This document shows, in pieces, positions 1-42,725 of a stretch of DNA of 42,725 nucleotides. A program made the translations under genes and the position numbers. The stretch is from Emcibacteraceae bacterium (GTDB lineage Bacteria > Pseudomonadota > Alphaproteobacteria > Sphingomonadales > Emcibacteraceae). The stretch lies in assembly GCA_028281625.1 (NCBI GenBank), contig JANQJN010000144.1, positions 1 through 42,725 on the forward strand. The letters are read 5' to 3'. The notes below the pieces were generated by a model. It saw nothing but the letters and a program-made list of their open reading frames with translations, was not told the DNA's origin and did not search any database. Positions within the stretch are counted from its first letter, which is position 1. Each line of letters opens with the position of its first letter.

Positions 1-1269
1 TAAAATGGCCTGCTCAGATGCTTCAAAATCAAAGAGACTTAAATATACCAAACTCTTTACGGCCCAGGCCTGCGAAAGTTCCGGATTTATTTCAATTGCT
101 CTGTCGGCTGCTTCAGTGGCAAGTGGCACGACGCGCGCAGAAGAGTATTCCGGGTCGTAGTAACTGGGCATCACGATGTAGCTGGTCGCCAGATCCGCCC
201 AAGCATCTGCAAAGTTCGGGTCAAGTTCTACAGCCTGACCAAGTAAATCAATAGCACGTTCGATATTGTCGATGTTGTTTTCCACACCCATGGTTCCACG
301 GTTCAGGAACAATTGGTGTCCTTGTAAATAGAGTGCATAAGCTTCCATATTTGAGGTAGGAGCTACGCTGCCGATGGTGCCACCCATTAGTTCTACACGA
401 AGCGCGTCCGCGATCTGGCGACTTATATCATCCTGGATCTCGAAAATATCCGTAAGTTCACGGTCATAGTTTTCTGACCAAAGTTGGTTATCGTTACGTG
501 CGTCAATGAGCTGGGCAGTTATCCGGATACGGTTGCCGGAACTTCGAACGGATCCTTCAACGATATAATTAACCCCAAGTCGGGAAGCGATTTCCGGAAC
601 CGACAAATTTTGCCCTTTTAACGAAAAAGCTGTGGTTCTTGAGGTCACATCCAGCTCGTCTACTGCAGTTAGTACATTCAGAACCTCTTCGGAAATTCCA
701 TCGCCAAAATATTCCTGATCCCCATCGGCACTGAGGTCCACAAACGGCATTACGGCAATCGCGTACGGGCCTTCGGGAGTGCTGGCAATTTGTGGTAAAG
801 CGGGCTCGGTATCTGGTGCGCTCATTTGATACTGGTTATATAGAAGCAGACCGATGATAAAGAGTAGTCCCGCAATAACCACATAAATAAGGCTTTGCCT
901 ATTGATGGAAGATTGTAGATTATACTCTGTGGATGTATTGGTGCTGGACTGCTCAGCGCTCTCTTTTTTGAGCTCCTTTACAAATTGAAATCCTCTACCA
1001 CGGGTGGTTTTAATAAATTCCTGATGCTCGCCGTCATCACCCAGTGTTTTACGCGCTGCTTTCACGCAACTGGATATGGTGGTATCCGATACGATGCGGC
1101 CCTGCCACACTTTATCTATGATTTCGTCGCGGGTGACCACACGCTCATTATTCTCGATCAAAAAGAGGATGAAATCAAATGTCTGTGGCTCTACATGTAG
1201 AGCCTTGCCGTCTCGGCGAAGCTCAAATCGCTCCACGTCTAATTCAAACTCATCAAATCGATATAACAT
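1..1269 (-). CDS. CadC/ToxR-type membrane-anchored winged-helix regulator with TolB-like and TPR region (3' end cut off)
   Basis: 423 codons are visible; the C-terminus lies beyond the window edge. Residues 1-98 form an OmpR/PhoB-type winged helix (start MLYRFDEFEL; wing region with KTTRGRGFQF). About residues 126-144 are one hydrophobic segment, so the DNA-binding domain is cytoplasmic and the rest periplasmic. Residues 168-270 resemble the TolB-N-like module of such regulators (AVMPFVDLS, then YFGDGISEEVLNVL). From about 290 onward TPR-like helices follow (NFADAWADLA, ELSQAWAVKS). The ATG is chosen because GAGGGG lies 5-10 nt upstream. It is divergent from the thiol/diiron operon starting at 1510, with TCCCCAC repeats between, so it may control that operon (inference). 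Function as a one-component transmembrane regulator is well supported by architecture; the signal is unknown. Confidence 0.85.
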   Translation of the reverse strand, partial: MLYRFDEFELDVERFELRRDGKALHVEPQTFDFILFLIENNERVVTRDEIIDKVWQGRIVSDTTISSCVKAARKTLGDDGEHQEFIKTTRGRGFQFVKELKKESAEQSSTNTSTEYNLQSSINRQSLIYVVIAGLLFIIGLLLYNQYQMSAPDTEPALPQIASTPEGPYAIAVMPFVDLSADGDQEYFGDGISEEVLNVLTAVDELDVTSRTTAFSLKGQNLSVPEIASRLGVNYIVEGSVRSSGNRIRITAQLIDARNDNQLWSENYDRELTDIFEIQDDISRQIADALRVELMGGTIGSVAPTSNMEAYALYLQGHQLFLNRGTMGVENNIDNIERAIDLLGQAVELDPNFADAWADLATSYIVMPSYYDPEYSSARVVPLATEAADRAIEINPELSQAWAVKSLVYLSLFDFEASEQAIL

Positions 1270-1333
1270 CTTACCCCTCGTGAATGATTATCTAATATAG
1301 CTGAATGCGCATCTCGCGTCTAGCTTCAATAAA

Positions 1334-1380
1334 TCCCCACTTTCTGCGGTTTCTGCATTGTTTCCCCACGTAATCCCCAC
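1334..1380. promoter_or_regulatory. Three direct repeats of TCCCCAC, candidate operator
   Basis: TCCCCAC occurs at 1334-1340, 1363-1369 and 1374-1380, all in the same orientation. The last two start 11 bp apart, about one helical turn, the usual geometry for tandem binding by OmpR-type winged helices. They sit in the 240-bp gap between the divergent regulator gene and the diiron/cysteine operon. No other strong element is evident in the rest of this gap. Binding by the adjacent regulator is inference. Confidence 0.4.
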
Positions 1381-1509
1381 ATAAAATTTGCTTATTTTCA
1401 GATAATTTTCACATCCTCTTCAAGCATATAAATTTGCGATCTCCTATAACTATGATGGTGAAACAAATCACAAATGTGAAAAAAAATACGAGATATGAGG
1501 ATTATGAAA

Positions 1510-1689
1510 ATGAACACTTTAGACAGAATAATTGCAGATTTTGATGCCGATATAGCGGATCGTTATGGTGAATGCCTTGAAGATTCTGCCCGCAATTACT
1601 GGATTCTGGATGATGTTGATTTGAACGGCCATTGTTACGATGCTGCGACTAGTAATGTAACAAAGCTGTTGCAAACCGGCCCATTTTAA
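1510..1689 (+). CDS. 59-aa mini-protein resembling the N-terminus of the next gene
   Basis: This short reading frame has an AGGATT ribosome site six bases before ATG 1510. The next gene has the same AGGATT with the same spacing, and this decides the start over the in-frame ATGs at 1495 and 1504. Its first 46 residues align without gaps to the first 46 residues of the diiron protein at 1760, with 16 identities (shared IAD, RY, C, E, S, R, W, D, G, D). It ends in TKLLQTGPF and has no ferritin helices. It could be a truncated duplicate, a small functional partner, or a peptide substrate of the neighbouring enzymes. I do not recognise a family, and the role is unknown. Conserved start signals argue that it is translated. 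Confidence 0.6.
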   Translation: MNTLDRIIADFDADIADRYGECLEDSARNYWILDDVDLNGHCYDAATSNVTKLLQTGPF

Positions 1690-1759
1690 TAATCGCATAG
1701 ATTGTAAAACTATTCTTATCAGGCAATAAGCGCAGATAAAATATAAAAGGATTAAGACG

Positions 1760-2710
1760 ATGAATATGATGAACAAAGTAATTGCAGACAGCGAATTTGA
1801 CGTAAGCGCACGATACGCGAAATGCATTGAAATTTCCAAGCGTATTAACTGGGACATTGATGAAGACGTGATCCGTGGTCGTGAGTTTGATGTATCACAG
1901 AAGTTTCTTCCAGATACACTGTCCAAAGTCGAAGAGCTGGAAAGCCTAAGTAAGGAAGAAAAGAAATTTATCAGCCAAATTCAGGGTCGCACATATGCCA
2001 ATATGTTTGGACTGGTGGAGCGCTTTATTAATACCAAAGTACTCGAAATTGGTCAGGACTATAATTTTGGTGACCAGGTGGCGCTTGAAGCACTGATCCG
2101 TTTCAGCCAGGAAGAACTAAAGCATCAGGAACTTTTCCGCAGAATTGACAAAATGTGTGAAGCCGTAATGCCGGAAGGCTACAGCTTTGTACCACAGCCA
2201 AATGATGTTGCGCATGTGGTCCTTAGCAAATCAACCTGGGCAGTACTTGCTCTGACGCTTGATATTGAGCTGTTTACGCAAACACATTATCGCGACAGCA
2301 TTGATCCGATGGAAAATCTTTCTCCACTATGGAAAGACGTCTTTATGTATCACTGGCGCGAGGAAAGCCAACACGCCATCCTTGATGAGCTTGAGTGGGT
2401 TCGTCACGACAAAGGTGTCACTGCTGAAGAGCGAGATCAGGGCGTAGACGAGTTTATTGAACTTGTCGCAGCTGTTGATGGCATTCTTCAAGCCCAAGCA
2501 AAAGCGGACACCGATTACTTCGTTAAGGCTTGCGGCCGTGATGTTTCAGAAGATGAAGCAGCAAAGGTGGAAAAAAGTGTGCTTGGCGCATACCGCTATC
2601 AGTATATCTTCTCTGGCGCAGCGCATCCGCATTTTGGAAAAGTGCTTGGCAGCATGATCACCGCTGAACAGGGCGAACGCATTCACGCAGCACTAGACAG
2701 CATTCAGTAA
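1760..2710 (+). CDS. Ferritin-like diiron protein (putative oxygenase/oxidase)
   Basis: A 316-aa soluble, mostly helical protein. Residues about 60-300 carry the spacing of a carboxylate-bridged diiron four-helix bundle: Glu87 (LVERFI), Glu119-x-x-His122 (EELKH), Glu170 (DIELFTQ) and Glu202-x-x-His205 (EESQH). This E/ExxH/E/ExxH set is the standard ligand pattern of the ferritin-like oxygenase superfamily; the length fits an oxygenase or oxidase better than iron-storage ferritin (about 160-170 aa). The first 50 residues lie outside the bundle and are echoed by the 59-aa mini-protein just upstream. It is followed by an MddA-like methyltransferase and cysteine biosynthesis genes, suggesting action on a sulfur or amino-acid substrate (inference). 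RBS AGGATT. The exact subfamily is not recognised. Confidence 0.75.
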   Translation: MNMMNKVIADSEFDVSARYAKCIEISKRINWDIDEDVIRGREFDVSQKFLPDTLSKVEELESLSKEEKKFISQIQGRTYANMFGLVERFINTKVLEIGQDYNFGDQVALEALIRFSQEELKHQELFRRIDKMCEAVMPEGYSFVPQPNDVAHVVLSKSTWAVLALTLDIELFTQTHYRDSIDPMENLSPLWKDVFMYHWREESQHAILDELEWVRHDKGVTAEERDQGVDEFIELVAAVDGILQAQAKADTDYFVKACGRDVSEDEAAKVEKSVLGAYRYQYIFSGAAHPHFGKVLGSMITAEQGERIHAALDSIQ

Positions 2711-2717
2711 GGATAAA

Positions 2718-2760
2718 TGAGGAGGGGGCGGTTCTTCCTCCCGGGACCAAACCCTCCTCA
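2718..2760 (+). other. Intercistronic hairpin with alternative pairing
   Basis: TGAGGAGGG at 2718-2726 is the exact reverse complement of CCCTCCTCA at 2752-2760, giving a 9-bp stem. An inner CCTCC at 2737-2741 can compete for the same GGAGG. It begins eight bases after the diiron-gene stop and ends 31 bases before the methyltransferase start. No U-tract follows, so it is not a standard terminator; an mRNA-stability or attenuation element is possible. Confidence 0.4.
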
Positions 2761-2791
2761 GATACAGGTATTAAAACTCAGGGCAAAGACA

Positions 2792-3568
2792 ATGACTATA
2801 CATAAAGAGAAGAAACAGACATCAAAGAAAGCAGTTTTATTTGGCATTTTTTCCTACTTGGGATTTATGGTGGTATTTAATTATCACATTGCCTTTGTCG
2901 GAGATTTATTTGTTCCCCTAAGCGTTGATACGGCGCGGGAAGGTTCCCTTCTATCATCGATCTTTATCGATATCGGGCTGGTTGCACTATTTGGCATTCA
3001 GCACACGATAATGGCAGACCCGATGTTCAAACGCTGGATTACCAGATTTATTCCCACATACTATGAACGACCCCTTTTCGTTGCCGTATCAACCATCGCC
3101 CTTGCTTTTTTAATGTGGCAGTGGCGCAGCATTGACATTGTCGTCTGGCAGGTGGATGCACTATGGGGTCAAGTGATCCTTTGGACACTATTTGCATCAG
3201 GTTGGGGCATTTTGTTCCTCTCCACATTCCTGATCGACCATTGGCATCTGTTTGGCCTTAAGCAGGCGCTGGGCCGCGACTATAACGGCGTAATCCGTTT
3301 TGTGACACCATCTCTTTACAAGTTGGTTCGCCATCCGATGATGACAGGTATTTTTATCGCCATGTGGGCGATCCCGACCATGACTGTTGGTCATATGGTG
3401 CTCGCCGGTTCCATGACGGTTTACTTGCTGATCGGCATTCGCTTCGAAGAAAAAAAATTGGTCCAGGAGCTGGGAAGCCAATACGAAATCTATCAACAAA
3501 CGGTACCGGCACTTGTGCCGTCCTTAAAAAAGCGCGCTGGCAGTCAGCCATCGGTGCTGAACAATTAA
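2792..3568 (+). CDS. mddA: MddA-like methanethiol S-methyltransferase (NnrU/ICMT-type membrane protein)
   Basis: With the ATG at 2792 the protein is 258 aa. An upstream in-frame ATG at 2717 would add 25 low-complexity, proline-rich residues encoded by the hairpin region and is unlikely. There are about five hydrophobic segments. MddA/NnrU-like motifs are visible: IQHTIMA, LSTFLIDHWHLFGLKQ, LYKLVRHP (the RHP of isoprenylcysteine methyltransferase folds) and the C-terminal GIRFEEKKLVQELG with Tyr residues following. MddA methylates methanethiol with S-adenosylmethionine to dimethylsulfide in the inner membrane. The cysteine-synthesis genes downstream fit a thiol role. Another thiol substrate supplied by the adjacent diiron enzyme is equally possible. 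Family assignment is good; exact substrate is inferred. Confidence 0.72.
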   Translation: MTIHKEKKQTSKKAVLFGIFSYLGFMVVFNYHIAFVGDLFVPLSVDTAREGSLLSSIFIDIGLVALFGIQHTIMADPMFKRWITRFIPTYYERPLFVAVSTIALAFLMWQWRSIDIVVWQVDALWGQVILWTLFASGWGILFLSTFLIDHWHLFGLKQALGRDYNGVIRFVTPSLYKLVRHPMMTGIFIAMWAIPTMTVGHMVLAGSMTVYLLIGIRFEEKKLVQELGSQYEIYQQTVPALVPSLKKRAGSQPSVLNN

Positions 3569-3584
3569 TTTGAGAGTGAGAGAA

Positions 3585-3806
3585 ATGAAACAGCGTATCG
3601 AAGAAACAAAATTTGAAAGCATCTACGAAGAACTCAAATATGAGATTCAGGATGTAATCGACCTCCTTAACCACGTCTTAGGCGGTAAAAAGAAAGAAAG
3701 AACCGTAATTGACTTGTTTGCTGATTATGTACAGCGTCCGGCAAATGACAACTGGCCAATCTACGAAAGTAAAAATAACAAAACTATTAAAGTAAACGTG
3801 CTTTAA
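3585..3806 (+). CDS. 73-aa hypothetical protein
   Basis: Start taken at ATG 3585, preceded by GAGAG-type purine sequence; a TTG at 3570 in frame is weaker. It lies 16 bp after the methyltransferase and 34 bp before cysteine synthase, in the same operon. The N-terminal half is charged and helical (EELKYEIQDVIDLLNHVLGG), followed by KKKER and a hydrophilic tail ending in KTIKVNVL. There is no signal peptide or membrane segment and no cysteine. I recognise no family. A small cytoplasmic accessory or regulatory subunit of a neighbouring enzyme is conceivable, but nothing in the sequence proves it. Confidence 0.6.
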   Translation: MKQRIEETKFESIYEELKYEIQDVIDLLNHVLGGKKKERTVIDLFADYVQRPANDNWPIYESKNNKTIKVNVL

Positions 3807-3840
3807 GCAAAATTTTAATTTAAGAAATAGGAAAATTATC

Positions 3841-4848
3841 ATGGGTATTCAAGTACTTAACAACGACGATTTTAACGTAAAGGAAACGCGCCTCGCAGAA
3901 CCACGCGGTCGCATTTATGACAGCATTATTGAAACCATTGGTGCAACACCGCTTGTGCGCGTACCGCACATTACAAAAGAAGAAGGCCTTGTTGGCGATC
4001 TACTTGCCAAGCTTGAGTTCTTTAATCCGCTTGGATCTGTAAAGGACCGTATCGCTTTTTCAATGATTGATGATGCGGAAAAGTCTGGCAAAATCACACC
4101 CGGCAAGACGGTAATGATTGAGCCAACATCAGGAAACACGGGTATTGGACTTGCGTTCATTGCAGCCTCAAAAGGCTATCGTTTGATCCTGACCATGCCG
4201 GAAAGTATGTCCATTGAGCGTCGCAAGATGCTCGCTTACCTAGGTGCTGAACTGGTGCTGACACCAAAAGAAAAAGGTACTAAAGGAGCAGTGATGAAGG
4301 CCGAAGAGCTGATGGAAACAATCCCGAACAGTTTTGCACCTGGCCAATTCGTAAATGACGCGAATCCAGCCATTCACCGTAAAACAACCGCACAGGAAAT
4401 TATTGTGGATACAAATGGTGAAGCGGATATCCTGATTTCAGGTGTTGGAACTGGCGGTACCATTACTGGCGTTGCGCAGGTTCTTAAAGCCCATAACCCT
4501 GATTTCCAAGCGATTGCGATTGAGCCAACGGACAGCCCGGTTCTTTCTGGTGGCGAGCCTGGGCTTCATCCGATCCACGGAATTGGCGCCGGTTTTGTGC
4601 CGGAAGTCATTGATACATCAATCATTGACGAAGTGATGCAGATTGATGGCAAGGCTTCTTACGCGATGGCAAAGCGTGTTGCAAAACTGGAAGGTATCCC
4701 TTGTGGTATTTCTGCGGGCGCTGCTTTTATAGCTGGTATCGAAGTGGCAAAACGTCCAGAAAATGCCGGTAAAAAGATCGTGATCATCGTACCGTCCTGC
4801 GCCGAGCGCTATATGTCTACAGATCTGTTCGAGGGCATTGATGTTTGA
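3841..4848 (+). CDS. cysK: Cysteine synthase (O-acetylserine sulfhydrylase), PLP-dependent
   Basis: A 335-aa fold-type-II PLP enzyme. The PLP-binding lysine is Lys68 in PLGSVKDR; the substrate loop TSGNTG is at 96-101; the phosphate-binding glycine loop GTGGT is at 203-207; GISAGAA lies near the C-terminus. It would make cysteine from O-acetylserine and sulfide. The N-terminus carries about 24 extra residues before the usual start (IYDSIIETIGATPLVR), slightly longer than typical CysK. RBS: AAATAGGAAAA before the ATG. The coding region overlaps the serine acetyltransferase start by 8 nt, implying coupled translation of the two partners of the cysteine synthase complex. CysK-like enzymes also serve as beta-replacement enzymes in natural-product pathways, so a non-housekeeping role is possible in this operon. 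Confidence 0.9.
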   Translation: MGIQVLNNDDFNVKETRLAEPRGRIYDSIIETIGATPLVRVPHITKEEGLVGDLLAKLEFFNPLGSVKDRIAFSMIDDAEKSGKITPGKTVMIEPTSGNTGIGLAFIAASKGYRLILTMPESMSIERRKMLAYLGAELVLTPKEKGTKGAVMKAEELMETIPNSFAPGQFVNDANPAIHRKTTAQEIIVDTNGEADILISGVGTGGTITGVAQVLKAHNPDFQAIAIEPTDSPVLSGGEPGLHPIHGIGAGFVPEVIDTSIIDEVMQIDGKASYAMAKRVAKLEGIPCGISAGAAFIAGIEVAKRPENAGKKIVIIVPSCAERYMSTDLFEGIDV

Positions 4849-5530
4849 TCTTATTCGGTCAATCAGGCAGCGTGACCCGGCGGAGCCAACCTTTTTGGAG
4901 GTTCTGCTTGCTTACCCCGGTGTACATGCTGTCGGTTTGCACAGAGCATCCAGCCTTTTATGGCGCATGAAGCTGCGTGCGTTCGCGAGAGTTTGCGCGC
5001 ATTTCGCGCGTCTGGTGACCGGTATTGAAATCCACCCTGCCGCGACCATTGGCAAGCGATTGTTCATTGATCACGGCATGGGTGTGGTTATCGGTGCTAC
5101 AGCGAAAATTGGTGATGATGTAACCATTTATCATGGTGTTACATTGGGGGGTACCGGTGATGGCGGTACTGGTAAAAGACACCCTACCCTAGGCGATCAT
5201 GTCATGGTGGGAAGTGGTGCTCAGGTGCTTGGTGATATTACACTTGGTAATGGTAGCCGAATTGGGTCAAACGCTGTGGTGACAAAAGATATTCCTGCCT
5301 TTTGTACGGCCGTTGGTAATCCAGGCAAGATCGTTAAAGGGATGGATAGATCACCTATTTACGGGTTACCCTATTCTGCCAATCCAGATCCAGTGGGTGA
5401 TGCTATCGAAAGCCTGGTGAAAGACGTATATGAACTTAAACGTGAACTCAGGATTAAAAATGTGAATGTCACTCGATGCCGTTCGGAACAGCGAAAACAG
5501 ATCGGAATATGGATGGGCGATTCCATTTAA
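4841..5530 (+). CDS. cysE: Serine O-acetyltransferase, short form
   Basis: A 229-aa left-handed beta-helix (hexapeptide-repeat) acetyltransferase. The catalytic histidine region is FIDHGMG (His78), followed by YHGVTLGGTG and KRHPTLGD, all hallmarks of SAT. It makes O-acetylserine from serine and acetyl-CoA for the CysK encoded just upstream. The ATG at 4841 has GAGGGC five bases before it and lies within the cysK end. It lacks the long helical N-terminal domain of E. coli CysE (273 aa) and resembles the shorter Bacillus/EpsC type. The tail after residue 175 is divergent and charged. It is the last gene before a strong terminator. Confidence 0.9.
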   Translation: MFDLIRSIRQRDPAEPTFLEVLLAYPGVHAVGLHRASSLLWRMKLRAFARVCAHFARLVTGIEIHPAATIGKRLFIDHGMGVVIGATAKIGDDVTIYHGVTLGGTGDGGTGKRHPTLGDHVMVGSGAQVLGDITLGNGSRIGSNAVVTKDIPAFCTAVGNPGKIVKGMDRSPIYGLPYSANPDPVGDAIESLVKDVYELKRELRIKNVNVTRCRSEQRKQIGIWMGDSI

Positions 5531-5563
5531 ATGAAATAAACCTCCCAAAAACTACCCTGTCAT

Positions 5564-5591
5564 GGCGAGCCAGGTGCTCGCCAATTTTTTT
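5564..5591 (+). terminator. Rho-independent terminator after cysE
   Basis: GGCGAGC (5564-5570), loop CAGGT, GCTCGCC (5576-5582), two A, then seven T at 5585-5591. A perfect 7-bp GC-rich stem with a U-tract, 34 bp after the cysE stop. The T-tract overlaps the stop codon of the convergent aminotransferase, so the two transcription units end almost on top of each other. Confidence 0.9.
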
Positions 5592-6720
5592 AAGCACCTA
5601 AACTGTTTTTTCGAAGGAAACTGGAAATTTTCTCCAAGCCTTCTTTCAAGATTTCACTGTTATTGGCATAACCGATGCGTAGGTAACCTTCCATATCCAT
5701 AACGCTTCCCGGGGTTAGCATAACACCCGTTTCTTTTAAGAGTTCCACGCAAAATTCCCGCGACGACATATCAAGATCATACTTGAGGATTGCTGTGGTG
5801 CCCGACTTTGGTTTCACGTAGGAAATGAGCGGTTCATTTGCCACCCAAGCGTCCAGGATTTTAAGATTTTCCCGGGTGATTTTCTGACTGCGGGCAAGGA
5901 TCTTGTTTTTATTTTCAAGGGCGATAGCGGCGAAATGATCATCGAGCATACCGACGCTGATGGTGTTATAGTCACGGTGAATGGCAACTTCGTGGATAAG
6001 ATCCGCAGGCGCTGCAATCCATCCAAGGCGCAGGCCCGCCAGTGAGAAGGCTTTTGACATGCTGGCGGTGCTAATGCCTTTTTCATAGATATCAGCAACA
6101 GCCGCAGTAAAACCATCGCCTTCCTGGTCGGTGCCGCGATAAACTTCATCACATAACAGGTAAGCATCACAAGTACGCGCAATATCTGCAATTTTTTTGA
6201 GAAAACCCTCATCCATGAGCGATCCGGAAGGATTATTGGGGTTGTTAATGGCGATCAGCCTGGTTTTGGCGCTGACCATGGCTTTAAGTTCATTGAGGTC
6301 AGGGAGAAAATCATTTTCTTCCCGAAGCTCAAGTATTTTAACCGTTGCGCCGTAGCTTTCCGGGATGGAATAATGTTGCTGGTAGGTGGGTAGCACCGAA
6401 ATAACTTCATCACCAGGGGAAACCAGTGTTTCATGGACCAGCGCATTGGCACCGATGCAGCCATGGGTGACAATCAGATTTTCCAGCTTCTGGTGATCAT
6501 AAAGCGATGCGATCGCGTTACGAAGGCGCACCGATCCTTCGATGGCGCCATAGGTCATTTTCTGTGGGAGTAGTTCACCGAGAATACTGTCTCTTTTACC
6601 ACTAATATCAAGTAGTTCCTCGATGGTCAGGCTTTCCACGCAGGTTTCTGCGAGATTGAAATCGCATTTGGTTTCAAACTCGTTCATCCACATTTCAACG
6701 CCAAATTCTTTTATTTTCAT
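5590..6720 (-). CDS. Fold-type-I PLP aminotransferase (class I/II), capreomycidine-synthase-like
   Basis: 376 aa, no signal peptide, cytoplasmic. Class I/II motifs: substrate/PLP region MTYGAIEGSVRLRNAIA, NNPNNPSG at 159-166, DEVYR at 191-195 (Asp pairing with the pyridine nitrogen), PLP lysine Lys223 in SMSKAFSLAGLRLGW, and a C-terminal carboxylate-binding Arg in YLRIGYANN. The short N-terminus (FGVEMWMNEFE) resembles proteins annotated as capreomycidine-synthase-like aminotransferases (from memory). Substrate is not predictable. It lies 15 bp downstream of the patatin gene on the same strand, so the two are probably co-transcribed, and it converges on the cysteine operon. Confidence 0.85.
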   Translation of the reverse strand: MKIKEFGVEMWMNEFETKCDFNLAETCVESLTIEELLDISGKRDSILGELLPQKMTYGAIEGSVRLRNAIASLYDHQKLENLIVTHGCIGANALVHETLVSPGDEVISVLPTYQQHYSIPESYGATVKILELREENDFLPDLNELKAMVSAKTRLIAINNPNNPSGSLMDEGFLKKIADIARTCDAYLLCDEVYRGTDQEGDGFTAAVADIYEKGISTASMSKAFSLAGLRLGWIAAPADLIHEVAIHRDYNTISVGMLDDHFAAIALENKNKILARSQKITRENLKILDAWVANEPLISYVKPKSGTTAILKYDLDMSSREFCVELLKETGVMLTPGSVMDMEGYLRIGYANNSEILKEGLEKISSFLRKNSLGA

Positions 6721-6735
6721 GTAGTAGCCCTGTTC

Positions 6736-8961
6736 TTAAAATATTTGCCCAACGTAGAGGAAAGCCGAGGCTTGTCCCTCCTCACCAAATCCGCCACCAA
6801 GATACACCGGACCGATTAATGTGTCAGCCCCAATAAATACGCTTGAACTCCACCTGAGATCATCAAAACTCATATCATCGCTTATGTTCCAGGCGTTTCC
6901 AGCTTCAAAAGATCCTCCGACATAGATAGGGGTATCACCGAACGGTTGTACACCGCCGGAGACTTTGCGGTAATAGACAATGGCTGCACTTCCTCCGTGG
7001 TAGCCGGTAATCTGCCCTGGTGCATACGCAGATAACCTCATGAAGCTGCCCAAGGGAAAGAGATCAATTGGCCGTGCCACGCCATTAAAGCTGGTGGCAA
7101 ATTGATAACGAAGGCCAAGTGTATTTGGGCCAAAGCTTACTGGTTGAAAACCATCCACTTCGATTTTATCAACTGTATCATCACCGCCCATAAAATTCAG
7201 ATTGTTGCTGTAGCGAATATTGAGCGCCGTTCCCGAGGTAGGAAAGCGAATGTTATCAAGCGTATCAACAATAAATGCGGCATTGAGCATTGTACGATCG
7301 AATTTTGAAAGAAGTAGGTTTGGAAATGTGCTGCGGTCACGTTCGTTGCTGAATGTGCGTGCCAGTCCGACACGAACGGTGCCCCAATTGCCGAAATTAC
7401 GCCCTGCGCCAATTTCAGTTGTTGCGGCAAATAAACGTCGCTGTTCGACGATAAGTCGGCTATCCACATCATCATTGATGTTACGCTTGAACCTTTGAGC
7501 ACCGGTGTTTGCAAATACATAGTAATTTTGTTTTAAATCAACGGGTTGGTAAAATTCGGTGAAGGCTCCCAGCCGTTCACCAATGTTGATACGGGAAAGC
7601 CATTCTCCACCATAACTATTGAGCGCCAGATTGTTGTAGCTGGCTGAAAGCTGGAAGGCGTTGTCACCCTCAAAACTCTCCTGAAGCGCCAAGCCAAATC
7701 GGAAATAATCTTCACCGTTTTCTTTGCGTTTAGTGATGATATCCAAGGTATTCTGATCACCGTTCTTGCGAACCGTATAATTTACATCTTCAAACAGTTC
7801 TAGACCGTATATGGTATTTAGATTAGCAATAAGTGTTTTTCGATCTAGCATTTCACCTTTACGAACGCTGATTTGGGACCGGATGACATCGTCATGAATA
7901 TTGGTTTCATTTTGAATATTGATGTTAGAAATTCTTATCTGTATGTCTTCGCCTGACTTTTTTGCGGCATATTGGCGCCATTCGCTATCATTTAGCGTGA
8001 GCAATTGAAGTTTTTCGATGGCGTCACTAGCGGCCTGTTCACCCTTGGGGATGGCGGACATTGAGTTTTCAAAATCAATAAAGCCAATATCGCTGAGATC
8101 CGGTCTTAGGAACACGTCCTGGTCAGAAAGGGAGGCGATTTGTGCCTCAGATATTTTATTACTTTGTAGCATTGAAAGCTGATCAATGACATCGGCGAAG
8201 CTTTCAATCTGATCTTTTTTGAGGAGCGGCTCGCTAATATCCACGACGATGAGAATTTCCGCTCCCATATCGCGTGCGACATTCACGGGTATGTTATTGG
8301 CGGTACCGCCATCGACCAAAAGTTTACCGTTAAGCTCGACAGGAGGAAACAGGGCTGGCACTGTCATGCTGGCGACCATTGCAGATGCCAGATTACCATC
8401 CTTCAGGACGACTTCATCGCCATTTTCCAGATCCGTGGCTACAGCGCGAAATGGAACAGCAAGATGATCGAAATTTTGTACGTCTGTGCGCGCATTAACC
8501 AGTTCCGCCAACGTCAGACGCAGATTGTTAGGGGTGATAAGGCTACTGGGTAATTTAAGCTCACCATCTTCAAACCCGACTTTAAATTTTATCTGGAAGC
8601 CAATATCATCCTTTTTTCTTCGAAAGGATTTCTTGGTACGGATAGCGTCGCTGGAAAGAGTTTCTTCCCAGTCGATAGACGCTAATATAGCTTCAAGCTC
8701 CTCAGCGGTGTAGCCTGATGCATAAAGTCCGCCGACGATGGCACCAAAACTGGTGCCCGCGATATAATCGATAGGGATTTGATTCTCTTCAAGCACTTTG
8801 AGAACTCCCACATGGGCCGCGCCTCTTGCCCCACCACCAGACAGGACGAGACCAATTTTGGGACGATCAGCTTCATTGGTTGGCACGATTTGTGCACCGC
8901 TGGCAAATGGCAGGCATATCAAAATCGAGATAAGTAGATAGTAGCATGTGGCTTTTTTCAT
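6736..8961 (-). CDS. PlpD-type patatin phospholipase with POTRA and outer-membrane beta-barrel
   Basis: 741 aa. Signal peptide 1-23 (cleaved after SGA). Patatin domain about 35-330: oxyanion-hole SGGGARG at 41-47, nucleophile Ser71 in GTSFG, catalytic Asp217 in VDGG. A POTRA-like repeat at about 345-410 (INIQNETNIHDDVI...ITKRKENG region) is followed by a D15/Omp85-like barrel to the end, closing in Phe (YVGQIF), the usual outer-membrane beta-signal. This is the domain order of type Vd autotransporters (PlpD, FplA), lipases exposed at or secreted from the outer membrane. Both dyad residues are present, so it should be active. No strong RBS is seen before the ATG. It is first in a two-gene unit with the aminotransferase. 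Confidence 0.9.
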   Translation of the reverse strand: MKKATCYYLLISILICLPFASGAQIVPTNEADRPKIGLVLSGGGARGAAHVGVLKVLEENQIPIDYIAGTSFGAIVGGLYASGYTAEELEAILASIDWEETLSSDAIRTKKSFRRKKDDIGFQIKFKVGFEDGELKLPSSLITPNNLRLTLAELVNARTDVQNFDHLAVPFRAVATDLENGDEVVLKDGNLASAMVASMTVPALFPPVELNGKLLVDGGTANNIPVNVARDMGAEILIVVDISEPLLKKDQIESFADVIDQLSMLQSNKISEAQIASLSDQDVFLRPDLSDIGFIDFENSMSAIPKGEQAASDAIEKLQLLTLNDSEWRQYAAKKSGEDIQIRISNINIQNETNIHDDVIRSQISVRKGEMLDRKTLIANLNTIYGLELFEDVNYTVRKNGDQNTLDIITKRKENGEDYFRFGLALQESFEGDNAFQLSASYNNLALNSYGGEWLSRINIGERLGAFTEFYQPVDLKQNYYVFANTGAQRFKRNINDDVDSRLIVEQRRLFAATTEIGAGRNFGNWGTVRVGLARTFSNERDRSTFPNLLLSKFDRTMLNAAFIVDTLDNIRFPTSGTALNIRYSNNLNFMGGDDTVDKIEVDGFQPVSFGPNTLGLRYQFATSFNGVARPIDLFPLGSFMRLSAYAPGQITGYHGGSAAIVYYRKVSGGVQPFGDTPIYVGGSFEAGNAWNISDDMSFDDLRWSSSVFIGADTLIGPVYLGGGFGEEGQASAFLYVGQIF

Positions 8962-9069
8962 AGTAAGGTCTCATGGCTCTATGGCTCAATCAGATCACTT
9001 TTTATTTATTCGAAAGGTAAAAGGTTTTTTGCTATATTGCGATAAAATAATAAAATTTGGGGAGACTAA

Positions 9070-10239
9070 ATGTCTGATATCGCAAAAAACAGGGTGCTTT
9101 CGATTGATATATTGAGGGGACTCGTCATGATTTTCATGGCACTTGATCATGTGCGTGATTTCTGGTCCTTCACCAGTTTTTCACCGGAAAATCTTGATCA
9201 AACCTATGGCGCTTTGTTTTATAGCCGCTGGATTACCCATTTTTGTGCACCTGCTTTTGTGTTTCTCTCAGGCGTCAGTGCTTACTTGCATATGACCGCT
9301 AAAGGTATGGAAAAAAAGGATTTATCTAAATTTCTAGCCAGTCGGGGGCTCTGGCTCATAGCAATTGAGGTCACCTGGATCAGTCTTGCCTGGCAGCTTT
9401 GGACTTATAACAGTTGGTATCTGCAAATCATTTGGGCAATTGGTGTCAGTATGATTTGTCTGGCGGCGCTTATTCATCTTCCCAAGAAAATCATTCTTGC
9501 CATCAGTCTGGTGATGATATTTGGCCATAATCTGCTGGATGGGATAGAACCCGAAACATTCGGCGACTTTTATTGGCTTTGGAATATCCTGCACAATCAG
9601 ACTTATGTGGTGACACCGAATCTGCCGATCCGCGGATTCCTCGCTGGTTACCCGCTTATCCCCTGGATTGGGGTGATGGCATTTGGTTATGCGATTGGGT
9701 CGATCTTTACCCAGGAAATGGAAAAACGACATAAGGATCTGATCAAGATTGGTGCAGGTGCAATAGTGCTCTTTATTGTTCTTCGTGCGCTTAACATCTA
9801 TGGCGATCCTGGTCCCTGGTCAGTGCAGGACCGAGGGCTTGCCTTTACCATCATGTCTTTCCTGAATACGGAAAAGTACCCGCCATCATTGCTGTTCCTG
9901 CTGATGACACTGGGGCCATCAATTCTGCTGATGCCCTGGATGGATAAGATGACTGGTAAGGTGGGTGACTTCCTGCAGGTATATGGCAAGACGCCTTTTC
10001 TCTTTTATGTGCTTCACCTGCCGCTGGTGCATATTTCCAGCTATATTCTTTATTATCTTTATTACACAACGGACGAATCCAGCTTCCGAAGCCATTCCAG
10101 TTGGGCCGCTACATATGAGCCCAGTATGCTTAGATGGTATTTGATGACTGCATTTTTTGTTCTTCTCTTTTACTATCCCTGCAAATGGTTTGGCGAATAC
10201 CGCCGCACCCATAATCAATGGTGGCTTAGTTACATTTAG
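9070..10239 (+). CDS. DUF1624/HGSNAT-like multi-pass membrane protein (putative acyltransferase)
   Basis: 389 aa with about ten hydrophobic segments. The N-terminus RVLSIDILRGLVMIFMALDH, with HVRDFW after it, is the signature of the heparan-alpha-glucosaminide N-acetyltransferase-like/DUF1624 family in which the first helix carries the conserved LRG and DH. The usual C-terminal membrane motif with LHLPLVHISSY is also present. Such proteins are thought to pass acyl groups across the inner membrane; the acceptor is unknown here. RBS GGGGAGA is seven bases before ATG. It is divergent from the patatin gene and its stop codon overlaps by 4 nt the stop of the convergent amidohydrolase. Confidence 0.82.
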   Translation: MSDIAKNRVLSIDILRGLVMIFMALDHVRDFWSFTSFSPENLDQTYGALFYSRWITHFCAPAFVFLSGVSAYLHMTAKGMEKKDLSKFLASRGLWLIAIEVTWISLAWQLWTYNSWYLQIIWAIGVSMICLAALIHLPKKIILAISLVMIFGHNLLDGIEPETFGDFYWLWNILHNQTYVVTPNLPIRGFLAGYPLIPWIGVMAFGYAIGSIFTQEMEKRHKDLIKIGAGAIVLFIVLRALNIYGDPGPWSVQDRGLAFTIMSFLNTEKYPPSLLFLLMTLGPSILLMPWMDKMTGKVGDFLQVYGKTPFLFYVLHLPLVHISSYILYYLYYTTDESSFRSHSSWAATYEPSMLRWYLMTAFFVLLFYYPCKWFGEYRRTHNQWWLSYI

Positions 10240-11891
10240 TTGGAAGTGTAAGCAACTTCACCGTCAATGATAGTCATTAGCACACGGGAATCCTTAATGT
10301 CCGATGGCGGGATCTCAAATATATTCTCGCTGATCATCACCAGGTCAGCGAGCTTACCTACCTCGACGGTGCCCAAAATATTTTCCTGATGACCCACCCA
10401 GGCATTGTTAATTGTGTACGCTTTGACTGCCTGTTCCACTGTTATTTTCTGCTCAGGTATCCATCCATCCGGATTGGCGCCGTCAGCTGTATGGCGGGTG
10501 GTGGCAACATATATTCCCAGTAAAGGCTTAAGCGGTGCAACAAACCAGTCCGAGCCGAATGAAACCGTTGCGCCAGCATCAAAAAGTGACTTGAATGCAT
10601 AGGTGCCTGCCAACCTTTCTTTGCCAAGACGCCCTTCTGCAAACCTGCCATCATCATATACATGATAAGGGTGAGCAGCTGCGGTTACGCCAAGGTCAGC
10701 AAATTTTTGAAAAGCGTCTGGTGATAAATGCTGAGCGTGTTCGATACGTGCGCGGTTATCTTTAGCGCCAATTTCTTCAACAATGCGCAGAATTTCGTCA
10801 TTTGCTTTGTCTCCTATGCCATGGATCGCAAGCTGAAATCCATAATCGTGGGATTCCTTGAGCATGTTTTGCAGTTCGTCCATTGGGTAGATGGGAAATC
10901 CGCTGTTATCTGGTTCGTCACTGAAGGGTTCATGAAACCAAGCTGTTCCGCTTCCGAGCGCGCCATCTACCATAACCTTTACGCCACCAAATCGAAGCCA
11001 GTTATCTCCTTTGCCATCCCTTTCGATCATTTCCGCCAGCTCATGGCGCTTGGAAATGTGGGAAATATAGTATGTTCGAACCTTTAGACGGTCTTCTTCA
11101 TAGGCGCGTTTGAAAATGGGTAGATTGTCCCAAATATTCATACTTATACTGTGGATTTGCGTCACGCCGTTTTCCAGTGCGTGTTCGATTCCGGTGTCGA
11201 ATGTAAAATCAATCTGTGCGTCTGTGGGTGGGGGATAAAGTTTGGATACCAAATACATGGCATTGTCTAAAAGTACGCCCGTTGGTTCACCATCGTCATC
11301 GCGCACAATAACTCCGCCTTCAGGATCTATAGTTTCCTTTGTAATTCCCGCGAGTTCCAATGCTTTTGAGTTTGCGAATGCCGTGTGTCCGTCAGTCCTA
11401 TATAGCATTAGTGGATTATTGGCTGTTGCTTCGTCCACCCAGTCCTTATGAGGAAGTATGCCGCCCCAAGCCTGATGGTCCCAAATTCCTCCGAGCATCC
11501 ATTCACCAGCGGGCATAGTTTTAGCATAGTCGGCAATAAGCTGAGAAAATTGTTCAGGAGAAGTTGCAGTGATCGTTTGCACGGCGAGCAGGGAAGCTGA
11601 ACCATCCATAAAGTGAGCATGATTATCGATAAAACCCGGAAGGATTAATTTTCCACCGGCGTCTATTGTTGCAGCAGGATTGTAGCTAGTCGCCAGTGAT
11701 GCATCACCAACCGCAATAATTTTGTTTCCATCAATCACAATTGTCTCGGCCCAGGGTTGTGTATCATTTCCTGTCCAGACTGTGGCGTTGACGATCATTT
11801 TGCTCGCTGGTGTTGGTGTGCCCTGTTCACCACAAGCTCCGAGCATCAATATGATTGGTCCGCACAATATATGTTTTAGCTTGTTGGTCAT
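10236..11891 (-). CDS. YtcJ-like amidohydrolase, periplasmic lipoprotein
   Basis: 551 aa. N-terminus MTNKLKHILCGPIILMLGAC has a lipobox LGAC with Cys20, so the enzyme is a lipoprotein facing the periplasm. The amidohydrolase_3 TIM barrel follows: small beta-sandwich at 31-85, metal site HAH at 91-93 after LPGFIDN, VDGALGSGTAWF, HGIGDKAND, IEHAQHL, and FGSDWFVAPLKPLLGIY near the C-terminus. Relatives hydrolyse N-substituted formamides or other amides, but the substrate is not predictable. It lies 6 bp after the GGT-like gene and is the last gene of the exporter operon. There is no visible terminator after it, and its stop overlaps that of the convergent membrane protein gene. Confidence 0.88.
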   Translation of the reverse strand: MTNKLKHILCGPIILMLGACGEQGTPTPASKMIVNATVWTGNDTQPWAETIVIDGNKIIAVGDASLATSYNPAATIDAGGKLILPGFIDNHAHFMDGSASLLAVQTITATSPEQFSQLIADYAKTMPAGEWMLGGIWDHQAWGGILPHKDWVDEATANNPLMLYRTDGHTAFANSKALELAGITKETIDPEGGVIVRDDDGEPTGVLLDNAMYLVSKLYPPPTDAQIDFTFDTGIEHALENGVTQIHSISMNIWDNLPIFKRAYEEDRLKVRTYYISHISKRHELAEMIERDGKGDNWLRFGGVKVMVDGALGSGTAWFHEPFSDEPDNSGFPIYPMDELQNMLKESHDYGFQLAIHGIGDKANDEILRIVEEIGAKDNRARIEHAQHLSPDAFQKFADLGVTAAAHPYHVYDDGRFAEGRLGKERLAGTYAFKSLFDAGATVSFGSDWFVAPLKPLLGIYVATTRHTADGANPDGWIPEQKITVEQAVKAYTINNAWVGHQENILGTVEVGKLADLVMISENIFEIPPSDIKDSRVLMTIIDGEVAYTSN

Positions 11892-11897
11892 TACTTC

Positions 11898-13520
11898 CTA
11901 ATCCTCTTCTTTCCAGGCGGCTTTCGCTGTCCCGTCTCGTCTTGGATCTGCAGCGCCTGTCCATTTTCCGTTTTCCTTGGCGAGTGCGTGAACACCTCCG
12001 AAATACGCACTGAGCGGGTCGGTGCCACCATATGTCGGACGTACAAGATTGAACTTATAATCCGCCAGCATCTTAAGCAGCTCACTTTCAACGACAGGAT
12101 CTTCGATATAGGCACTGTCGTTAGGAACCACATGAACTCTGTTCGTGCTAACGGCTTTCTCTATATCCTGCTCCACATCAATCCAGTAGTTTGTTACCTG
12201 GGCAACGGCGGAAATGATCCGCGCGCTTCCGGGGCTACCAAGAACCAATTGCGTATCCCCATCTTTTTTGACAATTGTTGCGGACATCGAACTCAGTGGC
12301 ATTTCATTTTCTTTAAGTACATATGGTGAGCCGTCATCCTCAAGACGGAAGGACTGCATATAATTATTGTATAAAAAGCCATGCTTGGGATGGACGGCAA
12401 ACCCGCCAAAAAAGCTATCGATGCTCTGGGTCACGGCGATGGCATTCCCTTCCGCGTCAACCACGGAAAAATGAGTTGTTTCACCGCCAACACCGTTTTT
12501 ATAGTGATCAAGCATCCTTGCCGCTTCTTCTTTGGAAAGCTTGATATTGATATAATCTTCATAATCGTAAAATCCTGGCGCCGGATCATGGACTCGGGTG
12601 CCATGTCCCAGTCGCATAGCGTTAAGGAGAGCGGCGCGTCTTTGGTTGTTATCTTCTGTGATCGGTTCCGGTGTTTCCAGCTCAAGCAAATTGAGTATTT
12701 GAAGCATGATCCAACCACCAAATGGTGGCGGCAATGAGAGAACCTCATAGCCGCGGTATGTGGTCTTCAGGGCCGGGACAATTTTTGGATCCGGAAAGTT
12801 CGCCATATCGTCATAGGTAATCCAGCCACCATTTTCAGCCATATCTGCGGCAATATCCCGCGCAATTTGCCCTTTATAAAATTCATCGGCTCCCAACTTC
12901 GCAATTTGCGAAAGTGTTTCTGCCATTTTGGGTTGGCGGAAGGTTTCACCGATCTCATAAAGGCTGCCATCCCGCTTCAAGAAGATACTCGCGACTTCTT
13001 TGTTGGATTTAAGGCCTTCTGCGTAGTCAACAAACGCACCATGTCTGAAAGGACCGACAACGAAGCCATTCTTGTATATTTCTATGGCTGGATTAACTAC
13101 CTGTTCCCAGCTCAAATCACCACTACCGTAATTACGGTGGGCGAAGGAAAGGACTTTAAGATTTGACGGAATGGTGGTTGCCGTATGACCGCGCCTTAAT
13201 TGCTGCCTTGTTACATTTTCAGGAATGTTTGCGGGGGATTTGGTACTGCCGTGAATAACGAAGGCTTCACCATCCGCTGGCTGGACGAGCATCACGGTTT
13301 GGCCAAAAATTCCGGATCCCGGCGGCTCGCTCGCCCCTAGCGCCAGTGACACGGCGACCGCTGCGTCAAATGCATTACCGCCTTGCTCCAGGATTGAGAC
13401 ACCGACATCGGTTGCTTCCGGAGAAGCGGAAGAGACAAAGCCGACAAACTTATTTTCTTGTGCGGCAGCGTACGCTGAACAGATCAGCAGCCATATAACG
13501 GCAATACGAACGTAAAACAT
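11898..13520 (-). CDS. Gamma-glutamyltranspeptidase-like Ntn hydrolase, periplasmic
   Basis: 540 aa with a signal peptide (1-20, AYAAA before QE). It should mature by autocleavage before Thr348 in GGETTHFSVVD, matching the Thr-Thr-His of E. coli GGT. LGSPGSARII and MSATIV correspond to the oxyanion/substrate loops. The site where GGTs normally carry the Arg that holds the glutamyl carboxylate (FRExAPA) instead reads HGSTKSPANI, so specificity may differ from true GGT; a peptidase or acylase role is possible. RBS AGGGGA before the ATG. It lies 41 bp after the tenth permease and 6 bp before the amidohydrolase, so it probably belongs to the same operon. Confidence 0.87.
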   Translation of the reverse strand: MFYVRIAVIWLLICSAYAAAQENKFVGFVSSASPEATDVGVSILEQGGNAFDAAVAVSLALGASEPPGSGIFGQTVMLVQPADGEAFVIHGSTKSPANIPENVTRQQLRRGHTATTIPSNLKVLSFAHRNYGSGDLSWEQVVNPAIEIYKNGFVVGPFRHGAFVDYAEGLKSNKEVASIFLKRDGSLYEIGETFRQPKMAETLSQIAKLGADEFYKGQIARDIAADMAENGGWITYDDMANFPDPKIVPALKTTYRGYEVLSLPPPFGGWIMLQILNLLELETPEPITEDNNQRRAALLNAMRLGHGTRVHDPAPGFYDYEDYINIKLSKEEAARMLDHYKNGVGGETTHFSVVDAEGNAIAVTQSIDSFFGGFAVHPKHGFLYNNYMQSFRLEDDGSPYVLKENEMPLSSMSATIVKKDGDTQLVLGSPGSARIISAVAQVTNYWIDVEQDIEKAVSTNRVHVVPNDSAYIEDPVVESELLKMLADYKFNLVRPTYGGTDPLSAYFGGVHALAKENGKWTGAADPRRDGTAKAAWKEED

Positions 13521-13561
13521 ATCATTCCCCTAAACTTAATATGTTTAGTTATCAGATATTT

Positions 13562-15991
13562 TTATTCGTAATGCAATGCATTCACTGGATTTGTTCTTGC
13601 AACCTTATAGGCATGACTGGCGACCGTGGCCCAGGCAATCACCAGACCGATTAAACCCGCAAAGAACAGCAGATCAAAGGGCAGTGAAATACGGTCGACA
13701 AAGAGATCCAGGTAGGTCTTAGATGTAAGATACGCCAGTGCCAGCCCTACGGGAGTTGCCCAAAGGACAGGTTTTGAAAACTGCCAGATCAACAGCTTTA
13801 CAATCTGACCGTTGTTGGCGCCAAGTGCTTTTCTGATACCGATTTCCCTGGTTTTTTGTTCCGCCATATAGGCCGCTAGCCCAAACAACCCGATGGCCGC
13901 GAGGAATAGCGCGAAGAGCGCAAATCCCGCCAGCGCCTTGGTGCTGGTTTCAAAAAAGACAAAGATCATTTGGAATGTTTCATTAAGGAACTTACCCTGC
14001 ATCGGATAGTCCGGATATACTTCTTGCCATACATCTTCGATATCGTTCACCACACTGGCGGGAGCATTCCCGGCGATCGTCAGTGATGCAACGCGGTAGT
14101 AAGCATCCCGCATGATAAAATAATAGGGTTTAACATCGGTAAATAGCCCCAGAAGATTTCGATCTTCCAAGACACCGATTACGGTATAAGTGGTGATGCC
14201 GTATTCTTCGCCTTCATCCTCGTAAAACACATTGCCGACAGCGTCCTGCGCTGAGGTAAACCCAAGCTGCTTCGCGCCCAGCTCATTTAAAAGCACATTA
14301 ACGGTGTTGCGCTCTCTCGTTTGTGTGTCGGCTGGATTGGCTTTGTCAAAATTGCGTCCTTCAACAAGAGGGATATTGAAGGTATCGACAAATTGATCAT
14401 CTATAAACACATAGCTTAAGCTGGTGCCATTTTCCACATCGGCACGGTCAGCGGAAACCCGGCTTGAGCTGTTGGTTTGCTCGTATGGAACCTGTGAGGA
14501 TAGTGTGAAATTTTCCACATAGGGTATCGTTAGCATTTGATTTCGCAGTGTCTCGTGTCGGTCTTCCATTTGTTCAACATCAAGGCGATCAAGTGTGTAA
14601 ATCTGGTCCTTGGGAAATATCCTGCTGTTTTCTTCCACCTGCTGATTTTGCGCATACACAACCAGGACGGACGCCAGAATACACACGGATATGGTAAACT
14701 GTACCGCAATCATAGCCGCCCTGATCCAACTTGCGGAACGGCCTTTACGGGCAGTGTCCCGAAGAGCTTCGATGGGGTTGGTTTTAGTAATCAGATAGGA
14801 TGGATAAGCTCCGGCAAAAAGCCCTACACCAATGACTGTGAGCACAATCCAGGGAAGTGTGTTGGCATAATCAATGGCGAGTATTTTACCGGTGGCGGAA
14901 TTAAACATGGGGATGATCGCTTCCAGTACCGCAAGAGCGAACACCATCGCAATGAACGTAATGGTGATACTTTCGGTGATAAACTGGACTAGCAGTTGAC
15001 CTTTACCGGCACCGAGTGTTTTTCGAAGGCCCACTTCCCGCGCCCTTGCCATGGACTGTGCCGTAGCAAGATTGGTATAATTTACGCAGGCCACAAACAG
15101 TACCAGCAGCCCCAATACTGCGATAATATCAATGATGGGAATACCGATCATATCCCACATTGCGGTGTTGGCGTCGGTGAGGGGGCGTGGGAATATCCCG
15201 CTTAAGAATCCGCGTCTGTCTTCCGGGTAATGGCGTTCGTAAATACCGTCCAGCTGGGTTTCTAACCACTGCTGATCCAAGTGCGGTGGAAGCATCACGT
15301 AGGTGAGATTTCCCGATGACGTATTACCCCAGTTGGTGTCCGGCTCGAAATCAGCAATTCTTTGCATGGCATTCATCGGCACCAGAATTCCCAATGAATT
15401 ATCGACAGGGATTTTTGAACTAAAATGGGAATTTGCCGGTGGCTTTCTTATGACACCACTTACCGTCAGGTCATGCTCATGATTTAAGGAAATTGTCTTG
15501 CCAATCGGATTTTCATCTTGAAAAAATTTATCTGCAATTTCCTCGGTAATCAGCGCGTCCGTTGAGCTGTTCAGGGCGGTCTGATCCCCTTCAATATATT
15601 CAAAATCAAATATTTGCAGCAGTTCAGGATCGGCGTAACGAATTATTTCGTAGATATCGGTATCACCAACGGTTACCAGATATTCTCTGTTTATGGTGCG
15701 GGCTATGGCTTCAATATCGGTGAGTTCGGCCTTAATGATCGGACCAAAGGCCGCTTGCACATTGTCGATTTGATTAACGCCCATATTGGCGCCAGGGGCA
15801 ATCTGCCCTCGCAGGGTATAGATATGCTCAGAATTTTCGTAAAATGCATCATGGCTATATTCATAATTGGCAATCAAGTTGCCAAAAATAAATAGCGTTA
15901 GACCCATGGCTAGGCCGACGATATTGATAGCGGCGTAAAGCTTGTTACGGCCTATATTACGAATGGCGACTTTGAAGTAATTGCTTAGCAT
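13562..15991 (-). CDS. ABC permease P10 (group B), double MacB_PCD/FtsX
   Basis: 809 aa; last permease of the array. TM1 at about 20-42, first periplasmic core domain to about 270, then three TM helices with coupling motif RAREVGLRKTLGA, a TM near 425-450, second periplasmic domain to about 675, and a final three-TM block with KTREIGIRKALGA then LLIWQFSKP; ends NPVNALHYE. It is closest to P6, not to its neighbour P9, in the region opening the second periplasmic domain (both contain VEQMEDRHETLRNQML and SSQVPYEQTNS). It lacks the MDTHIRENGAVNAL-like stretch kept by P6 and P8 and instead has TQTRERNTVNVLL. RBS AAGGAAG directly after the P9 stop. Confidence 0.93.
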   Translation of the reverse strand: MLSNYFKVAIRNIGRNKLYAAINIVGLAMGLTLFIFGNLIANYEYSHDAFYENSEHIYTLRGQIAPGANMGVNQIDNVQAAFGPIIKAELTDIEAIARTINREYLVTVGDTDIYEIIRYADPELLQIFDFEYIEGDQTALNSSTDALITEEIADKFFQDENPIGKTISLNHEHDLTVSGVIRKPPANSHFSSKIPVDNSLGILVPMNAMQRIADFEPDTNWGNTSSGNLTYVMLPPHLDQQWLETQLDGIYERHYPEDRRGFLSGIFPRPLTDANTAMWDMIGIPIIDIIAVLGLLVLFVACVNYTNLATAQSMARAREVGLRKTLGAGKGQLLVQFITESITITFIAMVFALAVLEAIIPMFNSATGKILAIDYANTLPWIVLTVIGVGLFAGAYPSYLITKTNPIEALRDTARKGRSASWIRAAMIAVQFTISVCILASVLVVYAQNQQVEENSRIFPKDQIYTLDRLDVEQMEDRHETLRNQMLTIPYVENFTLSSQVPYEQTNSSSRVSADRADVENGTSLSYVFIDDQFVDTFNIPLVEGRNFDKANPADTQTRERNTVNVLLNELGAKQLGFTSAQDAVGNVFYEDEGEEYGITTYTVIGVLEDRNLLGLFTDVKPYYFIMRDAYYRVASLTIAGNAPASVVNDIEDVWQEVYPDYPMQGKFLNETFQMIFVFFETSTKALAGFALFALFLAAIGLFGLAAYMAEQKTREIGIRKALGANNGQIVKLLIWQFSKPVLWATPVGLALAYLTSKTYLDLFVDRISLPFDLLFFAGLIGLVIAWATVASHAYKVARTNPVNALHYE

Positions 15992-16003
15992 AATGTCACT
16001 TCC

Positions 16004-18427
16004 TTATTCATGATGCAGGGCATTGACCGGATTGGTGCGTGCGACGCGATAAGCATGTGTTGCCACAGTTCCCCAGGATAGCATAAGACCGATCAGACCA
16101 GCGCCAATCAGAACTTCGAACGGCATTGAAATGCGATCCGGGAAATATTCAAGATAAAGATTTGAAAAATAGTAGGCGATCATAAGTGCAATGGGTATCG
16201 CCCATAAAACCGGTTTTGAAAATTGCCAAATTAGGAGCTTCACGATTTGCCCCGAATTAGCACCAAGTACTTTTCGAATGCCAATTTCTCTGGTTCTTTG
16301 TTCCGCCATAAAGGCTGCCAGACCAAATAGTCCAATAAGCGCTAGGAACATGGCGAAGACCGAAAAAGAAGCAAGCGATTTTGCGCTGACATCAAAAAGC
16401 ATAAAGAGTTCCTGAAAACGCTGATCCAGAAAACGTGCCTGGAAGGGATATTCTGGGTTAACGCGCGCCCAGACAGTTTCAATTTCGCGAATTGTCTGCT
16501 CGCTGGCACTTTCGCCAAGTTTTACGGATGCATGACGGTAGCTGTCGGGACGCGCAAAATAGACAAAAGGCACAATTTCATTTTGAAGGCCGTAAATATT
16601 CTGATCTTCAATCACGCCTACGATGGTATAAGTGGTCAAACCACTACGGTCGTTTTCGTAAAATTGTTGCCCAATAGCGTTCTGCGGATTATCAAAGCCC
16701 ATACTTCTTACCGCGAGCTCGTTAACAAGTGCATTCACGGCACCGCGCTCACGCACATGAGTATCCAGTGCAATGTCCAGACTGGTTTGTCGACCCGCCA
16801 CCAATGGAATGTCATAAGTATCCAGGAAATCATGATCGGCAACCATTTGATTGATGAAAAACCCTCCTTCGATATTTGCAGCATCAGTTGATGTTACAAA
16901 ACGATTTCTAAATCCTTCATATGGGACTTGCGACGAATATGAAAAATTTTCCACACTATCTATTTTTAGCACTTCCCGCTTAAATATTTCGTGTCTGGTT
17001 TCGACTTCAGCAATACCGACCCGGTCAATGGTAAATATCAATTCGTTTGAGAATATGTTGCTGGCTTCTTCCACCTTGTTATTCTGGGAATTTACAACCA
17101 AAACAAACGCCAGCATAAACACGGAAACAGAAAATTGCGCAGCGATCATCAATCCGCGAATGAGCGCTGAAAACTTACCTTTTCTTGTGTTATCTCGCAG
17201 CGCTTCGGAAGGGTTTGTTTTGGTAATCAGGTATGCCGGATATATTCCCGACGCGCCCCCAACAATGACAACTGTTGCAAGTAACCATGGAATCAATTCC
17301 ACGTAGTTTAGGATGATCTCTTTACCTGTTAAGTTATTAAAGGATGGCACTGTCGCTTCCAATGCAGCGAGAGAAACGATCATGGCGACCGCTGTAACCA
17401 ACATACTTTCGGTGACAAACTGAACAAGTAGCTGGGCTGGACTGGCCCCCAGCGTTTTTCGAAGCCCCACTTCGCGTGCACGGCGCAGGGACTGAGCGGT
17501 GGCGAGGTTCGTATAATTCAGGCAGGCGACAAATAGAATGACGATACCGAGAATTTTGACAATATCGATGGCAGGAATGCCAATCTCATCCCAGACGGAC
17601 GCATTAACATAAGTAATCGGTTGGGCAAATAGACCGGAGACTGTACGCCGCCTGTCTTCGTCATAATGACGTTCATATATGCCCGAAAGTTGCTCATTAA
17701 GCCATGTCTGATCCAGGGACGGAGGCAGTAATACATAAGTCAGATTGCCGGTAGACATTTCGCCCCAGTTTTCGTCTGGGCTTCTGCCTTCCAGTTGTTC
17801 CACAAGCGTTAGAGGTGCGATCAGTTCAAGCGGGCGATTAATGGTGATGTTTGAATTAAAATGTGTGTTGGCAGGAAGGTCTTCGATCACCGCCCCGACA
17901 ACCAGATCAACTTCATGATTGATGCTGATGGTTTTTCCCAGTGCCTCTTCGTCAGGGAAAAATTTGTTCGCCATTGATTTGGTTAAAACTAATGAGCTTC
18001 CGTTCTCAAAGGCTGATTTATCGCCGGCAATATAGGTAAAATCAAAAACATCAAGCAAACTGAAATCCGCAAAACGAACGGTTTGATAGTAGGTGTCGTC
18101 TCCGGACGCCGTTAGATAACTGCGCGTGACGGTGCGGGCGATCTGCTCGATTTCGGGAAGGTCCGTTTTGATAAGTGGTGTGGCGGCAGTATAAATTGAG
18201 TTAAAAACCTCTTCCCCGTCACCACTGCGCGAAAGAAATTTTGATCCCACGGTATAAATGCGATCGGAATTTGCAAAGAACGCATCGTGGGAATGCTCAT
18301 AGTCATAAAACAACCCACCGAAGATATAGAGCGTTAACCCCATGGCCAGACCAAGAATATTGATAAAGGCATAAAGCTTGTTTCTGATGATGTTGCGAAA
18401 AGCTGTTTTTAGATAGTTTTCAAGCAT
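16004..18427 (-). CDS. ABC permease P9 (group B), double MacB_PCD/FtsX
   Basis: 807 aa, the shortest of the ten. Same two-half layout: N-terminal TM, large periplasmic domain, three-TM block with RAREVGLRKTLGA, mid TM, second periplasmic domain, and three-TM block with RTREIGIRKVLGA and LLIWQFSKPVLWA; ends NPVNALHHE (HHE rather than the HYE of its block). The periplasmic parts differ strongly from P8 and P10 (for example FLSRSGDGEEVFNSIYTAA near residue 70), while the cytoplasmic loops are nearly the same, which fits a shared ATPase and a different ligand (inference). SD AAGGA overlaps the end of P8 (GAATAAGGA). Intact, no internal stop. Confidence 0.93.
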   Translation of the reverse strand: MLENYLKTAFRNIIRNKLYAFINILGLAMGLTLYIFGGLFYDYEHSHDAFFANSDRIYTVGSKFLSRSGDGEEVFNSIYTAATPLIKTDLPEIEQIARTVTRSYLTASGDDTYYQTVRFADFSLLDVFDFTYIAGDKSAFENGSSLVLTKSMANKFFPDEEALGKTISINHEVDLVVGAVIEDLPANTHFNSNITINRPLELIAPLTLVEQLEGRSPDENWGEMSTGNLTYVLLPPSLDQTWLNEQLSGIYERHYDEDRRRTVSGLFAQPITYVNASVWDEIGIPAIDIVKILGIVILFVACLNYTNLATAQSLRRAREVGLRKTLGASPAQLLVQFVTESMLVTAVAMIVSLAALEATVPSFNNLTGKEIILNYVELIPWLLATVVIVGGASGIYPAYLITKTNPSEALRDNTRKGKFSALIRGLMIAAQFSVSVFMLAFVLVVNSQNNKVEEASNIFSNELIFTIDRVGIAEVETRHEIFKREVLKIDSVENFSYSSQVPYEGFRNRFVTSTDAANIEGGFFINQMVADHDFLDTYDIPLVAGRQTSLDIALDTHVRERGAVNALVNELAVRSMGFDNPQNAIGQQFYENDRSGLTTYTIVGVIEDQNIYGLQNEIVPFVYFARPDSYRHASVKLGESASEQTIREIETVWARVNPEYPFQARFLDQRFQELFMLFDVSAKSLASFSVFAMFLALIGLFGLAAFMAEQRTREIGIRKVLGANSGQIVKLLIWQFSKPVLWAIPIALMIAYYFSNLYLEYFPDRISMPFEVLIGAGLIGLMLSWGTVATHAYRVARTNPVNALHHE

Positions 18428-18438
18428 GGCCTTTATCC

Positions 18439-20865
18439 TTATTCGTAATGCAGGGCGTTAATGGGGTTTGTCCGTGCCACTTTGTAGGCATGTGTTGCAA
18501 CTGTGGCCCAGGCGAGAACAAGGGCCACGAAGCCCGACGCCAGTAGTGGAGCAATTTGAAGTTCAATTCTTTCTGCGAACAGCTCCAGGTAAAAATCCGT
18601 CGCGACATAGGCCAGCACGAGCGCAAAGGGTGTTGCCCACAGTACGGGTTTTGAAAACTGCCAGATCAGAAGCTTAATGATTTGCGGACTGCTGGCACCA
18701 AGCACCTTGCGTATGCCTATTTCTTTTGTGCGTTGTTCCGCCATGAAAGCAGCCAGGCCGAACAAACCGATGAGTGCGAGCAATAATGCAAAAAGCGCGA
18801 GTCCACCCAGCGCGTTAGAGATCATCTGAAAAATACTGTAAATAAACTGAAAATGATCATCCAGGAATTGACCTTGCATGGGATAATCAGGGATGACCCG
18901 GTTCCAGGTCTCTTCTATTTCATTGATGGTGTCTAAGGAAGCATTGCTGGATATAAGCAATGATGCTTGACGATAAGAGGCTGGCCTCATAAAAAAGGCG
19001 TAGGGTGGTAGTTTTTGATGAAGACCCATGATGTTGGTGTCTTTGGTAACACCGACGATGGTATAAGCGGTGATGCCAAGATCGCCTTCGTCCTCATAGA
19101 ACTGTTGACCGAGCGCTTCTTCATTTGATGAAAAACCCAGTTCTCTGACTGCAAGTTCATTGACCAAGGCATTGACGGCGCCATTTTCCCGAATATGGGT
19201 ATCCATAGCCACCTCAAGGCTAATATTGCGCCCTGCGACCAGATCTATGTCGTAGGTATTCAAGAACTCATAATCCATGTTGATCTGTCTGAAATTTACA
19301 CCCGTTGGGATTTCGGGAATTGTGCGGGCGCCAAGAAAACCACTTTGTCTTGGCTCGAACGGCACTTGTGAAGAAAGAGTGAAGTTGAGCACACCGGGAA
19401 TTTTCAGCATTTCCGTTCTAAGCAGTTCGTGGCGCTGCTCAATTTGTTCTACATCAATGCGACCAAGGGTATAGATCTGGTCTTTGGCGAATATATTGCT
19501 TTTTTGCTCCATAATTTTGTTTTGTGCGTAGACTACAATCACTGCCGCAAGCATAAAGACAGAGATGGTAAACTGAATGCCGATCATGGTGCTTCTAATC
19601 CAGGTTGAGCCGCCTTGCTTACTTTGACCGTCCCTTAGTGCTTCGATGGGGCTTGTTTTGGTGATCAGATAAGCTGGATATGAACCGGACAGGCCACCAA
19701 CAATAATGATGGTTGTTATGAGCCACGGCATAATTTCCAGATAGTTCAGGGTGAGAACTTTGCCGGTTGTGTTATTAAAAATGGGCAGTAACGCTTCCAG
19801 CGCGGCCAGCGCAACCACCATTGCAATTGTCGTTAGTGTAATACTTTCGACGATAAACTGGCTAAGAAGTTGCTTTTGTCCCGCCCCCAATGTTTTGCGA
19901 AGGCCCACTTCCCGTGCGCGTGCCATCGATTGCGCTGTGGCAAGGTTTGTGTAATTCACGCAGGCAATGACCAAAATAAGAAGGGAAAAATACTCGATAA
20001 CCCCAATCGCCGGGATGTCCGCCGTATCCCAAAGTGATAGATTTGCGCGAATGAGTGGCTTGGCACCAAGGGATCCGATAAATCCTTTGTCTTCCTGTGA
20101 ATAGTGGCGTTCATGAATGCCGATCATCTGATCTTCAAGCCAGGCTTCGTCATATTCTTCCGGCAGCAGAACATATGTAAAATTCCCGTCAGAAAGATCG
20201 CCCATATTTTCATCAGGATTGAAACCGGTGGTTCGTTCGTAAGCACTCATGGGAAGCAGAATTTCCAGATCTACATCGGGCACGATCTGGGAATTAAAAT
20301 GGGTATTTGCTGGCAGGTCTTCGATCACGGCAGTGATTTGAAAGGCGTGGGTATGATCCAGTGTAATGGTTTTTCCAATGGCATCTTCACCTGGAAAAAG
20401 TTTGCTCGCAAGACTTTGGGTCACTAAAGCGCCATTTGAATTATCAAGGGCTGTGTTTGATCCTTGTAAATAGTTGAAATTAAATATTTTTAGAAGGTCT
20501 GCATCCGCGAACCTTAAATCCTGATAGAAGTGATTGTCGTCAACTGAAATCAAATATTCCAGGATTATTGTACGCGCGATTGCTTCAGGCTCTTCATATT
20601 CGGTACGTAAAATTGGGCCAATGGCAGGATAGACAGCGGGATGCTCCATTCCTTCAAAGTTACTATCTGGACCAAAGAAGGACGACAGCGTGTAGGTACG
20701 GTCGATATTTTCAAAGAAGGTATCGTGGGTATATTCGTAGTCCGCAAACAGGCTGCCGAAAATATAGAGTACCAGCCCCATGGTAAGACCCAGTATATTG
20801 ATGAAAGCATAAAGCTTGTTTCGCATGATATTGCGAAACGCCACGGTCAGATAATTTTTAAACAT
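18439..20865 (-). CDS. ABC permease P8 (group B), double MacB_PCD/FtsX
   Basis: 808 aa. Coupling motifs are RAREVGLRKTLGA (first half) and RTKEIGIRKVLGA followed by IIKLLIWQFSKP (second half); ends NPINALHYE. Closest to P7 in many stretches (IYTLGRIDVEQIEQRHELL; SSQVPFE; DYPMQGQFL). It is separated from P7 by 63 nt containing a strong hairpin, the widest gap between any two permeases, but has its own good ribosome site (AGGGAAG). It could therefore be translated at a different level from P1-P7 (inference). Confidence 0.93.
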   Translation of the reverse strand: MFKNYLTVAFRNIMRNKLYAFINILGLTMGLVLYIFGSLFADYEYTHDTFFENIDRTYTLSSFFGPDSNFEGMEHPAVYPAIGPILRTEYEEPEAIARTIILEYLISVDDNHFYQDLRFADADLLKIFNFNYLQGSNTALDNSNGALVTQSLASKLFPGEDAIGKTITLDHTHAFQITAVIEDLPANTHFNSQIVPDVDLEILLPMSAYERTTGFNPDENMGDLSDGNFTYVLLPEEYDEAWLEDQMIGIHERHYSQEDKGFIGSLGAKPLIRANLSLWDTADIPAIGVIEYFSLLILVIACVNYTNLATAQSMARAREVGLRKTLGAGQKQLLSQFIVESITLTTIAMVVALAALEALLPIFNNTTGKVLTLNYLEIMPWLITTIIIVGGLSGSYPAYLITKTSPIEALRDGQSKQGGSTWIRSTMIGIQFTISVFMLAAVIVVYAQNKIMEQKSNIFAKDQIYTLGRIDVEQIEQRHELLRTEMLKIPGVLNFTLSSQVPFEPRQSGFLGARTIPEIPTGVNFRQINMDYEFLNTYDIDLVAGRNISLEVAMDTHIRENGAVNALVNELAVRELGFSSNEEALGQQFYEDEGDLGITAYTIVGVTKDTNIMGLHQKLPPYAFFMRPASYRQASLLISSNASLDTINEIEETWNRVIPDYPMQGQFLDDHFQFIYSIFQMISNALGGLALFALLLALIGLFGLAAFMAEQRTKEIGIRKVLGASSPQIIKLLIWQFSKPVLWATPFALVLAYVATDFYLELFAERIELQIAPLLASGFVALVLAWATVATHAYKVARTNPINALHYE

Positions 20866-20894
20866 GTTTTCTTCCCTACCTTCCTAAATTTATA

Positions 20895-20923
20895 AAGCGC
20901 GCAGCTCCCTACGCTGCGCGCTT
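20895..20923 (-). other. Strong hairpin between permeases P7 and P8
   Basis: AAGCGCGCAGC (20895-20905) and GCTGCGCGCTT (20913-20923) are perfect inverted repeats: an 11-bp, GC-rich stem with a 7-nt loop. On the transcribed strand it starts 5 nt after the P7 stop and is followed by TATAAATTTAGG rather than a clean U-run. It could act as a partial terminator, a 3'-end stabiliser or an RNase processing point that divides the 30-kb message. Confidence 0.7.
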
Positions 20924-20928
20924 GAGCG

Positions 20929-23355
20929 TCATTCATAATGAAGCGCATTTACCGGATTTGTTCGCGCGACACGGTACGCGTGAGTTGCCACTGTTGCCCA
21001 GGAAAGAGCGACACCAACAATGCCTGCGATTACCAGTGAAGCGACTGGCAGATTGATGCGATCTTCAAATATCTGCAGATAAATGTCAGATGCAAAATAG
21101 GCACCCACCAGGGCAATTGGAGTGGCCCAGAGCACTGGCTTCGAAAATTGCCAGATCAGAAGTTTTACAATCTGCCCGCTGTTGGCGCCAAGCACCTTAC
21201 GGATGCCAATTTCCTTGGTGCGGCGCTCGGCCATAAAGGCCGCCAGACCAAACAGGCCAATAAGCGCCAGCATCAGTGCAAACACAGCGAATGCCGTCAG
21301 CGATTTTGAGCCCATATCAAAAATGCGGTACGTCATCTGAAAATGAGAGCTCAGGAATTGCCCCTGCATTGGAAACTCCGGATAAATCTGATCCCAAACG
21401 CGCTCTATTTCATTTATGGTTTGTGGCGTAGCATTTTCTGAAAGCTTGAGCGATGCCAGTCTGTAGGACGCTGGACGCATAAACATGATAAACGGTTTTA
21501 AGCGCTGATGAACACCCATGATGTTTGTGTCGTCGGTGACCCCCACGATGGTGTAGGTTGTAATGCCGCGTTCACCTTCGTCTTCATAGAAAACTTGCCC
21601 CACAGCTTCCTCAGCGCTTTCAAACCCGAGGGACCTCGTGGCAATTTCATTGACAAGAACATTCACTCGTCCATTTTCACGGACATGGGTATCAAGAGCG
21701 ACTTCACGTGTAATTGGGCGACCAGCGATAATCGGAATGTCGTAGATGGACAAGAATTCCGGATCAATATTTAGCTGATTGATGTTAAAGCCATTGGGAA
21801 TGTCTGCAATGGTCCGGGATGTCATGAACATATTCTGGTATGTTTCGAACGGAACCTGCGAGGAAAGTGAGAAATTTTCCACGCCACTAATTTTGAGCAT
21901 CTCATTGCGCATCAGCTCATGACGTTCTTCAATTTCATCAATATCAATGCGGCCTAGGGTATAAATCTGGTCCTTGGCAAAAATATTGCTACTTTGTTCA
22001 ACATTTTGATTTTGCGCATAAATCACCGAAACCAACGCCAGCATAAATACGGACACCGCAAATTGCACCGCTATCATGCTGCTTCTGATCCAGGTCGAGG
22101 CCTGACCTTTTGTTCCAACGTCCCGTAGCGCTTCTACGGGTGATGTCTTGGTGATCAGATAAGCTGGGTAAGAGCCAGACACGATGCCGACCACAAAAAC
22201 AGTACCAATGATGGTTGGCAGTATTTCAGAGTAATTCAGCGCGATGCCTTTACCAGCCATACTGTTAAAGACTGGCAGCATCCCTTCCAGGATCACCAAT
22301 GCGACGATCATCGCAAGTGATGTAACGGTAATACTTTCGATGATAAATTGCGAAAGAAGCTGCATCGGTCCCGCTCCAAGAGTTTTTCGAAGACCCACTT
22401 CACGTGCACGGCCAAGGGATTGTGCGGTCGCAAGGTTTGTATAATTCAGACAGGCAATCAGCAACACGCCAATTCCAAGAACACGCACGATTTCAATAGT
22501 CGGTACACCTGCCATATCCCAGAAGGCTGTGTTTGCCTCAATCAGCGGTCTTGTTTTTAGACTGCCAATGAAGCGCTTCCTTTCGTTGGAGTAATGGCGG
22601 TCATAAACAGAATCCATTTGGGTTTGAAGCCAAGCCTGATCAAATTCCCGTGGCAGCATGACGTAGGTCATGTTGCCAGAGGAAAGCATGCCCATATTGT
22701 CGTCTGGGTTGAAATTTGCCACGGTTGGCATAGCCGAAATGGGAAGCACTAATTCAAAATCCACACCATATACCGGCATGGAATTAAAATGTGTGTTGGC
22801 GGGCAGGTCTTCTATTACCGCTGAAATTTGAAAACTATGCTCGTTGTTTATGGAAAGGGTTTTTCCAACCACATTGTCACCGCCGAAATATTTAAGTGCG
22901 GTTGAACGAGTAACAAGCGCACCATTTGCTGTATTCAGCGCACTTTCGTCGCCGTGGATATAGTTAAAATCAAATATCTTCAGGAGGTCAGGATCTGCGA
23001 AGCGAAGCTGTTGGTAAAAGCTTTCGTCTTCAACGGATACCAGAAACTCCCAAATAATGGTTCGTGCGACAGCATCGGCTTCATCATATTCAGCCTTAAA
23101 GCGGGCGGCGACAGCAGGGTAGACGGTATTATTTTCAACGCCTTCTATGCCGGAATCTCTCCCGAAAATGGTCGAAACAGTGTATGTGCGGTCATGATTG
23201 GTAAAAAAAGTATCATGATTATATTCGTACTGCGAATAAATGCCGCCGAAGATGAAAAGAACGAGCCCCATCGCCAGCCCCAGCACATTGATAAGCGCAT
23301 AGAGCTTGTTTCGCAGGATATTCCTGATGGCTACGGTTACATAATTATATATCAT
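20929..23355 (-). CDS. ABC permease P7 (group B), double MacB_PCD/FtsX
   Basis: 808 aa. First coupling loop RAREVGLRKTLGA preceded by LNYTNLATAQS; second RTKEIGIRKVLGA with GQIVKLLIWQFSKP; ends NPVNALHYE and uses TGA as stop, unlike the TAA/TAG of its neighbours. N-terminal TM and double glycine pattern NVLGLAMGLVLFIFG are typical of the group. The second periplasmic domain shows DTHVRENGRVNVLVNE and YEDEGERGITTYTIVGV shared across group B. SD AGGAC overlaps the P6 end (GAATAGGAC). A strong hairpin follows its stop. Confidence 0.93.
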   Translation of the reverse strand: MIYNYVTVAIRNILRNKLYALINVLGLAMGLVLFIFGGIYSQYEYNHDTFFTNHDRTYTVSTIFGRDSGIEGVENNTVYPAVAARFKAEYDEADAVARTIIWEFLVSVEDESFYQQLRFADPDLLKIFDFNYIHGDESALNTANGALVTRSTALKYFGGDNVVGKTLSINNEHSFQISAVIEDLPANTHFNSMPVYGVDFELVLPISAMPTVANFNPDDNMGMLSSGNMTYVMLPREFDQAWLQTQMDSVYDRHYSNERKRFIGSLKTRPLIEANTAFWDMAGVPTIEIVRVLGIGVLLIACLNYTNLATAQSLGRAREVGLRKTLGAGPMQLLSQFIIESITVTSLAMIVALVILEGMLPVFNSMAGKGIALNYSEILPTIIGTVFVVGIVSGSYPAYLITKTSPVEALRDVGTKGQASTWIRSSMIAVQFAVSVFMLALVSVIYAQNQNVEQSSNIFAKDQIYTLGRIDIDEIEERHELMRNEMLKISGVENFSLSSQVPFETYQNMFMTSRTIADIPNGFNINQLNIDPEFLSIYDIPIIAGRPITREVALDTHVRENGRVNVLVNEIATRSLGFESAEEAVGQVFYEDEGERGITTYTIVGVTDDTNIMGVHQRLKPFIMFMRPASYRLASLKLSENATPQTINEIERVWDQIYPEFPMQGQFLSSHFQMTYRIFDMGSKSLTAFAVFALMLALIGLFGLAAFMAERRTKEIGIRKVLGANSGQIVKLLIWQFSKPVLWATPIALVGAYFASDIYLQIFEDRINLPVASLVIAGIVGVALSWATVATHAYRVARTNPVNALHYE

Positions 23356-23367
23356 TGTGTCGTTGTC

Positions 23368-25800
23368 CTATTCATAGTGTAGCGCATTTACGGGATTGGT
23401 TTTCGCAACGTTAAAGGCGTGTGTTGCCACGGTTGCGCAGGCAAGGAGAAGGCCTGCCACACCAGCCCCAAAAAGCATTCCATAAGGAAGGCTTATGCGG
23501 TCGGCGAAAAAGTCCAGATAGAAGCCTGCCAGGAAATATGCCGCGGCGAGGGCTATTGGCGTTGCCCAGAGTACCGGGGTTGAAAATTGCCAGATCAGAA
23601 GTTGTACGATCTGATTATTGCTGGCACCCAACACTTTTCGAATTCCAATTTCCTTGGTTTTCTGTTCTGCCATGAAGGCCGCAAGTCCAAACAGCCCAAA
23701 AGCGGCCAGTGTTAAGGCTACAATCGCGATAATCCCCAGGGTAGAAGTTGCCAGTTCGAAAATCATATAAACCATCTGGAAGATTTCATTGAGGAACTGG
23801 CCCTGCATTGGGTAATCAGGGTAAACTTCCTGCCAGACCTTTTCGATATCACGTACAACACTAATGGGTGCGTCTTGTGATATTTTCACTGACGCCAATC
23901 TGTAGGAGGCGTCGCGCATAAAGAAGAAGGTGGGCTTCACCACATTAAACAAACCCAGAATATTTCGGTCAGCCATCACACCAACGATGGTGTAGGTAGT
24001 GATGCCTCTTTCGCCTTCGTCCTCGTAAAAGACCTGATCAACGGCGGCGGCGGCGCTTTCAAAACCAAGAGCCCGGGCAGCGGTTTCATTGATCAGGGCA
24101 TTAACAGCACCATTTTCCCGAATATGGGTATCCATAGCAACATCACGGGAAATATTGCGTCCTGCGACCATTGGAATGTTGTAGCTTGGTACAAATTGAT
24201 CATCGATATTGATTTGATTGAGATTAACCGCCCCTTCAAAATCATTGAGAATTCGCGATGCATCGATGGTGCTGTTGGTCTGTTCATAAGGCACCTGCGA
24301 TGAAAGTGTAAAGTTTTCAATATATGGAATTCGAAGCATTTGATTGCGAAGGGTTTCATGGCGATCCTCCATTTGCTCCACATTTAGCCGATCCAGAGTA
24401 TAAATCTGATCTTTAGGGAAAATTCGGCTACTTTCTTCCACCATAGCGTTTTGCTTATGCACTACCAGCACCATCGCCAGAATACAAACGGAGAAGGTAA
24501 ACTGTAATCCGATCATGGACGCTCTGATAATCGAAGCACCACGGCCCTTGCGTGCAGTATCACGCAGTGCGTCAATCGGGTTCGTTTTGGTGATCAGGTA
24601 GGCGGGATATCCGCCTGCAAAACCGCCAACAATTAGTGCTGTTAGCACCAGCCATGGAATTTCGGTGGCGTAATTAATTGCCAACACTTTGCCGGTTGCA
24701 GCGTTAAACAGTGGAATGATTGCTTCCAGGACAATTAATGACAGTAGCATTGAAAACAAGGTGATTGTCATGCTTTCAATCAAAAACTGTGTGAGCAGTT
24801 GTTTCTTATTAGCGCCGAGGGTTTTACGAAGTCCTACTTCGCGCGCTCTGCCCATTGATTGTGCGACAGCAAGGTTGGTGTAATTGACGCAAGCAATCAC
24901 CAATACAACTATACCCAGCACTTCCAAAATACCAATGATTGGCAGCCCAATCGCATCCCATAAAGCTGTGTTTTGGTCTTTAAGGGGCCGCACTGAAAAT
25001 CCTGAAAGGAAATCTCGTTGATCCTCTGGTACGTGGCGCTCAAAAAAGCTATCTATCTGAGTTTGCAGCCACATCTGATCGAGATTTTCCGGCAGCATCA
25101 CATAGGTGAGGTTACCCATGGAAGTGTTGCCCCAGTTGGTATCCGGCTGAAAACCGGTGATGCGCTCCATCGCCCGGACGGGGATCAGAATTTCCATGGG
25201 ATTGGTAATCTCACTGACAATGCCTGAATTAAAATGTGAATTGGCAGGCAGTTCGCGGATCAGTGCTGCCACTGTCAGGTCATGCTCGTGGTCCAGCGAT
25301 ATGGTTTTACCAATTGGGTTTTCATCGCCGAAGAATTTTTCGGCGATTTTTTCTGTGATTATGATGCTGTTTGAGCCGTCCATAGCGGAAGCGTCGCCTG
25401 AGATAAACTCAAATTCAAACATGTCCAGCAGTTCAGGATCGGCAAAACGCACATTTTGATAATAATTATCTTCCTCTACGGAAACCAAAAATTCGCGAAT
25501 AATGGTTCTGGCGACAGCATCAATTTCTTGAAGGTCCGTTTTAATCAATGGCCCGACTGCACCCTGAACACCGTCAATTTGGGTGATGCCCATGTTGGAT
25601 GCTGGATTGACAATGCCGCGAATGGTATAAATCTGTTCGGATTTTTCAAAAAAACTATCGTGGCTTTGTTCGTAATCAGCGAACAAAAACCCAAAGAGAA
25701 AGACGGCAAGCCCGACCGACAACCCCAATATATTTATCATCGCATAAAGTTTGTTTTTCAGGATGCTTCTAATGGCTATTTTTATGTAGTTACCAAACAT
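23368..25800 (-). CDS. ABC permease P6 (group B), double MacB_PCD/FtsX
   Basis: 810 aa; first member of group B in transcription order. Coupling motifs RAREVGLRKTLGA and QKTKEIGIRKVLGA; the helix after the second reads LLIWQFSTP, where the others in its block have SKP. It ends in NPVNALHYE with VAKT rather than VART before it. It closely matches P10 at the start of the second periplasmic domain and in the first one (SNMGITQIDGVQ versus ANMGVNQIDNVQ), so P6 and P10 look like sisters flanking P7-P9. The gap to P5 is 15 nt; the SD is weak (AAGAGA). Confidence 0.93.
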   Translation of the reverse strand: MFGNYIKIAIRSILKNKLYAMINILGLSVGLAVFLFGFLFADYEQSHDSFFEKSEQIYTIRGIVNPASNMGITQIDGVQGAVGPLIKTDLQEIDAVARTIIREFLVSVEEDNYYQNVRFADPELLDMFEFEFISGDASAMDGSNSIIITEKIAEKFFGDENPIGKTISLDHEHDLTVAALIRELPANSHFNSGIVSEITNPMEILIPVRAMERITGFQPDTNWGNTSMGNLTYVMLPENLDQMWLQTQIDSFFERHVPEDQRDFLSGFSVRPLKDQNTALWDAIGLPIIGILEVLGIVVLVIACVNYTNLAVAQSMGRAREVGLRKTLGANKKQLLTQFLIESMTITLFSMLLSLIVLEAIIPLFNAATGKVLAINYATEIPWLVLTALIVGGFAGGYPAYLITKTNPIDALRDTARKGRGASIIRASMIGLQFTFSVCILAMVLVVHKQNAMVEESSRIFPKDQIYTLDRLNVEQMEDRHETLRNQMLRIPYIENFTLSSQVPYEQTNSTIDASRILNDFEGAVNLNQINIDDQFVPSYNIPMVAGRNISRDVAMDTHIRENGAVNALINETAARALGFESAAAAVDQVFYEDEGERGITTYTIVGVMADRNILGLFNVVKPTFFFMRDASYRLASVKISQDAPISVVRDIEKVWQEVYPDYPMQGQFLNEIFQMVYMIFELATSTLGIIAIVALTLAAFGLFGLAAFMAEQKTKEIGIRKVLGASNNQIVQLLIWQFSTPVLWATPIALAAAYFLAGFYLDFFADRISLPYGMLFGAGVAGLLLACATVATHAFNVAKTNPVNALHYE

Positions 25801-25815
25801 TTTTTTCTCTTTTCT

Positions 25816-28281
25816 TTATTCGCTTTTTAGGGAGTATATGGGATTAATGCGCGCGGCGGCCCATGCGCGGGTGGACGTTGTGCCGTATGCAAGCACAAAG
25901 GCAGCGAGCCCCGCCAGCAAGTATGGCATGATGCTCATATCAATGCGGGAACTAAAGCTTTCCAGCCAGTCACTCATCATCAACCAGGCTACCGGCCAGG
26001 CGATGACGTTCGCGATCAGAACCAGTTTGGATAGCTCCCAGGAGAGCATAGTGACGATATCCAGTACAGATGCACCCAGTACTTTACGGATACCGATCTC
26101 TTTCGTCCGGCGGTCGGCGATAAAGGACGCAAGACCATAAAGTCCGATACAGGCGATCATGGCGGCAATGCCAGCAAAGCCTATAAACATTCTGAATACA
26201 CGCCCTTCAACGGCGTAAAATCCTGCATAATCTTCATCAAGATAAGTGCGGCGGATAGGATAGCCTGATACATGCTGGCTCCAGACCATATCCACCAGGG
26301 CGGTTGCGGCTTCAAGCTGACCTTCCGCGGCCTTGATGGCCATCACGTTTGAACCTTCGGTCAGCATAAAGGAAAGGGCGGCTGGTTCGGAACGAACAGA
26401 ACTGAAGTGGATATCCTCGACAATTCCAACAATATTGAAATTCATTCGGTAGTCGTTTCCGCCAAAGGAAAAGGCGCTATATACTTGCTCACCAACGGCT
26501 TCCTGCGGATCGGTCCAGCCAGCTTGCCTCATGGCAGTTTCATTTAGGATTAGCCCGCCGGACACTTCTGTCCTTTCTGGTGAAATATTAGGAAGCAGAT
26601 CCGCCGAGAAATCATCACTAAGAGGACGGCCTGCTGCCATGGTCATACCAAGGGTGTCAAAATATCCGTCACTTACGGCGACACGGCGGGTAATAATTTG
26701 GAAATCGTCGCTCTCGCCTTCTTTTTGGTAAGAAGAGCCATCAGACAGATCCATTGTGGGGATCATGGAACCACCGGTCACATTTTCAATCAGCGGGCTT
26801 CGTTTTAGCTGATCGCGCATGGTGATAAAGGCGTTTCGCGCTTCGTTGTTATTCAGACGAACGGTTATGACATTATCGGGTTCGTACCCCAGCGGCTGAT
26901 TGAGGGCAAAATTGATCTGACTGTTCACGATCCCGGTGGCGGACATGAGGCCGATGGCGATTGAAAACTGAAGTATCACCAGTCCAGCACGGAGTTTCGC
27001 GGACCCCAATCCTTCATACGCCCGACCGCGGATTGCGCGGGCAGGCAGTATGCCGGATACGAATAGAGCCGGGTAAAGGCCGGACAAAATTCCAACCATT
27101 GCGGTAACTAGGACCAAGCCAGCCATAAAAGACGGTTGATAAACAGCATCAGCGTTAAGTGGTACACCAAGCATGGTGCCAAAGAACGGTACAAACATTT
27201 CAACGATCACCAATGCACCGATGAGGGCGATCAGGGCCATTACAGTGGATTCCACGATAAATTGACTCGCCACGTTAAAGCGGCTGGCACCAAGGACTTT
27301 ACGGACACCCACTTCTTTGACCCTGTTGCTGCTTTGAGCGATCTGCATATTGATAAAATTGAATGTGGCAATGGTCAGAGTTAGAATTGCAACAAACCCA
27401 AAAATGGTTACATCTGAGCGCTGACGCATGGGCTTGGAAAGTCCGGTGACTGTGTCACGCACACGCATTTCATTTTGAAGTTCAGTATTAAAATGAATAT
27501 CAGTGAGCGGCTGCAAGTATATGCCAGCATTTTCACCGAATTCCCTGTTGATATTGTTAATCAGATAATCGAGAACAGTTTGCGCGAAAGCCACATTGTC
27601 CAGGTTAGGGGCAAGTTTCACGAAATGATAAAGCTGATCGGAGAAATTACGTTCCCAGAATTGCGGATTGCCCCAAATTACGGGCAGCATTTCCATATGG
27701 ATGAAAATATTTGAAATTTGATGGCTGTTACTTTTGTTATCCTCAACGATAGATGTGATGGTAAAATCGTGTTCACCGTCGAGGGTAAAGCTTTTTCCGA
27801 CAGCGTCTTGTCCTGGGAACAGCAATTCCGCTGCAGCGCGGGTTACAACTGCGTCGTTGAGGTTCGGTAGTGCAATTTCGGTGCTGCCGCTTTCAAAATT
27901 AATACCGAAAAAATCAAAATAGTTAGGATCCACAAAGCTGATCACCTGATACTGTCGGTTATCGCCAATGTTCAGAAGCCGCTCCGATGTCGTGATGCGG
28001 GTCAGTTCCTCAATATCGTTAGGGTGGGCTTCAGCGATCACTTTTGAAAGTGGATTAAAAAATGTTGCAAAGCGGGCGCCGGAGCTGGTGCTTTCCCAGT
28101 TAAAGCGATAAACCCGCTCGCTGTCGGGTACGGCGGCATCAAAACTTGTTTCGTGGCTTACAAACAGGATGATCAGCATTGATATTGCCAAACCAACCGC
28201 AAGTCCACCAATATTTATTGCACTATAGAGGCGGTGTTTAAAAATACTGCGGAAAGACATAGTGAAGTGATTTAGCAACAT
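25816..28281 (-). CDS. ABC permease P5 (outlier of group A), double MacB_PCD/FtsX
   Basis: 821 aa, the most divergent of the ten. It begins MLLNHFTMSFRSIFKHRLYS, has the usual TM/PCD/TM halves, with coupling motifs RVKEVGVRKVLGA and RTKEIGIRKVLGA. The helix after the second motif reads MLSWELSKL instead of LxxWQFSKP, and the C-terminus is NPIYSLKSE rather than the NPxxALRYE of group A or ALHYE of group B. NFINMQIAQSS replaces NFMNLSTARAS. It sits exactly at the boundary of blocks A and B. The reading frame is intact, so it is likely functional but possibly with a different assembly partner or substrate (inference). SD AGGAA overlaps the P4 stop. Confidence 0.92.
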   Translation of the reverse strand: MLLNHFTMSFRSIFKHRLYSAINIGGLAVGLAISMLIILFVSHETSFDAAVPDSERVYRFNWESTSSGARFATFFNPLSKVIAEAHPNDIEELTRITTSERLLNIGDNRQYQVISFVDPNYFDFFGINFESGSTEIALPNLNDAVVTRAAAELLFPGQDAVGKSFTLDGEHDFTITSIVEDNKSNSHQISNIFIHMEMLPVIWGNPQFWERNFSDQLYHFVKLAPNLDNVAFAQTVLDYLINNINREFGENAGIYLQPLTDIHFNTELQNEMRVRDTVTGLSKPMRQRSDVTIFGFVAILTLTIATFNFINMQIAQSSNRVKEVGVRKVLGASRFNVASQFIVESTVMALIALIGALVIVEMFVPFFGTMLGVPLNADAVYQPSFMAGLVLVTAMVGILSGLYPALFVSGILPARAIRGRAYEGLGSAKLRAGLVILQFSIAIGLMSATGIVNSQINFALNQPLGYEPDNVITVRLNNNEARNAFITMRDQLKRSPLIENVTGGSMIPTMDLSDGSSYQKEGESDDFQIITRRVAVSDGYFDTLGMTMAAGRPLSDDFSADLLPNISPERTEVSGGLILNETAMRQAGWTDPQEAVGEQVYSAFSFGGNDYRMNFNIVGIVEDIHFSSVRSEPAALSFMLTEGSNVMAIKAAEGQLEAATALVDMVWSQHVSGYPIRRTYLDEDYAGFYAVEGRVFRMFIGFAGIAAMIACIGLYGLASFIADRRTKEIGIRKVLGASVLDIVTMLSWELSKLVLIANVIAWPVAWLMMSDWLESFSSRIDMSIMPYLLAGLAAFVLAYGTTSTRAWAAARINPIYSLKSE

Positions 28282-28290
28282 AATTTTTTC

Positions 28291-30777
28291 CTATTCATAT
28301 CTAAGAGCTTTAATGGGATTGGTTCGGGCAACACGGATCGAGTTTCCAGCGACTGTGCCCCATGCGATCATCAGCGCAGCAAGTCCGGCGATCAGACAGA
28401 AGCTTATGATCAGGATATTGTCGATCCGATAGGCAAAACTCTCCAGCCATCTTGACATGGCATAGAAAGACAGAGGCCAGGCGATAAGATTTGCGACGAT
28501 TACCGGTTTTGAAAACTGCCAAAGTAGAAGTTTGACAATATCAATAATCTTTGCGCCCATAACTTTGCGGATGCCGATTTCTTTGGTACGCCGTTCCGCA
28601 GTAAAACTTGCGAGGCCGTACAGGCCAAGACAGGCAATAAGGATAGCAAGTCCTGAAAAGGCAGCAAACATGGTGGCCTGGCCTTGTTCTTCGGTATATT
28701 GACCATCGATGGCGTCAGTTAAATGTCTGTAATTAAAGGAAAGTTCAGGGAATTCCTTCTGCCATATATCGTTTAGCTTATCTACTATCTCTTGTGGTTC
28801 ACCAGTATAGCGAACGGTGATTGATCGTGCAAAATTGGATTGGAGTGGGTAAATTTCTGCTCTTGCATTGCTACGCAAGCTTTCGAAATGAATATCTTTT
28901 GTGACGCCAATAACCTCGTATTCTGCTTCTCCACGTGCCTCTACATTGCCAACTCCCATATATACCGTCTTACCGATGGCAGCTTCAGCATCGCCCAAGC
29001 CCAGTTGACGAACAGCGGTCTGGTTTAGAATGAGTGATGCTCTATGTCCGTTGCCAGCAAGGATTACGTCCGTGTCAGCGCGTTCATCATTACGTCCAAC
29101 TTGGTAGTCACGGCCAGCAATTAGTTCAATATCAAATGTTTTAAGAAAATCTTCCCCGATCCGTCGATTGCTTACGATGATTGTTTCTTCCTGAGATAAC
29201 TCGGGAGTACGAACGCTTGTATTATTCTCAAATGTTTGTCCAGGGACGAAGCTAGCCCATGTCACATCTGTTGTTTCGGGAATTCTCTTGATCTCCGATA
29301 CCAGTAACGAAAATTTTTCCTGTACTACGTCGCGAGTTATACCTGTGATGGTTACAAGGTTATCTTTGCTGAAGCCTAGATCCATGTTTTTTGCATATTG
29401 CATCTGTCCAAAAACAACAGCTGTTGATACAAAAAGGCCGATTGACACAGAAAATTGAATGATTACCAAAGCAGATCTTAATTTTACCGACGCACCAGAT
29501 TCTATCGACTGGTTCGCTTTCAATATTTCAGCGGGTCGAAAACCTGAAAGAATAAATGCTGGGTATAATCCGCCAAGCAGTCCTACTATTACGGCCAGGA
29601 TGAAGATCTGCATTAAATCAGTCCCGCCGTAATTGACAATATATTCTTCGCCGAGAATTCCATTATAGAGAGGCAATGATATTTCTACGATGGCAAGGGC
29701 GATCAACAAACCGATCAATGTGAGTAAAACGGATTCACCTAAAAACTGCAGAACCAAGGTTTTTTTTGAAGCGCCAACGACTTTTCGCATGCTTACTTCT
29801 CTTGCTCGTTGACTGGCCCTGGCGGTCGATAGATTCATAAAATTTATGCTGGCAATAATCAAAATCAGGGTTGCAATGGCAGAAAAGGTCATAACTGTGT
29901 TGATGTTACCGCGGGGGCGGTAGTCACCTACACCGGATGATTTAAGGTGAAGATCTTTAATGTTAACGACTTCTAGTCCAACCCTGCTCGATACGGCCTC
30001 GTTAGGATCGCCAATCGGAAATTTTGGAAAATTTCGATCAATAAAAGCTGATAGCTGATTTGATATCTCGCTAATATTCCCTCGTTCGCGCAGTGCAAAA
30101 AACATGTGAGCATCTAGCGAGAACCAGTCTTCGAAAATCCATGCACTTTCTGACCAGTCTTCTTCCACAATAAGGGCCATCGACTTTATATGAATCTGAC
30201 TTTTTTCCGGCCAATCGCCGATCACCGCCTCCACAATATAGTCGCGCTTGAAAATGTCAAAATCCAGGGTCACGATCTGACCTAAAGGATTTTCACCTGC
30301 GAAATATTTGTTGGCGAGTGTTTCGTTGAGGGCAATCGTATTATTACCGCTTACAGCTTTTTCAATATCACCACTAATAAGGTTGAAATCAAATATGTTA
30401 ACGGCGTCAGGGTCGACCAGAGTGATTTCTTCTACAGTTAATGTATCGCCATCAACCAACATAGGACGGGTTCTGAGTACTCGTGTTGCCAATTCAATCT
30501 GTGGAAAATCCTTCTTGAGTGCTTCCATTACCGGACCCGGCGTTGATACAAAATGCATGGGATCCCTTCCCGGTGGGCTAAAGGATGTATGAGTTCTGAA
30601 GATCCGATCACCTTTTGACCAGTTGTTGTCATACGAAAGCTCGTCCCGGACAAAGAGGGCAATAAGCATGACGGCCGCAAGGCCTACAGCCAATCCCAAT
30701 ACATTGATTGCGCTAAAAAGTTTATGTCGCAGGATGTGGCGCCATGAGGTTACTATGTAGTTGGTGACAATCATCAT
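28291..30777 (-). CDS. ABC permease P4 (group A), double MacB_PCD/FtsX
   Basis: 828 aa, the longest of the set. Starts with two consecutive ATG codons overlapping the P3 stop (ATGA overlap of 4 nt), so translation is coupled; the second ATG is an equally possible start. Coupling motifs RAREVSMRKVVGA and RTKEIGIRKVMGA followed by LLLWQFSKP; ends NPIKALRYE. The group-A segment SGFRPAEILKANQS occupies the loop between the two halves. The second periplasmic domain has IAGRDYQVGRNDERAD and YMGVGNVEARGEAEYEVIGV, different from P1 and P2 in detail, consistent with specialised ligand contact. Confidence 0.93.
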   Translation of the reverse strand: MMIVTNYIVTSWRHILRHKLFSAINVLGLAVGLAAVMLIALFVRDELSYDNNWSKGDRIFRTHTSFSPPGRDPMHFVSTPGPVMEALKKDFPQIELATRVLRTRPMLVDGDTLTVEEITLVDPDAVNIFDFNLISGDIEKAVSGNNTIALNETLANKYFAGENPLGQIVTLDFDIFKRDYIVEAVIGDWPEKSQIHIKSMALIVEEDWSESAWIFEDWFSLDAHMFFALRERGNISEISNQLSAFIDRNFPKFPIGDPNEAVSSRVGLEVVNIKDLHLKSSGVGDYRPRGNINTVMTFSAIATLILIIASINFMNLSTARASQRAREVSMRKVVGASKKTLVLQFLGESVLLTLIGLLIALAIVEISLPLYNGILGEEYIVNYGGTDLMQIFILAVIVGLLGGLYPAFILSGFRPAEILKANQSIESGASVKLRSALVIIQFSVSIGLFVSTAVVFGQMQYAKNMDLGFSKDNLVTITGITRDVVQEKFSLLVSEIKRIPETTDVTWASFVPGQTFENNTSVRTPELSQEETIIVSNRRIGEDFLKTFDIELIAGRDYQVGRNDERADTDVILAGNGHRASLILNQTAVRQLGLGDAEAAIGKTVYMGVGNVEARGEAEYEVIGVTKDIHFESLRSNARAEIYPLQSNFARSITVRYTGEPQEIVDKLNDIWQKEFPELSFNYRHLTDAIDGQYTEEQGQATMFAAFSGLAILIACLGLYGLASFTAERRTKEIGIRKVMGAKIIDIVKLLLWQFSKPVIVANLIAWPLSFYAMSRWLESFAYRIDNILIISFCLIAGLAALMIAWGTVAGNSIRVARTNPIKALRYE

Positions 30778-33230
30778 TCGTACCTTAACGCTTTAATGGG
30801 ATTGGCTTTGGCGACACGCATACTGTTTCCGACAACTGTCGCCCAGGCAATGAGCAGTGCAAGGAAACCAGCAGCTACGCAGAAGCCAATGATGACGAAA
30901 TTATCAATCCGGTAGGTAAATCCTTCGAGCCAGCTTGACATAAAGTAAAAAGAAACAGGCCAGGCAATAAGGTTTGCAATCATCACTGGTTTTGAAAACT
31001 GCCAAACCAACAGGCGGACCACTTCAAAGACGCTAGCGCCCATCACTTTGCGGATGCCAATTTCCTTGATGCGGCGCTCTGCGGTGAAGCTCGCAAGCCC
31101 GTATAGTCCAAGACTTGAAATCACAATAGCGAGCCCTGCGAACAGCAGGAACAGCTGACCTTGATCCTGATCTGCTTTATATTGTTCAGCAATGCGGTCA
31201 TCCAGGAATGACTGAGTGAAGGGTACTTGTGGGAACATGTCTTTCCAGATGGCATTCACATCGCTTATTAATGCGGCCATGTTCTCAGTGGTGATCTTGA
31301 AAGTGAGGCGATAGTAAAATTCTTGATCAATGTAATAAAGCGTAGGGTTTGTCTCATCCCGGGTGGACCCAAGATGAATATCCGGAATGACACCGACAAT
31401 GGTAAAGGCAGTTTCATCAATCAGTCTTTTACCGATGGCATCTTCGGCGTTAGTAAATCCAAATTGGCCAATAGCGGATTCGTTGATCAGCACATTTGCC
31501 TCGTCACGCTGGTTCTGGCCATAAAGGGTGGTGATGTCATCCCCGCGGGTTTCGTCCAAATTCCTGCCGGCGATCATATTGATGCCGTAGGTTTTCAGAT
31601 AATCTTCATCAATACTTTGAATGCGGGAAAGAATAGGATCTACAGCCACGCCGCCAACATTGCCAAAACCGATGATCGCAACCATTCGATCAGCGGGAAC
31701 AGAAGAGGTTAGCGTCGCGTCGGTAATATCTGGGTGATCAAGCAGGCGCTGTTTTAAGATATTGGCTTGTCCCATCACAAGTGGATCACGGATCCGATCA
31801 AGGACAAGAAGATTCTCTTTATTATAGCCTGCATCGCGATTGATGCTGTAAGCAAGCTGCGAATAAACAACGAGCGCGGACACAATAAGCGAAATACAGA
31901 TGGTAAACTGAACCACCACCAGCACTGTTCTAAAACGAATTGATCCAATGGGCTCTGATCTTCCGGAAGAAAGCACGCGACTTGGCCTAAAGGATGACAT
32001 GACAAATGCCGGGTGCGATCCTGCGCCAACGGCAACTAGCAGTGTTAGCGCAATAAGTATCCCCAATGTCACTGGCGAATGCAGCGCATCAATGCCCATC
32101 ACTTTGTCAACCATGATGTTGTAATAGGGAAGGGAAACTTCCACCAGTACCAGTGCCAGGAGGAATGCCATAAAAGCCATAAAAGCCGCTTCGCTAAGGA
32201 ATTGCACCACAATATCCTTCTTGGCGGCACCAAGAACTTTACGCAGGGCCACTTCCTTTGATCGCAGGCTAGCGCGTGCGGTTGAAAGGTTCATAAAGTT
32301 AAAGCAGGCAATGACAAGGATCATAAAGGCGATGAGAGCGAAAGACACAATGGTGGTCATGCTGCCTTTTGGTTTAATCCGTGCAGATTCTGATCCTTTA
32401 AGGTGGATGTCCTCTAGTGGCATCAGATGCAGTTCCCATCGCTCGCTGGGGACGATGGTATCATTGGGTCGCGGACCACGACGATCAAGGAATGCGGGAA
32501 ATTTGGCTTCGGCTGTGGCTTCTGTGCCTTGCGCATTCATATTCACGTAAATGTATGTACCAATGTTAAACCAATCGTCTAAAAGGGACAGTGGGCCATT
32601 TTCATCGGCGGGCTGTGGGAATTCTGCGTAGCTTAACGGTATGATAATATCCAAGTCCATATGGGTCGTTGTCGGCAGGTCCCGAAGCACCGCGCTTACA
32701 CGGTAATCACGCCCATTACTTAGCGTAAGGCTGTTACCCACCACATTGGTTGAACCAAAATATTTGATCGCCATTTCTTCGGACAGGATCACAGCTGTGG
32801 GATCGGAGAGCGCTTGATCCTTGCTACCATGCAAGAACGGGTAGTCGAAAATTTCAAAAAAATTCGTTTCGGCAAAGGCTACTGTTTCCGCAATGTAATC
32901 CTGCCCGTTTCTGATGTTGCGGTCGGCATAGTAAAGCCTGGCAACCTGATCAAATTCAGGGAAATCCTGCTCTAGGAAGGGTTTTAATGGCCCCATGGTT
33001 GCCGCAAGGTGGAATGTTCTAGCGGTTGGCGGGTGGCTTATAAGCTCAACGCGGTAAATGTTGTCGCTATTGGGAATCCACGCATCGTAGTTAAGCTCAT
33101 CTTTGATGAAAAGCATAATCAGGATACAGGTTGCAAACCCAACAGCCAGACCAATGATGTTAATGGCGCTGAAAAGCTTGTGCTTGATAATATTGCGACT
33201 GGCGCTGACGAAGTAATTGGCAAGTTTCAT
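30774..33230 (-). CDS. ABC permease P3 (group A), double MacB_PCD/FtsX
   Basis: 818 aa. Coupling motifs RSKEVALRKVLGA and RRIKEIGIRKVMGA (Ile instead of Thr at the third place), then LLVWQFSKPVMIANLIAWP; ends NPIKALRYE. The inter-half loop reads SSFRPSRVLSSGRSE, unlike the FRPAExLKANQS of P1, P2 and P4, so it is a distinct branch within group A. Its periplasmic domains share little beyond the framework with its neighbours (for example IIPLSYAEFPQPADENGP). RBS GAGGT before ATG; the stop TGA overlaps the P4 start. Confidence 0.93.
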   Translation of the reverse strand: MKLANYFVSASRNIIKHKLFSAINIIGLAVGFATCILIMLFIKDELNYDAWIPNSDNIYRVELISHPPTARTFHLAATMGPLKPFLEQDFPEFDQVARLYYADRNIRNGQDYIAETVAFAETNFFEIFDYPFLHGSKDQALSDPTAVILSEEMAIKYFGSTNVVGNSLTLSNGRDYRVSAVLRDLPTTTHMDLDIIIPLSYAEFPQPADENGPLSLLDDWFNIGTYIYVNMNAQGTEATAEAKFPAFLDRRGPRPNDTIVPSERWELHLMPLEDIHLKGSESARIKPKGSMTTIVSFALIAFMILVIACFNFMNLSTARASLRSKEVALRKVLGAAKKDIVVQFLSEAAFMAFMAFLLALVLVEVSLPYYNIMVDKVMGIDALHSPVTLGILIALTLLVAVGAGSHPAFVMSSFRPSRVLSSGRSEPIGSIRFRTVLVVVQFTICISLIVSALVVYSQLAYSINRDAGYNKENLLVLDRIRDPLVMGQANILKQRLLDHPDITDATLTSSVPADRMVAIIGFGNVGGVAVDPILSRIQSIDEDYLKTYGINMIAGRNLDETRGDDITTLYGQNQRDEANVLINESAIGQFGFTNAEDAIGKRLIDETAFTIVGVIPDIHLGSTRDETNPTLYYIDQEFYYRLTFKITTENMAALISDVNAIWKDMFPQVPFTQSFLDDRIAEQYKADQDQGQLFLLFAGLAIVISSLGLYGLASFTAERRIKEIGIRKVMGASVFEVVRLLVWQFSKPVMIANLIAWPVSFYFMSSWLEGFTYRIDNFVIIGFCVAAGFLALLIAWATVVGNSMRVAKANPIKALRYE

Positions 33231-33242
33231 TATTGGTACCTC

Positions 33243-35717
33243 TTATTCATATCTTAGCGCTTTGATTGGATTGGCTTTGGCGACACGCATACTGTTACCC
33301 GCGACCGTGGCCCAGGCGATGAGCAGCGCAGCTATGCCGGCAATGGCGCAGAAACTAAATATGAGGACATCCTCAATTCGGTAAACAAAGCTTTCGAGCC
33401 AGATCGACATGGCGTAAAAGGAAACGGGCCATGCGATCAGATTGGCGATGATCACCGGTTTTGAAAATTGCCAGACCAGAAGTTTCACAATATCGTAAAC
33501 GGTTGCGCCCATCACTTTACGCACACCAATTTCTTTGGTGCGGCGTTCGGCGGTAAAGCTGGCAAGGCCATATAAACCCAAGCAGGCAATAAAAATTGCC
33601 AAACCGGAGAAGGCGGCGAACATGGTCATTTCACCTTGCTCAGTTGCATATTGCTCAGCCAATTGATCAATGGCGTGATCGTAGCCAAATGGAATGCTGG
33701 GTACTTCCTGTTCCCAGATTGCCTGTGCGGCACTTACCATTGCAGCCGGGTCACCAGTAAAACGGATGGTGATATATTGGGCAAACTCTGGCCTGAGCTC
33801 GAATATTTCCGGACGCATTTCTTTCTTGAGAGTATCCAGGTAGACATCCGGAATAACACCAATGATGGTGTGTTCTCTGATCACCTCTCCTTCGTCACCA
33901 CTAAGCGGTCGATAAAGCAGTTTGCCAACAGCTTCCTGAGGTGTGCCCAGCGCAAATCTGTTCAGTGCTGTTTCATTTATGATCAGGGCACTGGAATGAC
34001 CTTCACCAGCAACAATACTTTCATAGGTGGCCCGTTCATCATTCATGTTGATGTCGTAATATCGTCCGGCAAGTAGAGGAATTTGGTAGGTTTCGAAATA
34101 ATCATATCCGATGCCGCGATTGCCCATCAGCAGGCTTTCTGTTTCCGGCATTTCCGGCGTGCGCATTCCGGTGTTGTTTTCTGTTGGTCTGCCCGGTGCA
34201 TCGTTGGACCAGGTTACGCTAATGGCTTGCGGCAAGCGCTTGTATTCCTCAACCAGCAGCGATAGTTTTTCACTCGCCGCATCGCGGAAAAGATTATTGA
34301 TGACCAGAAGATTTTCCTTGTTAAACCCAAGATCTTTATTTTTTGCATAAAGCATCTGGCCGTAGACCACCGCAGTGGATACAAAGAGCGTGATACTGAC
34401 CGCAAATTGGAAAATAACCAATGCTGCTCTCAATTTAGCCGAAGCACCTGTTTCTGAGGATTGGTTGGCCTTCAGGACTTCCGCAGGTCGAAATCCGGAT
34501 AGAATGAGTGCTGGATATATGCCGCCCAGCACTCCAACCGATACAGCGAGACCAATAATGATCAAAACGTCAGTGGATGCATAATTAAAGGCTAGTTGTT
34601 TGCCAATTGTCTGATTGTATATAGGTAAAGCCATTTCTACGATGACGACAGAGACAAACAAAGCAACTAAGGTGATGATTATGGATTCACCGATAAATTG
34701 GACGACCAGATTTTTTCTTGATGCGCCCATTACTTTGCGCAGGCTGACTTCCTTGGCACGCTGACTGGCGCGGGCGGTGCTTAAATTCATAAAATTGATA
34801 CTGGCGATTACCAGTATCAAAATGGCAACCGCTGAAAAGGTAATTACGGTAGCCATGCTGCCCATTGGCTTATACTCGCCATTGGATGGTCCTAAAAGAT
34901 GCAGATCTTCGATGTTCTGTGAATTAAGAAGTATAAAACTGGAAACGCGGTCACCGTTATCCTGTTCCGGGAAATGACGATCGATAAAGGCAGGCATCTG
35001 GTCATTTATGTCAGTGATATCAGAGCCTGGGGTCAGGCTAAAATAAAGGTGAGCATTAACGGAAAACCACTGGTCGAACATCCAGCTCTGTACCTTCCAT
35101 TCTTCTTCAACAATTGAGACAATGGCGGAGGCGGCCAGCTGACTGTTTTCTGGCATATCTTCGATGATTGCCCTTACAACGAATTCGCGCTCGTAAACAT
35201 CAGCATTAATTGTGATAGATTGGCCAAGTGCACTGCCATCCGGAAAGTATTTGTCGGCTAATGTTTTGTTCAGCACGAGTGAACTTTGATCTTCAAGAGT
35301 ATTTTCCAGACTTCCTTCTAAGACATTAAAATCAAAAATCTGAAAAAAGCCGGGATCTACAAGACTGATCTGTTCTTCAAAATACTGATTATCCATTATG
35401 AAGGTTGCGCGTTTATTGGCTTCTCGTGACGCTTCGACCACCTGTGGGAAGTCCTGCTCAAGCGCGTGATAAATCTTGCCGGCAGCAACCGAAAACACCA
35501 TTGGTGGACGCCCTGTAGGGAGGAAAGTCTGATGCATGCGGTAAATATTATCCGCATTATCCCAAAATCTATCGTAAGAGACCTCATCACGTACAAAGAG
35601 TGCGATGAGCATACATGCGGCAAGCCCGATGGCAAGCCCAAGTATGTTGATGGCGCTGAATAACTTATGGTTATAAATGTTGCGCCAGGCGCTTACGGTA
35701 TAGTTTTTCAGGATCAC
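33243..35717 (-). CDS. ABC permease P2 (group A), double MacB_PCD/FtsX
   Basis: 824 aa, starting at GTG (35717) with GAGAGGAAAG upstream; no in-frame ATG fits this conserved N-terminus (ILKNYTVSAWRNI). Coupling motifs RAKEVSLRKVMGA and RTKEIGVRKVMGA with LLVWQFSKP; ends NPIKALRYE. Close to P1 in the membrane parts (INILGLAIGLA; ASINFMNLSTARAS; SGFRPAEVLKANQS), more different in the periplasmic domains. Upstream, between it and P1, lies a 12-nt vestige of a permease end. Confidence 0.93.
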   Translation of the reverse strand: MILKNYTVSAWRNIYNHKLFSAINILGLAIGLAACMLIALFVRDEVSYDRFWDNADNIYRMHQTFLPTGRPPMVFSVAAGKIYHALEQDFPQVVEASREANKRATFIMDNQYFEEQISLVDPGFFQIFDFNVLEGSLENTLEDQSSLVLNKTLADKYFPDGSALGQSITINADVYEREFVVRAIIEDMPENSQLAASAIVSIVEEEWKVQSWMFDQWFSVNAHLYFSLTPGSDITDINDQMPAFIDRHFPEQDNGDRVSSFILLNSQNIEDLHLLGPSNGEYKPMGSMATVITFSAVAILILVIASINFMNLSTARASQRAKEVSLRKVMGASRKNLVVQFIGESIIITLVALFVSVVIVEMALPIYNQTIGKQLAFNYASTDVLIIIGLAVSVGVLGGIYPALILSGFRPAEVLKANQSSETGASAKLRAALVIFQFAVSITLFVSTAVVYGQMLYAKNKDLGFNKENLLVINNLFRDAASEKLSLLVEEYKRLPQAISVTWSNDAPGRPTENNTGMRTPEMPETESLLMGNRGIGYDYFETYQIPLLAGRYYDINMNDERATYESIVAGEGHSSALIINETALNRFALGTPQEAVGKLLYRPLSGDEGEVIREHTIIGVIPDVYLDTLKKEMRPEIFELRPEFAQYITIRFTGDPAAMVSAAQAIWEQEVPSIPFGYDHAIDQLAEQYATEQGEMTMFAAFSGLAIFIACLGLYGLASFTAERRTKEIGVRKVMGATVYDIVKLLVWQFSKPVIIANLIAWPVSFYAMSIWLESFVYRIEDVLIFSFCAIAGIAALLIAWATVAGNSMRVAKANPIKALRYE

Positions 35718-35730
35718 TTTTCTTTCCTCT

Positions 35731-35742
35731 CTATTCGTATCG
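35731..35742 (-). pseudogene. Vestigial permease end: codons for RYE-stop between P1 and P2
   Basis: On the transcribed strand CGATACGAATAG reads Arg-Tyr-Glu-stop, the exact C-terminus of group-A permeases. It lies one base past the P1 stop, which itself closes AGATATGAATAA (also RYE-stop), and in a different frame. It looks like the scar of a deleted or recombined extra permease copy. At 12 nt a chance origin cannot be excluded. Confidence 0.45.
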
Positions 35743-35743
35743 C

Positions 35744-38224
35744 TTATTCATATCTCAGGGCGTTTACCGGATTGGCCTTTGCGACACGCATGCTGTTGCT
35801 GGCGACGGTTCCCCACGCGATAATGAGTGCGGTGACACCGGCCATCAGACAGAATGCGATGATCAGGTTGACCTCAATACGGTAAACAAAATTTTCAAGC
35901 CAGACGCTCATGGCATAGAACGAAATCGGCCATGCCAGCAGATTGGCGATAATCACCGGTTTTGAAAACTGCCAAACCAGTAGTTTCACCACTTCAAATA
36001 CACTGGCACCCATCACTTTTCTGATGCCAATTTCCTTGGTGCGGCGTTCGGCCGTGAAGCTAGCAAGGCCATAAAGTCCCAGGCAGGCGATGAATATTGC
36101 CAGGCCGGAAAATGCCGCGAACATGCTCGCCTGTCCTTGCTCCGCCTGATACTGGCGGTCAATGGCTTCCGCGACAAATTCACCGTCAAACGGAATGCTC
36201 GGGATTTCACGTTCCCAAAGAGCTTTTACTTGTGCAAAAAATGTTTCTGGATCACCTGTAAAGCGCGCGGACAGGATTGACGCATAATTTGAATCCAGAT
36301 CATATATTTCGGGACGAATTGTGCTTTTTAAGCTGTCAAAATGCACATCCGGCACCACGCCTATCACTTCATAAGTGGCAGTCAGGCCTTCTTCCGGTTG
36401 GCCAGCACCAGCGAAAATCAGCTTGCCGATGGCTTCTTCCGGTGTGCCAAGACCAAGGCGGCGGACGGCCGATTCATTGATCATGGTTTGACCAGTATAA
36501 ATATTCCCTTCGCGCAGATCACTGGTGAAAACCGTTCTGTCCCCGCGCTCAAGGTTATATTCGCGGCCAGCGACAAGGTCGACCTGATATGTCGTGAAAT
36601 AATCGTGACTTATACTCCGGTTACCAATCAAAACAGCATCTTCAGTGGACTGGCCTTCAATATGAACGATGGTGTTGTTCTGATGTACATAGCCTGGCAT
36701 AAAGTTTGACGTGCTTACAGCGACGGCTTGCGGCATGCGGCGTATTTCAGTAAGCAGAAGGTCCATTTTTTCGAGTGCGACATCACGGTACATTTCACCA
36801 ACCGCAAGGATGTTGTCTTTCTTAAAGCCAAGATCCATATTTTTAGCATATAGCATCTGTCCGTAAACAACTGCGGTGGAAACAAACAGCGTGATGGATA
36901 CTGCAAATTGAAGGATCACCAGGGCGTAACGTAGCTTTACAGATGAGCTTGTTTCCACGGACTGATTTGCCTTCAGATTTTCTGCTGGTCTAAAACCTGA
37001 CAAGATAAAAGCGGGATAAATACCCCCCATAAAACCAACGGCGAAGGCAAGGAATATAACGCCCAGGATATCATTACTTGCGTAATTGATCGCAAGTTCC
37101 TTATCCAGGATCTCGTTATAGGTAGGCAGGGCCATTTCAACAATCGCAAGGGATATCAGAAGACCGAGAATGGTCAGTAAAATGGATTCGCCTAGAAACT
37201 GGATCACAAGATCCTTCCTTGATGCTCCCATTACTTTGCGAAGGCTGACTTCCTTTGCGCGCTGACTGGCGCGTGCTGTGCTTAGGTTCATAAAATTGAT
37301 CGCAGCGATCACAAGAATAAGCCCTGCCACAGTGGCAAAAATCACCACTGTGTTCATATTACCGGTGGGATGATATTCGCCTTCACGATTTGATTTAAGG
37401 TGTAAATCCTTAATGTTCATTGCTGACGTGGAAACTAGATCGGATGTATTATCCGCACCACCGAATGGCACTTCCGGGAAATTACGGTCTACAAAAGAAA
37501 CCATGTTATCGTTGATGTCCGCGATGTTTGTACCTTCGTGGGTCGCGAAGTAAAGCTGGCTGTTGGTTGAGAACCACGCATCAAACATATAGGGCTGATC
37601 CTGCCAGGCCGGCTCATCAATTGGGATGAGTGCTTCAGCAATCACCTGGCTGTTTTCAGCCATATCTTTGATTACTGCGGCGACAGTGTAATCGCGCTGA
37701 AACAGATCAAAGTCGATGGTAACAGTCTGACCAATCGGATTTGAGCTGCTAAAATATTTCTCAGCCAGCGTTTCATTAAGAACTATATTGCTGATATTAT
37801 CCAGCGCACCGTCGATATTTCCTGCAACCACATCAAGATCAAATATGGCTGCGAAGTCTGCATCAACAAGTGAGATATCATCAACAAAATACTGGTCACC
37901 CAGTATAACTGTTGGCTGCTGCCTTGAAATCCGTGACGCGTGTGTGACTTGTGGAAAGTCCTTCTTTAGTGCGTGAATGACAGGTCCTGGTGTCATTGCA
38001 GATTCAATGGGGTCCCGTCCAGGTACACTGAAGGTAATATGAATGCGGTATATATTGTCCGCTTTCGTCCAGAAGCTGTCATAGGACAGTTCATCACGAA
38101 CGAAAAGCGCAATCAAAATACAGGACGCAAGCCCGATGGCGAGACCAAGAATATTGATCGCGCTAAAAAGCTTGTGCTTGAAAATGTTGCGCCATGCGCT
38201 TCTTAAATAATTGGTAAGGAGCAT
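35744..38224 (-). CDS. ABC permease P1 (group A), double MacB_PCD/FtsX
   Basis: 826 aa; the first permease after the ATPase. TM helices at about 21-43, 292-315, 343-365, 385-410, 434-455 and three more between about 690 and 805: eight in all, i.e. two MacB-like four-helix halves in one chain. First periplasmic domain about 45-290, second about 460-685. Coupling motif 1 RAKEVSLRKVMGA (322-334) and motif 2 RTKEIGIRKVMGA with LLVWQFSKP. Ends NPVNALRYE. MacB itself has one half per chain and works as a dimer, so this protein should be a covalent pseudo-dimer. RBS AGGATA. Confidence 0.94.
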   Translation of the reverse strand: MLLTNYLRSAWRNIFKHKLFSAINILGLAIGLASCILIALFVRDELSYDSFWTKADNIYRIHITFSVPGRDPIESAMTPGPVIHALKKDFPQVTHASRISRQQPTVILGDQYFVDDISLVDADFAAIFDLDVVAGNIDGALDNISNIVLNETLAEKYFSSSNPIGQTVTIDFDLFQRDYTVAAVIKDMAENSQVIAEALIPIDEPAWQDQPYMFDAWFSTNSQLYFATHEGTNIADINDNMVSFVDRNFPEVPFGGADNTSDLVSTSAMNIKDLHLKSNREGEYHPTGNMNTVVIFATVAGLILVIAAINFMNLSTARASQRAKEVSLRKVMGASRKDLVIQFLGESILLTILGLLISLAIVEMALPTYNEILDKELAINYASNDILGVIFLAFAVGFMGGIYPAFILSGFRPAENLKANQSVETSSSVKLRYALVILQFAVSITLFVSTAVVYGQMLYAKNMDLGFKKDNILAVGEMYRDVALEKMDLLLTEIRRMPQAVAVSTSNFMPGYVHQNNTIVHIEGQSTEDAVLIGNRSISHDYFTTYQVDLVAGREYNLERGDRTVFTSDLREGNIYTGQTMINESAVRRLGLGTPEEAIGKLIFAGAGQPEEGLTATYEVIGVVPDVHFDSLKSTIRPEIYDLDSNYASILSARFTGDPETFFAQVKALWEREIPSIPFDGEFVAEAIDRQYQAEQGQASMFAAFSGLAIFIACLGLYGLASFTAERRTKEIGIRKVMGASVFEVVKLLVWQFSKPVIIANLLAWPISFYAMSVWLENFVYRIEVNLIIAFCLMAGVTALIIAWGTVASNSMRVAKANPVNALRYE

Positions 38225-38278
38225 TTTATCCTATCCGTTTCTTTCCCTATTCCCATTTGGCCTCCCAGCAAATCGAAA

Positions 38279-38956
38279 TTAGGCGCGCATGCTTTCTGTC
38301 ACCACGTGACCATCAAGAAGATTGATCGTGCGGCGGGCGTAGTCAGCATGTGACGGACTATGGGTAACCATTACGATGGTTGTGCCTTCCTCATTCAGCT
38401 TTTGAAGCATTTCCATCACTTCCTGACCGTGAGCGGTATCAAGGTTACCGGTCGGCTCGTCAGCGAGGATCATGCTTTGGTTGCCAACCACGGCGCGGGC
38501 GACAGCAACACGCTGCTGCTGACCACCGGAAAGCTGGCTTGGCATATGTTTGGCGCGGTGTGCGATACCGACTTTATCCATCACGGCAGCAACGCGTTCT
38601 TTACGCTCACTGGCAGGGATATCGTGATAAAGAAGGGCCAGTTCGATATTTTCAAAAACCGACAACTCGTCAATCAGGTTAAAGCTCTGGAAGATGAAAC
38701 CGATGTGCTGTTTTCTGATCACACCAAGTTGTGCTTCAGAATAGCCAGCGACATCTTCACCGTTGAAGAAATAGTGACCACTGGTCGGTGTATCGAGCAT
38801 ACCAACGATGTTGAGCAGCGTTGATTTACCACAACCGGATGGTCCCATGATCGCTACGAATTCACCGTGTTCGATCTCGATATTCACATTGTTAAGCGCC
38901 ACCGTTTCCACTTCGTCAGTGCGGTAAGCTTTTGTAAGGTCTTGTAGTTTTAACAT
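38279..38956 (-). CDS. LolD/MacB-type ABC ATPase
   Basis: 225 aa, a free-standing ATP-binding subunit. Walker A GPSGCGKST (38-46), Q-loop Gln90 in FIFQSFNL, signature LSGGQ (142-146), Walker B MILADE with catalytic Glu167, D-loop TGNLD, H-loop His199 in VTHS. All catalytic residues are intact. The length and FNLIDELSVFENI pattern match the LolD/MacB/FtsE (type VII) family. It is the only ATPase in the operon, and lies between the adaptor and ten permeases, so it most likely powers all of them. RBS AAGGAC. Confidence 0.96.
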   Translation of the reverse strand: MLKLQDLTKAYRTDEVETVALNNVNIEIEHGEFVAIMGPSGCGKSTLLNIVGMLDTPTSGHYFFNGEDVAGYSEAQLGVIRKQHIGFIFQSFNLIDELSVFENIELALLYHDIPASERKERVAAVMDKVGIAHRAKHMPSQLSGGQQQRVAVARAVVGNQSMILADEPTGNLDTAHGQEVMEMLQKLNEEGTTIVMVTHSPSHADYARRTINLLDGHVVTESMRA

Positions 38957-38999
38957 TTTTAGTCCTTTTGGTTTTTATTATTCGAATTAATTAGATTTA

Positions 39000-40316
39000 T
39001 TAGGTTTCTGTAAGTTTTAAGCGGTCCATGTCCATGAAGCTGGTATAAGGTGATGTAATCACGCGTTCACCAACCTGTAGTCCATCGATCACTTCAATGA
39101 AGTTGTTGTTTCTGCGGCCAAGGCGAATGTTGCGCTTCACTGCAAACTCGCTGTCATCACTGACAACAAAGATCCAGCTGCCACCGGTATCCTGATAGAA
39201 GGCTCCATACGGGATAAGCACAGCTTCAGAAGAATCGCCAAGGGTCAGCTTCGATTGAAGCGTTTGGCCGCGGCGAATATCTTCCGGTTGTTCAGCTGTA
39301 AACACCATATCGATTTTGAACTGGTTATTTTGAACATCCGGGTAGATCTTCTTGATGCGCATTGGGAATTCTTCGCTATCCCCAGGGCGCACATAAACAC
39401 CGTTTTGGCCAAGATCAACACGGTTCAGGTAAAACTCATCGATTTGAACTTCCAGTTTGAAGTTATAAGGATCATCGATTTGTCCGATCGCTTCACCGCG
39501 TCCCACAGTTTGCCCCAGCTCAAGATCAAAACCTGAAAGCTGACCCTCAATCTGGGCTTTCATGTTTAGGTTCTCAAGGCTGGTGCGGGCGATGCCAAGG
39601 TTTCTTTCAAGGTTTTGTGAATCAAGGCGAGAACGCTCAAGCTGTTGTTCCTGCATGCGTGCGTCAGTTTCCTGAGACATGCGGGTCACTTCGAGCATTT
39701 TGACCTTATAGGTAAGATCTTCTTCTGCCTCGTCCAATTGTGCCTTGGTGAAGTTACCATTGGCGTAAAGTTTCCGATATCTTTCCACGTTGCGGGTCAT
39801 TTTTTGTATTTCATATTCCAGCGTTGTTATCTCTGTAATATGCCGCAATCTGTTTTGTTCGAGTTGAAGCTCCAGCGTGCGCATGGCGTTTAACTCACCA
39901 GCCACACGGGCTTCGTTTTCAAAAACCTGGATTTGAAGAGTTGGGTTTGAAAGCTCAACAATCTCTTGTCCTTGCGTGACGATGGCGCCATCCTCGACAA
40001 GAATGTTCTCCACGCGGCCACCTTCCGTCGCTGAGACGAACACAGTGGTGAGCGGGGTGACCTTACCTCTGATTGGAATATAGTCTTCATAAACGCCGCT
40101 GGTTACTTGTGAGACCACCAAGCGACTTTCTTCGACGCGGAAGGTTCGGCCACCCGTTGCGCTTTCAATAATTAAGTAAAGAACGAAGGCGGCAATAAGT
40201 CCACCTGCGCCCCACATTGCCATTTTGACCGGGTTTCTTTTCTTTTCGATAACACGGTCCATGCCAGTGCCTGCGTGGGCACCTCCTGGTTTTTTTATGT
40301 TGTCCATTTTAGTCAT
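39000..40316 (-). CDS. HlyD/MacA-type periplasmic adaptor protein
   Basis: 438 aa. One N-terminal membrane anchor at about 33-51, then barrel-sandwich halves at about 88-125 (ENILVEDGAIVTQGQEIVEL) and 250-282, a long charged coiled-coil hairpin at about 128-248, a beta-barrel at 283-365, and a membrane-proximal domain ending LKLTET. This is the architecture of membrane-fusion proteins that connect inner-membrane MacB-like pumps to an outer-membrane TolC-type duct; no TolC homologue is present in this window. It is the first gene after the sigma-54 promoter. No clear Shine-Dalgarno precedes the ATG (an in-frame ATG three codons later is possible), which may limit translation of the leading gene. 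Confidence 0.92.
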   Translation of the reverse strand: MTKMDNIKKPGGAHAGTGMDRVIEKKRNPVKMAMWGAGGLIAAFVLYLIIESATGGRTFRVEESRLVVSQVTSGVYEDYIPIRGKVTPLTTVFVSATEGGRVENILVEDGAIVTQGQEIVELSNPTLQIQVFENEARVAGELNAMRTLELQLEQNRLRHITEITTLEYEIQKMTRNVERYRKLYANGNFTKAQLDEAEEDLTYKVKMLEVTRMSQETDARMQEQQLERSRLDSQNLERNLGIARTSLENLNMKAQIEGQLSGFDLELGQTVGRGEAIGQIDDPYNFKLEVQIDEFYLNRVDLGQNGVYVRPGDSEEFPMRIKKIYPDVQNNQFKIDMVFTAEQPEDIRRGQTLQSKLTLGDSSEAVLIPYGAFYQDTGGSWIFVVSDDSEFAVKRNIRLGRRNNNFIEVIDGLQVGERVITSPYTSFMDMDRLKLTET

Positions 40317-40360
40317 AATTTTTACTGCAATCGTTAAAATTTAATTCTGTTTACTAATAT

Positions 40361-40376
40361 TGCAAAGAGTGTGCCA
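40361..40376 (-). promoter_or_regulatory. Sigma-54 -24/-12 promoter of the exporter operon
   Basis: On the minus strand the site reads TGGCACACTCTTTGCA: TGGCAC at 40376-40371, five bases, then TTGCA at 40365-40361. The GG and GC dinucleotides are separated by exactly 10 nt, as sigma-54 holoenzyme needs, and it matches the TGGCAC-N5-TTGC consensus fully. Predicted start about 40350, giving a leader of about 35 nt before the adaptor gene. The adjacent regulator is of the sigma-54-activating type. Confidence 0.9.
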
Positions 40377-40410
40377 ATTAATAAACCTTTGAAAATGAAT
40401 GATTTTATGC

Positions 40411-40440
40411 TTTACTGTTCGAAAATGGACAGTATATACT
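40411..40440 (+). promoter_or_regulatory. Candidate sigma-70-type promoter of the regulator gene
   Basis: TTTACT at 40411-40416 (four of six to TTGACA), an 18-bp spacer and TATACT at 40435-40440 (five of six to TATAAT). Start expected near 40447, about 52 nt before the regulator ATG. One palindrome lies in the spacer and another over the start point, so occupancy would block it. Confidence 0.5.
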
Positions 40441-40475
40441 GTTCGCAATTGAACACATGTGTACGAATCTGAACA
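40416..40475. promoter_or_regulatory. Three TGTTC-N6-GAACA palindromes, candidate enhancer (UAS) sites
   Basis: Sites: 40416-40431 (TGTTC, GAAAAT, GGACA), 40440-40455 (TGTTC, GCAATT, GAACA; perfect) and 40460-40475 (TGTAC, GAATCT, GAACA). Centres are 24 and 20 bp apart, and about 73, 97 and 117 bp upstream of the sigma-54 start. That is the usual position and number for binding by dimers of an NtrC-family activator through its Fis-type helix-turn-helix. Confidence 0.75.
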
Positions 40476-40498
40476 ATTGATAAAAACAGGGTTTTTGG

Positions 40499-41917
40499 AT
40501 GGAAAAACGGGGCGCTATTCTCATTGTTGATGATGATGAAGACATTCTGGTGGCTGGAAAATTGTTGCTGAAACGGCATTTCGCCGACGTGGTTACAATC
40601 AGCCAACCAAACCAAATTGCTGCGTCCATGCGCAAGCAGGATTTCGACGCCATCCTTCTTGATATGAATTTCGGCCCAGGCCGCAGTTCCGGTGAGGAAG
40701 GATTTCAATGGTTGGCGGAAATTTTAAAAATTGATCCCGAAGCGGTGGTGATTATGATCACCGCGCACGGCGGTGTTAATATTGCTGTCGAAGCCATGAA
40801 AATGGGGGCAACAGATTTTGTATCGAAACCCTGGCAAAATGAAAAGGTTGTTGCGACACTTTCTGCCGCAGTGAAACTTCGTAAAACCCGAAACAAGGCC
40901 GCGACCCTAAAGCAGGCCAATCGCACACTTGTCGAGGACAGTGGTGGGCAGCAGATTATTGGAAATTCTGAAGCGCTTAAACAAATCCAGTCGATTATCG
41001 AACGTACCGCGCCGACGGATGCCAACGTGCTTATTGTCGGTGAAAATGGAACGGGTAAGGAACTGGTGGCGCGTGAACTGCACCGTCTTTCCAACCGGTC
41101 CGACGAAATTTTCCTCAGTGTGGATATGGGGGCAATCAGCGAAAGCCTGTTTGACAGTGAACTTTTTGGTCATAAGAAAGGCTCTTTCACAGATGCAAAA
41201 GATGATCGGGTTGGAAGATTGCAAGCCGCCTCGGGAGGAACACTATTTCTAGATGAGATCGGAAACTTACCACTTCATCTGCAGGCAAAGCTTCTCACTG
41301 TACTTGAGCAAAGAAATGTGACACCGGTAGGCTCAAACCAATCAGTACCCATTGATGTTCGGGTGATCGCGGCAACAAACCTTACGCAAAAGCAACTTAA
41401 TGATGAAAGCCGCTTTCGCCAAGATCTTCTATTTAGGCTTAATACGGTGGAAATTGAAGTGCCGCCCCTTCGAGAACGTCCAGGCGATATTGAGGAAATT
41501 GCAAATCACTATATCGATCTTTACTGCAGAAAATACGATAAAGAGGTAAAGAAACTTTCGGCCGATGCCCTAAAGGCCATTAAGGCCTACGAATGGCCAG
41601 GCAATGTTCGCGCTCTTCGTCATGCCATTGAACGGGCGGTGATCCTAAGCCAAGATAAAACCTTCTCAGCGAGCGATTTTTCACTGGAAAGCCAACCGGG
41701 TAGTGCTGGTGAAGTGGACAGTAAGCTTTCCCTGAGGACGGAAAATGGTGGTGAAGAATTTGTGCTTCCTGAAGGCAACCTCAATCTTGAGAAGATGGAA
41801 TATCTGCTGATTGAAAGATCTCTCAAGAAACACCGCTACAATATTTCTCATGCGGCAAAGGAGCTGGGCTTGACGCGCGCAGCACTGTATCGAAGGATGG
41901 AAAAACATGGGTTTTAA
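40499..41917 (+). CDS. NtrC-family sigma-54-dependent response regulator
   Basis: 472 aa in three domains. Receiver 1-120: acidic pocket Asp11-Asp12, phospho-acceptor Asp55, Thr88 and Lys110. Central AAA+ about 152-385: Walker A GENGTGKE (181-188), sigma-54 contact loop GSFTDA (228-233, in place of GAFTGA), Walker B FLDE (252-253 acidic pair), and RxDLLFRLN. C-terminal Fis-type helix-turn-helix (AAKELGLTRAALYRRMEKHGF at the end). It should be phosphorylated by the overlapping kinase and activate the divergent sigma-54 promoter. CAGGG is the likely ribosome site. It overlaps the kinase gene by 11 nt. Confidence 0.95.
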   Translation: MEKRGAILIVDDDEDILVAGKLLLKRHFADVVTISQPNQIAASMRKQDFDAILLDMNFGPGRSSGEEGFQWLAEILKIDPEAVVIMITAHGGVNIAVEAMKMGATDFVSKPWQNEKVVATLSAAVKLRKTRNKAATLKQANRTLVEDSGGQQIIGNSEALKQIQSIIERTAPTDANVLIVGENGTGKELVARELHRLSNRSDEIFLSVDMGAISESLFDSELFGHKKGSFTDAKDDRVGRLQAASGGTLFLDEIGNLPLHLQAKLLTVLEQRNVTPVGSNQSVPIDVRVIAATNLTQKQLNDESRFRQDLLFRLNTVEIEVPPLRERPGDIEEIANHYIDLYCRKYDKEVKKLSADALKAIKAYEWPGNVRALRHAIERAVILSQDKTFSASDFSLESQPGSAGEVDSKLSLRTENGGEEFVLPEGNLNLEKMEYLLIERSLKKHRYNISHAAKELGLTRAALYRRMEKHGF

Positions 41918-42725
41918 ACGCTTCAGCGTTCTGCTTACCATTCGCCTTGTGTTGCTGTTTCTCACGGTTGCAAGTCTGGCGATACTGGTGATCAGCCCGG
42001 GTTTTCTTGCGGCAAGCCTTCTTATTACTCTGATCGCCCTGTTTCAGATTTTTGAAATTGTACGCTTTGTGCAGCTTACCAATGATGACCTTACCCGTTT
42101 TCTGGATGCGATGCGGTACGGCGATTTTGGTCAAAAGTTTGATCATGCAGGGATGGGAGCTGGCTTCATTGAGCTTGGAGAAGCGATTACCGATATTCTG
42201 GAGCGTTTCAGGCAATTTCGTGGTCAGCAGGAAGAAGAACTTAAGCATTTAAAAGCGCTGATTGAACATGTGCCGGTGCCACTAATGTCGATCAGAAGTG
42301 ACGGGAGCGTTCTCATTCACAACAATGCGGCGCGGCGCTTGTTTGGCTCAACTCACGTAGCCAATGTCACTGATCTTTCACAGTTTGGTGAAGAATTTAG
42401 AAACAAGCTTATGACCATTAAGCCGGGTGAGCGGCATTTGGTGACCTTTAGAATCGACGATCTTGAACAAACATTGACGGTAGCATCGACTCAAATAATG
42501 TCCGCCGGAAAAATGGAAAAGATCATATCGCTCCAGGACATCCAAAGTGAACTTGATGTGGCGCAGCTTAAGGCCTGGCAGGATCTTGTGCGGGTGCTGA
42601 CCCACGAAATTATGAATAGTATCACGCCGGTTTCATCGCTTGCAAAAACGGCCGCTGATCTGGTCGAAGATGCCATCGGGAAAGCGGAAGGGCAAACCGA
42701 ACTCGTGGAAGAACTTACTGATGTC
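41907..42725 (+). CDS. NtrY-like sensor histidine kinase (3' end cut off)
   Basis: 273 residues are visible before the window ends. Two adjacent hydrophobic stretches (about 12-48) form a short membrane anchor with almost no periplasmic loop. Next comes a HAMP/coiled-coil-like linker (RFLDAMRYGDFGQKF), a PAS-like domain at about 110-210 (ALIEHVPVPLMSIRSDGSV), and a DHp helix with the phospho-acceptor His in VLTHEIMNSITPVSSL, the NtrY-type H-box. The ATPase domain lies beyond the edge. The lack of a sizeable periplasmic domain means that the signal is sensed inside the membrane or cytoplasm, or through a partner such as the exporter (inference). Translation is coupled to the regulator through the 11-nt overlap. 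Confidence 0.9.
   Translation, partial: MGFKRFSVLLTIRLVLLFLTVASLAILVISPGFLAASLLITLIALFQIFEIVRFVQLTNDDLTRFLDAMRYGDFGQKFDHAGMGAGFIELGEAITDILERFRQFRGQQEEELKHLKALIEHVPVPLMSIRSDGSVLIHNNAARRLFGSTHVANVTDLSQFGEEFRNKLMTIKPGERHLVTFRIDDLEQTLTVASTQIMSAGKMEKIISLQDIQSELDVAQLKAWQDLVRVLTHEIMNSITPVSSLAKTAADLVEDAIGKAEGQTELVEELTDV

Follow-up and report, generated by a model that had tools for sequence, protein, structure and literature searches.

Ten tandem duplicated MacB-type permease genes behind one ATPase and one adaptor gene in an Emcibacteraceae genome: a candidate case of a shared exporter motor

Gene content of the locus

The window analysed here is a stretch of 42,725 nucleotides that makes up the entire contig C201 of the draft genome of a marine alphaproteobacterium of the Emcibacteraceae (G000 below; 3.9 Mb, 96% complete, 205 contigs). 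Its minus strand carries, in this order, a periplasmic adaptor gene, an ABC ATPase gene and, directly behind them, ten permease genes, numbered from P1 (positions 35744-38224), which adjoins the ATPase, to P10 (13562-15991). The encoded proteins have 807-828 amino acids, and the gaps between the genes measure, from P1 to P10, 26, 12, -4, 9, 15, 12, 63, 11 and 12 nt; these ORF coordinates bear out the initial annotation, which had described ten frames of this length on one strand, spaced by -4 to 63 nt.

As for the single members, the DarB-like P1 (826 amino acids), P2 (33243-35717; 824 amino acids, GTG start) and P4 (28291-30777; 828) belong to one clade, named B; P3 (30774-33230; 818), which overlaps P4 by 4 nt, represents a separate orthologue group of the genus, and P5 (25816-28281; 821) is divergent; P6 (23368-25800; 810), P7 (20929-23355; 808), P8 (18439-20865; 808), P9 (16004-18427; 807) and P10 (809) fall into clade A. 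These assignments come from motifs and phylogeny and, for P1, also from an AlphaFold model. In the six permeases scanned with Pfam, FtsX occurs twice and MacB_PCD once or twice, and the coupling motif (R/K)EhxhRKxhGA is intact in both halves of all ten, so that the double MacB_PCD/FtsX layout and the two coupling motifs of the first description both hold. Genome-wide searches with the MacB_PCD and ADOP (TIGR03434) profiles reach the array, and the ADOP profile matches each of the ten without internal stops. Chance is excluded as a source of the array, since its members are 27-66% identical to each other and orthologous arrays exist in independent genomes. No structured RNA was found in Rfam, and promoter-like matches in the array did not exceed those in shuffled sequences; internal terminators on the array strand were considered and discarded, as the terminator-like matches fall within coding sequence and no clear intergenic case emerged.

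The contig ends coincide with the window edges and the draft is split into 205 contigs, which might suggest an artefact of assembling a metagenome-derived genome; this is extremely unlikely, because other assemblies, among them a genome in a single contig, show orthologous members in matching order, and because the array lacks long stretches of identity at which copies might have been collapsed or wrongly joined.

The ATPase (38279-38956, minus strand) has 225 amino acids and is of the LolD/DarD type, with all motifs intact: Walker A (GPSGCGKST), signature (LSGGQ), Walker B (ILADEPTGNLD) and the H-loop histidine; its score with the DarD model is 279.8 bits, against a cut-off of 375. The adaptor (39000-40316, minus strand; 438 amino acids) is of the HlyD/DarC type with one N-terminal TM helix, as judged from Pfam, NCBIfam and its structure model; it scores 134.8 bits with RND_mfp (TIGR01730), above the cut-off of 94.9, and 205.4 bits with the DarC model, whose cut-off is 450. 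Its model has a long helical hairpin at residues 125-248 (helices 125-185 and 191-248, about 60 residues each) together with lipoyl and barrel parts, and both score and model identify the membrane-fusion adaptor typical of tripartite exporters. One complete ATPase and one HlyD adaptor ahead of the array, as first proposed, are therefore present; a gene for a TolC-type outer-membrane channel was not recognised within the window. The locus is classified as a DarBCD-like (type VII, MacB family) tripartite exporter, with export as the predicted direction.

Upstream of the adaptor, a predicted sigma-54 (-24/-12) promoter, TGGCACACTCTTTGC (40362-40376, minus strand), places the start about 60 nt ahead of the ATG; in 39 of 76 relatives, the region upstream of the adaptor likewise has a site that matches in 9 or more of 11 positions, compared with 0.5 expected in shuffles. 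Divergently from the exporter genes lie a sigma-54-dependent response regulator of the NtrC/AtoC type (40499-41917, plus strand), recognised by Pfam and NCBIfam and conserved in position among relatives, and a sensor histidine kinase (41907-42725, plus strand) cut by the contig end; the kinase was assigned by position and similarity (about 450 amino acids at full length in relatives), and Pfam gave no match for the truncated piece. Promoter and regulator suggest that the genes form a single regulated unit.

At the other end of the array, a gamma-glutamyltranspeptidase-like (GGT) gene (11898-13520, minus strand) starts 41 nt after P10 and is probably part of the same transcript, and an Amidohydro_3 lipoprotein-like amidohydrolase gene (10236-11891, minus strand) follows 6 nt later; both were assigned by domain scan. 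The GGT gene also comes after the array in three relatives (G009, G010 and G012), and the amidohydrolase gene in G009 and G010. From these two neighbours one might guess at a peptide-like substrate. New relative to the earlier description of the locus are the divergent two-component pair, the sigma-54 promoter, and the GGT and amidohydrolase genes on the array strand.

Farther away, the window encodes a patatin-like phospholipase with POTRA and Omp85-type C-terminal domains (6736-8961; a PlpD-like architecture), homologues of which are also found near the arrays of G008, G009 and G010. A cysteine synthase gene followed by an overlapping gene for a hexapeptide-repeat acetyltransferase of the serine acetyltransferase type (3841-5530) resembles a cysK-cysE pair, and a 316-amino-acid protein (1760-2710) has no Pfam match.

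Predicted fold and class of the permeases

The AlphaFold model of P1 (pLDDT 90, pTM 0.83, from an alignment of 87 rows) comprises in its first half an amphipathic helix, TM1, a periplasmic domain, TM2, a coupling helix (residues 323-331), TM3, TM4 and a short C-terminal helix; the second half repeats this layout, with its coupling helix at 729-737. Compared over the whole chain, the fold comes closest to E. coli YbbP (Z 24.8 for 655 residues), with BceB next; taken singly, the halves match MacB, FtsX, HrtB and LolE. The model thus gives good support to the covalent pseudo-dimer that the initial annotation had thought probable, here a predicted 4+4-TM protein, yet the layout is not new, YbbP being built alike. 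Given its two four-TM units, one chain is enough to provide the two halves that a type VII transporter needs.

That each chain already has, on the P1 model, both halves for a full transporter bears on the idea that several permeases assemble into one large heteromeric complex and do not alternate. One operon-like gene run with an order conserved in the genus would suit such a complex; it is nonetheless very unlikely, also because the locus is complete in relatives that have a single permease.

The structural features that define the type VII (MacB/FtsX) class are found: a unit of four TM helices, the first two of which flank a periplasmic core domain, seen by Pfam and present twice in the P1 model, and one coupling helix between TM2 and TM3 in each unit, located in the model and marked by the motifs in all ten chains. 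More specific models fit less well. The DarB model gives at best 161.8 bits among the six permeases scanned, below the DarBCD equivalog cut-off of 700, and P1-P10 score 214.5-303.5 bits with the ADOP model, whose cut-off is 622.3. An ADOP, moreover, has no adjacent ATPase gene; the array has one, and the copies scattered elsewhere in the genome do fit this description.

Permease number, ATPase number and divergence among relatives

Starting from searches with the ATPase sequence, we read 80 named loci; the arrangement of kinase and regulator on one side and adaptor, ATPase and permease(s) on the other proved to be conserved. Among the gammaproteobacterial loci, 41 carry a single permease and five carry two, the remainder being cut by contig ends or having none counted; in Alphaproteobacteria, most loci run to the edge of the stretch read with at least two to at least five permeases. 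Within the genus, whose other named members are Emcibacteraceae MAGs, longer reading gave three permeases in G010, four in G008, five in G012 and six in G009, next to the ten of the window. Several other families of the order and Kordiimonas have four to seven, three genomes (G013, G014 and G027) have one only, and Kordiimonadales and Emcibacteraceae mostly have three to seven. Given these arrays in genus and order, the ten permeases are the top of a lineage-wide expansion and no isolated oddity. The statement that no characterised system of this gene number is known stands in so far as ten is the largest array found; as a kind the locus is not unique, arrays of three to seven behind the same ATPase and adaptor being common in the lineage.

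Some related loci depart from this scheme. One member of a seven-permease array (G044; L186:7238-10621) has been disrupted by stops or frameshifts, the rest of the array being intact, from which it follows that not every copy is kept. G014 has a second adaptor-ATPase-permease unit (L046; G014:C1:2204344-2207474), whose permease reaches 614.7 bits with the ADOP model (cut-off 622) and is, by sequence, almost a true ADOP, yet not an orphan. In a Colwellia MAG, a second, distant adaptor-ATPase-permease-regulator unit lies directly behind the first (L120:13604-19612). Related permeases were also found in plasmid records of Spirosoma, Hymenobacter, Parabacteroides and Gemmatirosa; the 1-Mb plasmid NZ_CP007130.1 of Gemmatirosa kalamazoonensis has 20 places that match them.

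Permeases outnumber their candidate motor even more at the genome level. The complete genome of the same genus, G012, encodes 13 duplicated permeases among the FtsX-domain proteins listed, five in the array and eight elsewhere, together with one DarC-like adaptor and one DarD-like ATPase (279.9 bits, the next ones at most 185). G000 has at least 24 permeases plus two fragments at contig edges (a draft of 205 contigs), one DarD-like ATPase (279 bits, compared with 190 for the second-best match) and one DarC-like adaptor, the number of adaptors being likewise one in all eight genomes tested. The ratio of permease to ATPase to adaptor is therefore 13:1:1 in G012 and at least 24:1:1 in G000. Dedicated ATPases elsewhere, which the initial annotation had named as the finding that would speak against a common motor, were looked for in the complete genome G012 and were not found: its next four DarD-matching ATPases and FtsE each adjoin partner genes of their own (a LolC-type permease, two large non-DarB permeases, an amino-acid importer and FtsX).

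The scattered permeases have no neighbouring ATPase, and in most of them both coupling helices are intact. A search for a common partner gene beside them found none of general occurrence. Related Sel1/TPR-like secreted proteins occur at several of these loci (L159, L165, L172 and L175), mostly directly upstream.

It should be considered that only P1, or a few permeases, use the neighbouring ATPase, the others working independently of it, for instance as sensors or substrate-binding membrane proteins, or borrowing another LolD-type ATPase of the cell such as LolD, YbbA or FtsE. The copies without an adjacent ATPase and the other LolD-like ATPases of the genome agree with this, as do the ADOP-type permeases that are named orphans, of which two Dyadobacter genomes have 28 and 33 copies (PMC11573002). 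We consider it rather unlikely. All ten array members and most scattered copies retain both coupling helices, as would hardly be expected of proteins that never meet an ATPase, and the other LolD-like ATPases of G012 stand beside their own partners and score 181-185 bits with DarD, against 280. The conserved motifs as such, being a family property, would be expected also if each permease had its own ATPase.

The relationships among the permeases were studied in a FastTree tree of 123 sequences. Each of P1, P2, P3, P5 and P6 clusters with its orthologues in further species of the genus (1:1 for P2, P5 and P6, the latter two in four genus members); P4 and P7-P10 are additional copies, P4 with no clear 1:1 orthologue in the arrays read and P9 close to a G008 member, and a scattered permease of G000 on contig C188 falls in the P6/P10 group. 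Two old clades separate P6-P10 from the other permeases, although the deep branches are tentative because FastTree support values are local. Single-permease Gammaproteobacteria carry either clade, with an ATPase 79-85% identical to that of the window; this comparison suggests that the DarD-like type of ATPase fits both permease clades.

Conservation along the chain is uneven. The coupling-helix and C-terminal blocks are 50-78% identical among P1-P10, and many periplasmic blocks 13-30%. For pairs with 70-80% identity in the membrane parts, periplasmic identity is 47% between paralogues (6 pairs) and 66% between orthologues (24 pairs), an effect that is strong in P1-P4 and weak in P6-P10. Gene conversion homogenising the membrane parts was considered and rejected: there is no exact shared block longer than 29 nt, and P1 and P2 are as similar within a genome as between genomes.

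These data also bear on ordinary tandem amplification, by which the genes would be recent or neutral, redundant duplicates and the number ten transient. Array length does vary from three to ten within one genus, P4 and P7-P10 are additional copies, and the G044 array has its broken member. Still, such an origin seems quite unlikely for copies that are only 27-66% identical and all open, that keep their orthologue groups across species, and whose periplasmic domains diverge faster between paralogues than between orthologues. The orthologues of P1, P2, P3, P5 and P6 in other species and the lack of shared blocks beyond 29 nt point instead to old subtypes that have been kept.

At equal permease divergence, ATPase identity is 92-97% between multi-permease loci and 82-89% between single-permease loci (bins from 60% up), and with binning by adaptor divergence the ATPase is more conserved in multi-permease genomes by about 7-9 points in most bins. 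This slower evolution is suggestive of sharing and no proof, being confounded by lineage, since the multi-permease genomes are mostly Alphaproteobacteria and the single-permease ones mostly Gammaproteobacteria; the only clearly single-permease Kordiimonas in the comparison fits the trend of Alphaproteobacteria.

Overall, one ATPase and one adaptor probably serve interchangeable permeases of different substrate specificity. Gene content, intact frames, the predicted fold of P1, the promoter sequence, the phylogeny and the genome-wide counts of permeases, ATPases and adaptors are observations; docking, sharing, export direction and different substrates we infer. Sharing is supported by the permease-to-ATPase ratios, by the partner genes of the other ATPases and by the occurrence of either clade with a similar ATPase; different specificities are suggested by ATPase-facing parts that stay alike while the periplasmic domains diverge more between paralogues than between orthologues. 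The initial annotation had spoken of an exporter library with one motor and one adaptor: sharing is now the best-supported reading, and goes beyond the earlier claim because the same genomes hold many more such permeases and still one ATPase and one adaptor, while the library of exporters is something we continue to infer.

Mechanistically, a DarBCD-like exporter would be under sigma-54 control, and its ATPase and adaptor would be common to a permease set expanded in this lineage. Each permease half would contribute four TM helices, a coupling helix and a periplasmic core domain; two copies of the ATPase and a single permease chain would form the complete transporter, which the adaptor would link to an outer-membrane channel. 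Any of P1-P10 could use the same ATPase through its conserved cytoplasmic coupling helices, and the divergent periplasmic domains would confer different substrate specificities. The scattered permeases of the array type probably use this ATPase too. More tentatively, and with somewhat less confidence than we would need to call it probable, the locus may be a hub-type exporter in which one MacB-family ATPase and its adaptor power the ten array members and the scattered permeases in turn, an arrangement that would explain in general how orphan permeases of the ADOP type obtain their energy.

Comparison with known systems

The closest relative is DarBCD, the putative darobactin exporter (NF038008, NF038010, NF038007), which likewise has a duplicated permease, an adaptor and a separate LolD-like ATPase; DarC and DarD are the best NCBIfam matches of the window adaptor and ATPase. 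The window proteins differ in lying below all three equivalog cut-offs, in the number of permeases (ten, against one in Dar) and in their regulation by a sigma-54 two-component system; also, a radical SAM enzyme was not recognised among the window ORFs scanned, another difference from Dar. DarBCD gives no firm hint to the substrate, because it was not essential for darobactin production in heterologous work (PMC9055067) and the literature searched contained no transport assay for it.

ADOPs, the acidobacterial duplicated orphan permeases, share the duplicated MacB_PCD/FtsX layout, the large paralogous families and the many copies without a neighbouring ATPase; the ten of the window differ in following an ATPase and an adaptor and in their ADOP scores (215-304 bits, cut-off 622). 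Duplicated orphan permeases are on record without a function, as are the Dyadobacter copies mentioned above (PMC11573002). Such MacB/FtsX-type permeases reach tens of copies in some bacteria and are annotated as orphans, and in the present lineage a family of this kind is physically linked to a single ATPase and a single adaptor, the single-permease Gammaproteobacteria serving as a simple reference state.

MacAB-TolC and LolCDE resemble the window system in the type VII fold, the coupling helix between TM2 and TM3 and the LolD-like nucleotide-binding domain, and MacA also in its hairpin. MacB is a homodimer fused to its own ATPase, LolCDE works with two permeases and lacks an adaptor, and YbbAP has one permease per ATPase; to our knowledge, neither MacAB-TolC nor LolCDE shares its ATPase with a permease family. 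E. coli YbbAP (PDB 9ge6, 9ge7), which provided the best whole-chain fold match, also has its ATPase as a separate protein beside a covalent 4+4-TM permease, which is 12% identical to P1. The open-access literature searched yielded no shared ATPase for MacB-type exporters and nothing relevant on tandem arrays of MacB-type permeases.

Sharing of this kind is on record for importers, in which one energising ATPase or module serves several membrane components of different specificity: the energising module of subgroup II ECF transporters (PMC3246461), MsmK (PMC4519317), MceG, the loss of which destabilises both of its transporters (PMC9947336), and, reportedly, FhuC (PMC10147376). All of these differ from the window system in being importers and of other ABC types. 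If one motor does power many permeases here, deleting or inhibiting a single ATPase would silence the whole set of exporters, and substrate specificity could be read from comparisons of the periplasmic domains. This would then be the first case of a shared ATPase that we know of among MacB-type exporters. On that reading, the locus would be an exporter counterpart of the shared-module ECF importers, and it yields a specific hypothesis, open to experiment, about what powers duplicated orphan permeases.

Follow-up and report, generated by a model that had tools for sequence, protein, structure and literature searches.

Sigma-54 control of FtsX-like (COG0577) ABC permeases has been predicted computationally (PLoS One 2025; PMC12316311), and the general link between sigma-54 and these permeases is therefore already published. 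The article describes enrichment at class level, in gamma-Proteobacteria, Opitutia, and Bacteroidia; neither TolC nor MacB is named in the main text. The locus described here resembles the predicted cases in that the same permease superfamily is tied to sigma-54 promoters by computation. It goes beyond the accessible content of that article in its enhancer code, its unlinked permeases, its inclusion of tolC, and its alphaproteobacterial setting. It offers an alphaproteobacterial case, from a marine bacterium, of sigma-54-controlled FtsX-like exporters, which we otherwise found, in the open-access papers searched, as a class-level prediction only. The open-access literature searched yielded nothing else relevant on sigma-54 combined with MacB, TolC, or MacAB, and nothing on the unlinked permeases, tolC recruitment, a TGTNC-N6-GNACA operator, or the alphaproteobacterial setting. 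The enhancer code, the dispersed permeases, and the recruitment of tolC thus appear to be new.

The window is the whole stretch of DNA analyzed, 42,725 nucleotides, which is one entire contig of a 205-contig assembly of an Emcibacteraceae bacterium. The encoded system resembles MacAB-TolC in having a membrane fusion protein (MFP) adaptor, a MacB-like ATPase, permeases with MacB_PCD and FtsX domains, and an unlinked TolC, which together make up a tripartite exporter of the MacB superfamily. Unlike in MacAB-TolC, however, separate genes encode the ATPase and the permease, the permeases are fused duplicates (each with two MacB_PCD plus two FtsX domains), ten permeases accompany one adaptor-ATPase pair, and tolC is unlinked but has the promoter in common. 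The system also resembles the darobactin exporter DarBCD in its profile matches: the top NCBIfam matches of the ATPase and the adaptor are DarD and DarC, while the permeases match ADOP best and DarB second. All of these scores lie below the curated cutoffs (DarB, 160.7 against 700; DarC, 205.4 against 450; DarD, 279.8 against 375; ADOP duplicated permease TIGR03434, 274.5 and 294.9 against 622.3). Homology to MacB, ADOP, and DarB suggests that the substrates may be peptide-like or envelope-active molecules. On the regulatory side, the likeness is to NtrC, GlrR, and PrsR of PEP-CTERM systems, in both domain layout and promoter anatomy (upstream repeats, integration host factor [IHF], and sigma-54), although the regulator scores 378.2 against a cutoff of 502.6 for PrsR (TIGR02915).

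Promoter elements upstream of the adaptor gene

The minus strand of the window carries TTGGCACACTCTTTGCA, and TGGCACNNNNNTTGCA fills positions 40376 to 40361 exactly. This putative sigma-54 −24/−12 box (TGGCACACTCTTTGCA; 40361 to 40376, minus strand) has its GG and GC elements at the correct spacing. A sequence-only reading of this DNA had described TGGCAC-N5-TTGCA as a perfect sigma-54 promoter. That description fits the core hexamer and pentamer, but the base after TGGCAC is an A, whereas the sigma-54 consensus has a G. The motif is the single copy with no mismatch in the 42.7-kb window. Matches with up to two mismatches number 18, against a mean of 18.65 in shuffled sequence; because this count equals chance, looser matches are uninformative, and mismatched sites were ignored. 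As the same reading had stated, the adaptor gene follows the box at a distance of 45 bp, with its ATG at 40316; the predicted transcription start is at about 40350 (with the −12 element at 40362), leaving a 34-nucleotide leader up to the ATG. A gene for sigma-54 itself, rpoN, was found in the genome (E value of 2e-64). Taken alone, the box would be suggestive, not proof.

Three tandem inverted repeats of the form TGTNC-N6-GNACA lie upstream of the box between 40475 and 40416, all on the minus strand. UAS1 (TGTTCAGATTCGTACA; 40460 to 40475) and UAS2 (TGTTCAATTGCGAACA; 40440 to 40455) emerged from an alignment of the relatives' upstream regions and a genome repeat search, and UAS3 (TGTCCATTTTCGAACA; 40416 to 40431) from the same alignment and a family scan. 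Their centers fall near −118, −98, and −74 relative to the predicted start, which is the usual place of NtrC-type enhancers. To our knowledge, the repeat differs from the sites bound by NtrC and GlrR. Measured from the T of TGG, the centers lie at −91.5, −71.5, and −47.5 in the window's genus; three repeats are present in that genus and two in other genera, at fixed distances. In an alignment of the regions upstream of adaptor orthologues, box and repeats recur at fixed spacing in all 14 family relatives with readable sequence, from three genera, which is the outcome anticipated by the proposal that the same −24/−12 element should precede the adaptor genes of related operons.

An IHF-like site (AAAATCATTCATT; 40394 to 40406, minus strand) lies between the repeats and the box and matches 7 of 9 positions of YAANNNNTTGATW. 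Across 49 distinct promoters, in whose choice the IHF consensus played no part, this consensus fits at one exact offset, −30 from the T of TGG (mean of 7.45 of 9; next best offset, 5.6), so the window's own site, at 7 of 9, is below average. An IHF alpha gene was found in the genome. Judged by its DNA sequence, the box is one part of a complete, ordinary, well-formed sigma-54/NtrC-type promoter.

The divergent regulator gene has its own sigma-70-like promoter in the same interval (TTTACT-18-TATACT; 40411 to 40440, plus strand). The hexamers of this promoter, compared by eye, are kept in the same-genus upstream regions, and the count of the pattern is not above that in shuffles. UAS3 overlaps this promoter and UAS2 abuts it, which suggests that the regulator gene may be autoregulated.

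Regulator, kinase, and operon genes

The gene opposite the operon (40499 to 41917, plus strand) encodes, as the sequence-only reading had proposed, an NtrC-family response regulator. The 472-residue protein has a receiver domain, an AAA+ sigma-54-interaction domain, and a Fis-type helix-turn-helix (domain scan). Its sigma-54 loop reads GSFTDA, and every orthologue has G[SA]FTDA in place of the canonical GAFTGA. A Desulfovibrio study lists GAFTDA and GSFTGA as activation-compatible loop variants (PMC4641369).

A histidine kinase gene follows (41907 to 42725, plus strand) and is truncated by the contig end. Related kinases are 450 to 476 residues long with two transmembrane segments. At the N terminus, two adjacent hydrophobic segments leave hardly any of the protein in the periplasm, as in intramembrane-sensing kinases as far as hydropathy can show; a weak PAS match and then the ATPase domain follow. 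Sensing of transporter activity by this kinase would be only an analogy to BceAB-type systems. Same-genus relatives (L017, L021, L023, and others) have a further ABC ATPase gene after the kinase gene; at the corresponding place, the window is hidden by the contig end.

Fourteen minus-strand open reading frames follow one another between 40316 and 10236, separated by −4 to 63 bp, in agreement with the unidirectional, closely spaced array described earlier. The first encodes a periplasmic adaptor of the HlyD/RND-MFP type (39000 to 40316) and the second an ABC ATPase similar to MacB, LolD, and DarD (38279 to 38956), both assigned from domain and NCBIfam profiles. Ten permeases of 807 to 828 residues follow: permease 1 at 35744 to 38224, 2 at 33243 to 35717, 3 at 30774 to 33230, 4 at 28291 to 30777, 5 at 25816 to 28281, 6 at 23368 to 25800, 7 at 20929 to 23355, 8 at 18439 to 20865, 9 at 16004 to 18427, and 10 at 13562 to 15991. 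The double MacB_PCD and FtsX arrangement was established for the two permeases scanned, one of them permease 1. Identity is about 40 to 58% among permeases 1 to 4, 53 to 66% among permeases 6 to 10, and about 27 to 34% between the two groups, with permease 5 standing apart; these permeases do not appear to be recent copies. Arrays of MacB/FtsX-type permeases without an ATPase of their own pose a puzzle as to their power source and the reason for their number.

As a qualification to the name exporter operon, the last two genes encode a gamma-glutamyltranspeptidase (11898 to 13520), which is operon linked in several same-genus relatives, and an amidohydrolase (10236 to 11891), neither of which is a transporter subunit. 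Among mapped relatives, this pair of genes (10236 to 13520, minus strand) occurs only in the window's genus; the enzymes may process or recycle the exported substrate. Beyond them, a gene for an acyltransferase-family membrane protein (9070 to 10239, plus strand) is convergent with the operon and overlaps the amidohydrolase gene by 4 bp. Past this gene, and again in operon orientation, lies a gene for a patatin-like phospholipase with POTRA and Omp85 domains (6736 to 8961, minus strand), which also adjoins the operon in three relatives (G026, G027, and G028).

The close spacing suggests that transcription from the sigma-54 promoter reads through all 30 kb. Alternatively, the promoter could be real and transcription of the array broken up, such that the sigma-54 transcript would cover only the proximal genes and the distal permeases, gamma-glutamyltranspeptidase, and amidohydrolase would rely on internal promoters or be attenuated. 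We consider this unlikely, albeit with real points in its favor. A stable, GC-rich hairpin (20921 to 20897, minus strand; −22 kcal/mol; z = −2.3), a possible attenuator or processing site, lies in the 63 bp that separate permeases 7 and 8, but it is followed by TTTATAAATTT, with no strong T-tract. Some gaps measure 41 to 63 bp, yet most fall between −4 and 26 bp. In relatives, the operons mapped in full hold just one to six permeases, and an unlinked permease array on contig C81 contains an internal sigma-54/repeat promoter; in the window, however, there is no second strict sigma-54/repeat site, and sigma-70-like matches inside the operon are no more frequent than in shuffles.

Regulon members and their conservation

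When the genome was searched for two repeats side by side, one further place emerged, before an unlinked permease gene with a sigma-54 box at the same distance. In a wider search, TGGCAYN5TTGCW occurs at 32 sites, 8 of which have paired repeats, one of these being counted with one mismatch in each repeat. These 8 are the operon, six promoters of unlinked FtsX/ADOP-type permeases (contigs C48, C67, C81 [two], C99, and C193), and one TolC-type channel gene (contig C196). Exporter genes thus lie behind 8 of 8 paired-repeat sites versus 0 of 24 unpaired sites (Fisher's exact P = 1/C(32,8), about 1e-7), none of the latter being located before a permease gene or tolC. On this evidence, the promoter belongs to a regulon comprising the operon, unlinked permeases, and tolC. 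With near-identical promoters at unlinked pump genes and tolC, one two-component sensor is therefore apparently able to switch on the whole exporter. The earlier suggestion that such a promoter would make the array inducible by the two-component pair agrees with the sequence, but that account overlooked the enhancer repeats, the IHF-like element, and the regulon members located elsewhere in the genome.

Permease places in the genome total 26, of which ten are in the window and sixteen elsewhere, some truncated by contig ends. At least six permease genes elsewhere lack a sigma-54/repeat promoter (genome G000, L160 to L165; C131:13347, C24:3030, C191:1377, C188:14539, C178:464, and C81:8023), so the regulon excludes some permeases, which may be under different control. 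From the shared control and the single close adaptor orthologue, we infer that the unlinked permeases use the ATPase and adaptor of the operon, a core that would then act in trans. A promoter code common to unlinked permeases, tolC, and the adaptor-ATPase operon is sequence evidence of joint production, and the products may work as one machine.

The search for related loci returned close relatives only; those with names are metagenome-assembled alphaproteobacteria, several of them labeled Kordiimonadaceae or Emcibacteraceae. Across the family, 16 of the 32 genomes together hold 49 sites that fit the strict box-plus-repeats pattern, versus 1 match for a reversed control. Behind these sites are 15 adaptor operons, 25 permeases, 7 tolC genes, 1 S41 peptidase gene, and 1 contig edge with no readable gene; an adaptor operon, permease, or tolC thus follows 47 of the 48 assignable sites. 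All 15 adaptor-positive genomes have sites; among the 17 adaptor-negative genomes, the draft G025 alone has one, at a permease. The sole nontransporter gene behind such a promoter encodes a secreted S41-family peptidase (L126, 3034 to 4377, minus strand; genome G026).

A single tolC orthologue was detected, at the threshold used, in each family genome with a match. The complete promoter precedes it in six of the nine operon-positive same-genus genomes with a tolC match, and also in a fragment from G029. Among the family's tolC upstream regions, it is absent in G020, G021, and G031, in operon-negative genomes, and in other genera. A housekeeping tolC thus seems to have acquired a sigma-54 promoter inside a single genus; one gain followed by two losses there would fit a rough adaptor tree, though not firmly.

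The proposal that the divergent NtrC-type regulator drives a sigma-54 promoter is supported by the box, its spacing, and the tandem repeats in the 14 relatives, by rpoN and the regulator's domains, and by a family-wide pattern in which operon and promoter either both occur or are both missing. In principle, other regulators might act at these repeats alongside the NtrC-type protein. We find it very improbable that a different regulator binds them instead, for instance to repress the divergent regulator gene, with the NtrC-type protein acting elsewhere. Their overlap with or abutment on the sigma-70-like promoter of that gene would suit such a role, but unlinked permeases and tolC have the repeats as well, in every case upstream of a sigma-54 box and with no regulator gene adjoining, and repeats, operon, and regulator share one pattern of presence and absence. 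That TGGCAC-N5-TTGCA is a chance match and the operon has another promoter is scarcely credible: some other exact matches in the genome do lack an obvious promoter role, but neither the strict conservation at fixed spacing to the repeats nor the exporter genes behind nearly all assignable sites would then be expected.

Proposed switch and occurrence outside the family

The explanation we favor, with a probability of roughly 90%, is a kinase-regulator-repeat-IHF-sigma-54 switch that would control the operon, unlinked permeases, and tolC together. The promoter parts, their spacing and conservation, and the regulon membership can be read from the DNA itself, and the steps between them are proposed as follows. 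The neighboring kinase would phosphorylate the NtrC-type regulator, which would bind the tandem TGTNC-N6-GNACA repeats, whose centers precede the predicted start by about 74, 98, and 118 bp. A DNA bend, probably made by IHF, would bring the regulator to RNA polymerase-sigma-54, and its AAA+ domain would open the promoter. The adaptor-ATPase-permease operon would then be transcribed, perhaps on through the two terminal enzyme genes, and the same regulator would activate the unlinked permease genes and tolC via the same sites. With regulator and sites in common, all three layers of the tripartite ABC exporter would therefore rise together, and one core would serve many permeases. The system provides a regulon open to testing, together with a defined operator and a candidate for the sensor.

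A more far-reaching version, which we advance tentatively and at rather less than even odds, is that one sigma-54 activator runs a dispersed modular exporter, in which a single adaptor-ATPase-TolC core would serve up to about two dozen interchangeable fused-duplicate permeases without an ATPase or adaptor of their own, and the kinase, lacking a periplasmic domain, would read transporter state in the membrane, as in BceAB-type systems.

Blind pattern scans covered 385 genomes from the class and 398 from the phylum. Six matches, of which five come from other classes of this phylum, had a single repeat; none lies at an operon of this type, and they were judged to be due to chance. Paired-repeat matches outside the family also number six (G206, G302, G171, G147, G689, and G711), and all six lie at adaptor or ATPase-permease operons. 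A regulator orthologue was not detected in the stretches of G206 and G302 examined; it adjoins the promoter in G171, G147, G689, and G711. In G147, the first gene of the regulated ATPase-permease operon encodes a 114-residue small secreted protein instead of an adaptor (L170, 5377 to 5721, minus strand).
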